This document shows, in pieces, positions 1 through 64,000 of a DNA stretch of 64,000 nucleotides (position 1 is its first letter; every line of letters begins with the position of its first letter). The DNA is from Morinoia aosen (lineage: Eukaryota; Arthropoda; Malacostraca; Amphipoda; Talitridae): the NCBI GenBank assembly GCA_030386875.1, contig JASJYW010000026.1, positions 15,270,246-15,334,245 on the forward strand. The letters are read 5' to 3'. A program made the translations under genes and the position numbers. A model generated the notes under the pieces. It was not told where the DNA came from and searched no databases. It worked only from the letters and a program-made list of their open reading frames with translations.

Positions 1-1056
1 GAGCCAGAGGCATACAATTGTTTATAAGTAGTCTCGGAGATTGTGCCCAAGCGTTTAATTTTGTTCAAGAATCTATTAATTTTATCTTCAAGTCTCACCA
101 CTGTATTTAACGGATCTAAGTTAGGCATAAGTTGAAATTTAGTTCCATCGGACAATATATTCATCATTTTTTGCACATAATCCATTTTATTCAATAGTAC
201 TACGCCTCTACCTTTATCCGGCGAACATACGACAATGGATTCATCCGAACCTAAGTTTTTTAGCGTGGCAATATCAGCCCTACTAAAAATTGGAGAAAAA
301 ACTCTATTCGCTCTAAAACCATAAAATGCAGCGGATGCCTTCTGTTTGACCAAATTTGCAACTAAGTCAAAATTTCCGTTTTCTACAATAGCACACCGAT
401 TTCAGCACTCTGATGAATTTCTCAATGGACAAAAAATATTTAAAAAAATTTAACTTTCTCACTGGTAGATTGAAATATAAACCAAATGACAATAAAAATC
501 TTTCTCTGCGCGACAAAGTACGATTTGAAAAATTGAAAATTACATCATCAGGGTTACATGAAGAGAGTGCGGATTTTACACCTAACTGGGACAATTTCCT
601 ATCGTGAGTCTGCTTCACAGTATCAATATATTTAACGGTTTTACGCTGTACAAACAGTTTAAGACTTGAAAAATCTAATGTACTGACTACGGTTGACAAA
701 GAATTTTGAATAGACAACAGTTGGGCTTCCAGTTGTTGAAGTCTGCGCTCCTTCTGTCGGATTTCCTGGTCGAGTAGCTGCTCCTGAAACTTCCGGTATG
801 CTTCAGTTTGTTGCAGATATTGCTTATATAGCTTAAAGGCTAGAAATTTTGGCACGACTTGGTACGCCTTGCAGCACACCAGATAGTGTAGATCCTGCTT
901 AGTTTTCGCCAGTTTTCGTGAACACTGCTCAAATTTTCGAAACCACAAAAGTCCATCTTGGCCATATCTATGACGTAAAATATCAGAAATTGGACGATTG
1001 GCAGGAAACCTAATTTTTAGTATAAAAAGAAACACAAGGGTCACAATAAAAATCAT
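1..1056 (-). pseudogene. Partial, frameshifted PLE RT-endonuclease copy at window edge
   Basis: The ATG at 1056 opens the same ORF as in the other units, but only about residues 1-352 lie inside the window. One extra C in the cacacc run at about 396-397 (other copies have cacac) shifts the frame after residue 220, so the uninterrupted frame ends at 367 after 229 codons. Positions 1-395 continue the homologous sequence in the shifted frame up to the fingers region of the RT, just before the GLAKVHK motif. Catalytic RT and GIY-YIG parts are outside the window. The indel is a single base and could be real or a sequencing error. Confidence 0.85.
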
Positions 1057-1248
1057 CTATTTGCACTCAGACCAGCTGGTTTCGACTTTTCATTTTCAAT
1101 GAATGCTTCTGAAACAAAAGGACAAAAATTTTTTTATACACTCAAAATTACAAAGTATTAAAAAAAAACACTTGTAACACTTCATAGGAAATTTACATGG
1201 GTCCTTGTTAAAAAATATATATAAAAAAAAAACGAAAACTAAACTAAA

Positions 1249-3759
1249 TCATTGGGTGTACAGGGGCACGGCAATTTGATCGGTGTTGAGCTGCGGTCTA
1301 TGTTTGGTTATATAAAGGGATTCTAAAATTCTAATATCTGACTCCTGAGCTGATCCTATGATTTCAAAATTATCTATAGAGAACGAATGATTGGTCTGTT
1401 CACAATGATGTCTGGGAGGAGAATGCGGCAAGGATGCTAGAGGCCGGTTTGTTCTGAAGGAACGGCCTATGTGTTGAAAAAATCTGATCTTCGACTGTTT
1501 CTGAGTGCTTCCGATATAAGAACTCTGGCAAGTTCCGCACGTAAATTTATAGACAATATTCGAAAGCAATTCAGAGGGCAGCCTGTCTTTATACCTAAAG
1601 AATTTTTTAATCTGGAAGTCATTCTTTAAAGCAAAAATAAAGTCAATCTGGGGGTAAAATTTAGATAGTAATTTCCTGAAATACCTAATCATTTCTTCAG
1701 ATGAGGGGCCTATGTAAGGAAGAGATATGTACACCTTACATTTACTTACTGTGCACAAGGTTTGTTTCGGACGAGAAAATATATTACATAAAAAATCACG
1801 GACAAGCCTGTCAAATAAACCGTGTGGATAGCCGTTGTCAGAAAAAAAAGATTTTAAAAAATCTAATTCGGAAGAAAAGTTGGAGTATGAGGAGGATAGG
1901 TTATATGCACGATGGAGAAGGGTCCGTATTGAATTAAGTTTATAGCGGAAGTGACAGAAACTGAAGAAACTGCAGCCTAACCCAGTAAAAGTTGGTTTGC
2001 GGTATACACTGGAAACGAAACCCTGCTCTGTTCTACTGATATTGAGATCTAAAAAAGGTAATCTATTGTTTTGTTCAGGTTCCATAGTAAAATTGATATT
2101 CGAATGATACTTATTGATATGATTTAGAAATAACGGAGCATGGGATTCATCTTCAAAGATTACAAATGTGTCATCCAAGTATCTTTTGTAAAACACAGGT
2201 TTAAAAAAATCAGGGCATTCCTCAAGGTACTTTTGTTCCATATTGCATAAAAAAATGTTAGCAAGAGTAGGCGCGATCGGGTTGCCCATCGATAAGCCAT
2301 CTATTTGTTTATACAGTTTTTGATTAAAAAAGAAATACGTCTCAGTAACTGCTAGTTTCAAGAAATGCATAAAACTCACATTATCAAACCCGTAAAATAA
2401 TTGACTAGATGAAAAACACTTATTGCACAACAATTGCAGAGTTTCTACGACTGGGATGTTTGTATACAAAGATTCAACGTCGAAGCTCGCCATGAAATGG
2501 TTAGATTTGCAAGGAAATTTCACAATATCATTGAAGAACGTATATGAATTCTTTACTGTATATTGATTGGTAGAATACGAGTCAATGAAAGGAATGAGAT
2601 ATTTTGCTAATTTGAACATAGAGGTATTGAAAGCTGCAAGAATTGGACGTAAAGGAACATTATTTTTATGAACTTTGGCCAGACCGTACAGAATTCCAGG
2701 AGATGAGCCAGAGGCATACAATTGTTTATAAGTAGTCTCGGAGATTGTGCCCAAGCGTTTAATTTTGTTCAAGAATCTATTAATTTTATCTTCAAGTCTC
2801 ACCACTGTATTTAACGGATCTAAGTTAGGCATAAGTTGAAATTTAGTTCCATCGGACAATATATTCATCATTTTTTGCACATAATCCATTTTATTCAATA
2901 GTACTACGCCTCTACCTTTATCCGGCGAACATACGACAATGGATTCATCCGAACCTAAGTTTTTTAGCGTGGCAATATCAGCCCTACTAAAAATTGGAGA
3001 AAAAACTCTATTCGCTCTAAAACCATAAAATGCAGCGGATGCCTTCTGTTTGACCAAATTTGCAACTAAGTCAAAATTTCCGTTTTCTACAATAGCACAC
3101 GATTTCAGCACTCTGATGAATTTCTCAATGGACAAAAAATATTTAAAAAAATTTAACTTTCTCACTGGTAGATTGAAATATAAACCAAATGACAATAAAA
3201 ATCTTTCTCTGCGCGACAAAGTACGATTTGAAAAATTGAAAATTACATCATCAGGGTTACATGAAGAGAGTGCGGATTTTACACCTAACTGGGACAATTT
3301 CCTATCGTGAGTCTGCTTCACAGTATCAATATATTTAACGGTTTTACGCTGTACAAACAGTTTAAGACTTGAAAAATCTAATGTACTGACTACGGTTGAC
3401 AAAGAATTTTGAATAGACAACAGTTGGGCTTCCAGTTGTTGAAGTCTGCGCTCCTTCTGTCGGATTTCCTGGTCGAGTAGCTGCTCCTGAAACTTCCGGT
3501 ATGCTTCAGTTTGTTGCAGATATTGCTTATATAGCTTAAAGGCTAGAAATTTTGGCACGACTTGGTACGCCTTGCAGCACACCAGATAGTGTAGATCCTG
3601 CTTAGTTTTCGCCAGTTTTCGTGAACACTGCTCAAATTTTCGAAACCACAAAAGTCCATCTTGGCCATATCTATGACGTAAAATATCAGAAATTGGACGA
3701 TTGGCAGGAAACCTAATTTTTAGTATAAAAAGAAACACAAGGGTCACAATAAAAATCAT
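1249..3759 (-). CDS. PLE reverse transcriptase / GIY-YIG endonuclease (intact)
   Basis: 836-aa ORF, first full unit of the minus array and equal to the majority sequence. See the entry at 39777-42287 for the domain-by-domain description. The ATG at 3759 is preceded directly by an in-frame TAG, so translation of this frame cannot start further upstream without splicing. The stop lies at 1249-1251. All catalytic positions (D427, YLDD 527-530, YIG 748-750, E813) are present, so the protein could be active. The next copy's ATG lies 192 bp beyond its stop. Penelope-like assignment is firm from RT motifs joined to a C-terminal GIY-YIG domain; expression is unknown. Confidence 0.93.
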   Translation of the reverse strand: MIFIVTLVFLFILKIRFPANRPISDILRHRYGQDGLLWFRKFEQCSRKLAKTKQDLHYLVCCKAYQVVPKFLAFKLYKQYLQQTEAYRKFQEQLLDQEIRQKERRLQQLEAQLLSIQNSLSTVVSTLDFSSLKLFVQRKTVKYIDTVKQTHDRKLSQLGVKSALSSCNPDDVIFNFSNRTLSRRERFLLSFGLYFNLPVRKLNFFKYFLSIEKFIRVLKSCAIVENGNFDLVANLVKQKASAAFYGFRANRVFSPIFSRADIATLKNLGSDESIVVCSPDKGRGVVLLNKMDYVQKMMNILSDGTKFQLMPNLDPLNTVVRLEDKINRFLNKIKRLGTISETTYKQLYASGSSPGILYGLAKVHKNNVPLRPILAAFNTSMFKLAKYLIPFIDSYSTNQYTVKNSYTFFNDIVKFPCKSNHFMASFDVESLYTNIPVVETLQLLCNKCFSSSQLFYGFDNVSFMHFLKLAVTETYFFFNQKLYKQIDGLSMGNPIAPTLANIFLCNMEQKYLEECPDFFKPVFYKRYLDDTFVIFEDESHAPLFLNHINKYHSNINFTMEPEQNNRLPFLDLNISRTEQGFVSSVYRKPTFTGLGCSFFSFCHFRYKLNSIRTLLHRAYNLSSSYSNFSSELDFLKSFFSDNGYPHGLFDRLVRDFLCNIFSRPKQTLCTVSKCKVYISLPYIGPSSEEMIRYFRKLLSKFYPQIDFIFALKNDFQIKKFFRYKDRLPSELLSNIVYKFTCGTCQSSYIGSTQKQSKIRFFQHIGRSFRTNRPLASLPHSPPRHHCEQTNHSFSIDNFEIIGSAQESDIRILESLYITKHRPQLNTDQIAVPLYTQ

Positions 3760-3765
3760 CTATTT

Positions 3766-3809
3766 GCACTCAGACCAGCTGGTTTCGACTTTTCATTTTC
3801 AATGAATGC
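3766..3809 (-). ncRNA. Hammerhead-like fold, minus-array example
   Basis: Same 44-nt element as at 39727-39770, read on the minus strand, 6 nt upstream of the ATG at 3759. Stem I, GAAA, the palindromic stem III and the UC before the cleavage point are identical, and so are the two deviations in the conserved core. In a read-through transcript of this array such elements would recur every 2702 nt. Confidence 0.38.
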
Positions 3810-3950
3810 TTCTGAAACAAAAGGACAAAAATTTTTTTATACACTCAAAATTACAAAGTATTAAAAAAAAACACTTGTAACACTTCATAGGAAATTTACA
3901 TGGGTCCTTGTTAAAAAATATATATAAAAAAAAACGAAAACTAAACTAAA

Positions 3951-6461
3951 TCATTGGGTGTACAGGGGCACGGCAATTTGATCGGTGTTGAGCTGCGGTC
4001 TATGTTTGGTTATATAAAGGGATTCTAAAATTCTAATATCTGACTCCTGAGCTGATCCTATGATTTCAAAATTATCTATAGAGAACGAATGATTGGTCTG
4101 TTCACAATGATGTCTGGGAGGAGAATGCGGCAAGGATGCTAGAGGCCGGTTTGTTCTGAAGGAACGGCCTATGTGTTGAAAAAATCTGATCTTCGACTGT
4201 TTCTGAGTGCTTCCGATATAAGAACTCTGGCAAGTTCCGCACGTAAATTTATAGACAATATTCGAAAGCAATTCAGAGGGCAGCCTGTCTTTATACCTAA
4301 AGAATTTTTTAATCTGGAAGTCATTCTTTAAAGCAAAAATAAAGTCAATCTGGGGGTAAAATTTAGATAGTAATTTCCTGAAATACCTAATCATTTCTTC
4401 AGATGAGGGGCCTATGTAAGGAAGAGATATGTACACCTTACATTTACTTACTGTGCACAAGGTTTGTTTCGGACGAGAAAATATATTACATAAAAAATCA
4501 CGGACAAGCCTGTCAAATAAACCGTGTGGATAGCCGTTGTCAGAAAAAAAAGATTTTAAAAAATCTAATTCGGAAGAAAAGTTGGAGTATGAGGAGGATA
4601 GGTTATATGCACGATGGAGAAGGGTCCGTATTGAATTAAGTTTATAGCGGAAGTGACAGAAACTGAAGAAACTGCAGCCTAACCCAGTAAAAGTTGGTTT
4701 GCGGTATACACTGGAAACGAAACCCTGCTCTGTTCTACTGATATTGAGATCTAAAAAAGGTAATCTATTGTTTTGTTCAGGTTCCATAGTAAAATTGATA
4801 TTCGAATGATACTTATTGATATGATTTAGAAATAACGGAGCATGGGATTCATCTTCAAAGATTACAAATGTGTCATCCAAGTATCTTTTGTAAAACACAG
4901 GTTTAAAAAAATCAGGGCATTCCTCAAGGTACTTTTGTTCCATATTGCATAAAAAAATGTTAGCAAGAGTAGGCGCGATCGGGTTGCCCATCGATAAGCC
5001 ATCTATTTGTTTATACAGTTTTTGATTAAAAAAGAAATACGTCTCAGTAACTGCTAGTTTCAAGAAATGCATAAAACTCACATTATCAAACCCGTAAAAT
5101 AATTGACTAGATGAAAAACACTTATTGCACAACAATTGCAGAGTTTCTACGACTGGGATGTTTGTATACAAAGATTCAACGTCGAAGCTCGCCATGAAAT
5201 GGTTAGATTTGCAAGGAAATTTCACAATATCATTGAAGAACGTATATGAATTCTTTACTGTATATTGATTGGTAGAATACGAGTCAATGAAAGGAATGAG
5301 ATATTTTGCTAATTTGAACATAGAGGTATTGAAAGCTGCAAGAATTGGACGTAAAGGAACATTATTTTTATGAACTTTGGCCAGACCGTACAGAATTCCA
5401 GGAGATGAGCCAGAGGCATACAATTGTTTATAAGTAGTCTCGGAGATTGTGCCCAAGCGTTTAATTTTGTTCAAGAATCTATTAATTTTATCTTCAAGTC
5501 TCACCACTGTATTTAACGGATCTAAGTTAGGCATAAGTTGAAATTTAGTTCCATCGGACAATATATTCATCATTTTTTGCACATAATCCATTTTATTCAA
5601 TAGTACTACGCCTCTACCTTTATCCGGCGAACATACGACAATGGATTCATCCGAACCTAAGTTTTTTAGCGTGGCAATATCAGCCCTACTAAAAATTGGA
5701 GAAAAAACTCTATTCGCTCTAAAACCATAAAATGCAGCGGATGCCTTCTGTTTGACCAAATTTGCAACTAAGTCAAAATTTCCGTTTTCTACAATAGCAC
5801 ACGATTTCAGCACTCTGATGAATTTCTCAATGGACAAAAAATATTTAAAAAAATTTAACTTTCTCACTGGTAGATTGAAATATAAACCAAATGACAATAA
5901 AAATCTTTCTCTGCGCGACAAAGTACGATTTGAAAAATTGAAAATTACATCATCAGGGTTACATGAAGAGAGTGCGGATTTTACACCTAACTGGGACAAT
6001 TTCCTATCGTGAGTCTGCTTCACAGTATCAATATATTTAACGGTTTTACGCTGTACAAACAGTTTAAGACTTGAAAAATCTAATGTACTGACTACGGTTG
6101 ACAAAGAATTTTGAATAGACAACAGTTGGGCTTCCAGTTGTTGAAGTCTGCGCTCCTTCTGTCGGATTTCCTGGTCGAGTAGCTGCTCCTGAAACTTCCG
6201 GTATGCTTCAGTTTGTTGCAGATATTGCTTATATAGCTTAAAGGCTAGAAATTTTGGCACGACTTGGTACGCCTTGCAGCACACCAGATAGTGTAGATCC
6301 TGCTTAGTTTTCGCCAGTTTTCGTGAACACTGCTCAAATTTTCGAAACCACAAAAGTCCATCTTGGCCATATCTATGACGTAAAATATCAGAAATTGGAC
6401 GATTGGCAGGAAACCTAATTTTTAGTATAAAAAGAAACACAAGGGTCACAATAAAAATCAT
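3951..6461 (-). CDS. PLE RT / GIY-YIG endonuclease (intact)
   Basis: Second full minus-strand unit, 836 aa, with the same translated protein as the copy at 1249-3759. It is separated from its neighbours by 191-bp spacers on both sides. There is no frameshift or stop, and the RT and endonuclease catalytic residues are all present. Identity to the adjacent copy points to very recent duplication, ongoing gene conversion, or a repeat assembled from the same reads. Confidence 0.92.
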   Translation of the reverse strand: MIFIVTLVFLFILKIRFPANRPISDILRHRYGQDGLLWFRKFEQCSRKLAKTKQDLHYLVCCKAYQVVPKFLAFKLYKQYLQQTEAYRKFQEQLLDQEIRQKERRLQQLEAQLLSIQNSLSTVVSTLDFSSLKLFVQRKTVKYIDTVKQTHDRKLSQLGVKSALSSCNPDDVIFNFSNRTLSRRERFLLSFGLYFNLPVRKLNFFKYFLSIEKFIRVLKSCAIVENGNFDLVANLVKQKASAAFYGFRANRVFSPIFSRADIATLKNLGSDESIVVCSPDKGRGVVLLNKMDYVQKMMNILSDGTKFQLMPNLDPLNTVVRLEDKINRFLNKIKRLGTISETTYKQLYASGSSPGILYGLAKVHKNNVPLRPILAAFNTSMFKLAKYLIPFIDSYSTNQYTVKNSYTFFNDIVKFPCKSNHFMASFDVESLYTNIPVVETLQLLCNKCFSSSQLFYGFDNVSFMHFLKLAVTETYFFFNQKLYKQIDGLSMGNPIAPTLANIFLCNMEQKYLEECPDFFKPVFYKRYLDDTFVIFEDESHAPLFLNHINKYHSNINFTMEPEQNNRLPFLDLNISRTEQGFVSSVYRKPTFTGLGCSFFSFCHFRYKLNSIRTLLHRAYNLSSSYSNFSSELDFLKSFFSDNGYPHGLFDRLVRDFLCNIFSRPKQTLCTVSKCKVYISLPYIGPSSEEMIRYFRKLLSKFYPQIDFIFALKNDFQIKKFFRYKDRLPSELLSNIVYKFTCGTCQSSYIGSTQKQSKIRFFQHIGRSFRTNRPLASLPHSPPRHHCEQTNHSFSIDNFEIIGSAQESDIRILESLYITKHRPQLNTDQIAVPLYTQ

Positions 6462-6652
6462 CTATTTGCACTCAGACCAGCTGGTTTCGACTTTTCATTT
6501 TCAATGAATGCTTCTGAAACAAAAGGACAAAAATTTTTTTATACACTCAAAATTACAAAGTATTAAAAAAAAACACTTGTAACACTTCATAGGAAATTTA
6601 CATGGGTCCTTGTTAAAAAATATATATAAAAAAAAACGAAAACTAAACTAAA

Positions 6653-9163
6653 TCATTGGGTGTACAGGGGCACGGCAATTTGATCGGTGTTGAGCTGCGG
6701 TCTATGTTTGGTTATATAAAGGGATTCTAAAATTCTAATATCTGACTCCTGAGCTGATCCTATGATTTCAAAATTATCTATAGAGAACGAATGATTGGTC
6801 TGTTCACAATGATGTCTGGGAGGAGAATGCGGCAAGGATGCTAGAGGCCGGTTTGTTCTGAAGGAACGGCCTATGTGTTGAAAAAATCTGATCTTCGACT
6901 GTTTCTGAGTGCTTCCGATATAAGAACTCTGGCAAGTTCCGCACGTAAATTTATAGACAATATTCGAAAGCAATTCAGAGGGCAGCCTGTCTTTATACCT
7001 AAAGAATTTTTTAATCTGGAAGTCATTCTTTAAAGCAAAAATAAAGTCAATCTGGGGGTAAAATTTAGATAGTAATTTCCTGAAATACCTAATCATTTCT
7101 TCAGATGAGGGGCCTATGTAAGGAAGAGATATGTACACCTTACATTTACTTACTGTGCACAAGGTTTGTTTCGGACGAGAAAATATATTACATAAAAAAT
7201 CACGGACAAGCCTGTCAAATAAACCGTGTGGATAGCCGTTGTCAGAAAAAAAAGATTTTAAAAAATCTAATTCGGAAGAAAAGTTGGAGTATGAGGAGGA
7301 TAGGTTATATGCACGATGGAGAAGGGTCCGTATTGAATTAAGTTTATAGCGGAAGTGACAGAAACTGAAGAAACTGCAGCCTAACCCAGTAAAAGTTGGT
7401 TTGCGGTATACACTGGAAACGAAACCCTGCTCTGTTCTACTGATATTGAGATCTAAAAAAGGTAATCTATTGTTTTGTTCAGGTTCCATAGTAAAATTGA
7501 TATTCGAATGATACTTATTGATATGATTTAGAAATAACGGAGCATGGGATTCATCTTCAAAGATTACAAATGTGTCATCCAAGTATCTTTTGTAAAACAC
7601 AGGTTTAAAAAAATCAGGGCATTCCTCAAGGTACTTTTGTTCCATATTGCATAAAAAAATGTTAGCAAGAGTAGGCGCGATCGGGTTGCCCATCGATAAG
7701 CCATCTATTTGTTTATACAGTTTTTGATTAAAAAAGAAATACGTCTCAGTAACTGCTAGTTTCAAGAAATGCATAAAACTCACATTATCAAACCCGTAAA
7801 ATAATTGACTAGATGAAAAACACTTATTGCACAACAATTGCAGAGTTTCTACGACTGGGATGTTTGTATACAAAGATTCAACGTCGAAGCTCGCCATGAA
7901 ATGGTTAGATTTGCAAGGAAATTTCACAATATCATTGAAGAACGTATATGAATTCTTTACTGTATATTGATTGGTAGAATACGAGTCAATGAAAGGAATG
8001 AGATATTTTGCTAATTTGAACATAGAGGTATTGAAAGCTGCAAGAATTGGACGTAAAGGAACATTATTTTTATGAACTTTGGCCAGACCGTACAGAATTC
8101 CAGGAGATGAGCCAGAGGCATACAATTGTTTATAAGTAGTCTCGGAGATTGTGCCCAAGCGTTTAATTTTGTTCAAGAATCTATTAATTTTATCTTCAAG
8201 TCTCACCACTGTATTTAACGGATCTAAGTTAGGCATAAGTTGAAATTTAGTTCCATCGGACAATATATTCATCATTTTTTGCACATAATCCATTTTATTC
8301 AATAGTACTACGCCTCTACCTTTATCCGGCGAACATACGACAATGGATTCATCCGAACCTAAGTTTTTTAGCGTGGCAATATCAGCCCTACTAAAAATTG
8401 GAGAAAAAACTCTATTCGCTCTAAAACCATAAAATGCAGCGGATGCCTTCTGTTTGACCAAATTTGCAACTAAGTCAAAATTTCCGTTTTCTACAATAGC
8501 ACACGATTTCAGCACTCTGATGAATTTCTCAATGGACAAAAAATATTTAAAAAAATTTAACTTTCTCACTGGTAGATTGAAATATAAACCAAATGACAAT
8601 AAAAATCTTTCTCTGCGCGACAAAGTACGATTTGAAAAATTGAAAATTACATCATCAGGGTTACATGAAGAGAGTGCGGATTTTACACCTAACTGGGACA
8701 ATTTCCTATCGTGAGTCTGCTTCACAGTATCAATATATTTAACGGTTTTACGCTGTACAAACAGTTTAAGACTTGAAAAATCTAATGTACTGACTACGGT
8801 TGACAAAGAATTTTGAATAGACAACAGTTGGGCTTCCAGTTGTTGAAGTCTGCGCTCCTTCTGTCGGATTTCCTGGTCGAGTAGCTGCTCCTGAAACTTC
8901 CGGTATGCTTCAGTTTGTTGCAGATATTGCTTATATAGCTTAAAGGCTAGAAATTTTGGCACGACTTGGTACGCCTTGCAGCACACCAGATAGTGTAGAT
9001 CCTGCTTAGTTTTCGCCAGTTTTCGTGAACACTGCTCAAATTTTCGAAACCACAAAAGTCCATCTTGGCCATATCTATGACGTAAAATATCAGAAATTGG
9101 ACGATTGGCAGGAAACCTAATTTTTAGTATAAAAAGAAACACAAGGGTCACAATAAAAATCAT
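6653..9163 (-). CDS. PLE RT / GIY-YIG endonuclease (intact)
   Basis: Third full minus-strand unit, 836 aa, translated protein identical to the majority sequence. The ATG at 9163 follows the in-frame TAG seen in every unit. The RT palm and the GIY-YIG domain are complete. I see nothing that distinguishes it from its left neighbour. Confidence 0.92.
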   Translation of the reverse strand: MIFIVTLVFLFILKIRFPANRPISDILRHRYGQDGLLWFRKFEQCSRKLAKTKQDLHYLVCCKAYQVVPKFLAFKLYKQYLQQTEAYRKFQEQLLDQEIRQKERRLQQLEAQLLSIQNSLSTVVSTLDFSSLKLFVQRKTVKYIDTVKQTHDRKLSQLGVKSALSSCNPDDVIFNFSNRTLSRRERFLLSFGLYFNLPVRKLNFFKYFLSIEKFIRVLKSCAIVENGNFDLVANLVKQKASAAFYGFRANRVFSPIFSRADIATLKNLGSDESIVVCSPDKGRGVVLLNKMDYVQKMMNILSDGTKFQLMPNLDPLNTVVRLEDKINRFLNKIKRLGTISETTYKQLYASGSSPGILYGLAKVHKNNVPLRPILAAFNTSMFKLAKYLIPFIDSYSTNQYTVKNSYTFFNDIVKFPCKSNHFMASFDVESLYTNIPVVETLQLLCNKCFSSSQLFYGFDNVSFMHFLKLAVTETYFFFNQKLYKQIDGLSMGNPIAPTLANIFLCNMEQKYLEECPDFFKPVFYKRYLDDTFVIFEDESHAPLFLNHINKYHSNINFTMEPEQNNRLPFLDLNISRTEQGFVSSVYRKPTFTGLGCSFFSFCHFRYKLNSIRTLLHRAYNLSSSYSNFSSELDFLKSFFSDNGYPHGLFDRLVRDFLCNIFSRPKQTLCTVSKCKVYISLPYIGPSSEEMIRYFRKLLSKFYPQIDFIFALKNDFQIKKFFRYKDRLPSELLSNIVYKFTCGTCQSSYIGSTQKQSKIRFFQHIGRSFRTNRPLASLPHSPPRHHCEQTNHSFSIDNFEIIGSAQESDIRILESLYITKHRPQLNTDQIAVPLYTQ

Positions 9164-9354
9164 CTATTTGCACTCAGACCAGCTGGTTTCGACTTTTCAT
9201 TTTCAATGAATGCTTCTGAAACAAAAGGACAAAAATTTTTTTATACACTCAAAATTACAAAGTATTAAAAAAAAACACTTGTAACACTTCATAGGAAATT
9301 TACATGGGTCCTTGTTAAAAAATATATATAAAAAAAAACGAAAACTAAACTAAA

Positions 9355-11865
9355 TCATTGGGTGTACAGGGGCACGGCAATTTGATCGGTGTTGAGCTGC
9401 GGTCTATGTTTGGTTATATAAAGGGATTCTAAAATTCTAATATCTGACTCCTGAGCTGATCCTATGATTTCAAAATTATCTATAGAGAACGAATGATTGG
9501 TCTGTTCACAATGATGTCTGGGAGGAGAATGCGGCAAGGATGCTAGAGGCCGGTTTGTTCTGAAGGAACGGCCTATGTGTTGAAAAAATCTGATCTTCGA
9601 CTGTTTCTGAGTGCTTCCGATATAAGAACTCTGGCAAGTTCCGCACGTAAATTTATAGACAATATTCGAAAGCAATTCAGAGGGCAGCCTGTCTTTATAC
9701 CTAAAGAATTTTTTAATCTGGAAGTCATTCTTTAAAGCAAAAATAAAGTCAATCTGGGGTTAAAATTTAGATAGTAATTTCCTGAAATACCTAATCATTT
9801 CTTCAGATGAGGGGCCTATGTAAGGAAGAGATATGTACACCTTACATTTACTTACTGTGCACAAGGTTTGTTTCGGACGAGAAAATATATTACATAAAAA
9901 ATCACGGACAAGCCTGTCAAATAAACCGTGTGGATAGCCGTTGTCAGAAAAAAAAGATTTTAAAAAATCTAATTCGGAAGAAAAGTTGGAGTATGAGGAG
10001 GATAGGTTATATGCACGATGGAGAAGGGTCCGTATTGAATTAAGTTTATAGCGGAAGTGACAGAAACTGAAGAAACTGCAGCCTAACCCAGTAAAAGTTG
10101 GTTTGCGGTATACACTGGAAACGAAACCCTGCTCTGTTCTACTGATATTGAGATCTAAAAAAGGTAATCTATTGTTTTGTTCAGGTTCCATAGTAAAATT
10201 GATATTCGAATGATACTTATTGATATGATTTAGAAATAACGGAGCATGGGATTCATCTTCAAAGATTACAAATGTGTCATCCAAGTATCTTTTGTAAAAC
10301 ACAGGTTTAAAAAAATCAGGGCATTCCTCAAGGTACTTTTGTTCCATATTGCATAAAAAAATGTTAGCAAGAGTAGGCGCGATCGGGTTGCCCATCGATA
10401 AGCCATCTATTTGTTTATACAGTTTTTGATTAAAAAAGAAATACGTCTCAGTAACTGCTAGTTTCAAGAAATGCATAAAACTCACATTATCAAACCCGTA
10501 AAATAATTGACTAGATGAAAAACACTTATTGCACAACAATTGCAGAGTTTCTACGACTGGGATGTTTGTATACAAAGATTCAACGTCGAAGCTCGCCATG
10601 AAATGGTTAGATTTGCAAGGAAATTTCACAATATCATTGAAGAACGTATATGAATTCTTTACTGTATATTGATTGGTAGAATACGAGTCAATGAAAGGAA
10701 TGAGATATTTTGCTAATTTGAACATAGAGGTATTGAAAGCTGCAAGAATTGGACGTAAAGGAACATTATTTTTATGAACTTTGGCCAGACCGTACAGAAT
10801 TCCAGGAGATGAGCCAGAGGCATACAATTGTTTATAAGTAGTCTCGGAGATTGTGCCCAAGCGTTTAATTTTGTTCAAGAATCTATTAATTTTATCTTCA
10901 AGTCTCACCACTGTATTTAACGGATCTAAGTTAGGCATAAGTTGAAATTTAGTTCCATCGGACAATATATTCATCATTTTTTGCACATAATCCATTTTAT
11001 TCAATAGTACTACGCCTCTACCTTTATCCGGCGAACATACGACAATGGATTCATCCGAACCTAAGTTTTTTAGCGTGGCAATATCAGCCCTACTAAAAAT
11101 TGGAGAAAAAACTCTATTCGCTCTAAAACCATAAAATGCAGCGGATGCCTTCTGTATGACCAAATTTGCAACTAAGTCAAAATTTCCGTTTTCTACAATA
11201 GCACACGATTTCAGCACTCTGATGAATTTCTCAATGGACAAAAAATATTTAAAAAAATTTAACTTTCTCACTGGTAGATTGAAATATAAACCAAATGACA
11301 ATAAAAATCTTTCTCTGCGCGACAAAGTACGATTTGAAAAATTGAAAATTACATCATCAGGGTTACATGAAGAGAGTGCGGATTTTACACCTAACTGGGA
11401 CAATTTCCTATCGTGAGTCTGCTTCACAGTATCAATATATTTAACGGTTTTACGCTGTACAAACAGTTTAAGACTTGAAAAATCTAATGTACTGACTACG
11501 GTTGACAAAGAATTTTGAATAGACAACAGTTGGGCTTCCAGTTGTTGAAGTCTGCGCTCCTTCTGTCGGATTTCCTGGTCGAGTAGCTGCTCCTGAAACT
11601 TCCGGTATGCTTCAGTTTGTTGCAGATATTGCTTATATAGCTTAAAGGCTAGAAATTTTGGCACGACTTGGTACGCCTTGCAGCACACCAGATAGTGTAG
11701 ATCCTGCTTAGTTTTCGCCAGTTTTCGTGAACACTGCTCAAATTTTCGAAACCACAAAAGTCCATCTTGGCCATATCTATGACGTAAAATATCAGAAATT
11801 GGACGATTGGCAGGAAACCTAATTTTTAGTATAAAAAGAAACACAAGGGTCACAATAAAAATCAT
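9355..11865 (-). pseudogene. PLE RT / GIY-YIG copy with nonsense codon (Y702 stop)
   Basis: Full-length unit broken by one substitution at about 9759 (gggggt in other copies, ggggtt here), which turns Tyr702 (TAC) into TAA. The product would stop after 701 aa, keeping all RT motifs but losing the whole GIY-YIG endonuclease. The rest of the frame (9355-9759) is intact and encodes the endonuclease without a good ATG. It also carries K237I (ctgtatg at about 11155). As a substitution rather than a homopolymer indel, this is more likely real than the frameshifts elsewhere, and it is a useful marker for this unit. Confidence 0.9.
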
Positions 11866-12056
11866 CTATTTGCACTCAGACCAGCTGGTTTCGACTTTTC
11901 ATTTTCAATGAATGCTTCTGAAACAAAAGGACAAAAATTTTTTTATACACTCAAAATTACAAAGTATTAAAAAAAAACACTTGTAACACTTCATAGGAAA
12001 TTTACATGGGTCCTTGTTAAAAAATATATATAAAAAAAAACGAAAACTAAACTAAA

Positions 12057-14567
12057 TCATTGGGTGTACAGGGGCACGGCAATTTGATCGGTGTTGAGCT
12101 GCGGTCTATGTTTGGTTATATAAAGGGATTCTAAAATTCTAATATCTGACTCCTGAGCTGATCCTATGATTTCAAAATTATCTATAGAGAACGAATGATT
12201 GGTCTGTTCACAATGATGTCTGGGAGGAGAATGCGGCAAGGATGCTAGAGGCCGGTTTGTTCTGAAGGAACGGCCTATGTGTTGAAAAAATCTGATCTTC
12301 GACTGTTTCTGAGTGCTTCCGATATAAGAACTCTGGCAAGTTCCGCACGTAAATTTATAGACAATATTCGAAAGCAATTCAGAGGGCAGCCTGTCTTTAT
12401 ACCTAAAGAATTTTTTAATCTGGAAGTCATTCTTTAAAGCAAAAATAAAGTCAATCTGGGGGTAAAATTTAGATAGTAATTTCCTGAAATACCTAATCAT
12501 TTCTTCAGATGAGGGGCCTATGTAAGGAAGAGATATGTACACCTTACATTTACTTACTGTGCACAAGGTTTGTTTCGGACGAGAAAATATATTACATAAA
12601 AAATCACGGACAAGCCTGTCAAATAAACCGTGTGGATAGCCGTTGTCAGAAAAAAAAGATTTTAAAAAATCTAATTCGGAAGAAAAGTTGGAGTATGAGG
12701 AGGATAGGTTATATGCACGATGGAGAAGGGTCCGTATTGAATTAAGTTTATAGCGGAAGTGACAGAAACTGAAGAAACTGCAGCCTAACCCAGTAAAAGT
12801 TGGTTTGCGGTATACACTGGAAACGAAACCCTGCTCTGTTCTACTGATATTGAGATCTAAAAAAGGTAATCTATTGTTTTGTTCAGGTTCCATAGTAAAA
12901 TTGATATTCGAATGATACTTATTGATATGATTTAGAAATAACGGAGCATGGGATTCATCTTCAAAGATTACAAATGTGTCATCCAAGTATCTTTTGTAAA
13001 ACACAGGTTTAAAAAAATCAGGGCATTCCTCAAGGTACTTTTGTTCCATATTGCATAAAAAAATGTTAGCAAGAGTAGGCGCGATCGGGTTGCCCATCGA
13101 TAAGCCATCTATTTGTTTATACAGTTTTTGATTAAAAAAGAAATACGTCTCAGTAACTGCTAGTTTCAAGAAATGCATAAAACTCACATTATCAAACCCG
13201 TAAAATAATTGACTAGATGAAAAACACTTATTGCACAACAATTGCAGAGTTTCTACGACTGGGATGTTTGTATACAAAGATTCAACGTCGAAGCTCGCCA
13301 TGAAATGGTTAGATTTGCAAGGAAATTTCACAATATCATTGAAGAACGTATATGAATTCTTTACTGTATATTGATTGGTAGAATACGAGTCAATGAAAGG
13401 AATGAGATATTTTGCTAATTTGAACATAGAGGTATTGAAAGCTGCAAGAATTGGACGTAAAGGAACATTATTTTTATGAACTTTGGCCAGACCGTACAGA
13501 ATTCCAGGAGATGAGCCAGAGGCATACAATTGTTTATAAGTAGTCTCGGAGATTGTGCCCAAGCGTTTAATTTTGTTCAAGAATCTATTAATTTTATCTT
13601 CAAGTCTCACCACTGTATTTAACGGATCTAAGTTAGGCATAAGTTGAAATTTAGTTCCATCGGACAATATATTCATCATTTTTTGCACATAATCCATTTT
13701 ATTCAATAGTACTACGCCTCTACCTTTATCCGGCGAACATACGACAATGGATTCATCCGAACCTAAGTTTTTTAGCGTGGCAATATCAGCCCTACTAAAA
13801 ATTGGAGAAAAAACTCTATTCGCTCTAAAACCATAAAATGCAGCGGATGCCTTCTGTTTGACCAAATTTGCAACTAAGTCAAAATTTCCGTTTTCTACAA
13901 TAGCACACGATTTCAGCACTCTGATGAATTTCTCAATGGACAAAAAATATTTAAAAAAATTTAACTTTCTCACTGGTAGATTGAAATATAAACCAAATGA
14001 CAATAAAAATCTTTCTCTGCGCGACAAAGTACGATTTGAAAAATTGAAAATTACATCATCAGGGTTACATGAAGAGAGTGCGGATTTTACACCTAACTGG
14101 GACAATTTCCTATCGTGAGTCTGCTTCACAGTATCAATATATTTAACGGTTTTACGCTGTACAAACAGTTTAAGACTTGAAAAATCTAATGTACTGACTA
14201 CGGTTGACAAAGAATTTTGAATAGACAACAGTTGGGCTTCCAGTTGTTGAAGTCTGCGCTCCTTCTGTCGGATTTCCTGGTCGAGTAGCTGCTCCTGAAA
14301 CTTCCGGTATGCTTCAGTTTGTTGCAGATATTGCTTATATAGCTTAAAGGCTAGAAATTTTGGCACGACTTGGTACGCCTTGCAGCACACCAGATAGTGT
14401 AGATCCTGCTTAGTTTTCGCCAGTTTTCGTGAACACTGCTCAAATTTTCGAAACCACAAAAGTCCATCTTGGCCATATCTATGACGTAAAATATCAGAAA
14501 TTGGACGATTGGCAGGAAACCTAATTTTTAGTATAAAAAGAAACACAAGGGTCACAATAAAAATCAT
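12057..14567 (-). CDS. PLE RT / GIY-YIG endonuclease (intact)
   Basis: Fifth full minus-strand unit, 836 aa, majority sequence at the protein level. Its upstream neighbour (14759-17269) and the units after that match it, while its downstream neighbour (9355-11865) carries a nonsense codon that this copy lacks. The two mutations in that neighbour therefore arose after the units separated, or were not spread by conversion. Confidence 0.92.
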   Translation of the reverse strand: MIFIVTLVFLFILKIRFPANRPISDILRHRYGQDGLLWFRKFEQCSRKLAKTKQDLHYLVCCKAYQVVPKFLAFKLYKQYLQQTEAYRKFQEQLLDQEIRQKERRLQQLEAQLLSIQNSLSTVVSTLDFSSLKLFVQRKTVKYIDTVKQTHDRKLSQLGVKSALSSCNPDDVIFNFSNRTLSRRERFLLSFGLYFNLPVRKLNFFKYFLSIEKFIRVLKSCAIVENGNFDLVANLVKQKASAAFYGFRANRVFSPIFSRADIATLKNLGSDESIVVCSPDKGRGVVLLNKMDYVQKMMNILSDGTKFQLMPNLDPLNTVVRLEDKINRFLNKIKRLGTISETTYKQLYASGSSPGILYGLAKVHKNNVPLRPILAAFNTSMFKLAKYLIPFIDSYSTNQYTVKNSYTFFNDIVKFPCKSNHFMASFDVESLYTNIPVVETLQLLCNKCFSSSQLFYGFDNVSFMHFLKLAVTETYFFFNQKLYKQIDGLSMGNPIAPTLANIFLCNMEQKYLEECPDFFKPVFYKRYLDDTFVIFEDESHAPLFLNHINKYHSNINFTMEPEQNNRLPFLDLNISRTEQGFVSSVYRKPTFTGLGCSFFSFCHFRYKLNSIRTLLHRAYNLSSSYSNFSSELDFLKSFFSDNGYPHGLFDRLVRDFLCNIFSRPKQTLCTVSKCKVYISLPYIGPSSEEMIRYFRKLLSKFYPQIDFIFALKNDFQIKKFFRYKDRLPSELLSNIVYKFTCGTCQSSYIGSTQKQSKIRFFQHIGRSFRTNRPLASLPHSPPRHHCEQTNHSFSIDNFEIIGSAQESDIRILESLYITKHRPQLNTDQIAVPLYTQ

Positions 14568-14758
14568 CTATTTGCACTCAGACCAGCTGGTTTCGACTTT
14601 TCATTTTCAATGAATGCTTCTGAAACAAAAGGACAAAAATTTTTTTATACACTCAAAATTACAAAGTATTAAAAAAAAACACTTGTAACACTTCATAGGA
14701 AATTTACATGGGTCCTTGTTAAAAAATATATATAAAAAAAAACGAAAACTAAACTAAA

Positions 14759-17269
14759 TCATTGGGTGTACAGGGGCACGGCAATTTGATCGGTGTTGAG
14801 CTGCGGTCTATGTTTGGTTATATAAAGGGATTCTAAAATTCTAATATCTGACTCCTGAGCTGATCCTATGATTTCAAAATTATCTATAGAGAACGAATGA
14901 TTGGTCTGTTCACAATGATGTCTGGGAGGAGAATGCGGCAAGGATGCTAGAGGCCGGTTTGTTCTGAAGGAACGGCCTATGTGTTGAAAAAATCTGATCT
15001 TCGACTGTTTCTGAGTGCTTCCGATATAAGAACTCTGGCAAGTTCCGCACGTAAATTTATAGACAATATTCGAAAGCAATTCAGAGGGCAGCCTGTCTTT
15101 ATACCTAAAGAATTTTTTAATCTGGAAGTCATTCTTTAAAGCAAAAATAAAGTCAATCTGGGGGTAAAATTTAGATAGTAATTTCCTGAAATACCTAATC
15201 ATTTCTTCAGATGAGGGGCCTATGTAAGGAAGAGATATGTACACCTTACATTTACTTACTGTGCACAAGGTTTGTTTCGGACGAGAAAATATATTACATA
15301 AAAAATCACGGACAAGCCTGTCAAATAAACCGTGTGGATAGCCGTTGTCAGAAAAAAAAGATTTTAAAAAATCTAATTCGGAAGAAAAGTTGGAGTATGA
15401 GGAGGATAGGTTATATGCACGATGGAGAAGGGTCCGTATTGAATTAAGTTTATAGCGGAAGTGACAGAAACTGAAGAAACTGCAGCCTAACCCAGTAAAA
15501 GTTGGTTTGCGGTATACACTGGAAACGAAACCCTGCTCTGTTCTACTGATATTGAGATCTAAAAAAGGTAATCTATTGTTTTGTTCAGGTTCCATAGTAA
15601 AATTGATATTCGAATGATACTTATTGATATGATTTAGAAATAACGGAGCATGGGATTCATCTTCAAAGATTACAAATGTGTCATCCAAGTATCTTTTGTA
15701 AAACACAGGTTTAAAAAAATCAGGGCATTCCTCAAGGTACTTTTGTTCCATATTGCATAAAAAAATGTTAGCAAGAGTAGGCGCGATCGGGTTGCCCATC
15801 GATAAGCCATCTATTTGTTTATACAGTTTTTGATTAAAAAAGAAATACGTCTCAGTAACTGCTAGTTTCAAGAAATGCATAAAACTCACATTATCAAACC
15901 CGTAAAATAATTGACTAGATGAAAAACACTTATTGCACAACAATTGCAGAGTTTCTACGACTGGGATGTTTGTATACAAAGATTCAACGTCGAAGCTCGC
16001 CATGAAATGGTTAGATTTGCAAGGAAATTTCACAATATCATTGAAGAACGTATATGAATTCTTTACTGTATATTGATTGGTAGAATACGAGTCAATGAAA
16101 GGAATGAGATATTTTGCTAATTTGAACATAGAGGTATTGAAAGCTGCAAGAATTGGACGTAAAGGAACATTATTTTTATGAACTTTGGCCAGACCGTACA
16201 GAATTCCAGGAGATGAGCCAGAGGCATACAATTGTTTATAAGTAGTCTCGGAGATTGTGCCCAAGCGTTTAATTTTGTTCAAGAATCTATTAATTTTATC
16301 TTCAAGTCTCACCACTGTATTTAACGGATCTAAGTTAGGCATAAGTTGAAATTTAGTTCCATCGGACAATATATTCATCATTTTTTGCACATAATCCATT
16401 TTATTCAATAGTACTACGCCTCTACCTTTATCCGGCGAACATACGACAATGGATTCATCCGAACCTAAGTTTTTTAGCGTGGCAATATCAGCCCTACTAA
16501 AAATTGGAGAAAAAACTCTATTCGCTCTAAAACCATAAAATGCAGCGGATGCCTTCTGTTTGACCAAATTTGCAACTAAGTCAAAATTTCCGTTTTCTAC
16601 AATAGCACACGATTTCAGCACTCTGATGAATTTCTCAATGGACAAAAAATATTTAAAAAAATTTAACTTTCTCACTGGTAGATTGAAATATAAACCAAAT
16701 GACAATAAAAATCTTTCTCTGCGCGACAAAGTACGATTTGAAAAATTGAAAATTACATCATCAGGGTTACATGAAGAGAGTGCGGATTTTACACCTAACT
16801 GGGACAATTTCCTATCGTGAGTCTGCTTCACAGTATCAATATATTTAACGGTTTTACGCTGTACAAACAGTTTAAGACTTGAAAAATCTAATGTACTGAC
16901 TACGGTTGACAAAGAATTTTGAATAGACAACAGTTGGGCTTCCAGTTGTTGAAGTCTGCGCTCCTTCTGTCGGATTTCCTGGTCGAGTAGCTGCTCCTGA
17001 AACTTCCGGTATGCTTCAGTTTGTTGCAGATATTGCTTATATAGCTTAAAGGCTAGAAATTTTGGCACGACTTGGTACGCCTTGCAGCACACCAGATAGT
17101 GTAGATCCTGCTTAGTTTTCGCCAGTTTTCGTGAACACTGCTCAAATTTTCGAAACCACAAAAGTCCATCTTGGCCATATCTATGACGTAAAATATCAGA
17201 AATTGGACGATTGGCAGGAAACCTAATTTTTAGTATAAAAAGAAACACAAGGGTCACAATAAAAATCAT
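14759..17269 (-). CDS. PLE RT / GIY-YIG endonuclease (intact)
   Basis: Sixth full minus-strand unit, 836 aa, no amino-acid differences from the majority copy. The spacer to the next unit is 191 bp and carries the same leader elements (T-rich tract, CAG acceptor-like site, hammerhead-like fold). All RT and endonuclease catalytic residues are present. Confidence 0.92.
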   Translation of the reverse strand: MIFIVTLVFLFILKIRFPANRPISDILRHRYGQDGLLWFRKFEQCSRKLAKTKQDLHYLVCCKAYQVVPKFLAFKLYKQYLQQTEAYRKFQEQLLDQEIRQKERRLQQLEAQLLSIQNSLSTVVSTLDFSSLKLFVQRKTVKYIDTVKQTHDRKLSQLGVKSALSSCNPDDVIFNFSNRTLSRRERFLLSFGLYFNLPVRKLNFFKYFLSIEKFIRVLKSCAIVENGNFDLVANLVKQKASAAFYGFRANRVFSPIFSRADIATLKNLGSDESIVVCSPDKGRGVVLLNKMDYVQKMMNILSDGTKFQLMPNLDPLNTVVRLEDKINRFLNKIKRLGTISETTYKQLYASGSSPGILYGLAKVHKNNVPLRPILAAFNTSMFKLAKYLIPFIDSYSTNQYTVKNSYTFFNDIVKFPCKSNHFMASFDVESLYTNIPVVETLQLLCNKCFSSSQLFYGFDNVSFMHFLKLAVTETYFFFNQKLYKQIDGLSMGNPIAPTLANIFLCNMEQKYLEECPDFFKPVFYKRYLDDTFVIFEDESHAPLFLNHINKYHSNINFTMEPEQNNRLPFLDLNISRTEQGFVSSVYRKPTFTGLGCSFFSFCHFRYKLNSIRTLLHRAYNLSSSYSNFSSELDFLKSFFSDNGYPHGLFDRLVRDFLCNIFSRPKQTLCTVSKCKVYISLPYIGPSSEEMIRYFRKLLSKFYPQIDFIFALKNDFQIKKFFRYKDRLPSELLSNIVYKFTCGTCQSSYIGSTQKQSKIRFFQHIGRSFRTNRPLASLPHSPPRHHCEQTNHSFSIDNFEIIGSAQESDIRILESLYITKHRPQLNTDQIAVPLYTQ

Positions 17270-17460
17270 CTATTTGCACTCAGACCAGCTGGTTTCGACT
17301 TTTCATTTTCAATGAATGCTTCTGAAACAAAAGGACAAAAATTTTTTTATACACTCAAAATTACAAAGTATTAAAAAAAAACACTTGTAACACTTCATAG
17401 GAAATTTACATGGGTCCTTGTTAAAAAATATATATAAAAAAAAACGAAAACTAAACTAAA

Positions 17461-19971
17461 TCATTGGGTGTACAGGGGCACGGCAATTTGATCGGTGTTG
17501 AGCTGCGGTCTATGTTTGGTTATATAAAGGGATTCTAAAATTCTAATATCTGACTCCTGAGCTGATCCTATGATTTCAAAATTATCTATAGAGAACGAAT
17601 GATTGGTCTGTTCACAATGATGTCTGGGAGGAGAATGCGGCAAGGATGCTAGAGGCCGGTTTGTTCTGAAGGAACGGCCTATGTGTTGAAAAAATCTGAT
17701 CTTCGACTGTTTCTGAGTGCTTCCGATATAAGAACTCTGGCAAGTTCCGCACGTAAATTTATAGACAATATTCGAAAGCAATTCAGAGGGCAGCCTGTCT
17801 TTATACCTAAAGAATTTTTTAATCTGGAAGTCATTCTTTAAAGCAAAAATAAAGTCAATCTGGGGGTAAAATTTAGATAGTAATTTCCTGAAATACCTAA
17901 TCATTTCTTCAGATGAGGGGCCTATGTAAGGAAGAGATATGTACACCTTACATTTACTTACTGTGCACAAGGTTTGTTTCGGACGAGAAAATATATTACA
18001 TAAAAAATCACGGACAAGCCTGTCAAATAAACCGTGTGGATAGCCGTTGTCAGAAAAAAAAGATTTTAAAAAATCTAATTCGGAAGAAAAGTTGGAGTAT
18101 GAGGAGGATAGGTTATATGCACGATGGAGAAGGGTCCGTATTGAATTAAGTTTATAGCGGAAGTGACAGAAACTGAAGAAACTGCAGCCTAACCCAGTAA
18201 AAGTTGGTTTGCGGTATACACTGGAAACGAAACCCTGCTCTGTTCTACTGATATTGAGATCTAAAAAAGGTAATCTATTGTTTTGTTCAGGTTCCATAGT
18301 AAAATTGATATTCGAATGATACTTATTGATATGATTTAGAAATAACGGAGCATGGGATTCATCTTCAAAGATTACAAATGTGTCATCCAAGTATCTTTTG
18401 TAAAACACAGGTTTAAAAAAATCAGGGCATTCCTCAAGGTACTTTTGTTCCATATTGCATAAAAAAATGTTAGCAAGAGTAGGCGCGATCGGGTTGCCCA
18501 TCGATAAGCCATCTATTTGTTTATACAGTTTTTGATTAAAAAAGAAATACGTCTCAGTAACTGCTAGTTTCAAGAAATGCATAAAACTCACATTATCAAA
18601 CCCGTAAAATAATTGACTAGATGAAAAACACTTATTGCACAACAATTGCAGAGTTTCTACGACTGGGATGTTTGTATACAAAGATTCAACGTCGAAGCTC
18701 GCCATGAAATGGTTAGATTTGCAAGGAAATTTCACAATATCATTGAAGAACGTATATGAATTCTTTACTGTATATTGATTGGTAGAATACGAGTCAATGA
18801 AAGGAATGAGATATTTTGCTAATTTGAACATAGAGGTATTGAAAGCTGCAAGAATTGGACGTAAAGGAACATTATTTTTATGAACTTTGGCCAGACCGTA
18901 CAGAATTCCAGGAGATGAGCCAGAGGCATACAATTGTTTATAAGTAGTCTCGGAGATTGTGCCCAAGCGTTTAATTTTGTTCAAGAATCTATTAATTTTA
19001 TCTTCAAGTCTCACCACTGTATTTAACGGATCTAAGTTAGGCATAAGTTGAAATTTAGTTCCATCGGACAATATATTCATCATTTTTTGCACATAATCCA
19101 TTTTATTCAATAGTACTACGCCTCTACCTTTATCCGGCGAACATACGACAATGGATTCATCCGAACCTAAGTTTTTTAGCGTGGCAATATCAGCCCTACT
19201 AAAAATTGGAGAAAAAACTCTATTCGCTCTAAAACCATAAAATGCAGCGGATGCCTTCTGTTTGACCAAATTTGCAACTAAGTCAAAATTTCCGTTTTCT
19301 ACAATAGCACACGATTTCAGCACTCTGATGAATTTCTCAATGGACAAAAAATATTTAAAAAAATTTAACTTTCTCACTGGTAGATTGAAATATAAACCAA
19401 ATGACAATAAAAATCTTTCTCTGCGCGACAAAGTACGATTTGAAAAATTGAAAATTACATCATCAGGGTTACATGAAGAGAGTGCGGATTTTACACCTAA
19501 CTGGGACAATTTCCTATCGTGAGTCTGCTTCACAGTATCAATATATTTAACGGTTTTACGCTGTACAAACAGTTTAAGACTTGAAAAATCTAATGTACTG
19601 ACTACGGTTGACAAAGAATTTTGAATAGACAACAGTTGGGCTTCCAGTTGTTGAAGTCTGCGCTCCTTCTGTCGGATTTCCTGGTCGAGTAGCTGCTCCT
19701 GAAACTTCCGGTATGCTTCAGTTTGTTGCAGATATTGCTTATATAGCTTAAAGGCTAGAAATTTTGGCACGACTTGGTACGCCTTGCAGCACACCAGATA
19801 GTGTAGATCCTGCTTAGTTTTCGCCAGTTTTCGTGAACACTGCTCAAATTTTCGAAACCACAAAAGTCCATCTTGGCCATATCTATGACGTAAAATATCA
19901 GAAATTGGACGATTGGCAGGAAACCTAATTTTTAGTATAAAAAGAAACACAAGGGTCACAATAAAAATCAT
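17461..19971 (-). CDS. PLE RT / GIY-YIG endonuclease (intact)
   Basis: Seventh full minus-strand unit, 836 aa, majority sequence. It sits next to the frameshifted unit at 20163-22672. The ATG at 19971 is in the conserved context with the in-frame TAG immediately before it. RT and GIY-YIG domains are complete. Confidence 0.92.
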   Translation of the reverse strand: MIFIVTLVFLFILKIRFPANRPISDILRHRYGQDGLLWFRKFEQCSRKLAKTKQDLHYLVCCKAYQVVPKFLAFKLYKQYLQQTEAYRKFQEQLLDQEIRQKERRLQQLEAQLLSIQNSLSTVVSTLDFSSLKLFVQRKTVKYIDTVKQTHDRKLSQLGVKSALSSCNPDDVIFNFSNRTLSRRERFLLSFGLYFNLPVRKLNFFKYFLSIEKFIRVLKSCAIVENGNFDLVANLVKQKASAAFYGFRANRVFSPIFSRADIATLKNLGSDESIVVCSPDKGRGVVLLNKMDYVQKMMNILSDGTKFQLMPNLDPLNTVVRLEDKINRFLNKIKRLGTISETTYKQLYASGSSPGILYGLAKVHKNNVPLRPILAAFNTSMFKLAKYLIPFIDSYSTNQYTVKNSYTFFNDIVKFPCKSNHFMASFDVESLYTNIPVVETLQLLCNKCFSSSQLFYGFDNVSFMHFLKLAVTETYFFFNQKLYKQIDGLSMGNPIAPTLANIFLCNMEQKYLEECPDFFKPVFYKRYLDDTFVIFEDESHAPLFLNHINKYHSNINFTMEPEQNNRLPFLDLNISRTEQGFVSSVYRKPTFTGLGCSFFSFCHFRYKLNSIRTLLHRAYNLSSSYSNFSSELDFLKSFFSDNGYPHGLFDRLVRDFLCNIFSRPKQTLCTVSKCKVYISLPYIGPSSEEMIRYFRKLLSKFYPQIDFIFALKNDFQIKKFFRYKDRLPSELLSNIVYKFTCGTCQSSYIGSTQKQSKIRFFQHIGRSFRTNRPLASLPHSPPRHHCEQTNHSFSIDNFEIIGSAQESDIRILESLYITKHRPQLNTDQIAVPLYTQ

Positions 19972-20162
19972 CTATTTGCACTCAGACCAGCTGGTTTCGA
20001 CTTTTCATTTTCAATGAATGCTTCTGAAACAAAAGGACAAAAATTTTTTTATACACTCAAAATTACAAAGTATTAAAAAAAAACACTTGTAACACTTCAT
20101 AGGAAATTTACATGGGTCCTTGTTAAAAAATATATATAAAAAAAAACGAAAACTAAACTAAA

Positions 20163-22672
20163 TCATTGGGTGTACAGGGGCACGGCAATTTGATCGGTGT
20201 TGAGCTGCGGTCTATGTTTGGTTATATAAAGGGATTCTAAAATTCTAATATCTGACTCCTGAGCTGATCCTATGATTTCAAAATTATCTATAGAGAACGA
20301 ATGATTGGTCTGTTCACAATGATGTCTGGGAGGAGAATGCGGCAAGGATGCTAGAGGCCGGTTTGTTCTGAAGGAACGGCCTATGTGTTGAAAAAATCTG
20401 ATCTTCGACTGTTTCTGAGTGCTTCCGATATAAGAACTCTGGCAAGTTCCGCACGTAAATTTATAGACAATATTCGAAAGCAATTCAGAGGGCAGCCTGT
20501 CTTTATACCTAAAGAATTTTTTAATCTGGAAGTCATTCTTTAAAGCAAAAATAAAGTCAATCTGGGGGTAAAATTTAGATAGTAATTTCCTGAAATACCT
20601 AATCATTTCTTCAGATGAGGGGCCTATGTAAGGAAGAGATATGTACACCTTACATTTACTTACTGTGCACAAGGTTTGTTTCGGACGAGAAAATATATTA
20701 CATAAAAAATCACGGACAAGCCTGTCAAATAAACCGTGTGGATAGCCGTTGTCAGAAAAAAAAGATTTTAAAAAATCTAATTCGGAAGAAAAGTTGGAGT
20801 ATGAGGAGGATAGGTTATATGCACGATGGAGAAGGGTCCGTATTGAATTAAGTTTATAGCGGAAGTGACAGAAACTGAAGAAACTGCAGCCTAACCCAGT
20901 AAAAGTTGGTTTGCGGTATACACTGGAAACGAAACCCTGCTCTGTTCTACTGATATTGAGATCTAAAAAAGGTAATCTATTGTTTTGTTCAGGTTCCATA
21001 GTAAAATTGATATTCGAATGATACTTATTGATATGATTTAGAAATAACGGAGCATGGGATTCATCTTCAAAGATTACAAATGTGTCATCCAAGTATCTTT
21101 TGTAAAACACAGGTTTAAAAAATCAGGGCATTCCTCAAGGTACTTTTGTTCCATATTGCATAAAAAAATGTTAGCAAGAGTAGGCGCGATCGGGTTGCCC
21201 ATCGATAAGCCATCTATTTGTTTATACAGTTTTTGATTAAAAAAGAAATACGTCTCAGTAACTGCTAGTTTCAAGAAATGCATAAAACTCACATTATCAA
21301 ACCCGTAAAATAATTGACTAGATGAAAAACACTTATTGCACAACAATTGCAGAGTTTCTACGACTGGGATGTTTGTATACAAAGATTCAACGTCGAAGCT
21401 CGCCATGAAATGGTTAGATTTGCAAGGAAATTTCACAATATCATTGAAGAACGTATATGAATTCTTTACTGTATATTGATTGGTAGAATACGAGTCAATG
21501 AAAGGAATGAGATATTTTGCTAATTTGAACATAGAGGTATTGAAAGCTGCAAGAATTGGACGTAAAGGAACATTATTTTTATGAACTTTGGCCAGACCGT
21601 ACAGAATTCCAGGAGATGAGCCAGAGGCATACAATTGTTTATAAGTAGTCTCGGAGATTGTGCCCAAGCGTTTAATTTTGTTCAAGAATCTATTAATTTT
21701 ATCTTCAAGTCTCACCACTGTATTTAACGGATCTAAGTTAGGCATAAGTTGAAATTTAGTTCCATCGGACAATATATTCATCATTTTTTGCACATAATCC
21801 ATTTTATTCAATAGTACTACGCCTCTACCTTTATCCGGCGAACATACGACAATGGATTCATCCGAACCTAAGTTTTTTAGCGTGGCAATATCAGCCCTAC
21901 TAAAAATTGGAGAAAAAACTCTATTCGCTCTAAAACCATAAAATGCAGCGGATGCCTTCTGTTTGACCAAATTTGCAACTAAGTCAAAATTTCCGTTTTC
22001 TACAATAGCACACGATTTCAGCACTCTGATGAATTTCTCAATGGACAAAAAATATTTAAAAAAATTTAACTTTCTCACTGGTAGATTGAAATATAAACCA
22101 AATGACAATAAAAATCTTTCTCTGCGCGACAAAGTACGATTTGAAAAATTGAAAATTACATCATCAGGGTTACATGAAGAGAGTGCGGATTTTACACCTA
22201 ACTGGGACAATTTCCTATCGTGAGTCTGCTTCACAGTATCAATATATTTAACGGTTTTACGCTGTACAAACAGTTTAAGACTTGAAAAATCTAATGTACT
22301 GACTACGGTTGACAAAGAATTTTGAATAGACAACAGTTGGGCTTCCAGTTGTTGAAGTCTGCGCTCCTTCTGTCGGATTTCCTGGTCGAGTAGCTGCTCC
22401 TGAAACTTCCGGTATGCTTCAGTTTGTTGCAGATATTGCTTATATAGCTTAAAGGCTAGAAATTTTGGCACGACTTGGTACGCCTTGCAGCACACCAGAT
22501 AGTGTAGATCCTGCTTAGTTTTCGCCAGTTTTCGTGAACACTGCTCAAATTTTCGAAACCACAAAAGTCCATCTTGGCCATATCTATGACGTAAAATATC
22601 AGAAATTGGACGATTGGCAGGAAACCTAATTTTTAGTATAAAAAGAAACACAAGGGTCACAATAAAAATCAT
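20163..22672 (-). pseudogene. PLE RT / GIY-YIG copy with 1-nt deletion in an A run
   Basis: One A is missing from the poly-A run at 21115-21121 (six instead of seven before tcaggg). The frame opened at 22672 therefore runs out at 21074 after 532 codons, just before the YLDD catalytic motif. The second half (20163-21110) continues in the shifted frame with motif C, motif D and the complete endonuclease. As read, the protein would have no functional RT. The deletion lies in a homopolymer, the commonest long-read error site, so the copy may be intact in the animal. The unit and its 5' spacer together span 2700 bp because the spacer has also lost an A. Confidence 0.88.
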
Positions 22673-22862
22673 CTATTTGCACTCAGACCAGCTGGTTTCG
22701 ACTTTTCATTTTCAATGAATGCTTCTGAAACAAAAGGACAAAAATTTTTTTATACACTCAAAATTACAAAGTATTAAAAAAAACACTTGTAACACTTCAT
22801 AGGAAATTTACATGGGTCCTTGTTAAAAAATATATATAAAAAAAAACGAAAACTAAACTAAA

Positions 22863-25373
22863 TCATTGGGTGTACAGGGGCACGGCAATTTGATCGGTGT
22901 TGAGCTGCGGTCTATGTTTGGTTATATAAAGGGATTCTAAAATTCTAATATCTGACTCCTGAGCTGATCCTATGATTTCAAAATTATCTATAGAGAACGA
23001 ATGATTGGTCTGTTCACAATGATGTCTGGGAGGAGAATGCGGCAAGGATGCTAGAGGCCGGTTTGTTCTGAAGGAACGGCCTATGTGTTGAAAAAATCTG
23101 ATCTTCGACTGTTTCTGAGTGCTTCCGATATAAGAACTCTGGCAAGTTCCGCACGTAAATTTATAGACAATATTCGAAAGCAATTCAGAGGGCAGCCTGT
23201 CTTTATACCTAAAGAATTTTTTAATCTGGAAGTCATTCTTTAAAGCAAAAATAAAGTCAATCTGGGGGTAAAATTTAGATAGTAATTTCCTGAAATACCT
23301 AATCATTTCTTCAGATGAGGGGCCTATGTAAGGAAGAGATATGTACACCTTACATTTACTTACTGTGCACAAGGTTTGTTTCGGACGAGAAAATATATTA
23401 CATAAAAAATCACGGACAAGCCTGTCAAATAAACCGTGTGGATAGCCGTTGTCAGAAAAAAAAGATTTTAAAAAATCTAATTCGGAAGAAAAGTTGGAGT
23501 ATGAGGAGGATAGGTTATATGCACGATGGAGAAGGGTCCGTATTGAATTAAGTTTATAGCGGAAGTGACAGAAACTGAAGAAACTGCAGCCTAACCCAGT
23601 AAAAGTTGGTTTGCGGTATACACTGGAAACGAAACCCTGCTCTGTTCTACTGATATTGAGATCTAAAAAAGGTAATCTATTGTTTTGTTCAGGTTCCATA
23701 GTAAAATTGATATTCGAATGATACTTATTGATATGATTTAGAAATAACGGAGCATGGGATTCATCTTCAAAGATTACAAATGTGTCATCCAAGTATCTTT
23801 TGTAAAACACAGGTTTAAAAAAATCAGGGCATTCCTCAAGGTACTTTTGTTCCATATTGCATAAAAAAATGTTAGCAAGAGTAGGCGCGATCGGGTTGCC
23901 CATCGATAAGCCATCTATTTGTTTATACAGTTTTTGATTAAAAAAGAAATACGTCTCAGTAACTGCTAGTTTCAAGAAATGCATAAAACTCACATTATCA
24001 AACCCGTAAAATAATTGACTAGATGAAAAACACTTATTGCACAACAATTGCAGAGTTTCTACGACTGGGATGTTTGTATACAAAGATTCAACGTCGAAGC
24101 TCGCCATGAAATGGTTAGATTTGCAAGGAAATTTCACAATATCATTGAAGAACGTATATGAATTCTTTACTGTATATTGATTGGTAGAATACGAGTCAAT
24201 GAAAGGAATGAGATATTTTGCTAATTTGAACATAGAGGTATTGAAAGCTGCAAGAATTGGACGTAAAGGAACATTATTTTTATGAACTTTGGCCAGACCG
24301 TACAGAATTCCAGGAGATGAGCCAGAGGCATACAATTGTTTATAAGTAGTCTCGGAGATTGTGCCCAAGCGTTTAATTTTGTTCAAGAATCTATTAATTT
24401 TATCTTCAAGTCTCACCACTGTATTTAACGGATCTAAGTTAGGCATAAGTTGAAATTTAGTTCCATCGGACAATATATTCATCATTTTTTGCACATAATC
24501 CATTTTATTCAATAGTACTACGCCTCTACCTTTATCCGGCGAACATACGACAATGGATTCATCCGAACCTAAGTTTTTTAGCGTGGCAATATCAGCCCTA
24601 CTAAAAATTGGAGAAAAAACTCTATTCGCTCTAAAACCATAAAATGCAGCGGATGCCTTCTGTTTGACCAAATTTGCAACTAAGTCAAAATTTCCGTTTT
24701 CTACAATAGCACACGATTTCAGCACTCTGATGAATTTCTCAATGGACAAAAAATATTTAAAAAAATTTAACTTTCTCACTGGTAGATTGAAATATAAACC
24801 AAATGACAATAAAAATCTTTCTCTGCGCGACAAAGTACGATTTGAAAAATTGAAAATTACATCATCAGGGTTACATGAAGAGAGTGCGGATTTTACACCT
24901 AACTGGGACAATTTCCTATCGTGAGTCTGCTTCACAGTATCAATATATTTAACGGTTTTACGCTGTACAAACAGTTTAAGACTTGAAAAATCTAATGTAC
25001 TGACTACGGTTGACAAAGAATTTTGAATAGACAACAGTTGGGCTTCCAGTTGTTGAAGTCTGCGCTCCTTCTGTCGGATTTCCTGGTCGAGTAGCTGCTC
25101 CTGAAACTTCCGGTATGCTTCAGTTTGTTGCAGATATTGCTTATATAGCTTAAAGGCTAGAAATTTTGGCACGACTTGGTACGCCTTGCAGCACACCAGA
25201 TAGTGTAGATCCTGCTTAGTTTTCGCCAGTTTTCGTGAACACTGCTCAAATTTTCGAAACCACAAAAGTCCATCTTGGCCATATCTATGACGTAAAATAT
25301 CAGAAATTGGACGATTGGCAGGAAACCTAATTTTTAGTATAAAAAGAAACACAAGGGTCACAATAAAAATCAT
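22863..25373 (-). CDS. PLE RT / GIY-YIG endonuclease (intact)
   Basis: Ninth full minus-strand unit, 836 aa, majority protein sequence. The spacer on its 5' side (25374-25565) has one extra A in the poly-A tract, giving a 2703-bp step to the next unit. No coding defects are seen, and catalytic residues of both domains are present. Confidence 0.92.
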   Translation of the reverse strand: MIFIVTLVFLFILKIRFPANRPISDILRHRYGQDGLLWFRKFEQCSRKLAKTKQDLHYLVCCKAYQVVPKFLAFKLYKQYLQQTEAYRKFQEQLLDQEIRQKERRLQQLEAQLLSIQNSLSTVVSTLDFSSLKLFVQRKTVKYIDTVKQTHDRKLSQLGVKSALSSCNPDDVIFNFSNRTLSRRERFLLSFGLYFNLPVRKLNFFKYFLSIEKFIRVLKSCAIVENGNFDLVANLVKQKASAAFYGFRANRVFSPIFSRADIATLKNLGSDESIVVCSPDKGRGVVLLNKMDYVQKMMNILSDGTKFQLMPNLDPLNTVVRLEDKINRFLNKIKRLGTISETTYKQLYASGSSPGILYGLAKVHKNNVPLRPILAAFNTSMFKLAKYLIPFIDSYSTNQYTVKNSYTFFNDIVKFPCKSNHFMASFDVESLYTNIPVVETLQLLCNKCFSSSQLFYGFDNVSFMHFLKLAVTETYFFFNQKLYKQIDGLSMGNPIAPTLANIFLCNMEQKYLEECPDFFKPVFYKRYLDDTFVIFEDESHAPLFLNHINKYHSNINFTMEPEQNNRLPFLDLNISRTEQGFVSSVYRKPTFTGLGCSFFSFCHFRYKLNSIRTLLHRAYNLSSSYSNFSSELDFLKSFFSDNGYPHGLFDRLVRDFLCNIFSRPKQTLCTVSKCKVYISLPYIGPSSEEMIRYFRKLLSKFYPQIDFIFALKNDFQIKKFFRYKDRLPSELLSNIVYKFTCGTCQSSYIGSTQKQSKIRFFQHIGRSFRTNRPLASLPHSPPRHHCEQTNHSFSIDNFEIIGSAQESDIRILESLYITKHRPQLNTDQIAVPLYTQ

Positions 25374-25565
25374 CTATTTGCACTCAGACCAGCTGGTTTC
25401 GACTTTTCATTTTCAATGAATGCTTCTGAAACAAAAGGACAAAAATTTTTTTATACACTCAAAATTACAAAGTATTAAAAAAAAAACACTTGTAACACTT
25501 CATAGGAAATTTACATGGGTCCTTGTTAAAAAATATATATAAAAAAAAACGAAAACTAAACTAAA

Positions 25566-28076
25566 TCATTGGGTGTACAGGGGCACGGCAATTTGATCGG
25601 TGTTGAGCTGCGGTCTATGTTTGGTTATATAAAGGGATTCTAAAATTCTAATATCTGACTCCTGAGCTGATCCTATGATTTCAAAATTATCTATAGAGAA
25701 CGAATGATTGGTCTGTTCACAATGATGTCTGGGAGGAGAATGCGGCAAGGATGCTAGAGGCCGGTTTGTTCTGAAGGAACGGCCTATGTGTTGAAAAAAT
25801 CTGATCTTCGACTGTTTCTGAGTGCTTCCGATATAAGAACTCTGGCAAGTTCCGCACGTAAATTTATAGACAATATTCGAAAGCAATTCAGAGGGCAGCC
25901 TGTCTTTATACCTAAAGAATTTTTTAATCTGGAAGTCATTCTTTAAAGCAAAAATAAAGTCAATCTGGGGGTAAAATTTAGATAGTAATTTCCTGAAATA
26001 CCTAATCATTTCTTCAGATGAGGGGCCTATGTAAGGAAGAGATATGTACACCTTACATTTACTTACTGTGCACAAGGTTTGTTTCGGACGAGAAAATATA
26101 TTACATAAAAAATCACGGACAAGCCTGTCAAATAAACCGTGTGGATAGCCGTTGTCAGAAAAAAAAGATTTTAAAAAATCTAATTCGGAAGAAAAGTTGG
26201 AGTATGAGGAGGATAGGTTATATGCACGATGGAGAAGGGTCCGTATTGAATTAAGTTTATAGCGGAAGTGACAGAAACTGAAGAAACTGCAGCCTAACCC
26301 AGTAAAAGTTGGTTTGCGGTATACACTGGAAACGAAACCCTGCTCTGTTCTACTGATATTGAGATCTAAAAAAGGTAATCTATTGTTTTGTTCAGGTTCC
26401 ATAGTAAAATTGATATTCGAATGATACTTATTGATATGATTTAGAAATAACGGAGCATGGGATTCATCTTCAAAGATTACAAATGTGTCATCCAAGTATC
26501 TTTTGTAAAACACAGGTTTAAAAAAATCAGGGCATTCCTCAAGGTACTTTTGTTCCATATTGCATAAAAAAATGTTAGCAAGAGTAGGCGCGATCGGGTT
26601 GCCCATCGATAAGCCATCTATTTGTTTATACAGTTTTTGATTAAAAAAGAAATACGTCTCAGTAACTGCTAGTTTCAAGAAATGCATAAAACTCACATTA
26701 TCAAACCCGTAAAATAATTGACTAGATGAAAAACACTTATTGCACAACAATTGCAGAGTTTCTACGACTGGGATGTTTGTATACAAAGATTCAACGTCGA
26801 AGCTCGCCATGAAATGGTTAGATTTGCAAGGAAATTTCACAATATCATTGAAGAACGTATATGAATTCTTTACTGTATATTGATTGGAAGAATACGAGTC
26901 AATGAAAGGAATGAGATATTTTGCTAATTTGAACATAGAGGTATTGAAAGCTGCAAGAATTGGACGTAAAGGAACATTATTTTTATGAACTTTGGCCAGA
27001 CCGTACAGAATTCCAGGAGATGAGCCAGAGGCATACAATTGTTTATAAGTAGTCTCGGAGATTGTGCCCAAGCGTTTAATTTTGTTCAAGAATCTATTAA
27101 TTTTATCTTCAAGTCTCACCACTGTATTTAACGGATCTAAGTTAGGCATAAGTTGAAATTTAGTTCCATCGGACAATATATTCATCATTTTTTGCACATA
27201 ATCCATTTTATTCAATAGTACTACGCCTCTACCTTTATCCGGCGAACATACGACAATGGATTCATCCGAACCTAAGTTTTTTAGCGTGGCAATATCAGCC
27301 CTACTAAAAATTGGAGAAAAAACTCTATTCGCTCTAAAACCATAAAATGCAGCGGATGCCTTCTGTTTGACCAAATTTGCAACTAAGTCAAAATTTCCGT
27401 TTTCTACAATAGCACACGATTTCAGCACTCTGATGAATTTCTCAATGGACAAAAAATATTTAAAAAAATTTAACTTTCTCACTGGTAGATTGAAATATAA
27501 ACCAAATGACAATAAAAATCTTTCTCTGCGCGACAAAGTACGATTTGAAAAATTGAAAATTACATCATCAGGGTTACATGAAGAGAGTGCGGATTTTACA
27601 CCTAACTGGGACAATTTCCTATCGTGAGTCTGCTTCACAGTATCAATATATTTAACGGTTTTACGCTGTACAAACAGTTTAAGACTTGAAAAATCTAATG
27701 TACTGACTACGGTTGACAAAGAATTTTGAATAGACAACAGTTGGGCTTCCAGTTGTTGAAGTCTGCGCTCCTTCTGTCGGATTTCCTGGTCGAGTAGCTG
27801 CTCCTGAAACTTCCGGTATGCTTCAGTTTGTTGCAGATATTGCTTATATAGCTTAAAGGCTAGAAATTTTGGCACGACTTGGTACGCCTTGCAGCACACC
27901 AGATAGTGTAGATCCTGCTTAGTTTTCGCCAGTTTTCGTGAACACTGCTCAAATTTTCGAAACCACAAAAGTCCATCTTGGCCATATCTATGACGTAAAA
28001 TATCAGAAATTGGACGATTGGCAGGAAACCTAATTTTTAGTATAAAAAGAAACACAAGGGTCACAATAAAAATCAT
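25566..28076 (-). CDS. PLE RT / GIY-YIG endonuclease (intact, T397S)
   Basis: Tenth full minus-strand unit, 836 aa. It differs from the majority protein by T397S (ggaag instead of ggtag near 26886), a conservative change between the RPILAAF and FDVESLYTNIP motifs. No frameshift or stop. The private substitution shows that units are not all literal copies of one consensus. Confidence 0.92.
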   Translation of the reverse strand: MIFIVTLVFLFILKIRFPANRPISDILRHRYGQDGLLWFRKFEQCSRKLAKTKQDLHYLVCCKAYQVVPKFLAFKLYKQYLQQTEAYRKFQEQLLDQEIRQKERRLQQLEAQLLSIQNSLSTVVSTLDFSSLKLFVQRKTVKYIDTVKQTHDRKLSQLGVKSALSSCNPDDVIFNFSNRTLSRRERFLLSFGLYFNLPVRKLNFFKYFLSIEKFIRVLKSCAIVENGNFDLVANLVKQKASAAFYGFRANRVFSPIFSRADIATLKNLGSDESIVVCSPDKGRGVVLLNKMDYVQKMMNILSDGTKFQLMPNLDPLNTVVRLEDKINRFLNKIKRLGTISETTYKQLYASGSSPGILYGLAKVHKNNVPLRPILAAFNTSMFKLAKYLIPFIDSYSSNQYTVKNSYTFFNDIVKFPCKSNHFMASFDVESLYTNIPVVETLQLLCNKCFSSSQLFYGFDNVSFMHFLKLAVTETYFFFNQKLYKQIDGLSMGNPIAPTLANIFLCNMEQKYLEECPDFFKPVFYKRYLDDTFVIFEDESHAPLFLNHINKYHSNINFTMEPEQNNRLPFLDLNISRTEQGFVSSVYRKPTFTGLGCSFFSFCHFRYKLNSIRTLLHRAYNLSSSYSNFSSELDFLKSFFSDNGYPHGLFDRLVRDFLCNIFSRPKQTLCTVSKCKVYISLPYIGPSSEEMIRYFRKLLSKFYPQIDFIFALKNDFQIKKFFRYKDRLPSELLSNIVYKFTCGTCQSSYIGSTQKQSKIRFFQHIGRSFRTNRPLASLPHSPPRHHCEQTNHSFSIDNFEIIGSAQESDIRILESLYITKHRPQLNTDQIAVPLYTQ

Positions 28077-28267
28077 CTATTTGCACTCAGACCAGCTGGT
28101 TTCGACTTTTCATTTTCAATGAATGCTTCTGAAACAAAAGGACAAAAATTTTTTTATACACTCAAAATTACAAAGTATTAAAAAAAAACACTTGTAACAC
28201 TTCATAGGAAATTTACATGGGTCCTTGTTAAAAAATATATATAAAAAAAAACGAAAACTAAACTAAA

Positions 28268-30777
28268 TCATTGGGTGTACAGGGGCACGGCAATTTGATC
28301 GGTGTTGAGCTGCGGTCTATGTTTGGTTATATAAAGGGATTCTAAAATTCTAATATCTGACTCCTGAGCTGATCCTATGATTTCAAAATTATCTATAGAG
28401 AACGAATGATTGGTCTGTTCACAATGATGTCTGGGAGGAGAATGCGGCAAGGATGCTAGAGGCCGGTTTGTTCTGAAGGAACGGCCTATGTGTTGAAAAA
28501 ATCTGATCTTCGACTGTTTCTGAGTGCTTCCGATATAAGAACTCTGGCAAGTTCCGCACGTAAATTTATAGACAATATTCGAAAGCAATTCAGAGGGCAG
28601 CCTGTCTTTATACCTAAAGAATTTTTTAATCTGGAAGTCATTCTTTAAAGCAAAAATAAAGTCAATCTGGGGGTAAAATTTAGATAGTAATTTCCTGAAA
28701 TACCTAATCATTTCTTCAGGTGAGGGGCCTATGTAAGGAAGAGATATGTACACCTTACATTTACTTACTGTGCACAAGGTTTGTTTCGGACGAGAAAATA
28801 TATTACATAAAAAATCACGGACAAGCCTGTCAAATAAACCGTGTGGATAGCCGTTGTCAGAAAAAAAAGATTTTAAAAAATCTAATTCGGAAGAAAAGTT
28901 GGAGTATGAGGAGGATAGGTTATATGCACGATGGAGAAGGGTCCGTATTGAATTAAGTTTATAGCGGAAGTGACAGAAACTGAAGAAACTGCAGCCTAAC
29001 CCAGTAAAAGTTGGTTTGCGGTATACACTGGAAACGAAACCCTGCTCTGTTCTACTGATATTGAGATCTAAAAAAGTAATCTATTGTTTTGTTCAGGTTC
29101 CATAGTAAAATTGATATTCGAATGATACTTATTGATATGATTTAGAAATAACGGAGCATGGGATTCATCTTCAAAGATTACAAATGTGTCATCCAAGTAT
29201 CTTTTGTAAAACACAGGTTTAAAAAAATCAGGGCATTCCTCAAGGTACTTTTGTTCCATATTGCATAAAAAAATGTTAGCAAGAGTAGGCGCGATCGGGT
29301 TGCCCATCGATAAGCCATCTATTTGTTTATACAGTTTTTGATTAAAAAAGAAATACGTCTCAGTAACTGCTAGTTTCAAGAAATGCATAAAACTCACATT
29401 ATCAAACCCGTAAAATAATTGACTAGATGAAAAACACTTATTGCACAACAATTGCAGAGTTTCTACGACTGGGATGTTTGTATACAAAGATTCAACGTCG
29501 AAGCTCGCCATGAAATGGTTAGATTTGCAAGGAAATTTCACAATATCATTGAAGAACGTATATGAATTCTTTACTGTATATTGATTGGTAGAATACGAGT
29601 CAATGAAAGGAATGAGATATTTTGCTAATTTGAGCATAGAGGTATTGAAAGCTGCAAGAATTGGACGTAAAGGAACATTATTTTTATGAACTTTGGCCAG
29701 ACCGTACAGAATTCCAGGAGATGAGCCAGAGGCATACAATTGTTTATAAGTAGTCTCGGAGATTGTGCCCAAGCGTTTAATTTTGTTCAAGAATCTATTA
29801 ATTTTATCTTCAAGTCTCACCACTGTATTTAACGGATCTAAGTTAGGCATAAGTTGAAATTTAGTTCCATCGGACAATATATTCATCATTTTTTGCACAT
29901 AATCCATTTTATTCAATAGTACTACGCCTCTACCTTTATCCGGCGAACATACGACAATGGATTCATCCGAACCTAAGTTTTTTAGCGTGGCAATATCAGC
30001 CCTACTAAAAATTGGAGAAAAAACTCTATTCGCTCTAAAACCATAAAATGCAGCGGATGCCTTCTGTTTGACCAAATTTGCAACTAAGTCAAAATTTCCG
30101 TTTTCTACAATAGCACACGATTTCAGCACTCTGATGAATTTCTCAATGGACAAAAAATATTTAAAAAAATTTAACTTTCTCACTGGTAGATTGAAATATA
30201 AACCAAATGACAATAAAAATCTTTCTCTGCGCGACAAAGTACGATTTGAAAAATTGAAAATTACATCATCAGGGTTACATGAAGAGAGTGCGGATTTTAC
30301 ACCTAACTGGGACAATTTCCTATCGTGAGTCTGCTTCACAGTATCAATATATTTAACGGTTTTACGCTGTACAAACAGTTTAAGACTTGAAAAATCTAAT
30401 GTACTGACTACGGTTGACAAAGAATTTTGAATAGACAACAGTTGGGCTTCCAGTTGTTGAAGTCTGCGCTCCTTCTGTCGGATTTCCTGGTCGAGTAGCT
30501 GCTCCTGAAACTTCCGGTATGCTTCAGTTTGTTGCAGATATTGCTTATATAGCTTAAAGGCTAGAAATTTTGGCACGACTTGGTACGCCTTGCAGCACAC
30601 CAGATAGTGTAGATCCTGCTTAGTTTTCGCCAGTTTTCGTGAACACTGCTCAAATTTTCGAAACCACAAAAGTCCATCTTGGCCATATCTATGACGTAAA
30701 ATATCAGAAATTGGACGATTGGCAGGAAACCTAATTTTTAGTATAAAAAGAAACACAAGGGTCACAATAAAAATCAT
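28268..30777 (-). pseudogene. PLE RT / GIY-YIG copy with 1-nt deletion after motif C
   Basis: A G is missing at about 29076 (aaaaaagtaatc instead of aaaaaaggtaatc). The frame from 30777 therefore ends at 29068 after 569 codons, directly after residue L567 of the LPFLDLNI motif. The remaining frame encodes motif E and the endonuclease down to 28268. It also carries F382L (near 29634) and S687P (near 28720). With two substitutions as well as the indel, this is among the more diverged units and is probably a genuine independent copy. Confidence 0.88.
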
Positions 30778-30968
30778 CTATTTGCACTCAGACCAGCTGG
30801 TTTCGACTTTTCATTTTCAATGAATGCTTCTGAAACAAAAGGACAAAAATTTTTTTATACACTCAAAATTACAAAGTATTAAAAAAAAACACTTGTAACA
30901 CTTCATAGGAAATTTACATGGGTCCTTGTTAAAAAATATATATAAAAAAAAACGAAAACTAAACTAAA

Positions 30969-33479
30969 TCATTGGGTGTACAGGGGCACGGCAATTTGAT
31001 CGGTGTTGAGCTGCGGTCTATGTTTGGTTATATAAAGGGATTCTAAAATTCTAATATCTGACTCCTGAGCTGATCCTATGATTTCAAAATTATCTATAGA
31101 GAACGAATGATTGGTCTGTTCACAATGATGTCTGGGAGGAGAATGCGGCAAGGATGCTAGAGGCCGGTTTGTTCTGAAGGAACGGCCTATGTGTTGAAAA
31201 AATCTGATCTTCGACTGTTTCTGAGTGCTTCCGATATAAGAACTCTGGCAAGTTCCGCACGTAAATTTATAGACAATATTCGAAAGCAATTCAGAGGGCA
31301 GCCTGTCTTTATACCTAAAGAATTTTTTAATCTGGAAGTCATTCTTTAAAGCAAAAATAAAGTCAATCTGGGGGTAAAATTTAGATAGTAATTTCCTGAA
31401 ATACCTAATCATTTCTTCAGATGAGGGGCCTATGTAAGGAAGAGATATGTACACCTTACATTTACTTACTGTGCACAAGGTTTGTTTCGGACGAGAAAAT
31501 ATATTACATAAAAAATCACGGACAAGCCTGTCAAATAAACCGTGTGGATAGCCGTTGTCAGAAAAAAAAGATTTTAAAAAATCTAATTCGGAAGAAAAGT
31601 TGGAGTATGAGGAGGATAGGTTATATGCACGATGGAGAAGGGTCCGTATTGAATTAAGTTTATAGCGGAAGTGACAGAAACTGAAGAAACTGCAGCCTAA
31701 CCCAGTAAAAGTTGGTTTGCGGTATACACTGGAAACGAAACCCTGCTCTGTTCTACTGATATTGAGATCTAAAAAAGGTAATCTATTGTTTTGTTCAGGT
31801 TCCATAGTAAAATTGATATTCGAATGATACTTATTGATATGATTTAGAAATAACGGAGCATGGGATTCATCTTCAAAGATTACAAATGTGTCATCCAAGT
31901 ATCTTTTGTAAAACACAGGTTTAAAAAAATCAGGGCATTCCTCAAGGTACTTTTGTTCCATATTGCATAAAAAAATGTTAGCAAGAGTAGGCGCGATCGG
32001 GTTGCCCATCGATAAGCCATCTATTTGTTTATACAGTTTTTGATTAAAAAAGAAATACGTCTCAGTAACTGCTAGTTTCAAGAAATGCATAAAACTCACA
32101 TTATCAAACCCGTAAAATAATTGACTAGATGAAAAACACTTATTGCACAACAATTGCAGAGTTTCTACGACTGGGATGTTTGTATACAAAGATTCAACGT
32201 CGAAGCTCGCCATGAAATGGTTAGATTTGCAAGGAAATTTCACAATATCATTGAAGAACGTATATGAATTCTTTACTGTATATTGATTGGTAGAATACGA
32301 GTCAATGAAAGGAATGAGATATTTTGCTAATTTGAACATAGAGGTATTGAAAGCTGCAAGAATTGGACGTAAAGGAACATTATTTTTATGAACTTTGGCC
32401 AGACCGTACAGAATTCCAGGAGATGAGCCAGAGGCATACAATTGTTTATAAGTAGTCTCGGAGATTGTGCCCAAGCGTTTAATTTTGTTCAAGAATCTAT
32501 TAATTTTATCTTCAAGTCTCACCACTGTATTTAACGGATCTAAGTTAGGCATAAGTTGAAATTTAGTTCCATCGGACAATATATTCATCATTTTTTGCAC
32601 ATAATCCATTTTATTCAATAGTACTACGCCTCTACCTTTATCCGGCGAACATACGACAATGGATTCATCCGAACCTAAGTTTTTTAGCGTGGCAATATCA
32701 GCCCTACTAAAAATTGGAGAAAAAACTCTATTCGCTCTAAAACCATAAAATGCAGCGGATGCCTTCTGTTTGACCAAATTTGCAACTAAGTCAAAATTTC
32801 CGTTTTCTACAATAGCACACGATTTCAGCACTCTGATGAATTTCTCAATGGACAAAAAATATTTAAAAAAATTTAACTTTCTCACTGGTAGATTGAAATA
32901 TAAACCAAATGACAATAAAAATCTTTCTCTGCGCGACAAAGTACGATTTGAAAAATTGAAAATTACATCATCAGGGTTACATGAAGAGAGTGCGGATTTT
33001 ACACCTAACTGGGACAATTTCCTATCGTGAGTCTGCTTCACAGTATCAATATATTTAACGGTTTTACGCTGTACAAACAGTTTAAGACTTGAAAAATCTA
33101 ATGTACTGACTACGGTTGACAAAGAATTTTGAATAGACAACAGTTGGGCTTCCAGTTGTTGAAGTCTGCGCTCCTTCTGTCGGATTTCCTGGTCGAGTAG
33201 CTGCTCCTGAAACTTCCGGTATGCTTCAGTTTGTTGCAGATATTGCTTATATAGCTTAAAGGCTAGAAATTTTGGCACGACTTGGTACGCCTTGCAGCAC
33301 ACCAGATAGTGTAGATCCTGCTTAGTTTTCGCCAGTTTTCGTGAACACTGCTCAAATTTTCGAAACCACAAAAGTCCATCTTGGCCATATCTATGACGTA
33401 AAATATCAGAAATTGGACGATTGGCAGGAAACCTAATTTTTAGTATAAAAAGAAACACAAGGGTCACAATAAAAATCAT
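30969..33479 (-). CDS. PLE RT / GIY-YIG endonuclease (intact)
   Basis: Twelfth full minus-strand unit, 836 aa, majority protein sequence with complete RT and GIY-YIG domains. It lies between two variant-bearing units (28268-30777 and 33671-36181) whose private changes it lacks, so neighbouring units do not share variants in blocks here. Confidence 0.92.
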   Translation of the reverse strand: MIFIVTLVFLFILKIRFPANRPISDILRHRYGQDGLLWFRKFEQCSRKLAKTKQDLHYLVCCKAYQVVPKFLAFKLYKQYLQQTEAYRKFQEQLLDQEIRQKERRLQQLEAQLLSIQNSLSTVVSTLDFSSLKLFVQRKTVKYIDTVKQTHDRKLSQLGVKSALSSCNPDDVIFNFSNRTLSRRERFLLSFGLYFNLPVRKLNFFKYFLSIEKFIRVLKSCAIVENGNFDLVANLVKQKASAAFYGFRANRVFSPIFSRADIATLKNLGSDESIVVCSPDKGRGVVLLNKMDYVQKMMNILSDGTKFQLMPNLDPLNTVVRLEDKINRFLNKIKRLGTISETTYKQLYASGSSPGILYGLAKVHKNNVPLRPILAAFNTSMFKLAKYLIPFIDSYSTNQYTVKNSYTFFNDIVKFPCKSNHFMASFDVESLYTNIPVVETLQLLCNKCFSSSQLFYGFDNVSFMHFLKLAVTETYFFFNQKLYKQIDGLSMGNPIAPTLANIFLCNMEQKYLEECPDFFKPVFYKRYLDDTFVIFEDESHAPLFLNHINKYHSNINFTMEPEQNNRLPFLDLNISRTEQGFVSSVYRKPTFTGLGCSFFSFCHFRYKLNSIRTLLHRAYNLSSSYSNFSSELDFLKSFFSDNGYPHGLFDRLVRDFLCNIFSRPKQTLCTVSKCKVYISLPYIGPSSEEMIRYFRKLLSKFYPQIDFIFALKNDFQIKKFFRYKDRLPSELLSNIVYKFTCGTCQSSYIGSTQKQSKIRFFQHIGRSFRTNRPLASLPHSPPRHHCEQTNHSFSIDNFEIIGSAQESDIRILESLYITKHRPQLNTDQIAVPLYTQ

Positions 33480-33670
33480 CTATTTGCACTCAGACCAGCT
33501 GGTTTCGACTTTTCATTTTCAATGAATGCTTCTGAAACAAAAGGACAAAAATTTTTTTATACACTCAAAATTACAAAGTATTAAAAAAAAACACTTGTAA
33601 CACTTCATAGGAAATTTACATGGGTCCTTGTTAAAAAATATATATAAAAAAAAACGAAAACTAAACTAAA

Positions 33671-36181
33671 TCATTGGGTGTACAGGGGCACGGCAATTTG
33701 ATCGGTGTTGAGCTGCGGTCTATGTTTGGTTATATAAAGGGATTCTAAAATTCTAATATCTGACTCCTGAGCTGATCCTATGATTTCAAAATTATCTATA
33801 GAGAACGAATGATTGGTCTGTTCACAATGATGTCTGGGAGGAGAATGCGGCAAGAATGCTAGAGGCCGGTTTGTTCTGAAGGAACGGCCTATGTGTTGAA
33901 AAAATCTGATCTTCGACTGTTTCTGAGTGCTTCCGATATAAGAACTCTGGCAAGTTCCGCACGTAAATTTATAGACAATATTCGAAAGCAATTCAGAGGG
34001 CAGCCTGTCTTTATACCTAAAGAATTTTTTAATCTGGAAGTCATTCTTTAAAGCAAAAATAAAGTCAATCTGGGGGTAAAATTTAGATAGTAATTTCCTG
34101 AAATACCTAATCATTTCTTCAGATGAGGGGCCTATGTAAGGAAGAGATATGTACACCTTACATTTACTTACTGTGCACAAGGTTTGTTTCGGACGAGAAA
34201 ATATATTACATAAAAAATCACGGACAAGCCTGTCAAATAAACCGTGTGGATAGCCGTTGTCAGAAAAAAAAGATTTTAAAAAATCTAATTCGGAAGAAAA
34301 GTTGGAGTATGAGGAGGATAGGTTATATGCACGATGGAGAAGGGTCCGTATTGAATTAAGTTTATAGCGGAAGTGACAGAAACTGAAGAAACTGCAGCCT
34401 AACCCAGTAAAAGTTGGTTTGCGGTATACACTGGAAACGAAACCCTGCTCTGTTCTACTGATATTGAGATCTAAAAAAGGTAATCTATTGTTTTGTTCAG
34501 GTTCCATAGTAAAATTGATATTCGAATGATACTTATTGATATGATTTAGAAATAACGGAGCATGGGATTCATCTTCAAAGATTACACATGTGTCATCCAA
34601 GTATCTTTTGTAAAACACAGGTTTAAAAAAATCAGGGCATTCCTCAAGGTACTTTTGTTCCATATTGCATAAAAAAATGTTAGCAAGAGTAGGCGCGATC
34701 GGGTTGCCCATCGATAAGCCATCTATTTGTTTATACAGTTTTTGATTAAAAAAGAAATACGTCTCAGTAACTGCTAGTTTCAAGAAATGCATAAAACTCA
34801 CATTATCAAACCCGTAAAATAATTGACTAGATGAAAAACACTTATTGCACAACAATTGCAGAGTTTCTACGACTGGGATGTTTGTATACAAAGATTCAAC
34901 GTCGAAGCTCGCCATGAAATGGTTAGATTTGCAAGGAAATTTCACAATATCATTGAAGAACGTATATGAATTCTTTACTGTATATTGATTGGTAGAATAC
35001 GAGTCAATGAAAGGAATGAGATATTTTGCTAATTTGAACATAGAGGTAATGAAAGCTGCAAGAATTGGACGTAAAGGAACATTATTTTTATGAACTTTGG
35101 CCAGACCGTACAGAATTCCAGGAGATGAGCCAGAGGCATACAATTGTTTATAAGTAGTCTCGGAGATTGTGCCCAAGCGTTTAATTTTGTTCAAGAATCT
35201 ATTAATTTTATCTTCAAGTCTCACCACTGTATTTAACGGATCTAAGTTAGGCATAAGTTGAAATTTAGTTCCATCGGACAATATATTCATCATTTTTTGC
35301 ACATAATCCATTTTATTCAATAGTACTACGCCTCTACCTTTATCCGGCGAACATACGACAATGGATTCATCCGAACCTAAGTTTTTTAGCGTGGCAATAT
35401 CAGCCCTACTAAAAATTGGAGAAAAAACTCTATTCGCTCTAAAACCATAAAATGCAGCGGATGCCTTCTGTTTGACCAAATTTGCAACTAAGTCAAAATT
35501 TCCGTTTTCTACAATAGCACACGATTTCAGCACTCTGATGAATTTCTCAATGGACAAAAAATATTTAAAAAAATTTAACTTTCTCACTGGTAGATTGAAA
35601 TATAAACCAAATGACAATAAAAATCTTTCTCTGCGCGACAAAGTACGATTTGAAAAATTGAAAATTACATCATCAGGGTTACATGAAGAGAGTGCGGATT
35701 TTACACCTAACTGGGACAATTTCCTATCGTGAGTCTGCTTCACAGTATCAATATATTTAACGGTTTTACGCTGTACAAACAGTTTAAGACTTGAAAAATC
35801 TAATGTACTGACTACGGTTGACAAAGAATTTTGAATAGACAACAGTTGGGCTTCCAGTTGTTGAAGTCTGCGCTCCTTCTGTCGGATTTCCTGGTCGAGT
35901 AGCTGCTCCTGAAACTTCCGGTATGCTTCAGTTTGTTGCAGATATTGCTTATATAGCTTAAAGGCTAGAAATTTTGGCACGACTTGGTACGCCTTGCAGC
36001 ACACCAGATAGTGTAGATCCTGCTTAGTTTTCGCCAGTTTTCGTGAACACTGCTCAAATTTTCGAAACCACAAAAGTCCATCTTGGCCATATCTATGACG
36101 TAAAATATCAGAAATTGGACGATTGGCAGGAAACCTAATTTTTAGTATAAAAAGAAACACAAGGGTCACAATAAAAATCAT
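33671..36181 (-). CDS. PLE RT / GIY-YIG endonuclease (ORF intact, F532C in motif C region)
   Basis: Thirteenth full minus-strand unit. The ORF is uninterrupted at 836 aa but has three private amino-acid changes: N378I in the RPILAAF region, F532C two residues after the catalytic YLDD (reading YLDDTCVIF), and S776F inside the endonuclease. The hydrophobic residues after the catalytic aspartates are usually conserved in RTs, so F532C could weaken polymerisation. It is the most substituted intact-ORF unit in the array. Confidence 0.9.
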   Translation of the reverse strand: MIFIVTLVFLFILKIRFPANRPISDILRHRYGQDGLLWFRKFEQCSRKLAKTKQDLHYLVCCKAYQVVPKFLAFKLYKQYLQQTEAYRKFQEQLLDQEIRQKERRLQQLEAQLLSIQNSLSTVVSTLDFSSLKLFVQRKTVKYIDTVKQTHDRKLSQLGVKSALSSCNPDDVIFNFSNRTLSRRERFLLSFGLYFNLPVRKLNFFKYFLSIEKFIRVLKSCAIVENGNFDLVANLVKQKASAAFYGFRANRVFSPIFSRADIATLKNLGSDESIVVCSPDKGRGVVLLNKMDYVQKMMNILSDGTKFQLMPNLDPLNTVVRLEDKINRFLNKIKRLGTISETTYKQLYASGSSPGILYGLAKVHKNNVPLRPILAAFITSMFKLAKYLIPFIDSYSTNQYTVKNSYTFFNDIVKFPCKSNHFMASFDVESLYTNIPVVETLQLLCNKCFSSSQLFYGFDNVSFMHFLKLAVTETYFFFNQKLYKQIDGLSMGNPIAPTLANIFLCNMEQKYLEECPDFFKPVFYKRYLDDTCVIFEDESHAPLFLNHINKYHSNINFTMEPEQNNRLPFLDLNISRTEQGFVSSVYRKPTFTGLGCSFFSFCHFRYKLNSIRTLLHRAYNLSSSYSNFSSELDFLKSFFSDNGYPHGLFDRLVRDFLCNIFSRPKQTLCTVSKCKVYISLPYIGPSSEEMIRYFRKLLSKFYPQIDFIFALKNDFQIKKFFRYKDRLPSELLSNIVYKFTCGTCQSSYIGSTQKQSKIRFFQHIGRSFRTNRPLAFLPHSPPRHHCEQTNHSFSIDNFEIIGSAQESDIRILESLYITKHRPQLNTDQIAVPLYTQ

Positions 36182-36372
36182 CTATTTGCACTCAGACCAG
36201 CTGGTTTCGACTTTTCATTTTCAATGAATGCTTCTGAAACAAAAGGACAAAAATTTTTTTATACACTCAAAATTACAAAGTATTAAAAAAAAACACTTGT
36301 AACACTTCATAGGAAATTTACATGGGTCCTTGTTAAAAAATATATATAAAAAAAAACGAAAACTAAACTAAA

Positions 36373-38884
36373 TCATTGGGTGTACAGGGGCACGGCAATT
36401 TGATCGGTGTTGAGCTGCGGTCTATGTTTGGTTATATAAAGGGATTCTAAAATTCTAATATCTGACTCCTGAGCTGATCCTATGATTTCAAAATTATCTA
36501 TAGAGAACGAATGATTGGTCTGTTCACAATGATGTCTGGGAGGAGAATGCGGCAAGGATGCTAGAGGCCGGTTTGTTCTGAAGGAACGGCCTATGTGTTG
36601 AAAAAATCTGATCTTCGACTGTTTCTGAGTGCTTCCGATATAAGAACTCTGGCAAGTTCCGCACGTAAATTTATAGACAATATTCGAAAGCAATTCAGAG
36701 GGCAGCCTGTCTTTATACCTAAAGAATTTTTTAATCTGGAAGTCATTCTTTAAAGCAAAAATAAAGTCAATCTGGGGGTAAAATTTAGATAGTAATTTCC
36801 TGAAATACCTAATCATTTCTTCAGATGAGGGGCCTATGTAAGGAAGAGATATGTACACCTTACATTTACTTACTGTGCACAAGGTTTGTTTCGGACGAGA
36901 AAATATATTACATAAAAAATCACGGACAAGCCTGTCAAATAAACCGTGTGGATAGCCGTTGTCAGAAAAAAAAGATTTTAAAAAATCTAATTCGGAAGAA
37001 AAGTTGGAGTATGAGGAGGATAGGTTATATGCACGATGGAGAAGGGTCCGTATTGAATTAAGTTTATAGCGGAAGTGACAGAAACTGAAGAAACTGCAGC
37101 CTAACCCAGTAAAAGTTGGTTTGCGGTATACACTGGAAACGAAACCCTGCTCTGTTCTACTGATATTGAGATCTAAAAAAGGTAATCTATTGTTTTGTTC
37201 AGGTTCCATAGTAAAATTGATATTCGAATGATACTTATTGATATGATTTAGAAATAACGGAGCATGGGATTCATCTTCAAAGATTACAAATGTGTCATCC
37301 AAGTATCTTTTGTAAAACACAGGTTTAAAAAAATCAGGGCATTCCTCAAGGTACTTTTGTTCCATATTGCATAAAAAAAATGTTAGCAAGAGTAGGCGCG
37401 ATCGGGTTGCCCATCGATAAGCCATCTATTTGTTTATACAGTTTTTGATTAAAAAAGAAATACGTCTCAGTAACTGCTAGTTTCAAGAAATGCATAAAAC
37501 TCACATTATCAAACCCGTAAAATAATTGACTAGATGAAAAACACTTATTGCACAACAATTGCAGAGTTTCTACGACTGGGATGTTTGTATACAAAGATTC
37601 AACGTCGAAGCTCGCCATGAAATGGTTAGATTTGCAAGGAAATTTCACAATATCATTGAAGAACGTATATGAATTCTTTACTGTATATTGATTGGTAGAA
37701 TACGAGTCAATGAAAGGAATGAGATATTTTGCTAATTTGAACATAGAGGTATTGAAAGCTGCAAGAATTGGACGTAAAGGAACATTATTTTTATGAACTT
37801 TGGCCAGACCGTACAGAATTCCAGGAGATGAGCCAGAGGCATACAATTGTTTATAAGTAGTCTCGGAGATTGTGCCCAAGCGTTTAATTTTGTTCAAGAA
37901 TCTATTAATTTTATCTTCAAGTCTCACCACTGTATTTAACGGATCTAAGTTAGGCATAAGTTGAAATTTAGTTCCATCGGACAATATATTCATCATTTTT
38001 TGCACATAATCCATTTTATTCAATAGTACTACGCCTCTACCTTTATCCGGCGAACATACGACAATGGATTCATCCGAACCTAAGTTTTTTAGCGTGGCAA
38101 TATCAGCCCTACTAAAAATTGGAGAAAAAACTCTATTCGCTCTAAAACCATAAAATGCAGCGGATGCCTTCTGTTTGACCAAATTTGCAACTAAGTCAAA
38201 ATTTCCGTTTTCTACAATAGCACACGATTTCAGCACTCTGATGAATTTCTCAATGGACAAAAAATATTTAAAAAAATTTAACTTTCTCACTGGTAGATTG
38301 AAATATAAACCAAATGACAATAAAAATCTTTCTCTGCGCGACAAAGTACGATTTGAAAAATTGAAAATTACATCATCAGGGTTACATGAAGAGAGTGCGG
38401 ATTTTACACCTAACTGGGACAATTTCCTATCGTGAGTCTGCTTCACAGTATCAATATATTTAACGGTTTTACGCTGTACAAACAGTTTAAGACTTGAAAA
38501 ATCTAATGTACTGACTACGGTTGACAAAGAATTTTGAATAGACAACAGTTGGGCTTCCAGTTGTTGAAGTCTGCGCTCCTTCTGTCGGATTTCCTGGTCG
38601 AGTAGCTGCTCCTGAAACTTCCGGTATGCTTCAGTTTGTTGCAGATATTGCTTATATAGCTTAAAGGCTAGAAATTTTGGCACGACTTGGTACGCCTTGC
38701 AGCACACCAGATAGTGTAGATCCTGCTTAGTTTTCGCCAGTTTTCGTGAACACTGCTCAAATTTTCGAAACCACAAAAGTCCATCTTGGCCATATCTATG
38801 ACGTAAAATATCAGAAATTGGACGATTGGCAGGAAACCTAATTTTTAGTATAAAAAGAAACACAAGGGTCACAATAAAAATCAT
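36373..38884 (-). pseudogene. PLE RT / GIY-YIG copy with 1-nt insertion in an A run
   Basis: Last full unit before the inversion. An extra A at 37373-37380 (eight instead of seven) shifts the frame within motif B, after residue 503 of NIFLCN. The frame from 38884 ends at 37346 (512 codons), and the rest (36373-37425) continues in another frame with motif C and the endonuclease. As read, the RT is split before its YLDD. The indel is in a homopolymer and may be a base-calling error. Upstream of its ATG lies a 176-bp leader, after which the unit series ends at the scrambled junction. Confidence 0.88.
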
Positions 38885-39060
38885 CTATTTGCACTCAGAC
38901 CAGCTGGTTTCGACTTTTCATTTTCAATGAATGCTTCTGAAACAAAAGGACAAAAATTTTTTTATACACTCAAAATTACAAAGTATTAAAAAAAAACACT
39001 TGTAACACTTCATAGGAAATTTACATGGGTCCTTGTTAAAAAATATATATAAAAAAAAAA

Positions 39061-39139
39061 CGATTTCAGCACTCTGATGAATTTCTCAATGGACAAAAAA
39101 TATTTAAAAAAATTTAACTTTCTCACTGGTAGATTGAAA
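39061..39139 (-). mobile_element. PLE scrap in junction (ORF codons ~193-219)
   Basis: These 79 bp match the interior of the minus-orientation ORF (for example 3101-3179) and are joined directly to the end of the leader at about 39060. The two parental sequences share acga at the join, a 4-bp microhomology. The scrap has the same orientation as the left array but is out of its normal order. It encodes no usable protein by itself. Confidence 0.85.
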
Positions 39140-39213
39140 ACACTGAATCCGTCAAGCCTCCGATGTTGAGCATTCATCGAGATGGCTTTTCATTCCACGT
39201 TCCACGTTTGTGC
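39140..39213. other. 74-bp non-PLE filler at the inversion breakpoint
   Basis: This stretch matches no part of the PLE unit. It separates the minus-oriented scrap (39061-39139) from plus-oriented PLE sequence. Its first bases (about 39138-39151) share a 14-bp match with the region near 63.67 kb at the other end of the window. Filler DNA of this kind is typical of end joining or replication template switching. An open frame running through it from 39163 is accidental. Confidence 0.7.
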
Positions 39214-39585
39214 TTCCAGTGTATACCGCAATTCTTTAGGTATAAAGACAGGCTGCCCTCTGAATTGCTTTCGAATATTGTCTATAAATTTACGTGCGGA
39301 ACTTGCCAGAGTTCTTATATCGGAAGCACTCAGAAACAGTCGAAGATCAGATTTTTTCAACACATAGGCCGTTCCTTCAGAACAAACCGGCCTCTAGCAT
39401 CCTTGCCGCATTCTCCTCCCAGACATCATTGTGAACAGACCAATCATTCGTTCTCTATAGATAATTTTGAAATCATAGGATCAGCTCAGGAGTCAGATAT
39501 TAGAATTTTAGAATCCCTTTATATAACCAAACATAGACCGCAGCTCAACACCGATCAAATTGCCGTGCCCCTGTACACCCAATGA
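39214..39585 (+). pseudogene. 5'-truncated, internally deleted PLE copy (endonuclease end only)
   Basis: The first plus-strand PLE sequence is a 17-bp piece (39214-39230) matching the VYRKPT-coding region. It is fused to the frame for FRYKDRLPSELL..., skipping about 0.4 kb; the join shares aa. From 39231 to the stop at 39585 it encodes residues ~720-836, that is the CxxC (C741/C744), YIG, E813 and PxLN parts of the GIY-YIG domain. It has no RT and no native start codon. Downstream it has a normal 191-bp spacer leading into the intact unit at 39777. This copy marks the switch of orientation. Confidence 0.85.
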
Positions 39586-39609
39586 TTTAGTTTAGTTTTC
39601 GTTTTTTTT

Positions 39610-39618
39610 TATATATAT
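39610..39618 (+). promoter_or_regulatory. TATA-like stretch in the PLE spacer
   Basis: A TATATATAT run sits after a T tract about 160 nt upstream of the ATG and occurs in every spacer (minus-strand example: about 3918-3926). PLE pseudo-LTRs are expected to carry the promoter, and this is the only TATA-like element in the spacer. In so AT-rich a sequence it could be chance; no initiator can be placed. Confidence 0.25.
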
Positions 39619-39636
39619 TTTTTAACAAGGACCCAT

Positions 39637-39724
39637 GTAAATTTCCTATGAAGTGTTACAAGTGTTTTTTTTTAATACTTTGTAATTTTGAGTGTATAAA
39701 AAAATTTTTGTCCTTTTGTTTCAG
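39637..39724 (+). other. Candidate 88-nt intron in the PLE 5' leader
   Basis: A GTAAAT donor-like site follows acccat, and 88 nt later a strong pyrimidine-rich acceptor (ttttgtccttttgtttcag) ends at 39724. The Drosophila virilis Penelope element is known to carry a short intron (about 75 nt) in its 5' region, so size and place fit. The plus-strand array ends within this candidate (47765). Splicing would join a short 5' exon to the segment that begins with the hammerhead-like fold. The donor is not a perfect consensus and there is no RNA evidence. Minus-strand equivalent: 3812-3899. Confidence 0.35.
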
Positions 39725-39726
39725 AA

Positions 39727-39770
39727 GCATTCATTGAAAATGAAAAGTCGAAACCAGCTGGTCTGAGTGC
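39727..39770 (+). ncRNA. Hammerhead-ribozyme-like fold upstream of PLE ATG (core degenerate)
   Basis: Type I hammerhead layout: stem I GCAUUCA (39727-39733) pairs with UGAGUGC (39764-39770, one G-U). Between them are UUGAAAA where CUGANGA is expected, then GUC-GAAA, the self-complementary stem III ACCAGCUGGU, and UC just before the predicted cleavage point (39763/39764), 13 nt before the ATG. PLEs are known to encode hammerheads in their pseudo-LTRs. Against activity: core positions C3 and G8 are U and A, and stem II has no clear 5' strand. The same 44 nt are found in every spacer. Minus-strand copies are at 1063-1106, 6468-6511, 9170-9213, 11872-11915, 14574-14617, 17276-17319, 19978-20021, 22679-22722, 25380-25423, 28083-28126, 30784-30827, 33486-33529, 36188-36231 and 38891-38934. 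Plus-strand copies are at 42441-42484 and 45144-45187. Confidence 0.4.
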
Positions 39771-39776
39771 AAATAG

Positions 39777-42287
39777 ATGATTTTTATTGTGACCCTTGTG
39801 TTTCTTTTTATACTAAAAATTAGGTTTCCTGCCAATCGTCCAATTTCTGATATTTTACGTCATAGATATGGCCAAGATGGACTTTTGTGGTTTCGAAAAT
39901 TTGAGCAGTGTTCACGAAAACTGGCGAAAACTAAGCAGGATCTACACTATCTGGTGTGCTGCAAGGCGTACCAAGTCGTGCCAAAATTTCTAGCCTTTAA
40001 GCTATATAAGCAATATCTGCAACAAACTGAAGCATACCGGAAGTTTCAGGAGCAGCTACTCGACCAGGAAATCCGACAGAAGGAGCGCAGACTTCAACAA
40101 CTGGAAGCCCAACTGTTGTCTATTCAAAATTCTTTGTCAACCGTAGTCAGTACATTAGATTTTTCAAGTCTTAAACTGTTTGTACAGCGTAAAACCGTTA
40201 AATATATTGATACTGTGAAGCAGACTCACGATAGGAAATTGTCCCAGTTAGGTGTAAAATCCGCACTCTCTTCATGTAACCCTGATGATGTAATTTTCAA
40301 TTTTTCAAATCGTACTTTGTCGCGCAGAGAAAGATTTTTATTGTCATTTGGTTTATATTTCAATCTACCAGTGAGAAAGTTAAATTTTTTTAAATATTTT
40401 TTGTCCATTGAGAAATTCATCAGAGTGCTGAAATCGTGTGCTATTGTAGAAAACGGAAATTTTGACTTAGTTGCAAATTTGGTCAAACAGAAGGCATCCG
40501 CTGCATTTTATGGTTTTAGAGCGAATAGAGTTTTTTCTCCAATTTTTAGTAGGGCTGATATTGCCACGCTAAAAAACTTAGGTTCGGATGAATCCATTGT
40601 CGTATGTTCGCCGGATAAAGGTAGAGGCGTAGTACTATTGAATAAAATGGATTATGTGCAAAAAATGATGAATATATTGTCCGATGGAACTAAATTTCAA
40701 CTTATGCCTAACTTAGATCCGTTAAATACAGTGGTGAGACTTGAAGATAAAATTAATAGATTCTTGAACAAAATTAAACGCTTGGGCACAATCTCCGAGA
40801 CTACTTATAAACAATTGTATGCCTCTGGCTCATCTCCTGGAATTCTGTACGGTCTGGCCAAAGTTCATAAAAATAATGTTCCTTTACGTCCAATTCTTGC
40901 AGCTTTCAATACCTCTATGTTCAAATTAGCAAAATATCTCATTCCTTTCATTGACTCGTATTCTACCAATCAATATACAGTAAAGAATTCATATACGTTC
41001 TTCAATGATATTGTGAAATTTCCTTGCAAATCTAACCATTTCATGGCGAGCTTCGACGTTGAATCTTTGTATACAAACATCCCAGTCGTAGAAACTCTGC
41101 AATTGTTGTGCAATAAGTGTTTTTCATCTAGTCAATTATTTTACGGGTTTGATAATGTGAGTTTTATGCATTTCTTGAAACTAGCAGTTACTGAGACGTA
41201 TTTCTTTTTTAATCAAAAACTGTATAAACAAATAGATGGCTTATCGATGGGCAACCCGATCGCGCCTACTCTTGCTAACATTTTTTTATGCAATATGGAA
41301 CAAAAGTACCTTGAGGAATGCCCTGATTTTTTTAAACCTGTGTTTTACAAAAGATACTTGGATGACACATTTGTAATCTTTGAAGATGAATCCCATGCTC
41401 CGTTATTTCTAAATCATATCAATAAGTATCATTCGAATATCAATTTTACTATGGAACCTGAACAAAACAATAGATTACCTTTTTTAGATCTCAATATCAG
41501 TAGAACAGAGCAGGGTTTCGTTTCCAGTGTATACCGCAAGCCAACTTTTACTGGGTTAGGCTGCAGTTTCTTCAGTTTCTGTCACTTCCGCTATAAACTT
41601 AATTCAATACGGACCCTTCTCCATCGTGCATATAACCTATCCTCCTCATACTCCAACTTTTCTTCCGAATTAGATTTTTTAAAATCTTTTTTTTCTGACA
41701 ACGGCTATCCACACGGTTTATTTGACAGGCTTGTCCGTGATTTTTTATGTAATATATTTTCTCGTCCGAAACAAACCTTGTGCACAGTAAGTAAATGTAA
41801 GGTGTACATATCTCTTCCTTACATAGGCCCCTCATCTGAAGAAATGATTAGGTATTTCAGGAAATTACTATCTAAATTTTACCCCCAGATTGACTTTATT
41901 TTTGCTTTAAAGAATGACTTCCAGATTAAAAAATTCTTTAGGTATAAAGACAGGCTGCCCTCTGAATTGCTTTCGAATATTGTCTATAAATTTACGTGCG
42001 GAACTTGCCAGAGTTCTTATATCGGAAGCACTCAGAAACAGTCGAAGATCAGATTTTTTCAACACATAGGCCGTTCCTTCAGAACAAACCGGCCTCTAGC
42101 ATCCTTGCCGCATTCTCCTCCCAGACATCATTGTGAACAGACCAATCATTCGTTCTCTATAGATAATTTTGAAATCATAGGATCAGCTCAGGAGTCAGAT
42201 ATTAGAATTTTAGAATCCCTTTATATAACCAAACATAGACCGCAGCTCAACACCGATCAAATTGCCGTGCCCCTGTACACCCAATGA
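39777..42287 (+). CDS. PLE reverse transcriptase / GIY-YIG endonuclease (intact; reference copy)
   Basis: 836-aa retroelement polyprotein that would copy its RNA into DNA at a nicked target. Order: hydrophobic segment (residues 2-14), Gln/Glu-rich coiled coil (~80-125), then the PLE RT with SPDKGRGVVLL (278-288), GLAKVHK (359-365), RPILAAF (371-377), motif A FDVESLYTNIP (D427), motif B GLSMGNPIAPTLANIF (488-503), motif C YLDD (527-530), LPFLDLNI (567-574) and VYRKPT (585-590). A C-terminal GIY-YIG endonuclease follows: C741/C744, YIG 748-750, H763, an H/C cluster 784-791, E813 and PxLN 822-825. RT plus GIY-YIG in this order defines endonuclease-bearing PLEs, and the length is usual for the family. 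The ATG is preceded directly by in-frame TAG. The copy has a silent change at K588 (AAG). Activity is inferred. Confidence 0.95.
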   Translation: MIFIVTLVFLFILKIRFPANRPISDILRHRYGQDGLLWFRKFEQCSRKLAKTKQDLHYLVCCKAYQVVPKFLAFKLYKQYLQQTEAYRKFQEQLLDQEIRQKERRLQQLEAQLLSIQNSLSTVVSTLDFSSLKLFVQRKTVKYIDTVKQTHDRKLSQLGVKSALSSCNPDDVIFNFSNRTLSRRERFLLSFGLYFNLPVRKLNFFKYFLSIEKFIRVLKSCAIVENGNFDLVANLVKQKASAAFYGFRANRVFSPIFSRADIATLKNLGSDESIVVCSPDKGRGVVLLNKMDYVQKMMNILSDGTKFQLMPNLDPLNTVVRLEDKINRFLNKIKRLGTISETTYKQLYASGSSPGILYGLAKVHKNNVPLRPILAAFNTSMFKLAKYLIPFIDSYSTNQYTVKNSYTFFNDIVKFPCKSNHFMASFDVESLYTNIPVVETLQLLCNKCFSSSQLFYGFDNVSFMHFLKLAVTETYFFFNQKLYKQIDGLSMGNPIAPTLANIFLCNMEQKYLEECPDFFKPVFYKRYLDDTFVIFEDESHAPLFLNHINKYHSNINFTMEPEQNNRLPFLDLNISRTEQGFVSSVYRKPTFTGLGCSFFSFCHFRYKLNSIRTLLHRAYNLSSSYSNFSSELDFLKSFFSDNGYPHGLFDRLVRDFLCNIFSRPKQTLCTVSKCKVYISLPYIGPSSEEMIRYFRKLLSKFYPQIDFIFALKNDFQIKKFFRYKDRLPSELLSNIVYKFTCGTCQSSYIGSTQKQSKIRFFQHIGRSFRTNRPLASLPHSPPRHHCEQTNHSFSIDNFEIIGSAQESDIRILESLYITKHRPQLNTDQIAVPLYTQ

Positions 42288-42490
42288 TTTAGTTTAGTTT
42301 TCGTTTTTTTTTATATATATTTTTTAACAAGGACCCATGTAAATTTCCTATGAAGTGTTACAAGTGTTTTTTTTTTTTTTTTTTTTAATACTTTGTAATT
42401 TTGAGTGTATAAAAAAATTTTTTGTCCTTTTGTTTCAGAAGCATTCATTGAAAATGAAAAGTCGAAACCAGCTGGTCTGAGTGCAAATAG
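42288..42490 (+). repeat. Spacer variant with expanded T tract (203 bp)
   Basis: Compared with the 191-bp form this spacer is 12 bp longer. The T run after ttacaagtg (from about 42366) is about doubled, and a second T run after aaaaaa has one extra T. The putative acceptor, hammerhead-like fold and ATG context are unchanged. It is a mononucleotide length change, either slippage in the genome or a base-calling error. Confidence 0.8.
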
Positions 42491-45002
42491 ATGATTTTTA
42501 TTGTGACCCTTGTGTTTCTTTTTATACTAAAAATTAGGTTTCCTGCCAATCGTCCAATTTCTGATATTTTACGTCATAGATATGGCCAAGATGGACTTTT
42601 GTGGTTTCGAAAATTTGAGCAGTGTTCACGAAAACTGGCGAAAACTAAGCAGGATCTACACTATCTGGTGTGCTGCAAGGCGTACCAAGTCGTGCCAAAA
42701 TTTCTAGCCTTTAAGCTATATAAGCAATATCTGCAACAAACTGAAGCATACCGGAAGTTTCAGGAGCAGCTACTCGACCAGGAAATCCGACAGAAGGAGC
42801 GCAGACTTCAACAACTGGAAGCCCAACTGTTGTCTATTCAAAATTCTTTGTCAACCGTAGTCAGTACATTAGATTTTTCAAGTCTTAAACTGTTTGTACA
42901 GCGTAAAACCGTTAAATATATTGATACTGTGAAGCAGACTCACGAAAGGAAATTGTCCCAGTTAGGTGTAAAATCCGCACTCTCTTCATGTAACCCTGAT
43001 GATGTAATTTTCAATTTTTCAAATCGTACTTTGTCGCGCAGAGAAAGATTTTTATTGTCATTTGGTTTATATTTCAATCTACCAGTGAGAAAGTTAAATT
43101 TTTTTAAATATTTTTTGTCCATTGAGAAATTCATCAGAGTGCTGAAATCGTGTGCTATTGTAGAAAACGGAAATTTTGACTTAGTTGCAAATTTGGTCAA
43201 ACAGAAGGCATCCGCTGCATTTTATGGTTTTAGAGCGAATAGAGTTTTTTCTCCAATTTTTAGTAGGGCTGATATTGCCACGCTAAAAAACTTAGGTTCG
43301 GATGAATCCATTGTCGTATGTTCGCCGGATAAAGGTAGAGGCGTAGTACTATTGAATAAAATGGATTATGTGCAAAAAATGATGAATATATTGTCCGATG
43401 GAACTAAATTTCAACTTATGCCTAACTTAGATCCGTTAAATACAGTGGTGAGACTTGAAGATAAAATTAATAGATTCTTGAACAAAATTAAACGCTTGGG
43501 CACAATCTCCGAGACTACTTATAAACAATTGTATGCCTCTGGCTCATCTCCTGGAATTCTGTACGGTCTGGCCAAAGTTCATAAAAATAATGTTCCTTTA
43601 CGTCCAATTCTTGCAGCTTTCAATACCTCTATGTTCAAATTAGCAAAATATCTCATTCCTTTCATTGACTCGTATTCTACCAATCAATATACAGTAAAGA
43701 ATTCATATACGTTCTTCAATGATATTGTGAAATTTCCTTGCAAATCTAACCATTTCATGGCGAGCTTCGACGTTGAATCTTTGTATACAAACATCCCAGT
43801 CGTAGAAACTCTGCAATTGTTGTGCAATAAGTGTTTTTCATCTAGTCAATTATTTTACGGGTTTGATAATGTGAGTTTTATGCATTTCTTGAAACTAGCA
43901 GTTACTGAGACGTATTTCTTTTTTAATCAAAAACTGTATAAACAAATAGATGGCTTATCGATGGGCAACCCGATCGCGCCTACTCTTGCTAACATTTTTT
44001 TATGCAATATGGAACAAAAGTACCTTGAGGAATGCCCTGATTTTTTTAAACCTGTGTTTTACAAAAGATACTTGGATGACACATTTGTAATCTTTGAAGA
44101 TGAATCCCATGCTCCGTTATTTCTAAATCATATCAATAAGTATCATTCGAATATCAATTTTACTATGGAACCTGAACAAAACAATAGATTACCTTTTTTA
44201 GATCTCAATATCAGTAGAACAGAGCAGGGTTTCGTTTCCAGTGTATACCGCAAACCAACTTTTACTGGGTTAGGCTGCAGTTTCTTCAGTTTCTGTCACT
44301 TCCGCTATAAACTTAATTCAATACGGACCCTTCTCCATCGTGCATATAACCTATCCTCCTCATACTCCAACTTTTCTTCCGAATTAGATTTTTTAAAATC
44401 TTTTTTTTTCTGACAACGGCTATCCACACGGTTTATTTGACAGGCTTGTCCGTGATTTTTTATGTAATATATTTTCTCGTCCGAAACAAACCTTGTGCAC
44501 AGTAAGTAAATGTAAGGTGTACATATCTCTTCCTTACATAGGCCCCTCATCTGAAGAAATGATTAGGTATTTCAGGAAATTACTATCTAAATTTTACCCC
44601 CAGATTGACTTTATTTTTGCTTTAAAGAATGACTTCCAGATTAAAAAATTCTTTAGGTATAAAGACAGGCTGCCCTCTGAATTGCTTTCGAATATTGTCT
44701 ATAAATTTACGTGCGGAACTTGCCAGAGTTCTTATATCGGAAGCACTCAGAAACAGTCGAAGATCAGATTTTTTCAACACATAGGCCGTTCCTTCAGAAC
44801 AAACCGGCCTCTAGCATCCTTGCCGCATTCTCCTCCCAGACATCATTGTGAACAGACCAATCATTCGTTCTCTATAGATAATTTTGAAATCATAGGATCA
44901 GCTCAGGAGTCAGATATTAGAATTTTAGAATCCCTTTATATAACCAAACATAGACCGCAGCTCAACACCGATCAAATTGCCGTGCCCCTGTACACCCAAT
45001 GA
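42491..45002 (+). pseudogene. PLE RT / GIY-YIG copy with 1-nt insertion in a T run
   Basis: Second full plus-strand unit. One extra T in the run at 44401-44410 shifts the frame at about residue 640, so the frame from 42491 ends at 44413 after 640 codons. All RT motifs through VYRKPT are retained, but the endonuclease falls in another frame (to the stop at 45002). It also has D152E just after the coiled coil. Because the break falls in a homopolymer it may be a sequencing error. If real, it makes an RT-only protein. Confidence 0.88.
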
Positions 45003-45193
45003 TTTAGTTTAGTTTTCGTTTTTTTTTATATATATTTTTTAACAAGGACCCATGTAAATTTCCTATGAAGTGTTACAAGTGTTTTTTTTTAATACTTTGT
45101 AATTTTGAGTGTATAAAAAAATTTTTGTCCTTTTGTTTCAGAAGCATTCATTGAAAATGAAAAGTCGAAACCAGCTGGTCTGAGTGCAAATAG

Positions 45194-47704
45194 ATGATTT
45201 TTATTGTGACCCTTGTGTTTCTTTTTATACTAAAAATTAGGTTTCCTGCCAATCGTCCAATTTCTGATATTTTACGTCATAGATATGGCCAAGATGGACT
45301 TTTGTGGTTTCGAAAATTTGAGCAGTGTTCACGAAAACTGGCGAAAACTAAGCAGGATCTACACTATCTGGTGTGCTGCAAGGCGTACCAAGTCGTGCCA
45401 AAATTTCTAGCCTTTAAGCTATATAAGCAATATCTGCAACAAACTGAAGCATACCGGAAGTTTCAGGAGCAGCTACTCGACCAGGAAATCCGACAGAAGG
45501 AGCGCAGACTTCAACAACTGGAAGCCCAACTGTTGTCTATTCAAAATTCTTTGTCAACCGTAGTCAGTACATTAGATTTTTCAAGTCTTAAACTGTTTGT
45601 ACAGCGTAAAACCGTTAAATATATTGATACTGTGAAGCAGACTCACGATAGGAAATTGTCCCAGTTAGGTGTAAAATCCGCACTCTCTTCATGTAACCCT
45701 GATGATGTAATTTTCAATTTTTCAAATCGTACTTTGTCGCGCAGAGAAAGATTTTTATTGTCATTTGGTTTATATTTCAATCTACCAGTGAGAAAGTTAA
45801 ATTTTTTTAAATATTTTTTGTCCATTGAGAAATTCATCAGAGTGCTGAAATCGTGTGCTATTGTAGAAAACGGAAATTTTGACTTAGTTGCAAATTTGGT
45901 CAAACAGAAGGCATCCGCTGCATTTTATGGTTTTAGAGCGAATAGAGTTTTTTCTCCAATTTTTAGTAGGGCTGATATTGCCACGCTAAAAAACTTAGGT
46001 TCGGATGAATCCATTGTCGTATGTTCGCCGGATAAAGGTAGAGGCGTAGTACTATTGAATAAAATGGATTATGTGCAAAAAATGATGAATATATTGTCCG
46101 ATGGAACTAAATTTCAACTTATGCCTAACTTAGATCCGTTAAATACAGTGGTGAGACTTGAAGATAAAATTAATAGATTCTTGAACAAAATTAAACGCTT
46201 GGGCACAATCTCCGAGACTACTTATAAACAATTGTATGCCTCTGGCTCATCTCCTGGAATTCTGTACGGTCTGGCCAAAGTTCATAAAAATAATGTTCCT
46301 TTACGTCCAATTCTTGCAGCTTTCAATACCTCTATGTTCAAATTAGCAAAATATCTCATTCCTTTCATTGACTCGTATTCTACCAATCAATATACAGTAA
46401 AGAATTCATATACGTTCTTCAATGATATTGTGAAATTTCCTTGCAAATCTAACCATTTCATGGCGAGCTTCGACGTTGAATCTTTGTATACAAACATCCT
46501 AGTCGTAGAAACTCTGCAATTGTTGTGCAATAAGTGTTTTTCATCTAGTCAATTATTTTACGGGTTTGATAATGTGAGTTTTATGCATTTCTTGAAACTA
46601 GCAGTTACTGAGACGTATTTCTTTTTTAATCAAAAACTGTATAAACAAATAGATGGCTTATCGATGGGCAACCCGATCGCGCCTACTCTTGCTAACATTT
46701 TTTTATGCAATATGGAACAAAAGTACCTTGAGGAATGCCCTGATTTTTTTAAACCTGTGTTTTACAAAAGATACTTGGATGACACATTTGTAATCTTTGA
46801 AGATGAATCCCATGCTCCGTTATTTCTAAATCATATCAATAAGTATCATTCGAATATCAATTTTACTATGGAACCTGAACAAAACAATAGATTACCTTTT
46901 TTAGATCTCAATATCAGTAGAACAGAGCAGGGTTTCGTTTCCAGTGTATACCGCAAACCAACTTTTACTGGGTTAGGCTGCAGTTTCTTCAGTTTCTGTC
47001 ACTTCCGCTATAAACTTAATTCAATACGGACCCTTCTCCATCGTGCATATAACCTATCCTCCTCATACTCCAACTTTTCTTCCGAATTAGATTTTTTAAA
47101 ATCTTTTTTTTCTGACAACGGCTATCCACACGGTTTATTTGACAGGCTTGTCCGTGATTTTTTATGTAATATATTTTCTCGTCCGAAACAAACCTTGTGC
47201 ACAGTAAGTAAATGTAAGGTGTACATATCTCTTCCTTACATAGGCCCCTCATCTGAAGAAATGATTAGGTATTTCAGGAAATTACTATCTAAATTTTACC
47301 CCCAGATTGACTTTATTTTTGCTTTAAAGAATGACTTCCAGATTAAAAAATTCTTTAGGTATAAAGACAGGCTGCCCTCTGAATTGCTTTCGAATATTGT
47401 CTATAAATTTACGTGCGGAACTTGCCAGAGTTCTTATATCGGAAGCACTCAGAAACAGTCGAAGATCAGATTTTTTCAACACATAGGCCGTTCCTTCAGA
47501 ACAAACCGGCCTCTAGCATCCTTGCCGCATTCTCCTCCCAGACATCATTGTGAACAGACCAATCATTCGTTCTCTATAGATAATTTTGAAATCATAGGAT
47601 CAGCTCAGGAGTCAGATATTAGAATTTTAGAATCCCTTTATATAACCAAACATAGACCGCAGCTCAACACCGATCAAATTGCCGTGCCCCTGTACACCCA
47701 ATGA
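45194..47704 (+). CDS. PLE RT / GIY-YIG endonuclease (ORF intact, P436L in motif A)
   Basis: Third full plus-strand unit and the last PLE ORF, 836 aa. It has one private change, P436L, at the end of motif A (TNIL instead of TNIP), nine residues after the catalytic D427. The proline is part of the FDVxSLYTNIP signature of PLE RTs, so activity may be reduced. The 61-nt tail after the stop ends at 47765. Confidence 0.92.
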   Translation: MIFIVTLVFLFILKIRFPANRPISDILRHRYGQDGLLWFRKFEQCSRKLAKTKQDLHYLVCCKAYQVVPKFLAFKLYKQYLQQTEAYRKFQEQLLDQEIRQKERRLQQLEAQLLSIQNSLSTVVSTLDFSSLKLFVQRKTVKYIDTVKQTHDRKLSQLGVKSALSSCNPDDVIFNFSNRTLSRRERFLLSFGLYFNLPVRKLNFFKYFLSIEKFIRVLKSCAIVENGNFDLVANLVKQKASAAFYGFRANRVFSPIFSRADIATLKNLGSDESIVVCSPDKGRGVVLLNKMDYVQKMMNILSDGTKFQLMPNLDPLNTVVRLEDKINRFLNKIKRLGTISETTYKQLYASGSSPGILYGLAKVHKNNVPLRPILAAFNTSMFKLAKYLIPFIDSYSTNQYTVKNSYTFFNDIVKFPCKSNHFMASFDVESLYTNILVVETLQLLCNKCFSSSQLFYGFDNVSFMHFLKLAVTETYFFFNQKLYKQIDGLSMGNPIAPTLANIFLCNMEQKYLEECPDFFKPVFYKRYLDDTFVIFEDESHAPLFLNHINKYHSNINFTMEPEQNNRLPFLDLNISRTEQGFVSSVYRKPTFTGLGCSFFSFCHFRYKLNSIRTLLHRAYNLSSSYSNFSSELDFLKSFFSDNGYPHGLFDRLVRDFLCNIFSRPKQTLCTVSKCKVYISLPYIGPSSEEMIRYFRKLLSKFYPQIDFIFALKNDFQIKKFFRYKDRLPSELLSNIVYKFTCGTCQSSYIGSTQKQSKIRFFQHIGRSFRTNRPLASLPHSPPRHHCEQTNHSFSIDNFEIIGSAQESDIRILESLYITKHRPQLNTDQIAVPLYTQ

Positions 47705-47765
47705 TTTAGTTTAGTTTTCGTTTTTTTTTTTATATATATTTTTTAACAAGGACCCATGTAAATTT

Positions 47766-48780
47766 AATATATTTTTAATTCTCGAAATCACACTGCATTT
47801 CTCAGTACATATTTCATCACTATTACATCATTTCAATGCATTGTGCTACTTTTACATCATCTTTTAACTAATTCCTGTCATCTTAATACAGCGAATTGTT
47901 ATTTCAATAATTGATCCTTTGATCAGTAGTACTTCCTCGAAATCAAAATGCAATGATTCTCTTGCAAACAATTTTCCTCTTACTCTCTAACTGCTTGAAC
48001 GTTGAGTTTTACAAAGGTCTTCAGCATTACCTTTGGGCAAATTGGAAACGCACCTCCCCCTGCAGCATCCCATCAGACGCAACTAGCAAAAAAACTCAAA
48101 TATGATCTTTAAAAATGACACAATAAATGTCCAAAAAATAGTCACCCAAAAATGACCTTTCTGCCCGCAAACAAACAGGGATACTTTTAAAGAGCATTTT
48201 GCAACTGACCGCCTCGCTCAAATTACAGGGAGCATTACATGACCTAACTGTTGCACTGGCTACAGGAGGCATTTAAGGATACTTATGTCTCTTTCGCCAA
48301 CATATCATCGCTAGAAAAATATTCGTGGCAGTCATTGTACTCACTACAGGAGCGCTGGTTACCGAAATTTCAGGCATAGTTACGTTACTAGTTTGATGTT
48401 TAGGTATTACAAATTACCTTACTGCTCAACTGAGCTTAATGATTGCTCAAGCGAAAATTAATTGAGGCTGCAATACAAATACAATACAAAATTAGTGTTT
48501 CAGGCTACAATACAAAATTACTTGAAACACTTATAGCAACACTTCGAGAAAATAGTGCCACTCACATTAAAAACAGCTCTCATAACATCTTAAAAACAGC
48601 TCATGTCTAGGGGTTATTGAACACACTGCTTGCACTCTGCAAATGCAAAAAAACTGCCTGGCAAAAACTCTACTTCTGCTGACGAGCGCTTTTACGCGGC
48701 TCGGCCGATGAATGTATGAAGGGAGGCGCACTGCACGCTGTCTGCCTCACGCTCAATAAATATCTAGGCTGCAACGGAAC
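47766..48780. other. Unrecognised AT-rich DNA between the PLE array and the LTR-element leader
   Basis: I recognise no coding region, RNA gene or known repeat here, and there are no long open frames on either strand. Short local repeats are present, such as caatacaaaatta twice at about 48483-48525 and tacagg-containing words near 48220-48350. By position on the minus strand it would be internal sequence of the LTR retrotransposon whose 5' LTR is at 49308-49474, interrupted on the left by the PLE array at 47765. That relationship is inferred from order only. Confidence 0.5.
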
Positions 48781-49290
48781 TGTAACAATTATAAATATTT
48801 ATTGTTGCTGCGTTACTTATCTTAAATTGTAGTTTTAGTTGTCGTTGTTGTCGAACGATGTCGCGGTCTCTGCAGTCGTTGGAAGCGATGCACCGTTACT
48901 GCTTCGTCCGTAGCACGAAAATAACGTAGCTCTAGTCGGTTGACACACCTCGTAGATGTAGTTTAAGATCTGTAGCCGCCCTCTCGCAGATCTCTGAAGC
49001 TCTCTGTAGACGCTGTCCTTATTCTCGATTTCTTGTTGCTCTGACTGTCTCTTCAGATTCTTCTTAGAAGTTATAATTCTTGTCGTCACCAGACGATCTT
49101 CCCGGTAGTTCTCTTAATTTCTCTGTAGTTATCAGTAATCTCCTCCGCCGTGTTGATTTGCTGAAGTCACTGGATCTTCTTCTCAAACTTCTGTACTTCT
49201 CAAACTTCTTCTTCTCAAACTTCTGTACGTCGAATACTATATCTACTTGACTTCCCAAATATATCTTCACGAATTCGAGGGTCCGTCAAC
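48781..49290 (-). other. Putative LTR-element leader / gag-proximal region (open frames without ATG)
   Basis: Two overlapping minus-strand frames lie just inside the primer-binding site: 49064-49270 (68 codons) and 48835-49089 (84 codons, ending in a polar Asn/Asp-rich tail). Both open at GTG rather than ATG, so neither is a convincing gene alone. The first frame is rich in Lys, Arg and Glu and contains an imperfect repeat (FEKK/FEKY) from a thrice-repeated gaagtttgagaag word at 49163-49220. Together they could be the broken start of a gag-like ORF, but I recognise no gag or zinc-knuckle motif. A palindrome ATAAATATTTAT lies near 48790-48801. Confidence 0.3.
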
Positions 49291-49303
49291 TCTCTGGCCA
49301 CCA
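49291..49303 (-). promoter_or_regulatory. Primer-binding-site-like sequence after the LTR
   Basis: On the minus strand, TGGTGGCCAGAGA begins a few bases after the end of the LTR-like repeat. LTR retrotransposons prime minus-strand synthesis from a tRNA 3' end, so the site starts with TGG, complementary to the CCA tail. Position and sequence fit. I cannot assign the tRNA: the implied 3' end would be TCTCTGGCCACCA. Confidence 0.5.
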
Positions 49304-49307
49304 AATA

Positions 49308-49474
49308 TACAGGCAGACAGAGGTTAGAGATAACAATGGAGAAGGGCAGCGTTTACTGGTAGGATGCTGTACAGGTGGGGACGCGAACCAAATGCGCGGG
49401 CCCTAAAGAGCTCACCGCTTATAAGACCTCTGAGGTGCACGGGGGAAGAGGGCATGGATGGCGCTTGGCGCACA
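49308..49474 (-). repeat. LTR-like repeat, copy B (5' LTR position)
   Basis: 167 bp repeated at 63415-63581 in the same orientation, with one difference near the end (TGTA here, TGCA there). On the minus strand it starts TGTG and in the other copy ends TGCA, the usual TG...CA of LTRs. It holds CTTATAAG (49418-49425), a plausible TATA box, and is followed by a primer-binding-site-like sequence, which marks it as a 5' LTR of an element running leftward. Its other side abuts the satellite with no linker. At 167 bp it is short for an LTR but within the known range. No AATAAA is seen inside it. Confidence 0.6.
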
Positions 49475-52400
49475 TGGCGACATAGGCGGAAAGTGCATAT
49501 TTAGCCGATTCCACGGTCGACAGAGCTAAAATGCATGTTTTCGGCCATTCCTAGGCCGAATGCGGTGAAAGTCACGTCGTTTGCTGTTTCCCGTGGCGAC
49601 AGAAGCGGAAAGTGCATATTTAGCCGATTCCACGGTCGACAGAGCTAAAATGCGTGTTTTGGGCCATTCCTTGGCCGAATGCGGTGAAAATCACGTCGTT
49701 TGCTGTTTCCCGTGGCGACATAGGCGGAAAGTGCATATTTAGCCGATTCCACGGTCGACAGAGCTAAAATGCGTGTTTTGGGCCATTCCTCGGCCGAATG
49801 CGGTGAAAATCATGTCGTTTGCTGTTTCCTTTGGCGACATAGGCGGAAAGTGCATTTTTAGCCGTTTCCACGGTCGACAGAGCTAAAATGCGTGTTTTGG
49901 GCCATTCCTAGGCCGAATGCAGTGAAAATCACGTCGTTTGCTGTTTCCCGTGGCGACATAGGCGGAAAGTGCATATTTAGCCGATTCCACGGTCGACAGA
50001 ACTAAAATGCGTGTTTTGGGCCATTCCTAGGCCGAATGCGGTGAAAATCACGTCGTTTGCTGTTTCCCGTGGCGACATAGGTGGAAAGTGCATATTTAGC
50101 CGATTCCACGGTCGACAGAGCTAAAATGCGTGTTTTGAGCCATTCCTAGGCCGAATGCGGTGAAAATCACGTCGTTTGCTGTTTCCCGTGGCGACATAGG
50201 CGGAAAGTGCATATTTAGCCGATTCCACGGTCGACAGGGCTAAAATGCGTGTTTTTGGCCATTCCTAGGCCGAATGCGGTGAAAATCACGTCGTTTGCTG
50301 TTTCCCGTGGCGACATAGGCGGAAAGTGCATATTTAGCCGATTCCACGGTCGGCAGAGCTAAAATGCGTGTTTTGGGCCATTCCTAGGCCGAATGCGGTG
50401 AAAATCACGTCGTTTGCTGTTTCCCGTGGCGACATAGGTGGAAAGTGCATATTTAGCCGATTCCACGGTCGACAGAGCTAAAATGCGTGTTTTGGGCCAT
50501 TCCTAGGCCGAATGCGGTGAAAATCAAGTCGTTTGCTGTTTCCCATGGCGACATAGGCGGAAAGTGCATATTTAGCAGATTCCACGGTCGACAGAGCTAA
50601 AATGCGTGTTTTTGGCCATTCCTAGGCCGAATGCGGTGAAAATCACGTCGTTTGCTGTTTCCCGTGGCGACATAGGCGGAAAGTGCATATTTAGCCGATT
50701 CCACGGTCGACAGAGCTAAAATGCGTGTTTTGGGCCATTCCTAGGCCGAATGCGGTGAAAATCACGTCGTTTGCTGTTTCCCGTTGCGACATAGGCGGAA
50801 AGTGCATATTTAGCCGATTCTACGGTCGACAGAGCTAAAATGCGTGTTTTGGGCCATTCCTAGGCCGAATGCGGTGAAAATCACGTCGTTTGCTGTTTCC
50901 CGTGGCAACATACGCGGAAAGTGCACAATTAGCCGATTCCACGGTCGACAGAGCTAAAATGCGTGTTTTGGGCCATTCCTAGGCCGAATGCGGTGAAAAT
51001 CACGTCGTTTGCTGTTTCCCGTGGCGACATAGGCGGAAAGTGCATATTTAGCCGATATCACGGTCGACAGAGCTAAAATGCGTGTTTTGGGCCATTCCTA
51101 GGCCGAATGCGGTGAAAATCACGTCGTTTGCGGTTTCTCGTGGCGACATAGGCGGAAAGTGCATATTTAGCCGATTCCACGGTCGACAGAGCTAAAATGC
51201 ATGTTTTGGGCCATTCCTAGGACGAATGCGGTGAAAATCACGTCGTTTGCTGTTTCCCGTGGCGACATAGGCGGAAAGTGCATACTTAGCCGATTCCACG
51301 GTCGACAGAGCTAAAATGCGTGTTTTGGGCCATTCCTAGGCCGAATGCGGTGAAAATCACGTCGTTTGCTGTTTCCCGTGGCGACATAAGCGGAAAGTGC
51401 ATATTTAGCCGATTCCACGGTCGACAGAGCTAAAATGCGTGTTTTGGGCCATTCCTAGGCCGAATGCGGTGAAAATCACGTCGTTTGCTGTTTCCCGTGG
51501 CGACATAGGTGGAAAGTGCATATTTAGCCGATTCCACGGTTGACAGAGCTAAAATGCGTGTTTTGGGCCATTCCTAGGCCGAATGCGGTGAAAATCACGT
51601 CGTTTGCTGTCTCCCGTGGCGACATAGGCGGAAAGTGCATATTTAGCCGATTCCACGGTCGACAGGGCTAAAATGCGTGTTTTGGGCCATTCCTTGGCCG
51701 AATGCGGTGAAAATCACGTCGTTTGCGGTTTCCCGTGGCGACGTAGGCGAAAAGTGCAAATTTTGCCGATTCCACGGTCGACAGAGCTAAAATGCGTGTT
51801 TTGGGCCATTCCTAGGCCGAATGCGGTGAAAATCACGTCGTTTGCTGTTTCCCGTGGCGACATAGGCGGAAAGTTCATATTTAGCCGATTCCACGGTCGA
51901 CAGAGCTAAAATGCGTGTTTTGGGCCATTCCTTGGCCGAATGCGGTGAAAATCACGTCGTTTGCGGTTTCCCGTGGCGACATAGGCGAAAAGTGCATATT
52001 TAGCCGATTCCACGGTCGACAGAGCTAAAATGCGTGTTTTGGGCCATTCCTAGGCCGAATGCGGTGAAAATCACGTCGTTTGCTGTTTCCCGTGGCGACA
52101 TAGGCGGAAAGTGCATATTTAGCCGATTCCACGGTCGACAGAGCTAAAATGCGTGTTTTGGGCCATTCCTAGGCCGAATGCGGTGAAAATCACGTTGTTT
52201 GCTGTTTCCCGTGGCGACATAGGCGGAAAGTGCATATTTAGCCGATTCCACGGTCGACACAGCAAAAATGCGTGTTTTGGGCCATTCCTAGGCCGAATGC
52301 GGTGAAAATCACGTCGTTTGCTGTTTCCCGTAGCGACATAGGCGGAAAGTGCATATTTAGCCGATTCCACGGTCGACAGAGCTAAAATGCGTGTTTTGGG

Positions 52401-53659
52401 CCATTCCTAGGCCGAATGCGGTGAAAATCACGTCGTTTGCTGTTTCCCGTGGCGACATAGGTGGAGAGTGCATATTTAGCCGATTCCACGGTTGACAGAG
52501 CTAAAATGCGTGTTTTGTGCCATTCCTAGGCCGAATGCGGTGAAAATCACGTCGTTTGCTGTTTCCCGTGGCGACATAGGCGGAAAGTGCATATTTAGCC
52601 GATTCCTCGGTCGACAGAGCTAAAATGCGTGTTTTGGGCCATTCCTAGGCCGAATGCGGTGAAAATCACGTCGTTTGCTGTTTCCCGTGGCGACATAGGC
52701 GGAAAGTGCATATTTAGCCGTTTCCCACGGTCGACAGAACTAAAATGCGTGTTTTGGGCCATTCCTAGGCCGAATGCGGTGAAAATCACGTCGTTTGCTG
52801 TTTCCCGTGGCGACATAGGCGGAAAGTGCATATTTAGCTGATTCCACGGTCGACAGAGCCAAAATGCATGTTTTTGGCCATTCCTAGGCCGAATGCGGTG
52901 AAAGTCACGTCGTCTGCTGTTTCCCGTGGCGACATAGGCGGAAAGTGCATATTTAGCCGATTCCACGGTCGACAGAGGTAAAATGCGTGTTTTGAGCCAT
53001 TCCTAGGCCGAATGCGGTGAAAATCACGTCGTTTGCTGTCTCCCGTGGCGACATAGGCGGAAAGTGCATATTTAGCCGATTCCACGGTCGACAGAGCTAA
53101 AATGCGTGTTTTTGGCCATTCCTAGGCCGAATGCGGTGAAAATCACGTCGTTTGCTGTTTCCCGTGGCGACATAGGCGGAAAGTGCATATTTAGCCGATT
53201 CCACGGTCGACAGAGCTAAAATGCGTGTTTTGGGCCATTCTTAGGCCGAATGCGGTGAAAATCACGTCGTTTGCTGTTTCCCGTGGCGACGTAGGTGGAA
53301 AGTGCATATTTAGCCGATTCCACGATCGACAGAGCTAAAATGCAAGTTTTGGGCCATTCCTAGGCCGATTGCGGTGAAAATCACGTCGTTTGCTGTTTCC
53401 CATGGCGACATAGGCGGAAAGTGCATATTTAGCCGATTCCACGGTCGACAGAGCTAAAATGCGTGTTTTTTGGCCATTCCTTGGCCGAATGCGGTGAAAA
53501 TCACGTCGTTTGCTGTTTCCCCTCGCGAATGTCATTGGCGGAAAGTGCATATTTAGCCGTTTCCACGGTCGACAGGGCTAAAATGCGTGTTTTTGGCCAT
53601 TCCTAGGCCAAATGCGGTGAAAATCACGTCGTTTGCTGTTTCCTGTGGCGACATAGGCG

Positions 53660-56600
53660 GAAAGTGCATATTTACCCGTTTCTACGGTCGACAGAGCTAA
53701 AATGCGTGTTTTGGGCCATTCCTAGGCCGAATGCGGTGTAAATCACATCGTTTGCTGTTTGCCGTGGCGACATAGGCGGAAAGTGCATATTTAGCCTATT
53801 CCACGGTCTCCAGAGCTAAAATGCGTGTTTTGGGCCATTCCTAGGCCGAATGCGGTGAAAATCACGTCGTTTGCTGTTTCCCGTGGCGACATAGGCGGAA
53901 AGTGCATATTTAGCCGATTCTACGGTCGACAGAGCTAAAATACGTGTTTTGGGCCATTCCTAGGCCGAATGCGGTGAAAATCACGTCGTTTGCTGTTTCC
54001 CGTGGCGACATAGTCGGAAAGTGCATATTTAGCCGATTCCACGGTCGACAGAGTTAAAATGCGTGTTTTGGGCCATTCTTAGGCCGAATGCGGTGAAAAT
54101 CCCGTCGTTTGCTGTTTCTCGTGGCGACATAGGCGGAAAGTGCATATTTAGGCCGATTCCACGGTCGACAGAGCTAAAATGCATGTTTTCGGCCATTCCT
54201 AGGCCGAATGCGGTGAAAGTCACGTCGTTTGCTGTTTCCCGTGGCGACATAGGCGGAAAGTGCATATTTAGCCGATTCCACGGTCGACAGAGCTAAAATG
54301 CGTGTTTTGGGCCATTCCTTGGCCGAATGCGGTGAAAATCACGTCGTTTGCGGTTTCTCGTGGCGACATAGGCGGAAAGTGCATATTTAGCCGATTCCAC
54401 GGTCGACAGAGCTAAAATGCATGTTTTGGGCCATTCCTAGGACGAATGCGGTGAAAATCACGTCGTTTGCTGTTTCCCGTGGCGACATAGGCGGAAAGTG
54501 CATACTTAGCCGATTCCACGGTCGACAGAGCTAAAATGCGTGTTTTGGGCCATTCCTAGGCCGAATGCGGTGAAAATCACGTCGTTTGCTGTTTTCCGTG
54601 GCGACATAGGCGGAAAGTGCATATTTAGCCGATTCCACGGTCGACAGAGCTAAAATGCGTGTTTTGGGCCATTCCTAGTCTGAATGCGGTGAAAAATAGT
54701 CGTTTGCTGTTTCCCGTGGCGACATAGGTGGAAAGTGCATATTTAGCCGATTCCACGGTTGACAGAGCTAAAATGCGTGTTTTGGGCCATTCCTAGGCCG
54801 AATGCGGTGAAAATCACGTCGTTTGCTGTTTCCCGTGGCGACATAGGCGGAAAGTGCATATTTAGCCGATTCCACGGTCGACAGGGCTAAAATGCGTGTT
54901 TTGGGCCATTCCTTGGCCGAATGCGGTGAAAATCACGTCGTTTGCGGTTTCCCGTGGCGACATAGGCGAAAAGTGCAAATTTAGCCGATTCCACGGTCGA
55001 CAGAGCTAAAATGCGTGTTTTTGGGCCATTCCTAGGCCGAATGCGGTGAAAATCACGTCGTTTGCTGTTTCCCGTGGCGACATAGGCGGAAAGTGCATAT
55101 TTAGCCGATTCCCACGGTCGACAGAGCTAAAATGCGTGTTTTGGGCCATTCCTTGGCCGAATGCGGTGAAAATCACGTCGTTTGCGGTTTCCCGTGGCGA
55201 CATAGGCGAAAAGTGCATATTTAGCCGATTCCACGGTCGACAGAGCTAAAATGCGTGTTTTGGGCCATTCCTAGGCCGAATGCGGTGAAAATCACGTCGT
55301 TTGCTGTTTCCCGTGGCGACATAGGCGGAAAGTGCATATTTAGCCGATTCCACGGTCGACAGAGCTAAAATGCGTGTTTTGGGCCATTCCTAGGCCGAAT
55401 GCGGTGAAAATCACGTTGTTTGCTGTTTCCCGTGGCGACATAGGCGGAAAGTGCATATTTAGCCGATTCCACGGTCGACAGAGCAAAAATGCGTGTTTTG
55501 GGCCATTCCTAGGCCGAATGCGGTGAAAATCACGTCGTTTGCTGTTTCCCGTGGCGAGATAGGCGGAAAGTGCATATTTAGACGATTCCACGGTCGACAG
55601 AGCTAAAATGCGTGTTTTGGGCCATTCCTAGGCCGAATGCGGTGAAAATCACGTCGTTTGCTGTTTCCCGTGGCGACATAGGTGGAAAGTGCATATTTAG
55701 CCGATTCCACGGTTGACAGAGCTAAAATGCGTGTTTTGGGCCATTCCTAGGCCGAATGCGGTGAAAATCACGTCGTTTGCTGTTTCCCGTGGCGACAAAG
55801 GCGGAAAGTGCATATTTAGCCGTTTCCACGGTCGACAGAACTAAAATGCGTGTTTTGTGCCATTCCTAGGCCGAATGCGGTGAAAATCACGTCGTTTGCT
55901 GTTTCCCCTGGCGACATAGGCGGAAAGTGCATATTTACAAGTTTCTACGGTCGACAGAGCTAAAATGCGTGTTTTGGGCCATTCCTAGGCCGAATGCGGT
56001 GTAAATCACATCGTTTGCTGTTTGCCGTGGCGACATAGGCGGAAAGTGCATATTTAGCCTATTCCACGGTCTCCAGAGCTAAAATGCGTGTTTTGGGCCA
56101 TTCCTAGGCCGAATGCGGTGAAAATCACGTCGTTTGCTGTTTCCCGTGGCGACATAGGCGGAAAGTGCATATTTAGCCGATTCTACGGTCGACAGAGCTA
56201 AAATACGTGTTTTGGGCCATTCCTAGGCCGAATGCGGTGAAAATCACGTCGTTTGCTGTTTCCCGTGGCGACATAGGCGGAAAGTGCATATTTAGCCGAT
56301 TCCACGGTCGACAGAGTTAAAATGCGTGTTTTGGGCCATTCTTAGGCCGAATGCGGTGAAAATCCCGTCGTTTGCTGTTTCCCGTGGCGACATAGGCGGA
56401 AAGTGCATATTTAGCCGATTCCACGGTCGACAGAGCTAAAATGCATGTTTTCGGCCATTCCTAGGCCGAATGCGGTGAAAGTCACGTCGTTTGCTGTTTC
56501 CCGTGGCGACATAGGCGGAAAGTGCATATTTAGCCGATTCCACGGTCGACAGAGCTAAAATGCGTGTTTTGGGCCATTCCTTGGCCGAATGCGGTGAAAA

Positions 56601-58180
56601 TCACGTCGTTTGCGGTTTCTCGTGGCGACATAGGCGGAAAGTGCATATTTAGCCGATTCCACGGTCGACAGAGCTAAAATGCATGTTTTGGGCCATTCCT
56701 AGGACGAATGCGGTGAAAATCACGTCGTTTGCTGTTTCCCGTGGCGACATAGGCGGAAAGTGCATACTTAGCCGATTCCACGGTCGACAGAGCTAAAATG
56801 CGTGTTTTGGGCCATTCCTAGGCCGAATGCGGTGAAAATCACGTCGTTTGCTGTTTCCCGTGGCGACATAGGCGGAAAGTGCATATTTAGCCGATTCCAC
56901 GGTCGACAGAGCTAAAATGCGTGTTTTGGGCCATTCCTAGTCTGAATGCGGTGAAAAATAGTCGTTTGCTGTTTCCCGTGGCGACATAGGTGGAAAGTGC
57001 ATATTTAGCCGATTCCACGGTTGACAGAGCTAAAATGCGTGTTTTGGGCCATTCCTAGGCCGAATGCGGTGAAAATCACGTCGTTTGCTGTTTCCCGTGG
57101 CGACATAGGCGGAAAGTGCATATTTAGCCGATTCCACGGTCGACAGGGCTAAAATGCGTGTTTTGGGCCATTCCTTGGCCGAATGCGGTGAAAATCACGT
57201 CGTTTGCGGTTTCCCGTGGCGACATAGGCGAAAAGTGCAAATTTAGCCGATTCCACGGTCGACAGAGCTAAAATGCGTGTTTTGGGCCATTCCTAGGCCG
57301 AATGCGGTGAAAATCACGTCGTTTGCTGTTTCCCGTTGCGACATAGGCGGAAAGTGCATATTTAGCCGATTCCACGGTCGACAGAGCTAAAATGCGTGTT
57401 TTGGGCCATTCCTTGGCCGAATGCGGTGAAAATCACGTCGTTTGCGGTTTCCCGTGGCGACATAGGCGAAAAGTGCATATTTAGCCGATTCCACGGTCGA
57501 CAGAGCTAAAATGCGTGTTTTGGGCCATTCCTAGGCCGAATGCGGTGAAAATCACGTCGTTTGCTGTTTCCCGTGGCGACATAGGCGGAAAGTGCATATT
57601 TAGCCGATTCCACGGTCGACAGAGCTAAAATGCGTGTTTTGGGCCATTCCTAGGCCGAATGCGGTGAAAATCACGTTGTTTGCTGTTTCCCGTGGCGACA
57701 TAGGCGGAAAGTGCATATTTAGCCGATTCCACGGTCGACAGAGCAAAAATGCGTGTTTTGGGCCATTCCTAGGCCGAATGCGGTGAAAATCACGTCGTTT
57801 GCTGTTTCCCGTGGCGAGATGGGCGGAAAGTGCATATTTAGACGATTCCACGGTCGACAGAGCTAAAATGCGTGTTTTGGGCCATTCCTAGGCCGAATGC
57901 GGTGAAAATCACGTCGTTTGCTGTTTCCCGTGGCGACATAGGTGGAAAGTGCATATTTAGCCGATTCCACGGTTGACAGAGCTAAAATGCGTGTTTTGGG
58001 CCATTCCTAGGCCGAATGCGGTGAAAATCACGTCGTTTGCTGTTTCCCGTGGCGACATAGGCGGAAAGTGCATATTTAGCCGATTCCACGGTCGACAGAG
58101 CTAAAGTGCGTGTTTTGGGCCATTCCTAGGCCGAATGCGGTGAAAATCACGTCGTTTGCTGTTTCCCGTGGCGACATAGG
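53660..58180. repeat. Higher-order repeat of ~19 satellite monomers (~2.26 kb)
   Basis: Private monomer variants recur in the same order about 2260 bp apart. The pair gtgtaaatcacatcg is at about 53735 and 55998. The tctgaatgcggtgaaaaatagtcg monomer is at about 54680 and 56940. The tgcggtttctcg monomer is at 54350 and 56610, and the gcaaaaatgcg monomer at about 55484 and 57744. Part of the same block also occurs about 3221 bp earlier (tgcggtttctcg at about 51130). This shows block amplification of multi-monomer segments. Confidence 0.8.
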
Positions 58181-60599
58181 CGGAAAGTGCATATTTAGCG
58201 GATTCCACGGTCGACAGGGCTAAAATGCGTGTTTTTGGCCATTCCTAGGCCGAATGCGGTGAAAATCCAGTCGTTTGCTGTTTCCCGTGGCGACATAGGC
58301 GGAAAGTGCATATTTTGCCGTTTCCACGGTCGACAGAGCTAAAATGCGTGTTTTTTGCCATTCCTAGGCCGAATGCGGTGAAAATCACGTCGTTTGCTGT
58401 TTCCCGTGGCGACATAGGCGGAAAGTGCATATTTAGCCGATTCCACGGTCGACAGGACTAAAATGCGTGTTTTCGGCCATTCCTAGGCCGAATGCGGTGA
58501 AAATTACGTCGTTTGCTGTTTCCCGTGGCGACAAAGGCGGAAAGTGCATATTTAGCCGTTTCCACGGTCGACAGAACTAAAATGCGTGTTTTGTGCCATT
58601 CCTAGGCCGAATGCGGTGAAAATCACGTCGTTTGCTGTTTCCCCTGGCGACATAGGCGGAAAGTGCATATTTAGCTGATTCCACGGTCGACAGGGCTAAA
58701 ATGCGTGTTTTTGGCCATTCCTAGGCCAAATGCGGTGAAAATCACGTCGTTTGCTGTTTCCTGTGGCGACATAGGCGGAAAGTGCATATTTAGCCGTTTC
58801 TACGGTCGACAGAGCTAAAATGCGTGTTTTGGGCCATTCCTAGGCCGAATGCGGTGAAAATCACATCGTTTGCTGTTTGCCGTGGCGACATAGGCGGAAA
58901 GTGCATATTTAGCCGATTCCACGGTCTACAGAGCTAAAATGCGTGTTTTGGGCCATTCCTAGGCCGAATGCGGTGAAAATCACGTCGTTTGCTGTTTCCC
59001 GTGGCGACATAGGCGGAAAGTGCATATTTAGCCGATTCCAGGGTCGACAGAGCTAAAATACGTGTTTTGGGCCATTCTTAGGCCGAATGCGGTGAAAATC
59101 ATGTCATTTGCTGTTTTCCGTGGCGACATAGGCGGAAAGTGCATATTTAGCCGATTCCACGGTCGACAGAGTTAAAATGCGTGTTTTGGGCCATTCCTAG
59201 GCCGAATGCGGTGAAAATCCCGTCGTTTGCTGTTTCCCGTGGCGACATAGGCGGAAAGTGCATATTTAGCTGATTCCACGGTCGACAGAGCCAAAAATGC
59301 ATGTTTTTGGCCATTCCTAGGCCGAATGCGGTGAAAGCCACGTCGTCTGCTGTTTCCCGTGGCGACATAGGCGGAAAGTGCATATTTAGCCGATTCCACG
59401 GTCGACAGAGGTAAAATGCGTGTTTTGAGCCATTCCTATGCCGAATGCGGTGAAAATCACGTCGTTTGCTGTTTCCCGTGGCGACATAGGCGGAAAGTGC
59501 ATATTTAGCCGATTCCACGGTCGACAGAGCTAAAATGCGTGTTTTTGGGTCATTCCTAGGCCGAACGCGGTGAAAATCACGTCGTTTGCTGTTTCCCGTG
59601 GCGACATAGGCGGAAAGTGCATATTTAGCCGATTCCACGGTCGACAGAGCTAAAATGCGTGTTCTGGGCCATTCTTAGGCCGAATGCGGTGAAAATCACG
59701 TCGTTTGCTGTTTCCCGTGGCGACGTAGGTGGAAAGTGCATATTTAGCCGATTCCACGATCGACAGAGCTAAAATGCAAGTTTTGGGCCATTCCTAGGCC
59801 GAATGCGGTGAAATTCACGTCGTTTGCTGTTTCCCATGGCGACATAGGCGGAAAGTGCATATTTAGCCGATTCCACGGTCGACAGAGCTAAAATGCGTGT
59901 TTTCGGCCATTCCTAGGCCGAATGCGGTGAAAATCACGTCGTTTGCTGTTTCCCGTGGCGACATAGGCGGAAAGTGCATATTTAGCCGATTCCACGGTCG
60001 ACAGAGCTAAAATGCGTGTTTTGGGCCAATCCTAGGCCGAATGCGGTGAAAATCACGTCGTTTGCTGTTTCCCGTGGAGACATAGGCGGAAAGTGCATAT
60101 TTAGCCGATTCCACGGTCGACAGAGCTAAAATGCGTGTTTTTTTCCATTCCTAGGCCGAATGCGGTGAAAATCACGTCGTTTGCTGTTTCCCGTGGCGAC
60201 ATAGGCGGAAAGTGCATATTTAGCCGTTTCCCACGGTCGACAGAGCTAAAATGCGTGTTTTGGGCCATTCCTAGGCCGAATGCGGTGAAAATCATGTCGT
60301 TTGCTGTTTCCCGTGGCGACATAGGCGGAAAGTGCATATTTAGCCGATTCCACGGTCGACAGAGCTAAAATGCGTGTTTTGGACCATTCCTAGGCCGAAT
60401 GCGCTGAAAATCACGTCGTTTGCTGTTTCCCGTGGCGACATAGGCGGAAAGTGCATATTTAGCCGATTCCACGGTCGACAGAGCTAAAATGCGTGTTTTG
60501 GGCCATTCCTAGGCCGAATGCGGTGAAAATCACGTCGTTTGCTGTTTCCCGTGGCGACATAGGCGGAAAGTGCATATTTAGCCGATTCCACGGTCGACA

Positions 60600-62800
60600 G
60601 GGCTGAAATGCGTGTTTTTGGCCATTCCCAGGTCGAATGCGGTGAAAATCCAGTCGTTTGCTGTTTCCCGTGGCGACATAGGCGGAAAGTGCATATTTTG
60701 CAGTTTCCACGGTCGACAGAGCTAAAATGCGTGTTTTGGGCCATTCCTAGGACGAATGCGGTGAAAATCACGTCGTTTGCTGTTTCCCGTGGCGACATAG
60801 GCGGAAAGTGCATATTTAGCCGATTCCACGGTCGACAGAGCTAAAATGCGTGTTTTGGGCCATTCCTAGGCCGAATGCGGTGATAATCACGTCGTTTGCT
60901 GTTTCCCGTGGCGACATTGGTGGAAAGTGCATATTTAGCCGGTTCCACGGTCGACAGAGCTAAAATGCGTGTTTTTGGCCATTCCTAGGCCGAATGCGGT
61001 GAAAATCACGTCGTTTGCTGTTTCCCGTGGCGACATAGGCGGAAAGTGCATATTTAGCCGATTCCACGGTCGACAGAGCTAAAATGCGTGTTTTGGGCCA
61101 TTCCTAGGCCGAATGCGGCGAAAATCACGTCGTTTGCTGTTTCCCGTGGCGACATAGGCGGAAAGTGCATATTTAGCCGATTCCACGGTCGACAGGGCTA
61201 AAATGCGTGTTTTTGGCCATTCCTAGGCCGAATGCGGTGAAAATCACGTCGTTTGCTGTTTCCCGTTACGACATAGGCGGAAAGTGCATATTTAGCCGAT
61301 TCCACGGTCGACAGGGCTGAAATGCGTGTTTTCGGCCATTCCTAGGCCGAATGCGGTGAAAATCACGTCTTTTGCTGTTCCCCGTGGCGACATAGGCGGA
61401 AAGTGCATATTTAGCCGTTTCCACGGTCGACAGAGCTAAAATGCGTGTTTTGGGCCATTCCTAGGCCGAATGCGGTGAAAATCACGTCGTTTGCTGTTTC
61501 CCCTCGCGACATAGGCGGAAAGTGCATATTTAGCCGATTCCACGGTCGACAGGGCTAAAATGCGTGTTTTTGGCCATTCCTAGGCCGAATGCGGTGAAAA
61601 TCACGTCGTTTGCTGTTTCCCGTTACGACATAGGCGGAAAGTGCATATTTAGCCGATTCCACGGTCGAAAGAGCTAAAATGCGTGTTTTTGGCCATTCCT
61701 AGGCCGAATGCGGTGAAAATCACGTCGTTTGCTGTTTCCCGTGGCGACATAGGCGGAAAGTGCATATTTAGCCGATTCCACGGTCGACAGAGCTAAAATG
61801 CGTGTTTTGGGCCAATCCTAGGCCGAATGCGGTGAAAATCACGTCGTTTGCTGTTTCCCTTGGAGACATAGGCGGAAAGTGCATATTTAGCCGATTCCAC
61901 GGTCGACAGAGCTAAAATGCGTGTTTTTTTCCATTCCTAGGCCGAATGCGGTGAAAATCACGTCGTTTGCTGTTTCCCGTGGCGACATAGGCGGAAAGTG
62001 CATATTTAGCCGTTTCCACGGTCGACAGGGCTAAAATGCGTGTTTTTGGCCATTCCCAGGCCGAATGCGGTGAAAATCCAGTCGTTTGCTGTTTCCCGTG
62101 GCGACATAGGCGGAAAGTGCATATTTTGCAGTTTCCACGGTCGACAGAGCTAAAATGCGTGTTTTGGGCCATTCCTAGGACGAATGCGGTGAAAATCACG
62201 TCGTTTGCTGTTTCCCGTGGCGACATAGGCGGAAAGTGCATATTTAGCCGATTCCACGGTCGACAGAGCTAAAATGCGTGTTTTGGGCCATTCCTAGGCC
62301 GAATGCGGTGATAATCACGTCGTTTGCTGTTTCCCGTGGCGACATTGGTGGAAAGTGCATATTTAGCCGGTTCCACGGTCGACAGAGCTAAAATGCGTGT
62401 TTTTGGCCATTCCTAGGCCGAATGCGGTGAAAATCACGTCGTTTGCTGTTTCCCGTGGCGGCATAGGCTGAAAGTGCATATTTAGCCGATTCCACGGTCG
62501 ACAGAGCTAAAATGCGTGTTTTGGGCCATTCCTAGGCCGAATGCGGCGAAAATCACGTCGTTTGCTGTTTCCCGTGGCGACATAGGCGGAAAGTGCATAT
62601 TTAGCCGATTCCACGGTCGACAGGGCTAAAATGCGTGTTTTTGGCCATTCCTAGGCCGAATGCGGTGAAAATCACGTCGTTTGCTGTTTCCCGTTACGAC
62701 ATAGGCGGAAAGTGCATATTTAGCCGATTCCACGGTCGACAGGGCTAAAATGCGTGTTTTCGGCCATTCCTAGGCCGAATGCGGTGAAAATCACGTCGTT
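60600..62800. repeat. Higher-order repeat of 12 satellite monomers (1428 bp)
   Basis: Marker variants recur exactly 1428 bp (12 x 119) apart: cattccca with aaaatccagtcg at about 60623/62051, tgataatcacg at 60881/62309, gcgacattggtgg at 60910/62338, gcggcgaaaatc at 61117/62545 and cccgttacgac at 61263/62691. The second copy is partial. This block is younger than, or independent of, the 19-mer block to its left. Confidence 0.8.
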
Positions 62801-63414
62801 TGCTGTTTCCCCTCGCGACATAGGCGGAAAGTGCATATTTAGCCGATTCCACGGTCGACAGGGCTAAAATGCGTGTTTTTGGCCATTCCTAGGCCAAATG
62901 CGGTTAAAATCACGTCGTTTGCTGTTTCCTGTGGCGACATAAGCGGAAAGTGCATATTTACCCGTTTCTACGGTCGACAGAGCTAAAATGCGTGTTTTGG
63001 GCCATTCCTAGGCCGAATGCGGTGAAAATCACATCGTTTGCTGTTTGCCGTGGCGACATAGGCGGAAAGTGCATATTTAGCCTATTCCACGGTCTCCAGA
63101 GCTAAAAATGCGTGTTTTGGGCCATTCCTAGGCCGAATGCGGTGAAAATCACGTCGTTTGCTGTTTCCCGTGGCAACATAGGCGGAAAGTGCATATTTAG
63201 CCGATTCTACGGTCGACAGAGCTAAAATACGTGTTTTGGGCCATTCCTAGGCCGAATGCGGTGAAAATCACGTCGTTTGCTGTTTCCCGTGGCGACATAG
63301 GCGGAAAGTGCATATTTAGCCGATTCCACGGTCGACAGAGTTAAAATGCGTGTTTTGGGCCATTCCTAGGCCGAATGCGGTGAAAATCCCGTCGTTTGCT
63401 GTTTCCCGTGGCTA

Positions 63415-63581
63415 TGCAGGCAGACAGAGGTTAGAGATAACAATGGAGAAGGGCAGCGTTTACTGGTAGGATGCTGTACAGGTGGGGACGCGAACCAAAT
63501 GCGCGGGCCCTAAAGAGCTCACCGCTTATAAGACCTCTGAGGTGCACGGGGGAAGAGGGCATGGATGGCGCTTGGCGCACA
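63415..63581 (-). repeat. LTR-like repeat, copy A (3' LTR position)
   Basis: Differs from copy B (49308-49474) at one position only. It includes the TATA-like CTTATAAG at 63525-63532. On the minus strand it is preceded by a purine tract (63584-63595), as a 3' LTR should be, and followed directly by satellite. The TG...CA ends are perfect in this copy. Near-identity of the two copies indicates a recent origin. A minus-strand frame through it (63431-63613) has no recognisable product. Confidence 0.6.
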
Positions 63582-63583
63582 TA

Positions 63584-63595
63584 CCTCCCCCCTTT
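63584..63595 (-). promoter_or_regulatory. Polypurine tract next to the LTR-like repeat
   Basis: On the minus strand AAAGGGGGGAGG lies two bases before the TG start of LTR copy A. In LTR retrotransposons such a tract primes plus-strand DNA synthesis and sits immediately upstream of the 3' LTR. Together with the primer-binding-site-like sequence at 49291-49303 it fixes the direction of the element(s) as right to left. Confidence 0.55.
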
Positions 63596-64000
63596 ACCCG
63601 GATAGGTATTCAATTATAAACAAAAAAAAAAATAATATTCGGGCGGATATAAACAAAAATTTTAACCTCAAACACTGAATCCGCCTCAAATGCATGTAAA
63701 AACTCGAATATAATATCATTAATCCAAACAATTAAATTTGATCAAACTCAGAGATACCTCGCAAAAGAATTATTTTTAACACTGCAACACAAGCAAGAAG
63801 TACAAGGGCGCTGAAGCGATAAAACAAAAATGCCCTTTTCTTCAAAACGTAAAATTAAAGTACTCGGTACAACACCATTACACAGTACATGGTTCGTACT
63901 AGACTATAACTTTAAAAGAAACCTGATTTTAAAAACGATTGTTTTAATAAATGAAAAAATTAATCAATAATTTTACAGCGCATTTAGAAAACATCGAGTT
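63596..64000. other. AT-rich 3' internal region of an LTR element (no gene seen)
   Basis: About 400 bp of AT-rich DNA with poly-A runs and no convincing coding frame. By its place upstream (minus strand) of the purine tract it should be the 3' non-coding internal region of the LTR element, whose coding part would lie beyond the window. Near 63668-63682 it contains a 14-bp word also found in the filler at the PLE inversion junction. Confidence 0.45.

Follow-up and report, generated by a model that had tools for sequence, protein, structure and literature searches.

A two-armed tandem array of a Penelope-like element that may have been laid down by two-sided reverse transcription of one RNA

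The pseudo-LTRs of Penelope-like elements (PLEs) commonly carry a minimal type I hammerhead ribozyme, which is not known to be universal, and in the twin priming of LINE-1 two primers on one RNA lead to an inverted structure in which a single arm has the element 3′ end. Among PLEs, a GIY-YIG endonuclease has been described in Penelope families of Adineta vaga (PMC3846280) and in Poseidon of Anolis (PMC11167929); according to the available passages of the latter source, purified PLE protein can cut and then extend either strand of the DNA, starting at an internal position of its own RNA, with the in vitro work covering the initial cuts and extensions and leaving later steps for validation. Metazoan non-LTR retrozymes, with tandem units of 150–450 bp, have been proposed to undergo reverse transcription from circular RNA, and PLEs have been suggested as their enzyme source (PMC7229834, PMC7761336). 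Across the titles, abstracts and passages searched, with subscription literature mostly outside their scope, we found no published report of an array, or of couplings, such as those described below.

In the assembly, the window, by which we mean the whole 64,000-nucleotide stretch of Morinoia aosen DNA analyzed here, and the 1.8 kb to its left hold a 49.6-kb tandem of a PLE comprising ~18 near-identical copies in two runs of opposite orientation (Table 1). The minus-strand run makes at least 15.1 laps of the 2.7-kb unit, the plus-strand run 3.15. An earlier note on this DNA had counted 14 minus-strand and 3 plus-strand head-to-tail units of 2.7 kb, and unit-by-unit alignment bore this out as a minimum: units start 2701–2703 bp apart (2714 bp in one case) and are 99.48–100% identical to the reference unit, and the plus-strand units (n = 3) span 39777–47765, the last one stopping at reference position 2571, 60 bp past the stop codon. 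The array does not, however, start at position 1, as that note had supposed; its left arm extends a further 1,844 bp leftward beyond the window start, up to a gap of 500 Ns (C26:15267902–15268401), and 17 units is therefore a lower bound.

Table 1 Array components and adjoining DNA (window positions; ref, reference unit)
Feature	Position	Strand	Detail
Left arm	1..39063	-	Partial unit 1-1056, 14 complete units 1058-38884, then 5′ stub
Left-arm 5′ stub	38886-39063	-	ref 2525-2702
Example open 836-aa ORF	1249..3759	-	RT (YLDD, residue 527) and a GIY-YIG-like motif (YIGST, residue 748)
Example inter-ORF spacer, 191 bp	3760..3950	-	Holds the inferred RNA end site GGTC|TGAG
Out-of-place PLE fragment	39060..39139	-	ref 582-661
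Strand-switch filler	39140..39229	.	39141-39204 matches genomic repeats
Right arm	39230..47765	+	5′-truncated piece 39230-39775 (ref from 2156), then 2 complete units and the last unit
Target DNA	47766..49474	.	Belongs to a multi-copy repeat, at least 3.2 kb long

Of the 17 window units, 12 keep the 836-aa ORF open, the same count as before. Its RT domain matched Pfam RVT_1 (E = 3e-10; 40.6 bits against a cutoff of 29.6), and the C-terminal 138 aa, searched separately, had GIY-YIG as their top Pfam hit (E = 0.045, under the curated cutoff). A Pfam search with the whole protein returned no GIY-YIG match at E ≤ 1, a single-sequence model of the putative endonuclease (pLDDT 65) had no Foldseek match at E ≤ 0.001, and comparing the full ORF with PDB sequences gave 2 weak matches, both to uncharacterized proteins (E = 0.0037 and 0.065). 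The RVT_1 match, the pseudo-LTR tandem and target duplications at other insertions of the family (sister loci) fit the earlier identification as an endonuclease-type PLE, the C-terminus being a candidate GIY-YIG endonuclease. As in Penelope and Poseidon PLEs, to the extent that the available passages describe them, a single ORF of ~840 aa joins RT to what may be a GIY-YIG-like C-terminus, reverse transcription can start internally, early in the ORF, and the ORF start region is repeated downstream (pseudo-LTR) with an inverted partial copy head to head; such a tandem or partial tandem with an inverted head-to-head copy is a PLE trait. The same sources give target duplications of 8–10 bp, versus the 11–16 bp shared here (PMC3846280, PMC11167929), and an optional 30–40 bp "tail", to be set beside an offset of 33–61 nt between arms here. 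In contrast to those elements as described there, the present family combines at least 18 full-unit laps in one insertion and arms with common template variants with extra start zones ~63–124 nt past the stop, mini-unit tandems bounded by GGTC|, and no Rfam-detectable hammerhead.

The genome contains more than 30 insertions, many of them young. Both strands were represented at 19 of the 22 family loci fetched (one-strand loci: C19, C14 and C21b), and all 19 were arranged "tail-out", with 3′ ends at the flanks and 5′ ends meeting inside. Among the matches listed (top-ranking candidates, or sites matching a single pattern exactly), a further 14 pairs, known by coordinates alone, were tail-out too, and no pair in the reverse order was found within 10 kb. 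Of 16 loci tested, 13 had 11–16 bp in common between the two flanks, where 240 mismatched junction pairs used as control reached at most 9 bp; C14 (8 bp) and C21b (5 bp) fell within the control range. The left flank of the window array itself falls in the assembly gap, and target duplications were read at sister loci.

Where both arms could be read, their starts were coupled, lying 33–61 nt apart on the template at 14 of 15 two-armed loci, and absolute arm start ranged over ~1.26 kb of template. This count leaves out C26, C26b, C2s and C18 (one end unread) and scores as the exception C21a, a misfit with starts at 40 and 1895 and without duplication, which was added to the loci tabulated for the test. 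Random re-pairing of loci starting beyond the next ATG gave p = 1.5e-5 (9 loci) or 1.1e-4 (8 loci) for this coupling, with the 33–61 nt range derived from the same data. These 9 loci define one start zone (+22 to +161); a second lies ~63–124 nt after the stop (2574–2635) and comprises 4 loci at which both arms could be followed (C17, C20, C11 and C6s), with the arms of C16 starting at 1605 and 1640 and the one-armed C19 at 2660, all positions being uncertain by a few nt, as element and flank often have bases in common. The right-arm start in the window, ref 2571, is 3 nt off the second zone. At 6 of the 17 loci scored, inner ends lay within 45 nt of each other, a range likewise taken from the data (p = 1.3e-5; C6s and C18 left out, their short units making coincidence uninformative); at the other 11 they did not coincide, and non-coincidence was marginally linked to multi-lap arms (Fisher p = 0.05). 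The product is inverted, as in LINE-1 twin priming; unlike there, both arms have the 3′ end and each can lap repeatedly.

Template variants common to both arms were read in the assembly at some of these loci. Variant 2540T has 8 exact sites genome-wide, every one in one or other arm of the C5 insertion, and variants common to both arms also occur at C4, C6b, C25 and C11. No substitution common to more than one unit was found at C26, C9, C17, C19, C20 or C14 (older copies were left out of this table of young variants except as remarks).

Two insertions consist of far shorter units. The one at C6:3.87 Mb repeats a 176-bp unit in tandem, each arm having 6 junctions, and its junction sequence (≤1 mismatch) occurs at 12 sites genome-wide, all at this locus and across both arms; the one at C18:40.28 Mb repeats a 655-bp unit that has a different 5′ point, and both mini-units terminate exactly at GGTC|. 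These insertions are a sign that laps arise on the template. In the example spacer of the window, the minus-strand GGTC|TGAG bond joins 3773 to 3772, 13 nt ahead of the next ATG, and the C19 insertion starts at, or no more than 3 nt from, the opposite side of this bond. Other sites ending in GGTC| followed by a non-T base are C4:63.12 and C14:15.94 Mb, and sites with G before TGAG are C20:49.92 and C23:24.58 Mb. Searches against Rfam gave no hammerhead, either across the window at gathering scores or within 3500–4300 at E ≤ 10; CTGANGA is absent near the GGTC|TGAG site, and the spacer folds no more stably than shuffled sequences (z-score 0.09). The one likeness to a hammerhead is a GAAA-CCAGCTGG-TC segment, which resembles the 3′ half of the consensus. 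Short tandem units (176 and 655 bp, here with a fixed boundary) are a likeness to retrozymes, unlike which these units are PLE pieces, each found at one locus in two inverted arms, the window scan yielded no canonical type I hammerhead, and the window array is built of a full-length coding unit.

We propose, with a probability of roughly 0.6, that the array originated by two-sided target-primed reverse transcription lapping one RNA, probably circular, of which the window array would be an extreme case; both runs probably stem from a single insertion, with one RNA copied repeatedly from both sides of the cut. Briefly, the element protein would cut both target strands with a short stagger, and each cut end would prime reverse transcription inside the same element RNA, ~45 nt apart. 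The two minus-strand cDNAs would extend toward each other and be joined at their 5′ (template) ends, which would yield the tail-out inverted arms and target-site duplications of the sister loci. Cleavage of the RNA at GGUC|UGAG followed by closure to a circle is the most likely reason for the lack of a usable 5′ end, without which each reverse transcriptase would circle on and leave exact head-to-tail units; for the window insertion this would have meant at least 15 rounds in the left arm and 3 in the right. Rolling-circle copying, which the earlier note listed as one option among several, fits this evidence, and a circular RNA template is a published proposal for retrozymes (PMC7229834, in the passages available). 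Whether the case extends to the element as a whole, as an autonomous PLE with two-sided rolling-circle target-primed replication, we judge evenly balanced: a cut and closed RNA would be held by a protein dimer, each half of which would cut one of the target strands and start on that RNA ~45 nt from the other, for up to 15 laps or more, tandem loci would be direct insertion products, and mini-circles would seed short tandem repeats. The end points of these insertions may be taken as a readout of the reaction (one RNA, two starts ~45 nt apart, laps and a fixed RNA end), making the circular-template idea directly testable, offering a reason for tandem and inverted PLE loci, and suggesting how a retroelement could give rise to short tandem repeats.

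Differences between window units bear on how the array grew. We found 11 substitutions in 49.5 kb aligned, every one private to a single unit (8 in the left arm), and none recurs among 12 other loci compared; most other differences are homopolymer-length changes, which may be sequencing noise. The earlier note had suggested that the array may be a nascent satellite, formed when a tandem unit was amplified. Near-identical head-to-tail units are a likeness to satellite DNA, from which the family differs in its discrete scattered insertions with target duplications, its open ORFs and the finding of only one long array. The two-armed layout at 19 loci, mostly with target duplications, the lack of shared window substitutions and the mini-unit laps leave the satellite reading unsupported, and a satellite in the sense of a tandem without insertion hallmarks, homogenized by exchange, is not what we see, since sister loci carry such hallmarks and window units have no substitutions in common. 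Unequal exchange as the main driver is disfavored, as its gradual action would tend to leave shared substitutions and the window has none; units may have been gained or lost later by recombination. A few units per arm could also have come from a two-sided insertion, after which unequal exchange or slipped repair lengthened the left arm into an early satellite. We regard this as unlikely while giving it appreciable weight: at full-length-unit loci with both ends read, other arms reach ~3.7 laps at most, far below 15, the arms of C16 differ by ~1 unit with end points otherwise matching, as direct-repeat recombination would give, and the 119-bp satellite beside the array favors such growth. Against it, all 8 left-arm substitutions are private, for which continuous duplication gives P = 0.010, 0.025 or 0.052 with 1, 3 or 5 founders. 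This test of gradual duplication is weak (P = 0.01–0.05), and growth very early after insertion would go undetected by it.

The arms might instead have been copied from a linear, multi-unit read-through RNA of a tandem source locus, an account to which we give a rather small chance. Tandem PLE loci and multi-copy mRNA have been described or proposed in Anolis (PMC11167929, in the passages available), and C19, a 3-unit one-strand copy with its 5′ end ~13 nt before the ATG, looks as a linear trimer would. No second array of 15 or more units was found, however, with 20 of 92 exact spacer sites lying here and 10 in the next cluster, the mini-unit locus (exact matches only, so that changed copies, such as 8 at C5, go uncounted); nor do the window's private substitutions occur at the other loci compared, and the confinement of the 176-bp junction to its own insertion and of 2540T to C5 leaves no resident source for either in the assembly. 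It is improbable that the unit number is an artefact in which the assembler expanded a few real units. The contig breaks off within the array, at the 500-N gap, with 6 gap openings in the adjoining 1.65 kb, as a contig end with poor support would show, and 10 of the 14 complete left-arm units carry no distinguishing substitution; private substitutions nevertheless mark the other 4 and all 3 right-arm units, and multi-lap loci on both strands, with target duplications, occur elsewhere in the same assembly. Least credible is an origin at the DNA level, by integration of extrachromosomal circular DNA or break-induced copying, which should also yield seamless tandem units and does not predict the 33–61 nt coupling, the 11–16 bp duplications, the 5′ truncation of both arms or the GGTC| boundary.

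The earlier statement that no foreign DNA separates the units is true inside each arm and fails at the strand switch, where 39060–39229 is a mosaic of misplaced PLE fragment and filler, which target-primed copying of one RNA would have to have captured afterwards as an internal piece of the element plus other sequence. The 64 nt of repeat-matching filler show 100% identity with repeats that lie in clusters on C21, C15, C14 and C26, and the last filler bases look, by eye, like a short piece of the PLE unit. The left half of the target repeat does not adjoin the array in the assembly, and a 119-bp satellite does; at the right junction, other copies of the target repeat cross the same point uninterrupted.

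The tandem array of 2.7-kb units on both strands that an earlier note had described stands, spanning 1–47765 of the window in a genome of 1.99 Gb (29 contigs), with unit starts 2701–2703 bp apart (once 2714) and with each unit composed of an 836-aa ORF, or a broken form of it, and a spacer of ~191 bp; the ORF is intact in 12 of 17 units. Leftward, the array extends another 1,844 bp beyond the window, up to a 500-N gap (C26:15267902-15268401; C26 being the window's contig), and lap counts (one lap being one unit length) are therefore minimum values: at least 15.1 laps in the left arm and 3.15 in the right, 49.6 kb overall. The protein carries an RT domain, matched by Pfam RVT_1 at E=3e-10, and the top Pfam match of its C-terminus, a weak one, is GIY-YIG (E=0.045); judging from these features and the insertion arrangement described below, the element is a Penelope-like element (PLE). 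We conclude that the array is probably a two-sided, multi-lap PLE insertion, its template probably circular RNA, rather than a nascent satellite. The earlier proposal of a satellite being born is thus recast: its tandem units are kept and its satellite reading is given up.

Features of the array and its right side (window coordinates)
Feature	Position	Strand	Details
Left arm	1-39063	minus	14 complete units and 1 partial unit
Strand-switch segment	39141-39204		64 nt
Right arm	39230-47765	plus	5'-truncated piece and 3 units
Part of multi-copy repeat	47766-49474		1.7 kb
Direct repeat, first copy	49306-49475		~170 bp
119-bp tandem repeat	49475-63412		117 copies, 95% match; right of the array
Direct repeat, second copy	63413-63582		~170 bp

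In all, 22 PLE loci of this family were considered, some of them fetched in part only. Both strands are present in 19 of these, all arranged tail-out (minus copies left and plus copies right, with 3' ends at the flanks and 5' ends meeting inside), and three insertions, named by contig as C19, C14 and C21b, carry one strand. Tail-out order also holds in all 14 additional pairs known by coordinates only, and among the sites listed there was no reverse-order pair within 10 kb. Furthermore, the outer flanks have 11–16 bp in common (a stretch that may take in a few bases common to the element) at 13 of 16 loci tested, compared to a maximum of 9 among 240 mismatched control pairs; C14 (8), C21a (4) and C21b (5) fall within the control range, and the small loci C3s and C6s have 10–11 bp in common, read by eye. 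Given tail-out order in 19/19 loci and these common flank bases, a double arm in tail-out order is what this family ordinarily inserts, with the window array apparently an extreme instance. Separately, one PLE unit at C6:96.385-96.391 Mb (L022/L023) is split by ~6 kb of other DNA, likely a later insertion, with a 12-bp duplicated stretch (positions 436-447 of the reference unit, ref).

Both arms of an insertion appear to be copied from a common RNA. Arm starts lie 33–61 nt apart (mean 47) at 14 of the 15 two-armed loci readable at both ends, the exception being C21a (starts 40/1895), with absolute starts varying widely from ref 1605 to 161 nt beyond the next ATG. At 6 of 17 loci the inner (5') ends of the two arms lie no more than 45 nt apart, which would fit two enzymes reaching the end of a single RNA; at the other 11 they are non-coincident. 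For loci starting beyond the next ATG, random re-pairing yields p=1.5e-5 (9 loci) or 1.1e-4 (8 loci) for the start spacing, and uniform ends give p=1.3e-5 for the inner coincidence, values that are optimistic because the 33–61 nt and 45 nt ranges were derived from the same data. In the C5 insertion, each of the eight units that include ref 2540 carries the variant 2540T (T at that site), four in each arm, and an exact-pattern genome scan returned none outside this insertion. Variants common to both arms also occur at C4, C6b, C25 and C11, some being subfamily variants present in older copies too; C26, C9, C17, C19, C20 and C14 share no substitution and are hence uninformative on the template. 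These three observations speak for a single template RNA in each insertion; for the family as a whole, two-sided integration off one RNA has good support.

Two insertion centres carry additional detail. At C17:40.59 Mb (L029), both arms extend as far as ~6 nt upstream of the ATG, with several imperfect TAGATGATTTTTATT copies linking them, which would fit stuttering of the enzyme at the RNA 5' end. At C4:73.8 Mb (L024), a 28-nt filler matches the DNA directly beyond the right end of C21a/C21b (L018, L019), which suggests read-through or co-packaged RNA of the C21 locus.

Regarding the form of the template, two small insertions, at C6 and C18, are the most informative loci. At C6:3.87 Mb a unit of 176 bp (ref 2515-2690) makes up both arms; each arm has six junctions, and of these twelve, 11 link GGTC to AGTTTAG and 1 links it to AGTTAAG. 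Allowing one mismatch, this junction has 12 genome sites, all at this locus. As a private junction on both arms, with no resident tandem source in the assembly and not attributable to one-arm growth, it was most likely present in the template. The unit at C18:40.28 Mb (655 bp, ref 2036-2690) has a different 5' point and the same GGTC 3' boundary, and the single-strand C19 insertion starts at, or at most 3 nt from, the opposite side of the GGTC bond (TGAGTG). The simplest template would be an RNA cut at GGUC/UGAG (slash, the bond) and then closed to a circle, with both ends from this cut yielding a full-length circle and a 5' end broken elsewhere a small one; the same traces would be expected from an enzyme that repeatedly jumped back from the 5' end of a single RNA to its 3' end. 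Loci with coincident inner ends have less than one lap in 5 of 6 cases, versus an arm exceeding one lap in 8 of 11 loci with differing ends, a marginal association (Fisher p=0.05) of the kind that linear and circular templates would give.

Gradual growth by unit duplication was weighed against a single burst using variation within the window array. Across 49.5 kb of aligned array there are 11 substitutions, every one private to a single unit, the remaining inter-unit differences being for the most part homopolymer lengths. Under continuous duplication, the probability that all eight left-arm substitutions would be private is 0.010, 0.025 or 0.052 (1, 3 or 5 founder units), which favours a single burst, although assembly errors would likewise appear private. 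On balance, we consider production of the 15-lap left arm in one event somewhat better than an even bet.

As for what might cut the RNA, GAAACCAGCTGGTC, which precedes the GGUC/UGAG bond, resembles the 3' half of the hammerhead consensus. The CUGANGA half is absent near GAAACCAGCTGGTC, and Rfam identified no hammerhead in the window, spacer region included; we therefore claim GGUC/UGAG as a recurrent RNA end and make no ribozyme claim. Minimal hammerhead ribozymes are described as frequent in PLEs (PMC7761336). Slightly upstream of the GGTC site, the spacer (e.g. 3760-3950) also contains CTTTTGTTTCAG, which resembles a splice acceptor; three bases are missing at this point in at least one arm of C25.

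Sections of published work describe related behaviour. Purified Anolis Poseidon protein cuts and extends both target strands, and its RT uses two adjacent start sites inside the RNA, most commonly 111–118 into the ORF, corresponding to the genomic 'tail' (parts of PMC11167929); our nine loci starting beyond the next ATG (+22 to +161, arms 33–61 nt apart) resemble an in vivo counterpart of these internal starts. For Penelope elements, passages of PMC3846280 report direct and inverted pseudo-LTRs, partial tandems and 8–10 bp duplications, note that some such elements were not assembled whole owing to long tandem and inverted repeats, and propose self-priming on an antisense template. In our reading, self-priming alone would not lead one to expect outer starts that are coupled. 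Circular RNA templates have been proposed for retrozymes, with PLEs as candidate enzyme, and retrozyme tandems with as many as 62 units are reported (sections of PMC7229834).

At its right end the array lies within a repeat present in many copies (of 1,541 first-look candidates, 40 were scored), other copies of which pass through the junction site without interruption. The left half of this target repeat is absent beside the array in the assembly, so target as well as array sequence must be concealed in the gap, unless the scaffolds were joined wrongly; the 12.6 kb read beyond the gap is the same 119-bp satellite as that right of the array. The ~170-bp direct repeat brackets this satellite block, its first copy being continuous with the repeat hosting the array. 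The series of repeat, 170 bp and satellite reappears ~19 kb downstream (C26:15337345, L035), where the counterpart of the 1.7-kb repeat part is 99.8% identical, and the region may therefore represent a duplication on a larger scale. The strand-switch segment is identical to clustered sequence on C21, C15, C14 and C26 (98% on C4), suggesting capture of a fragment from a repeated gene or a family of repeats.
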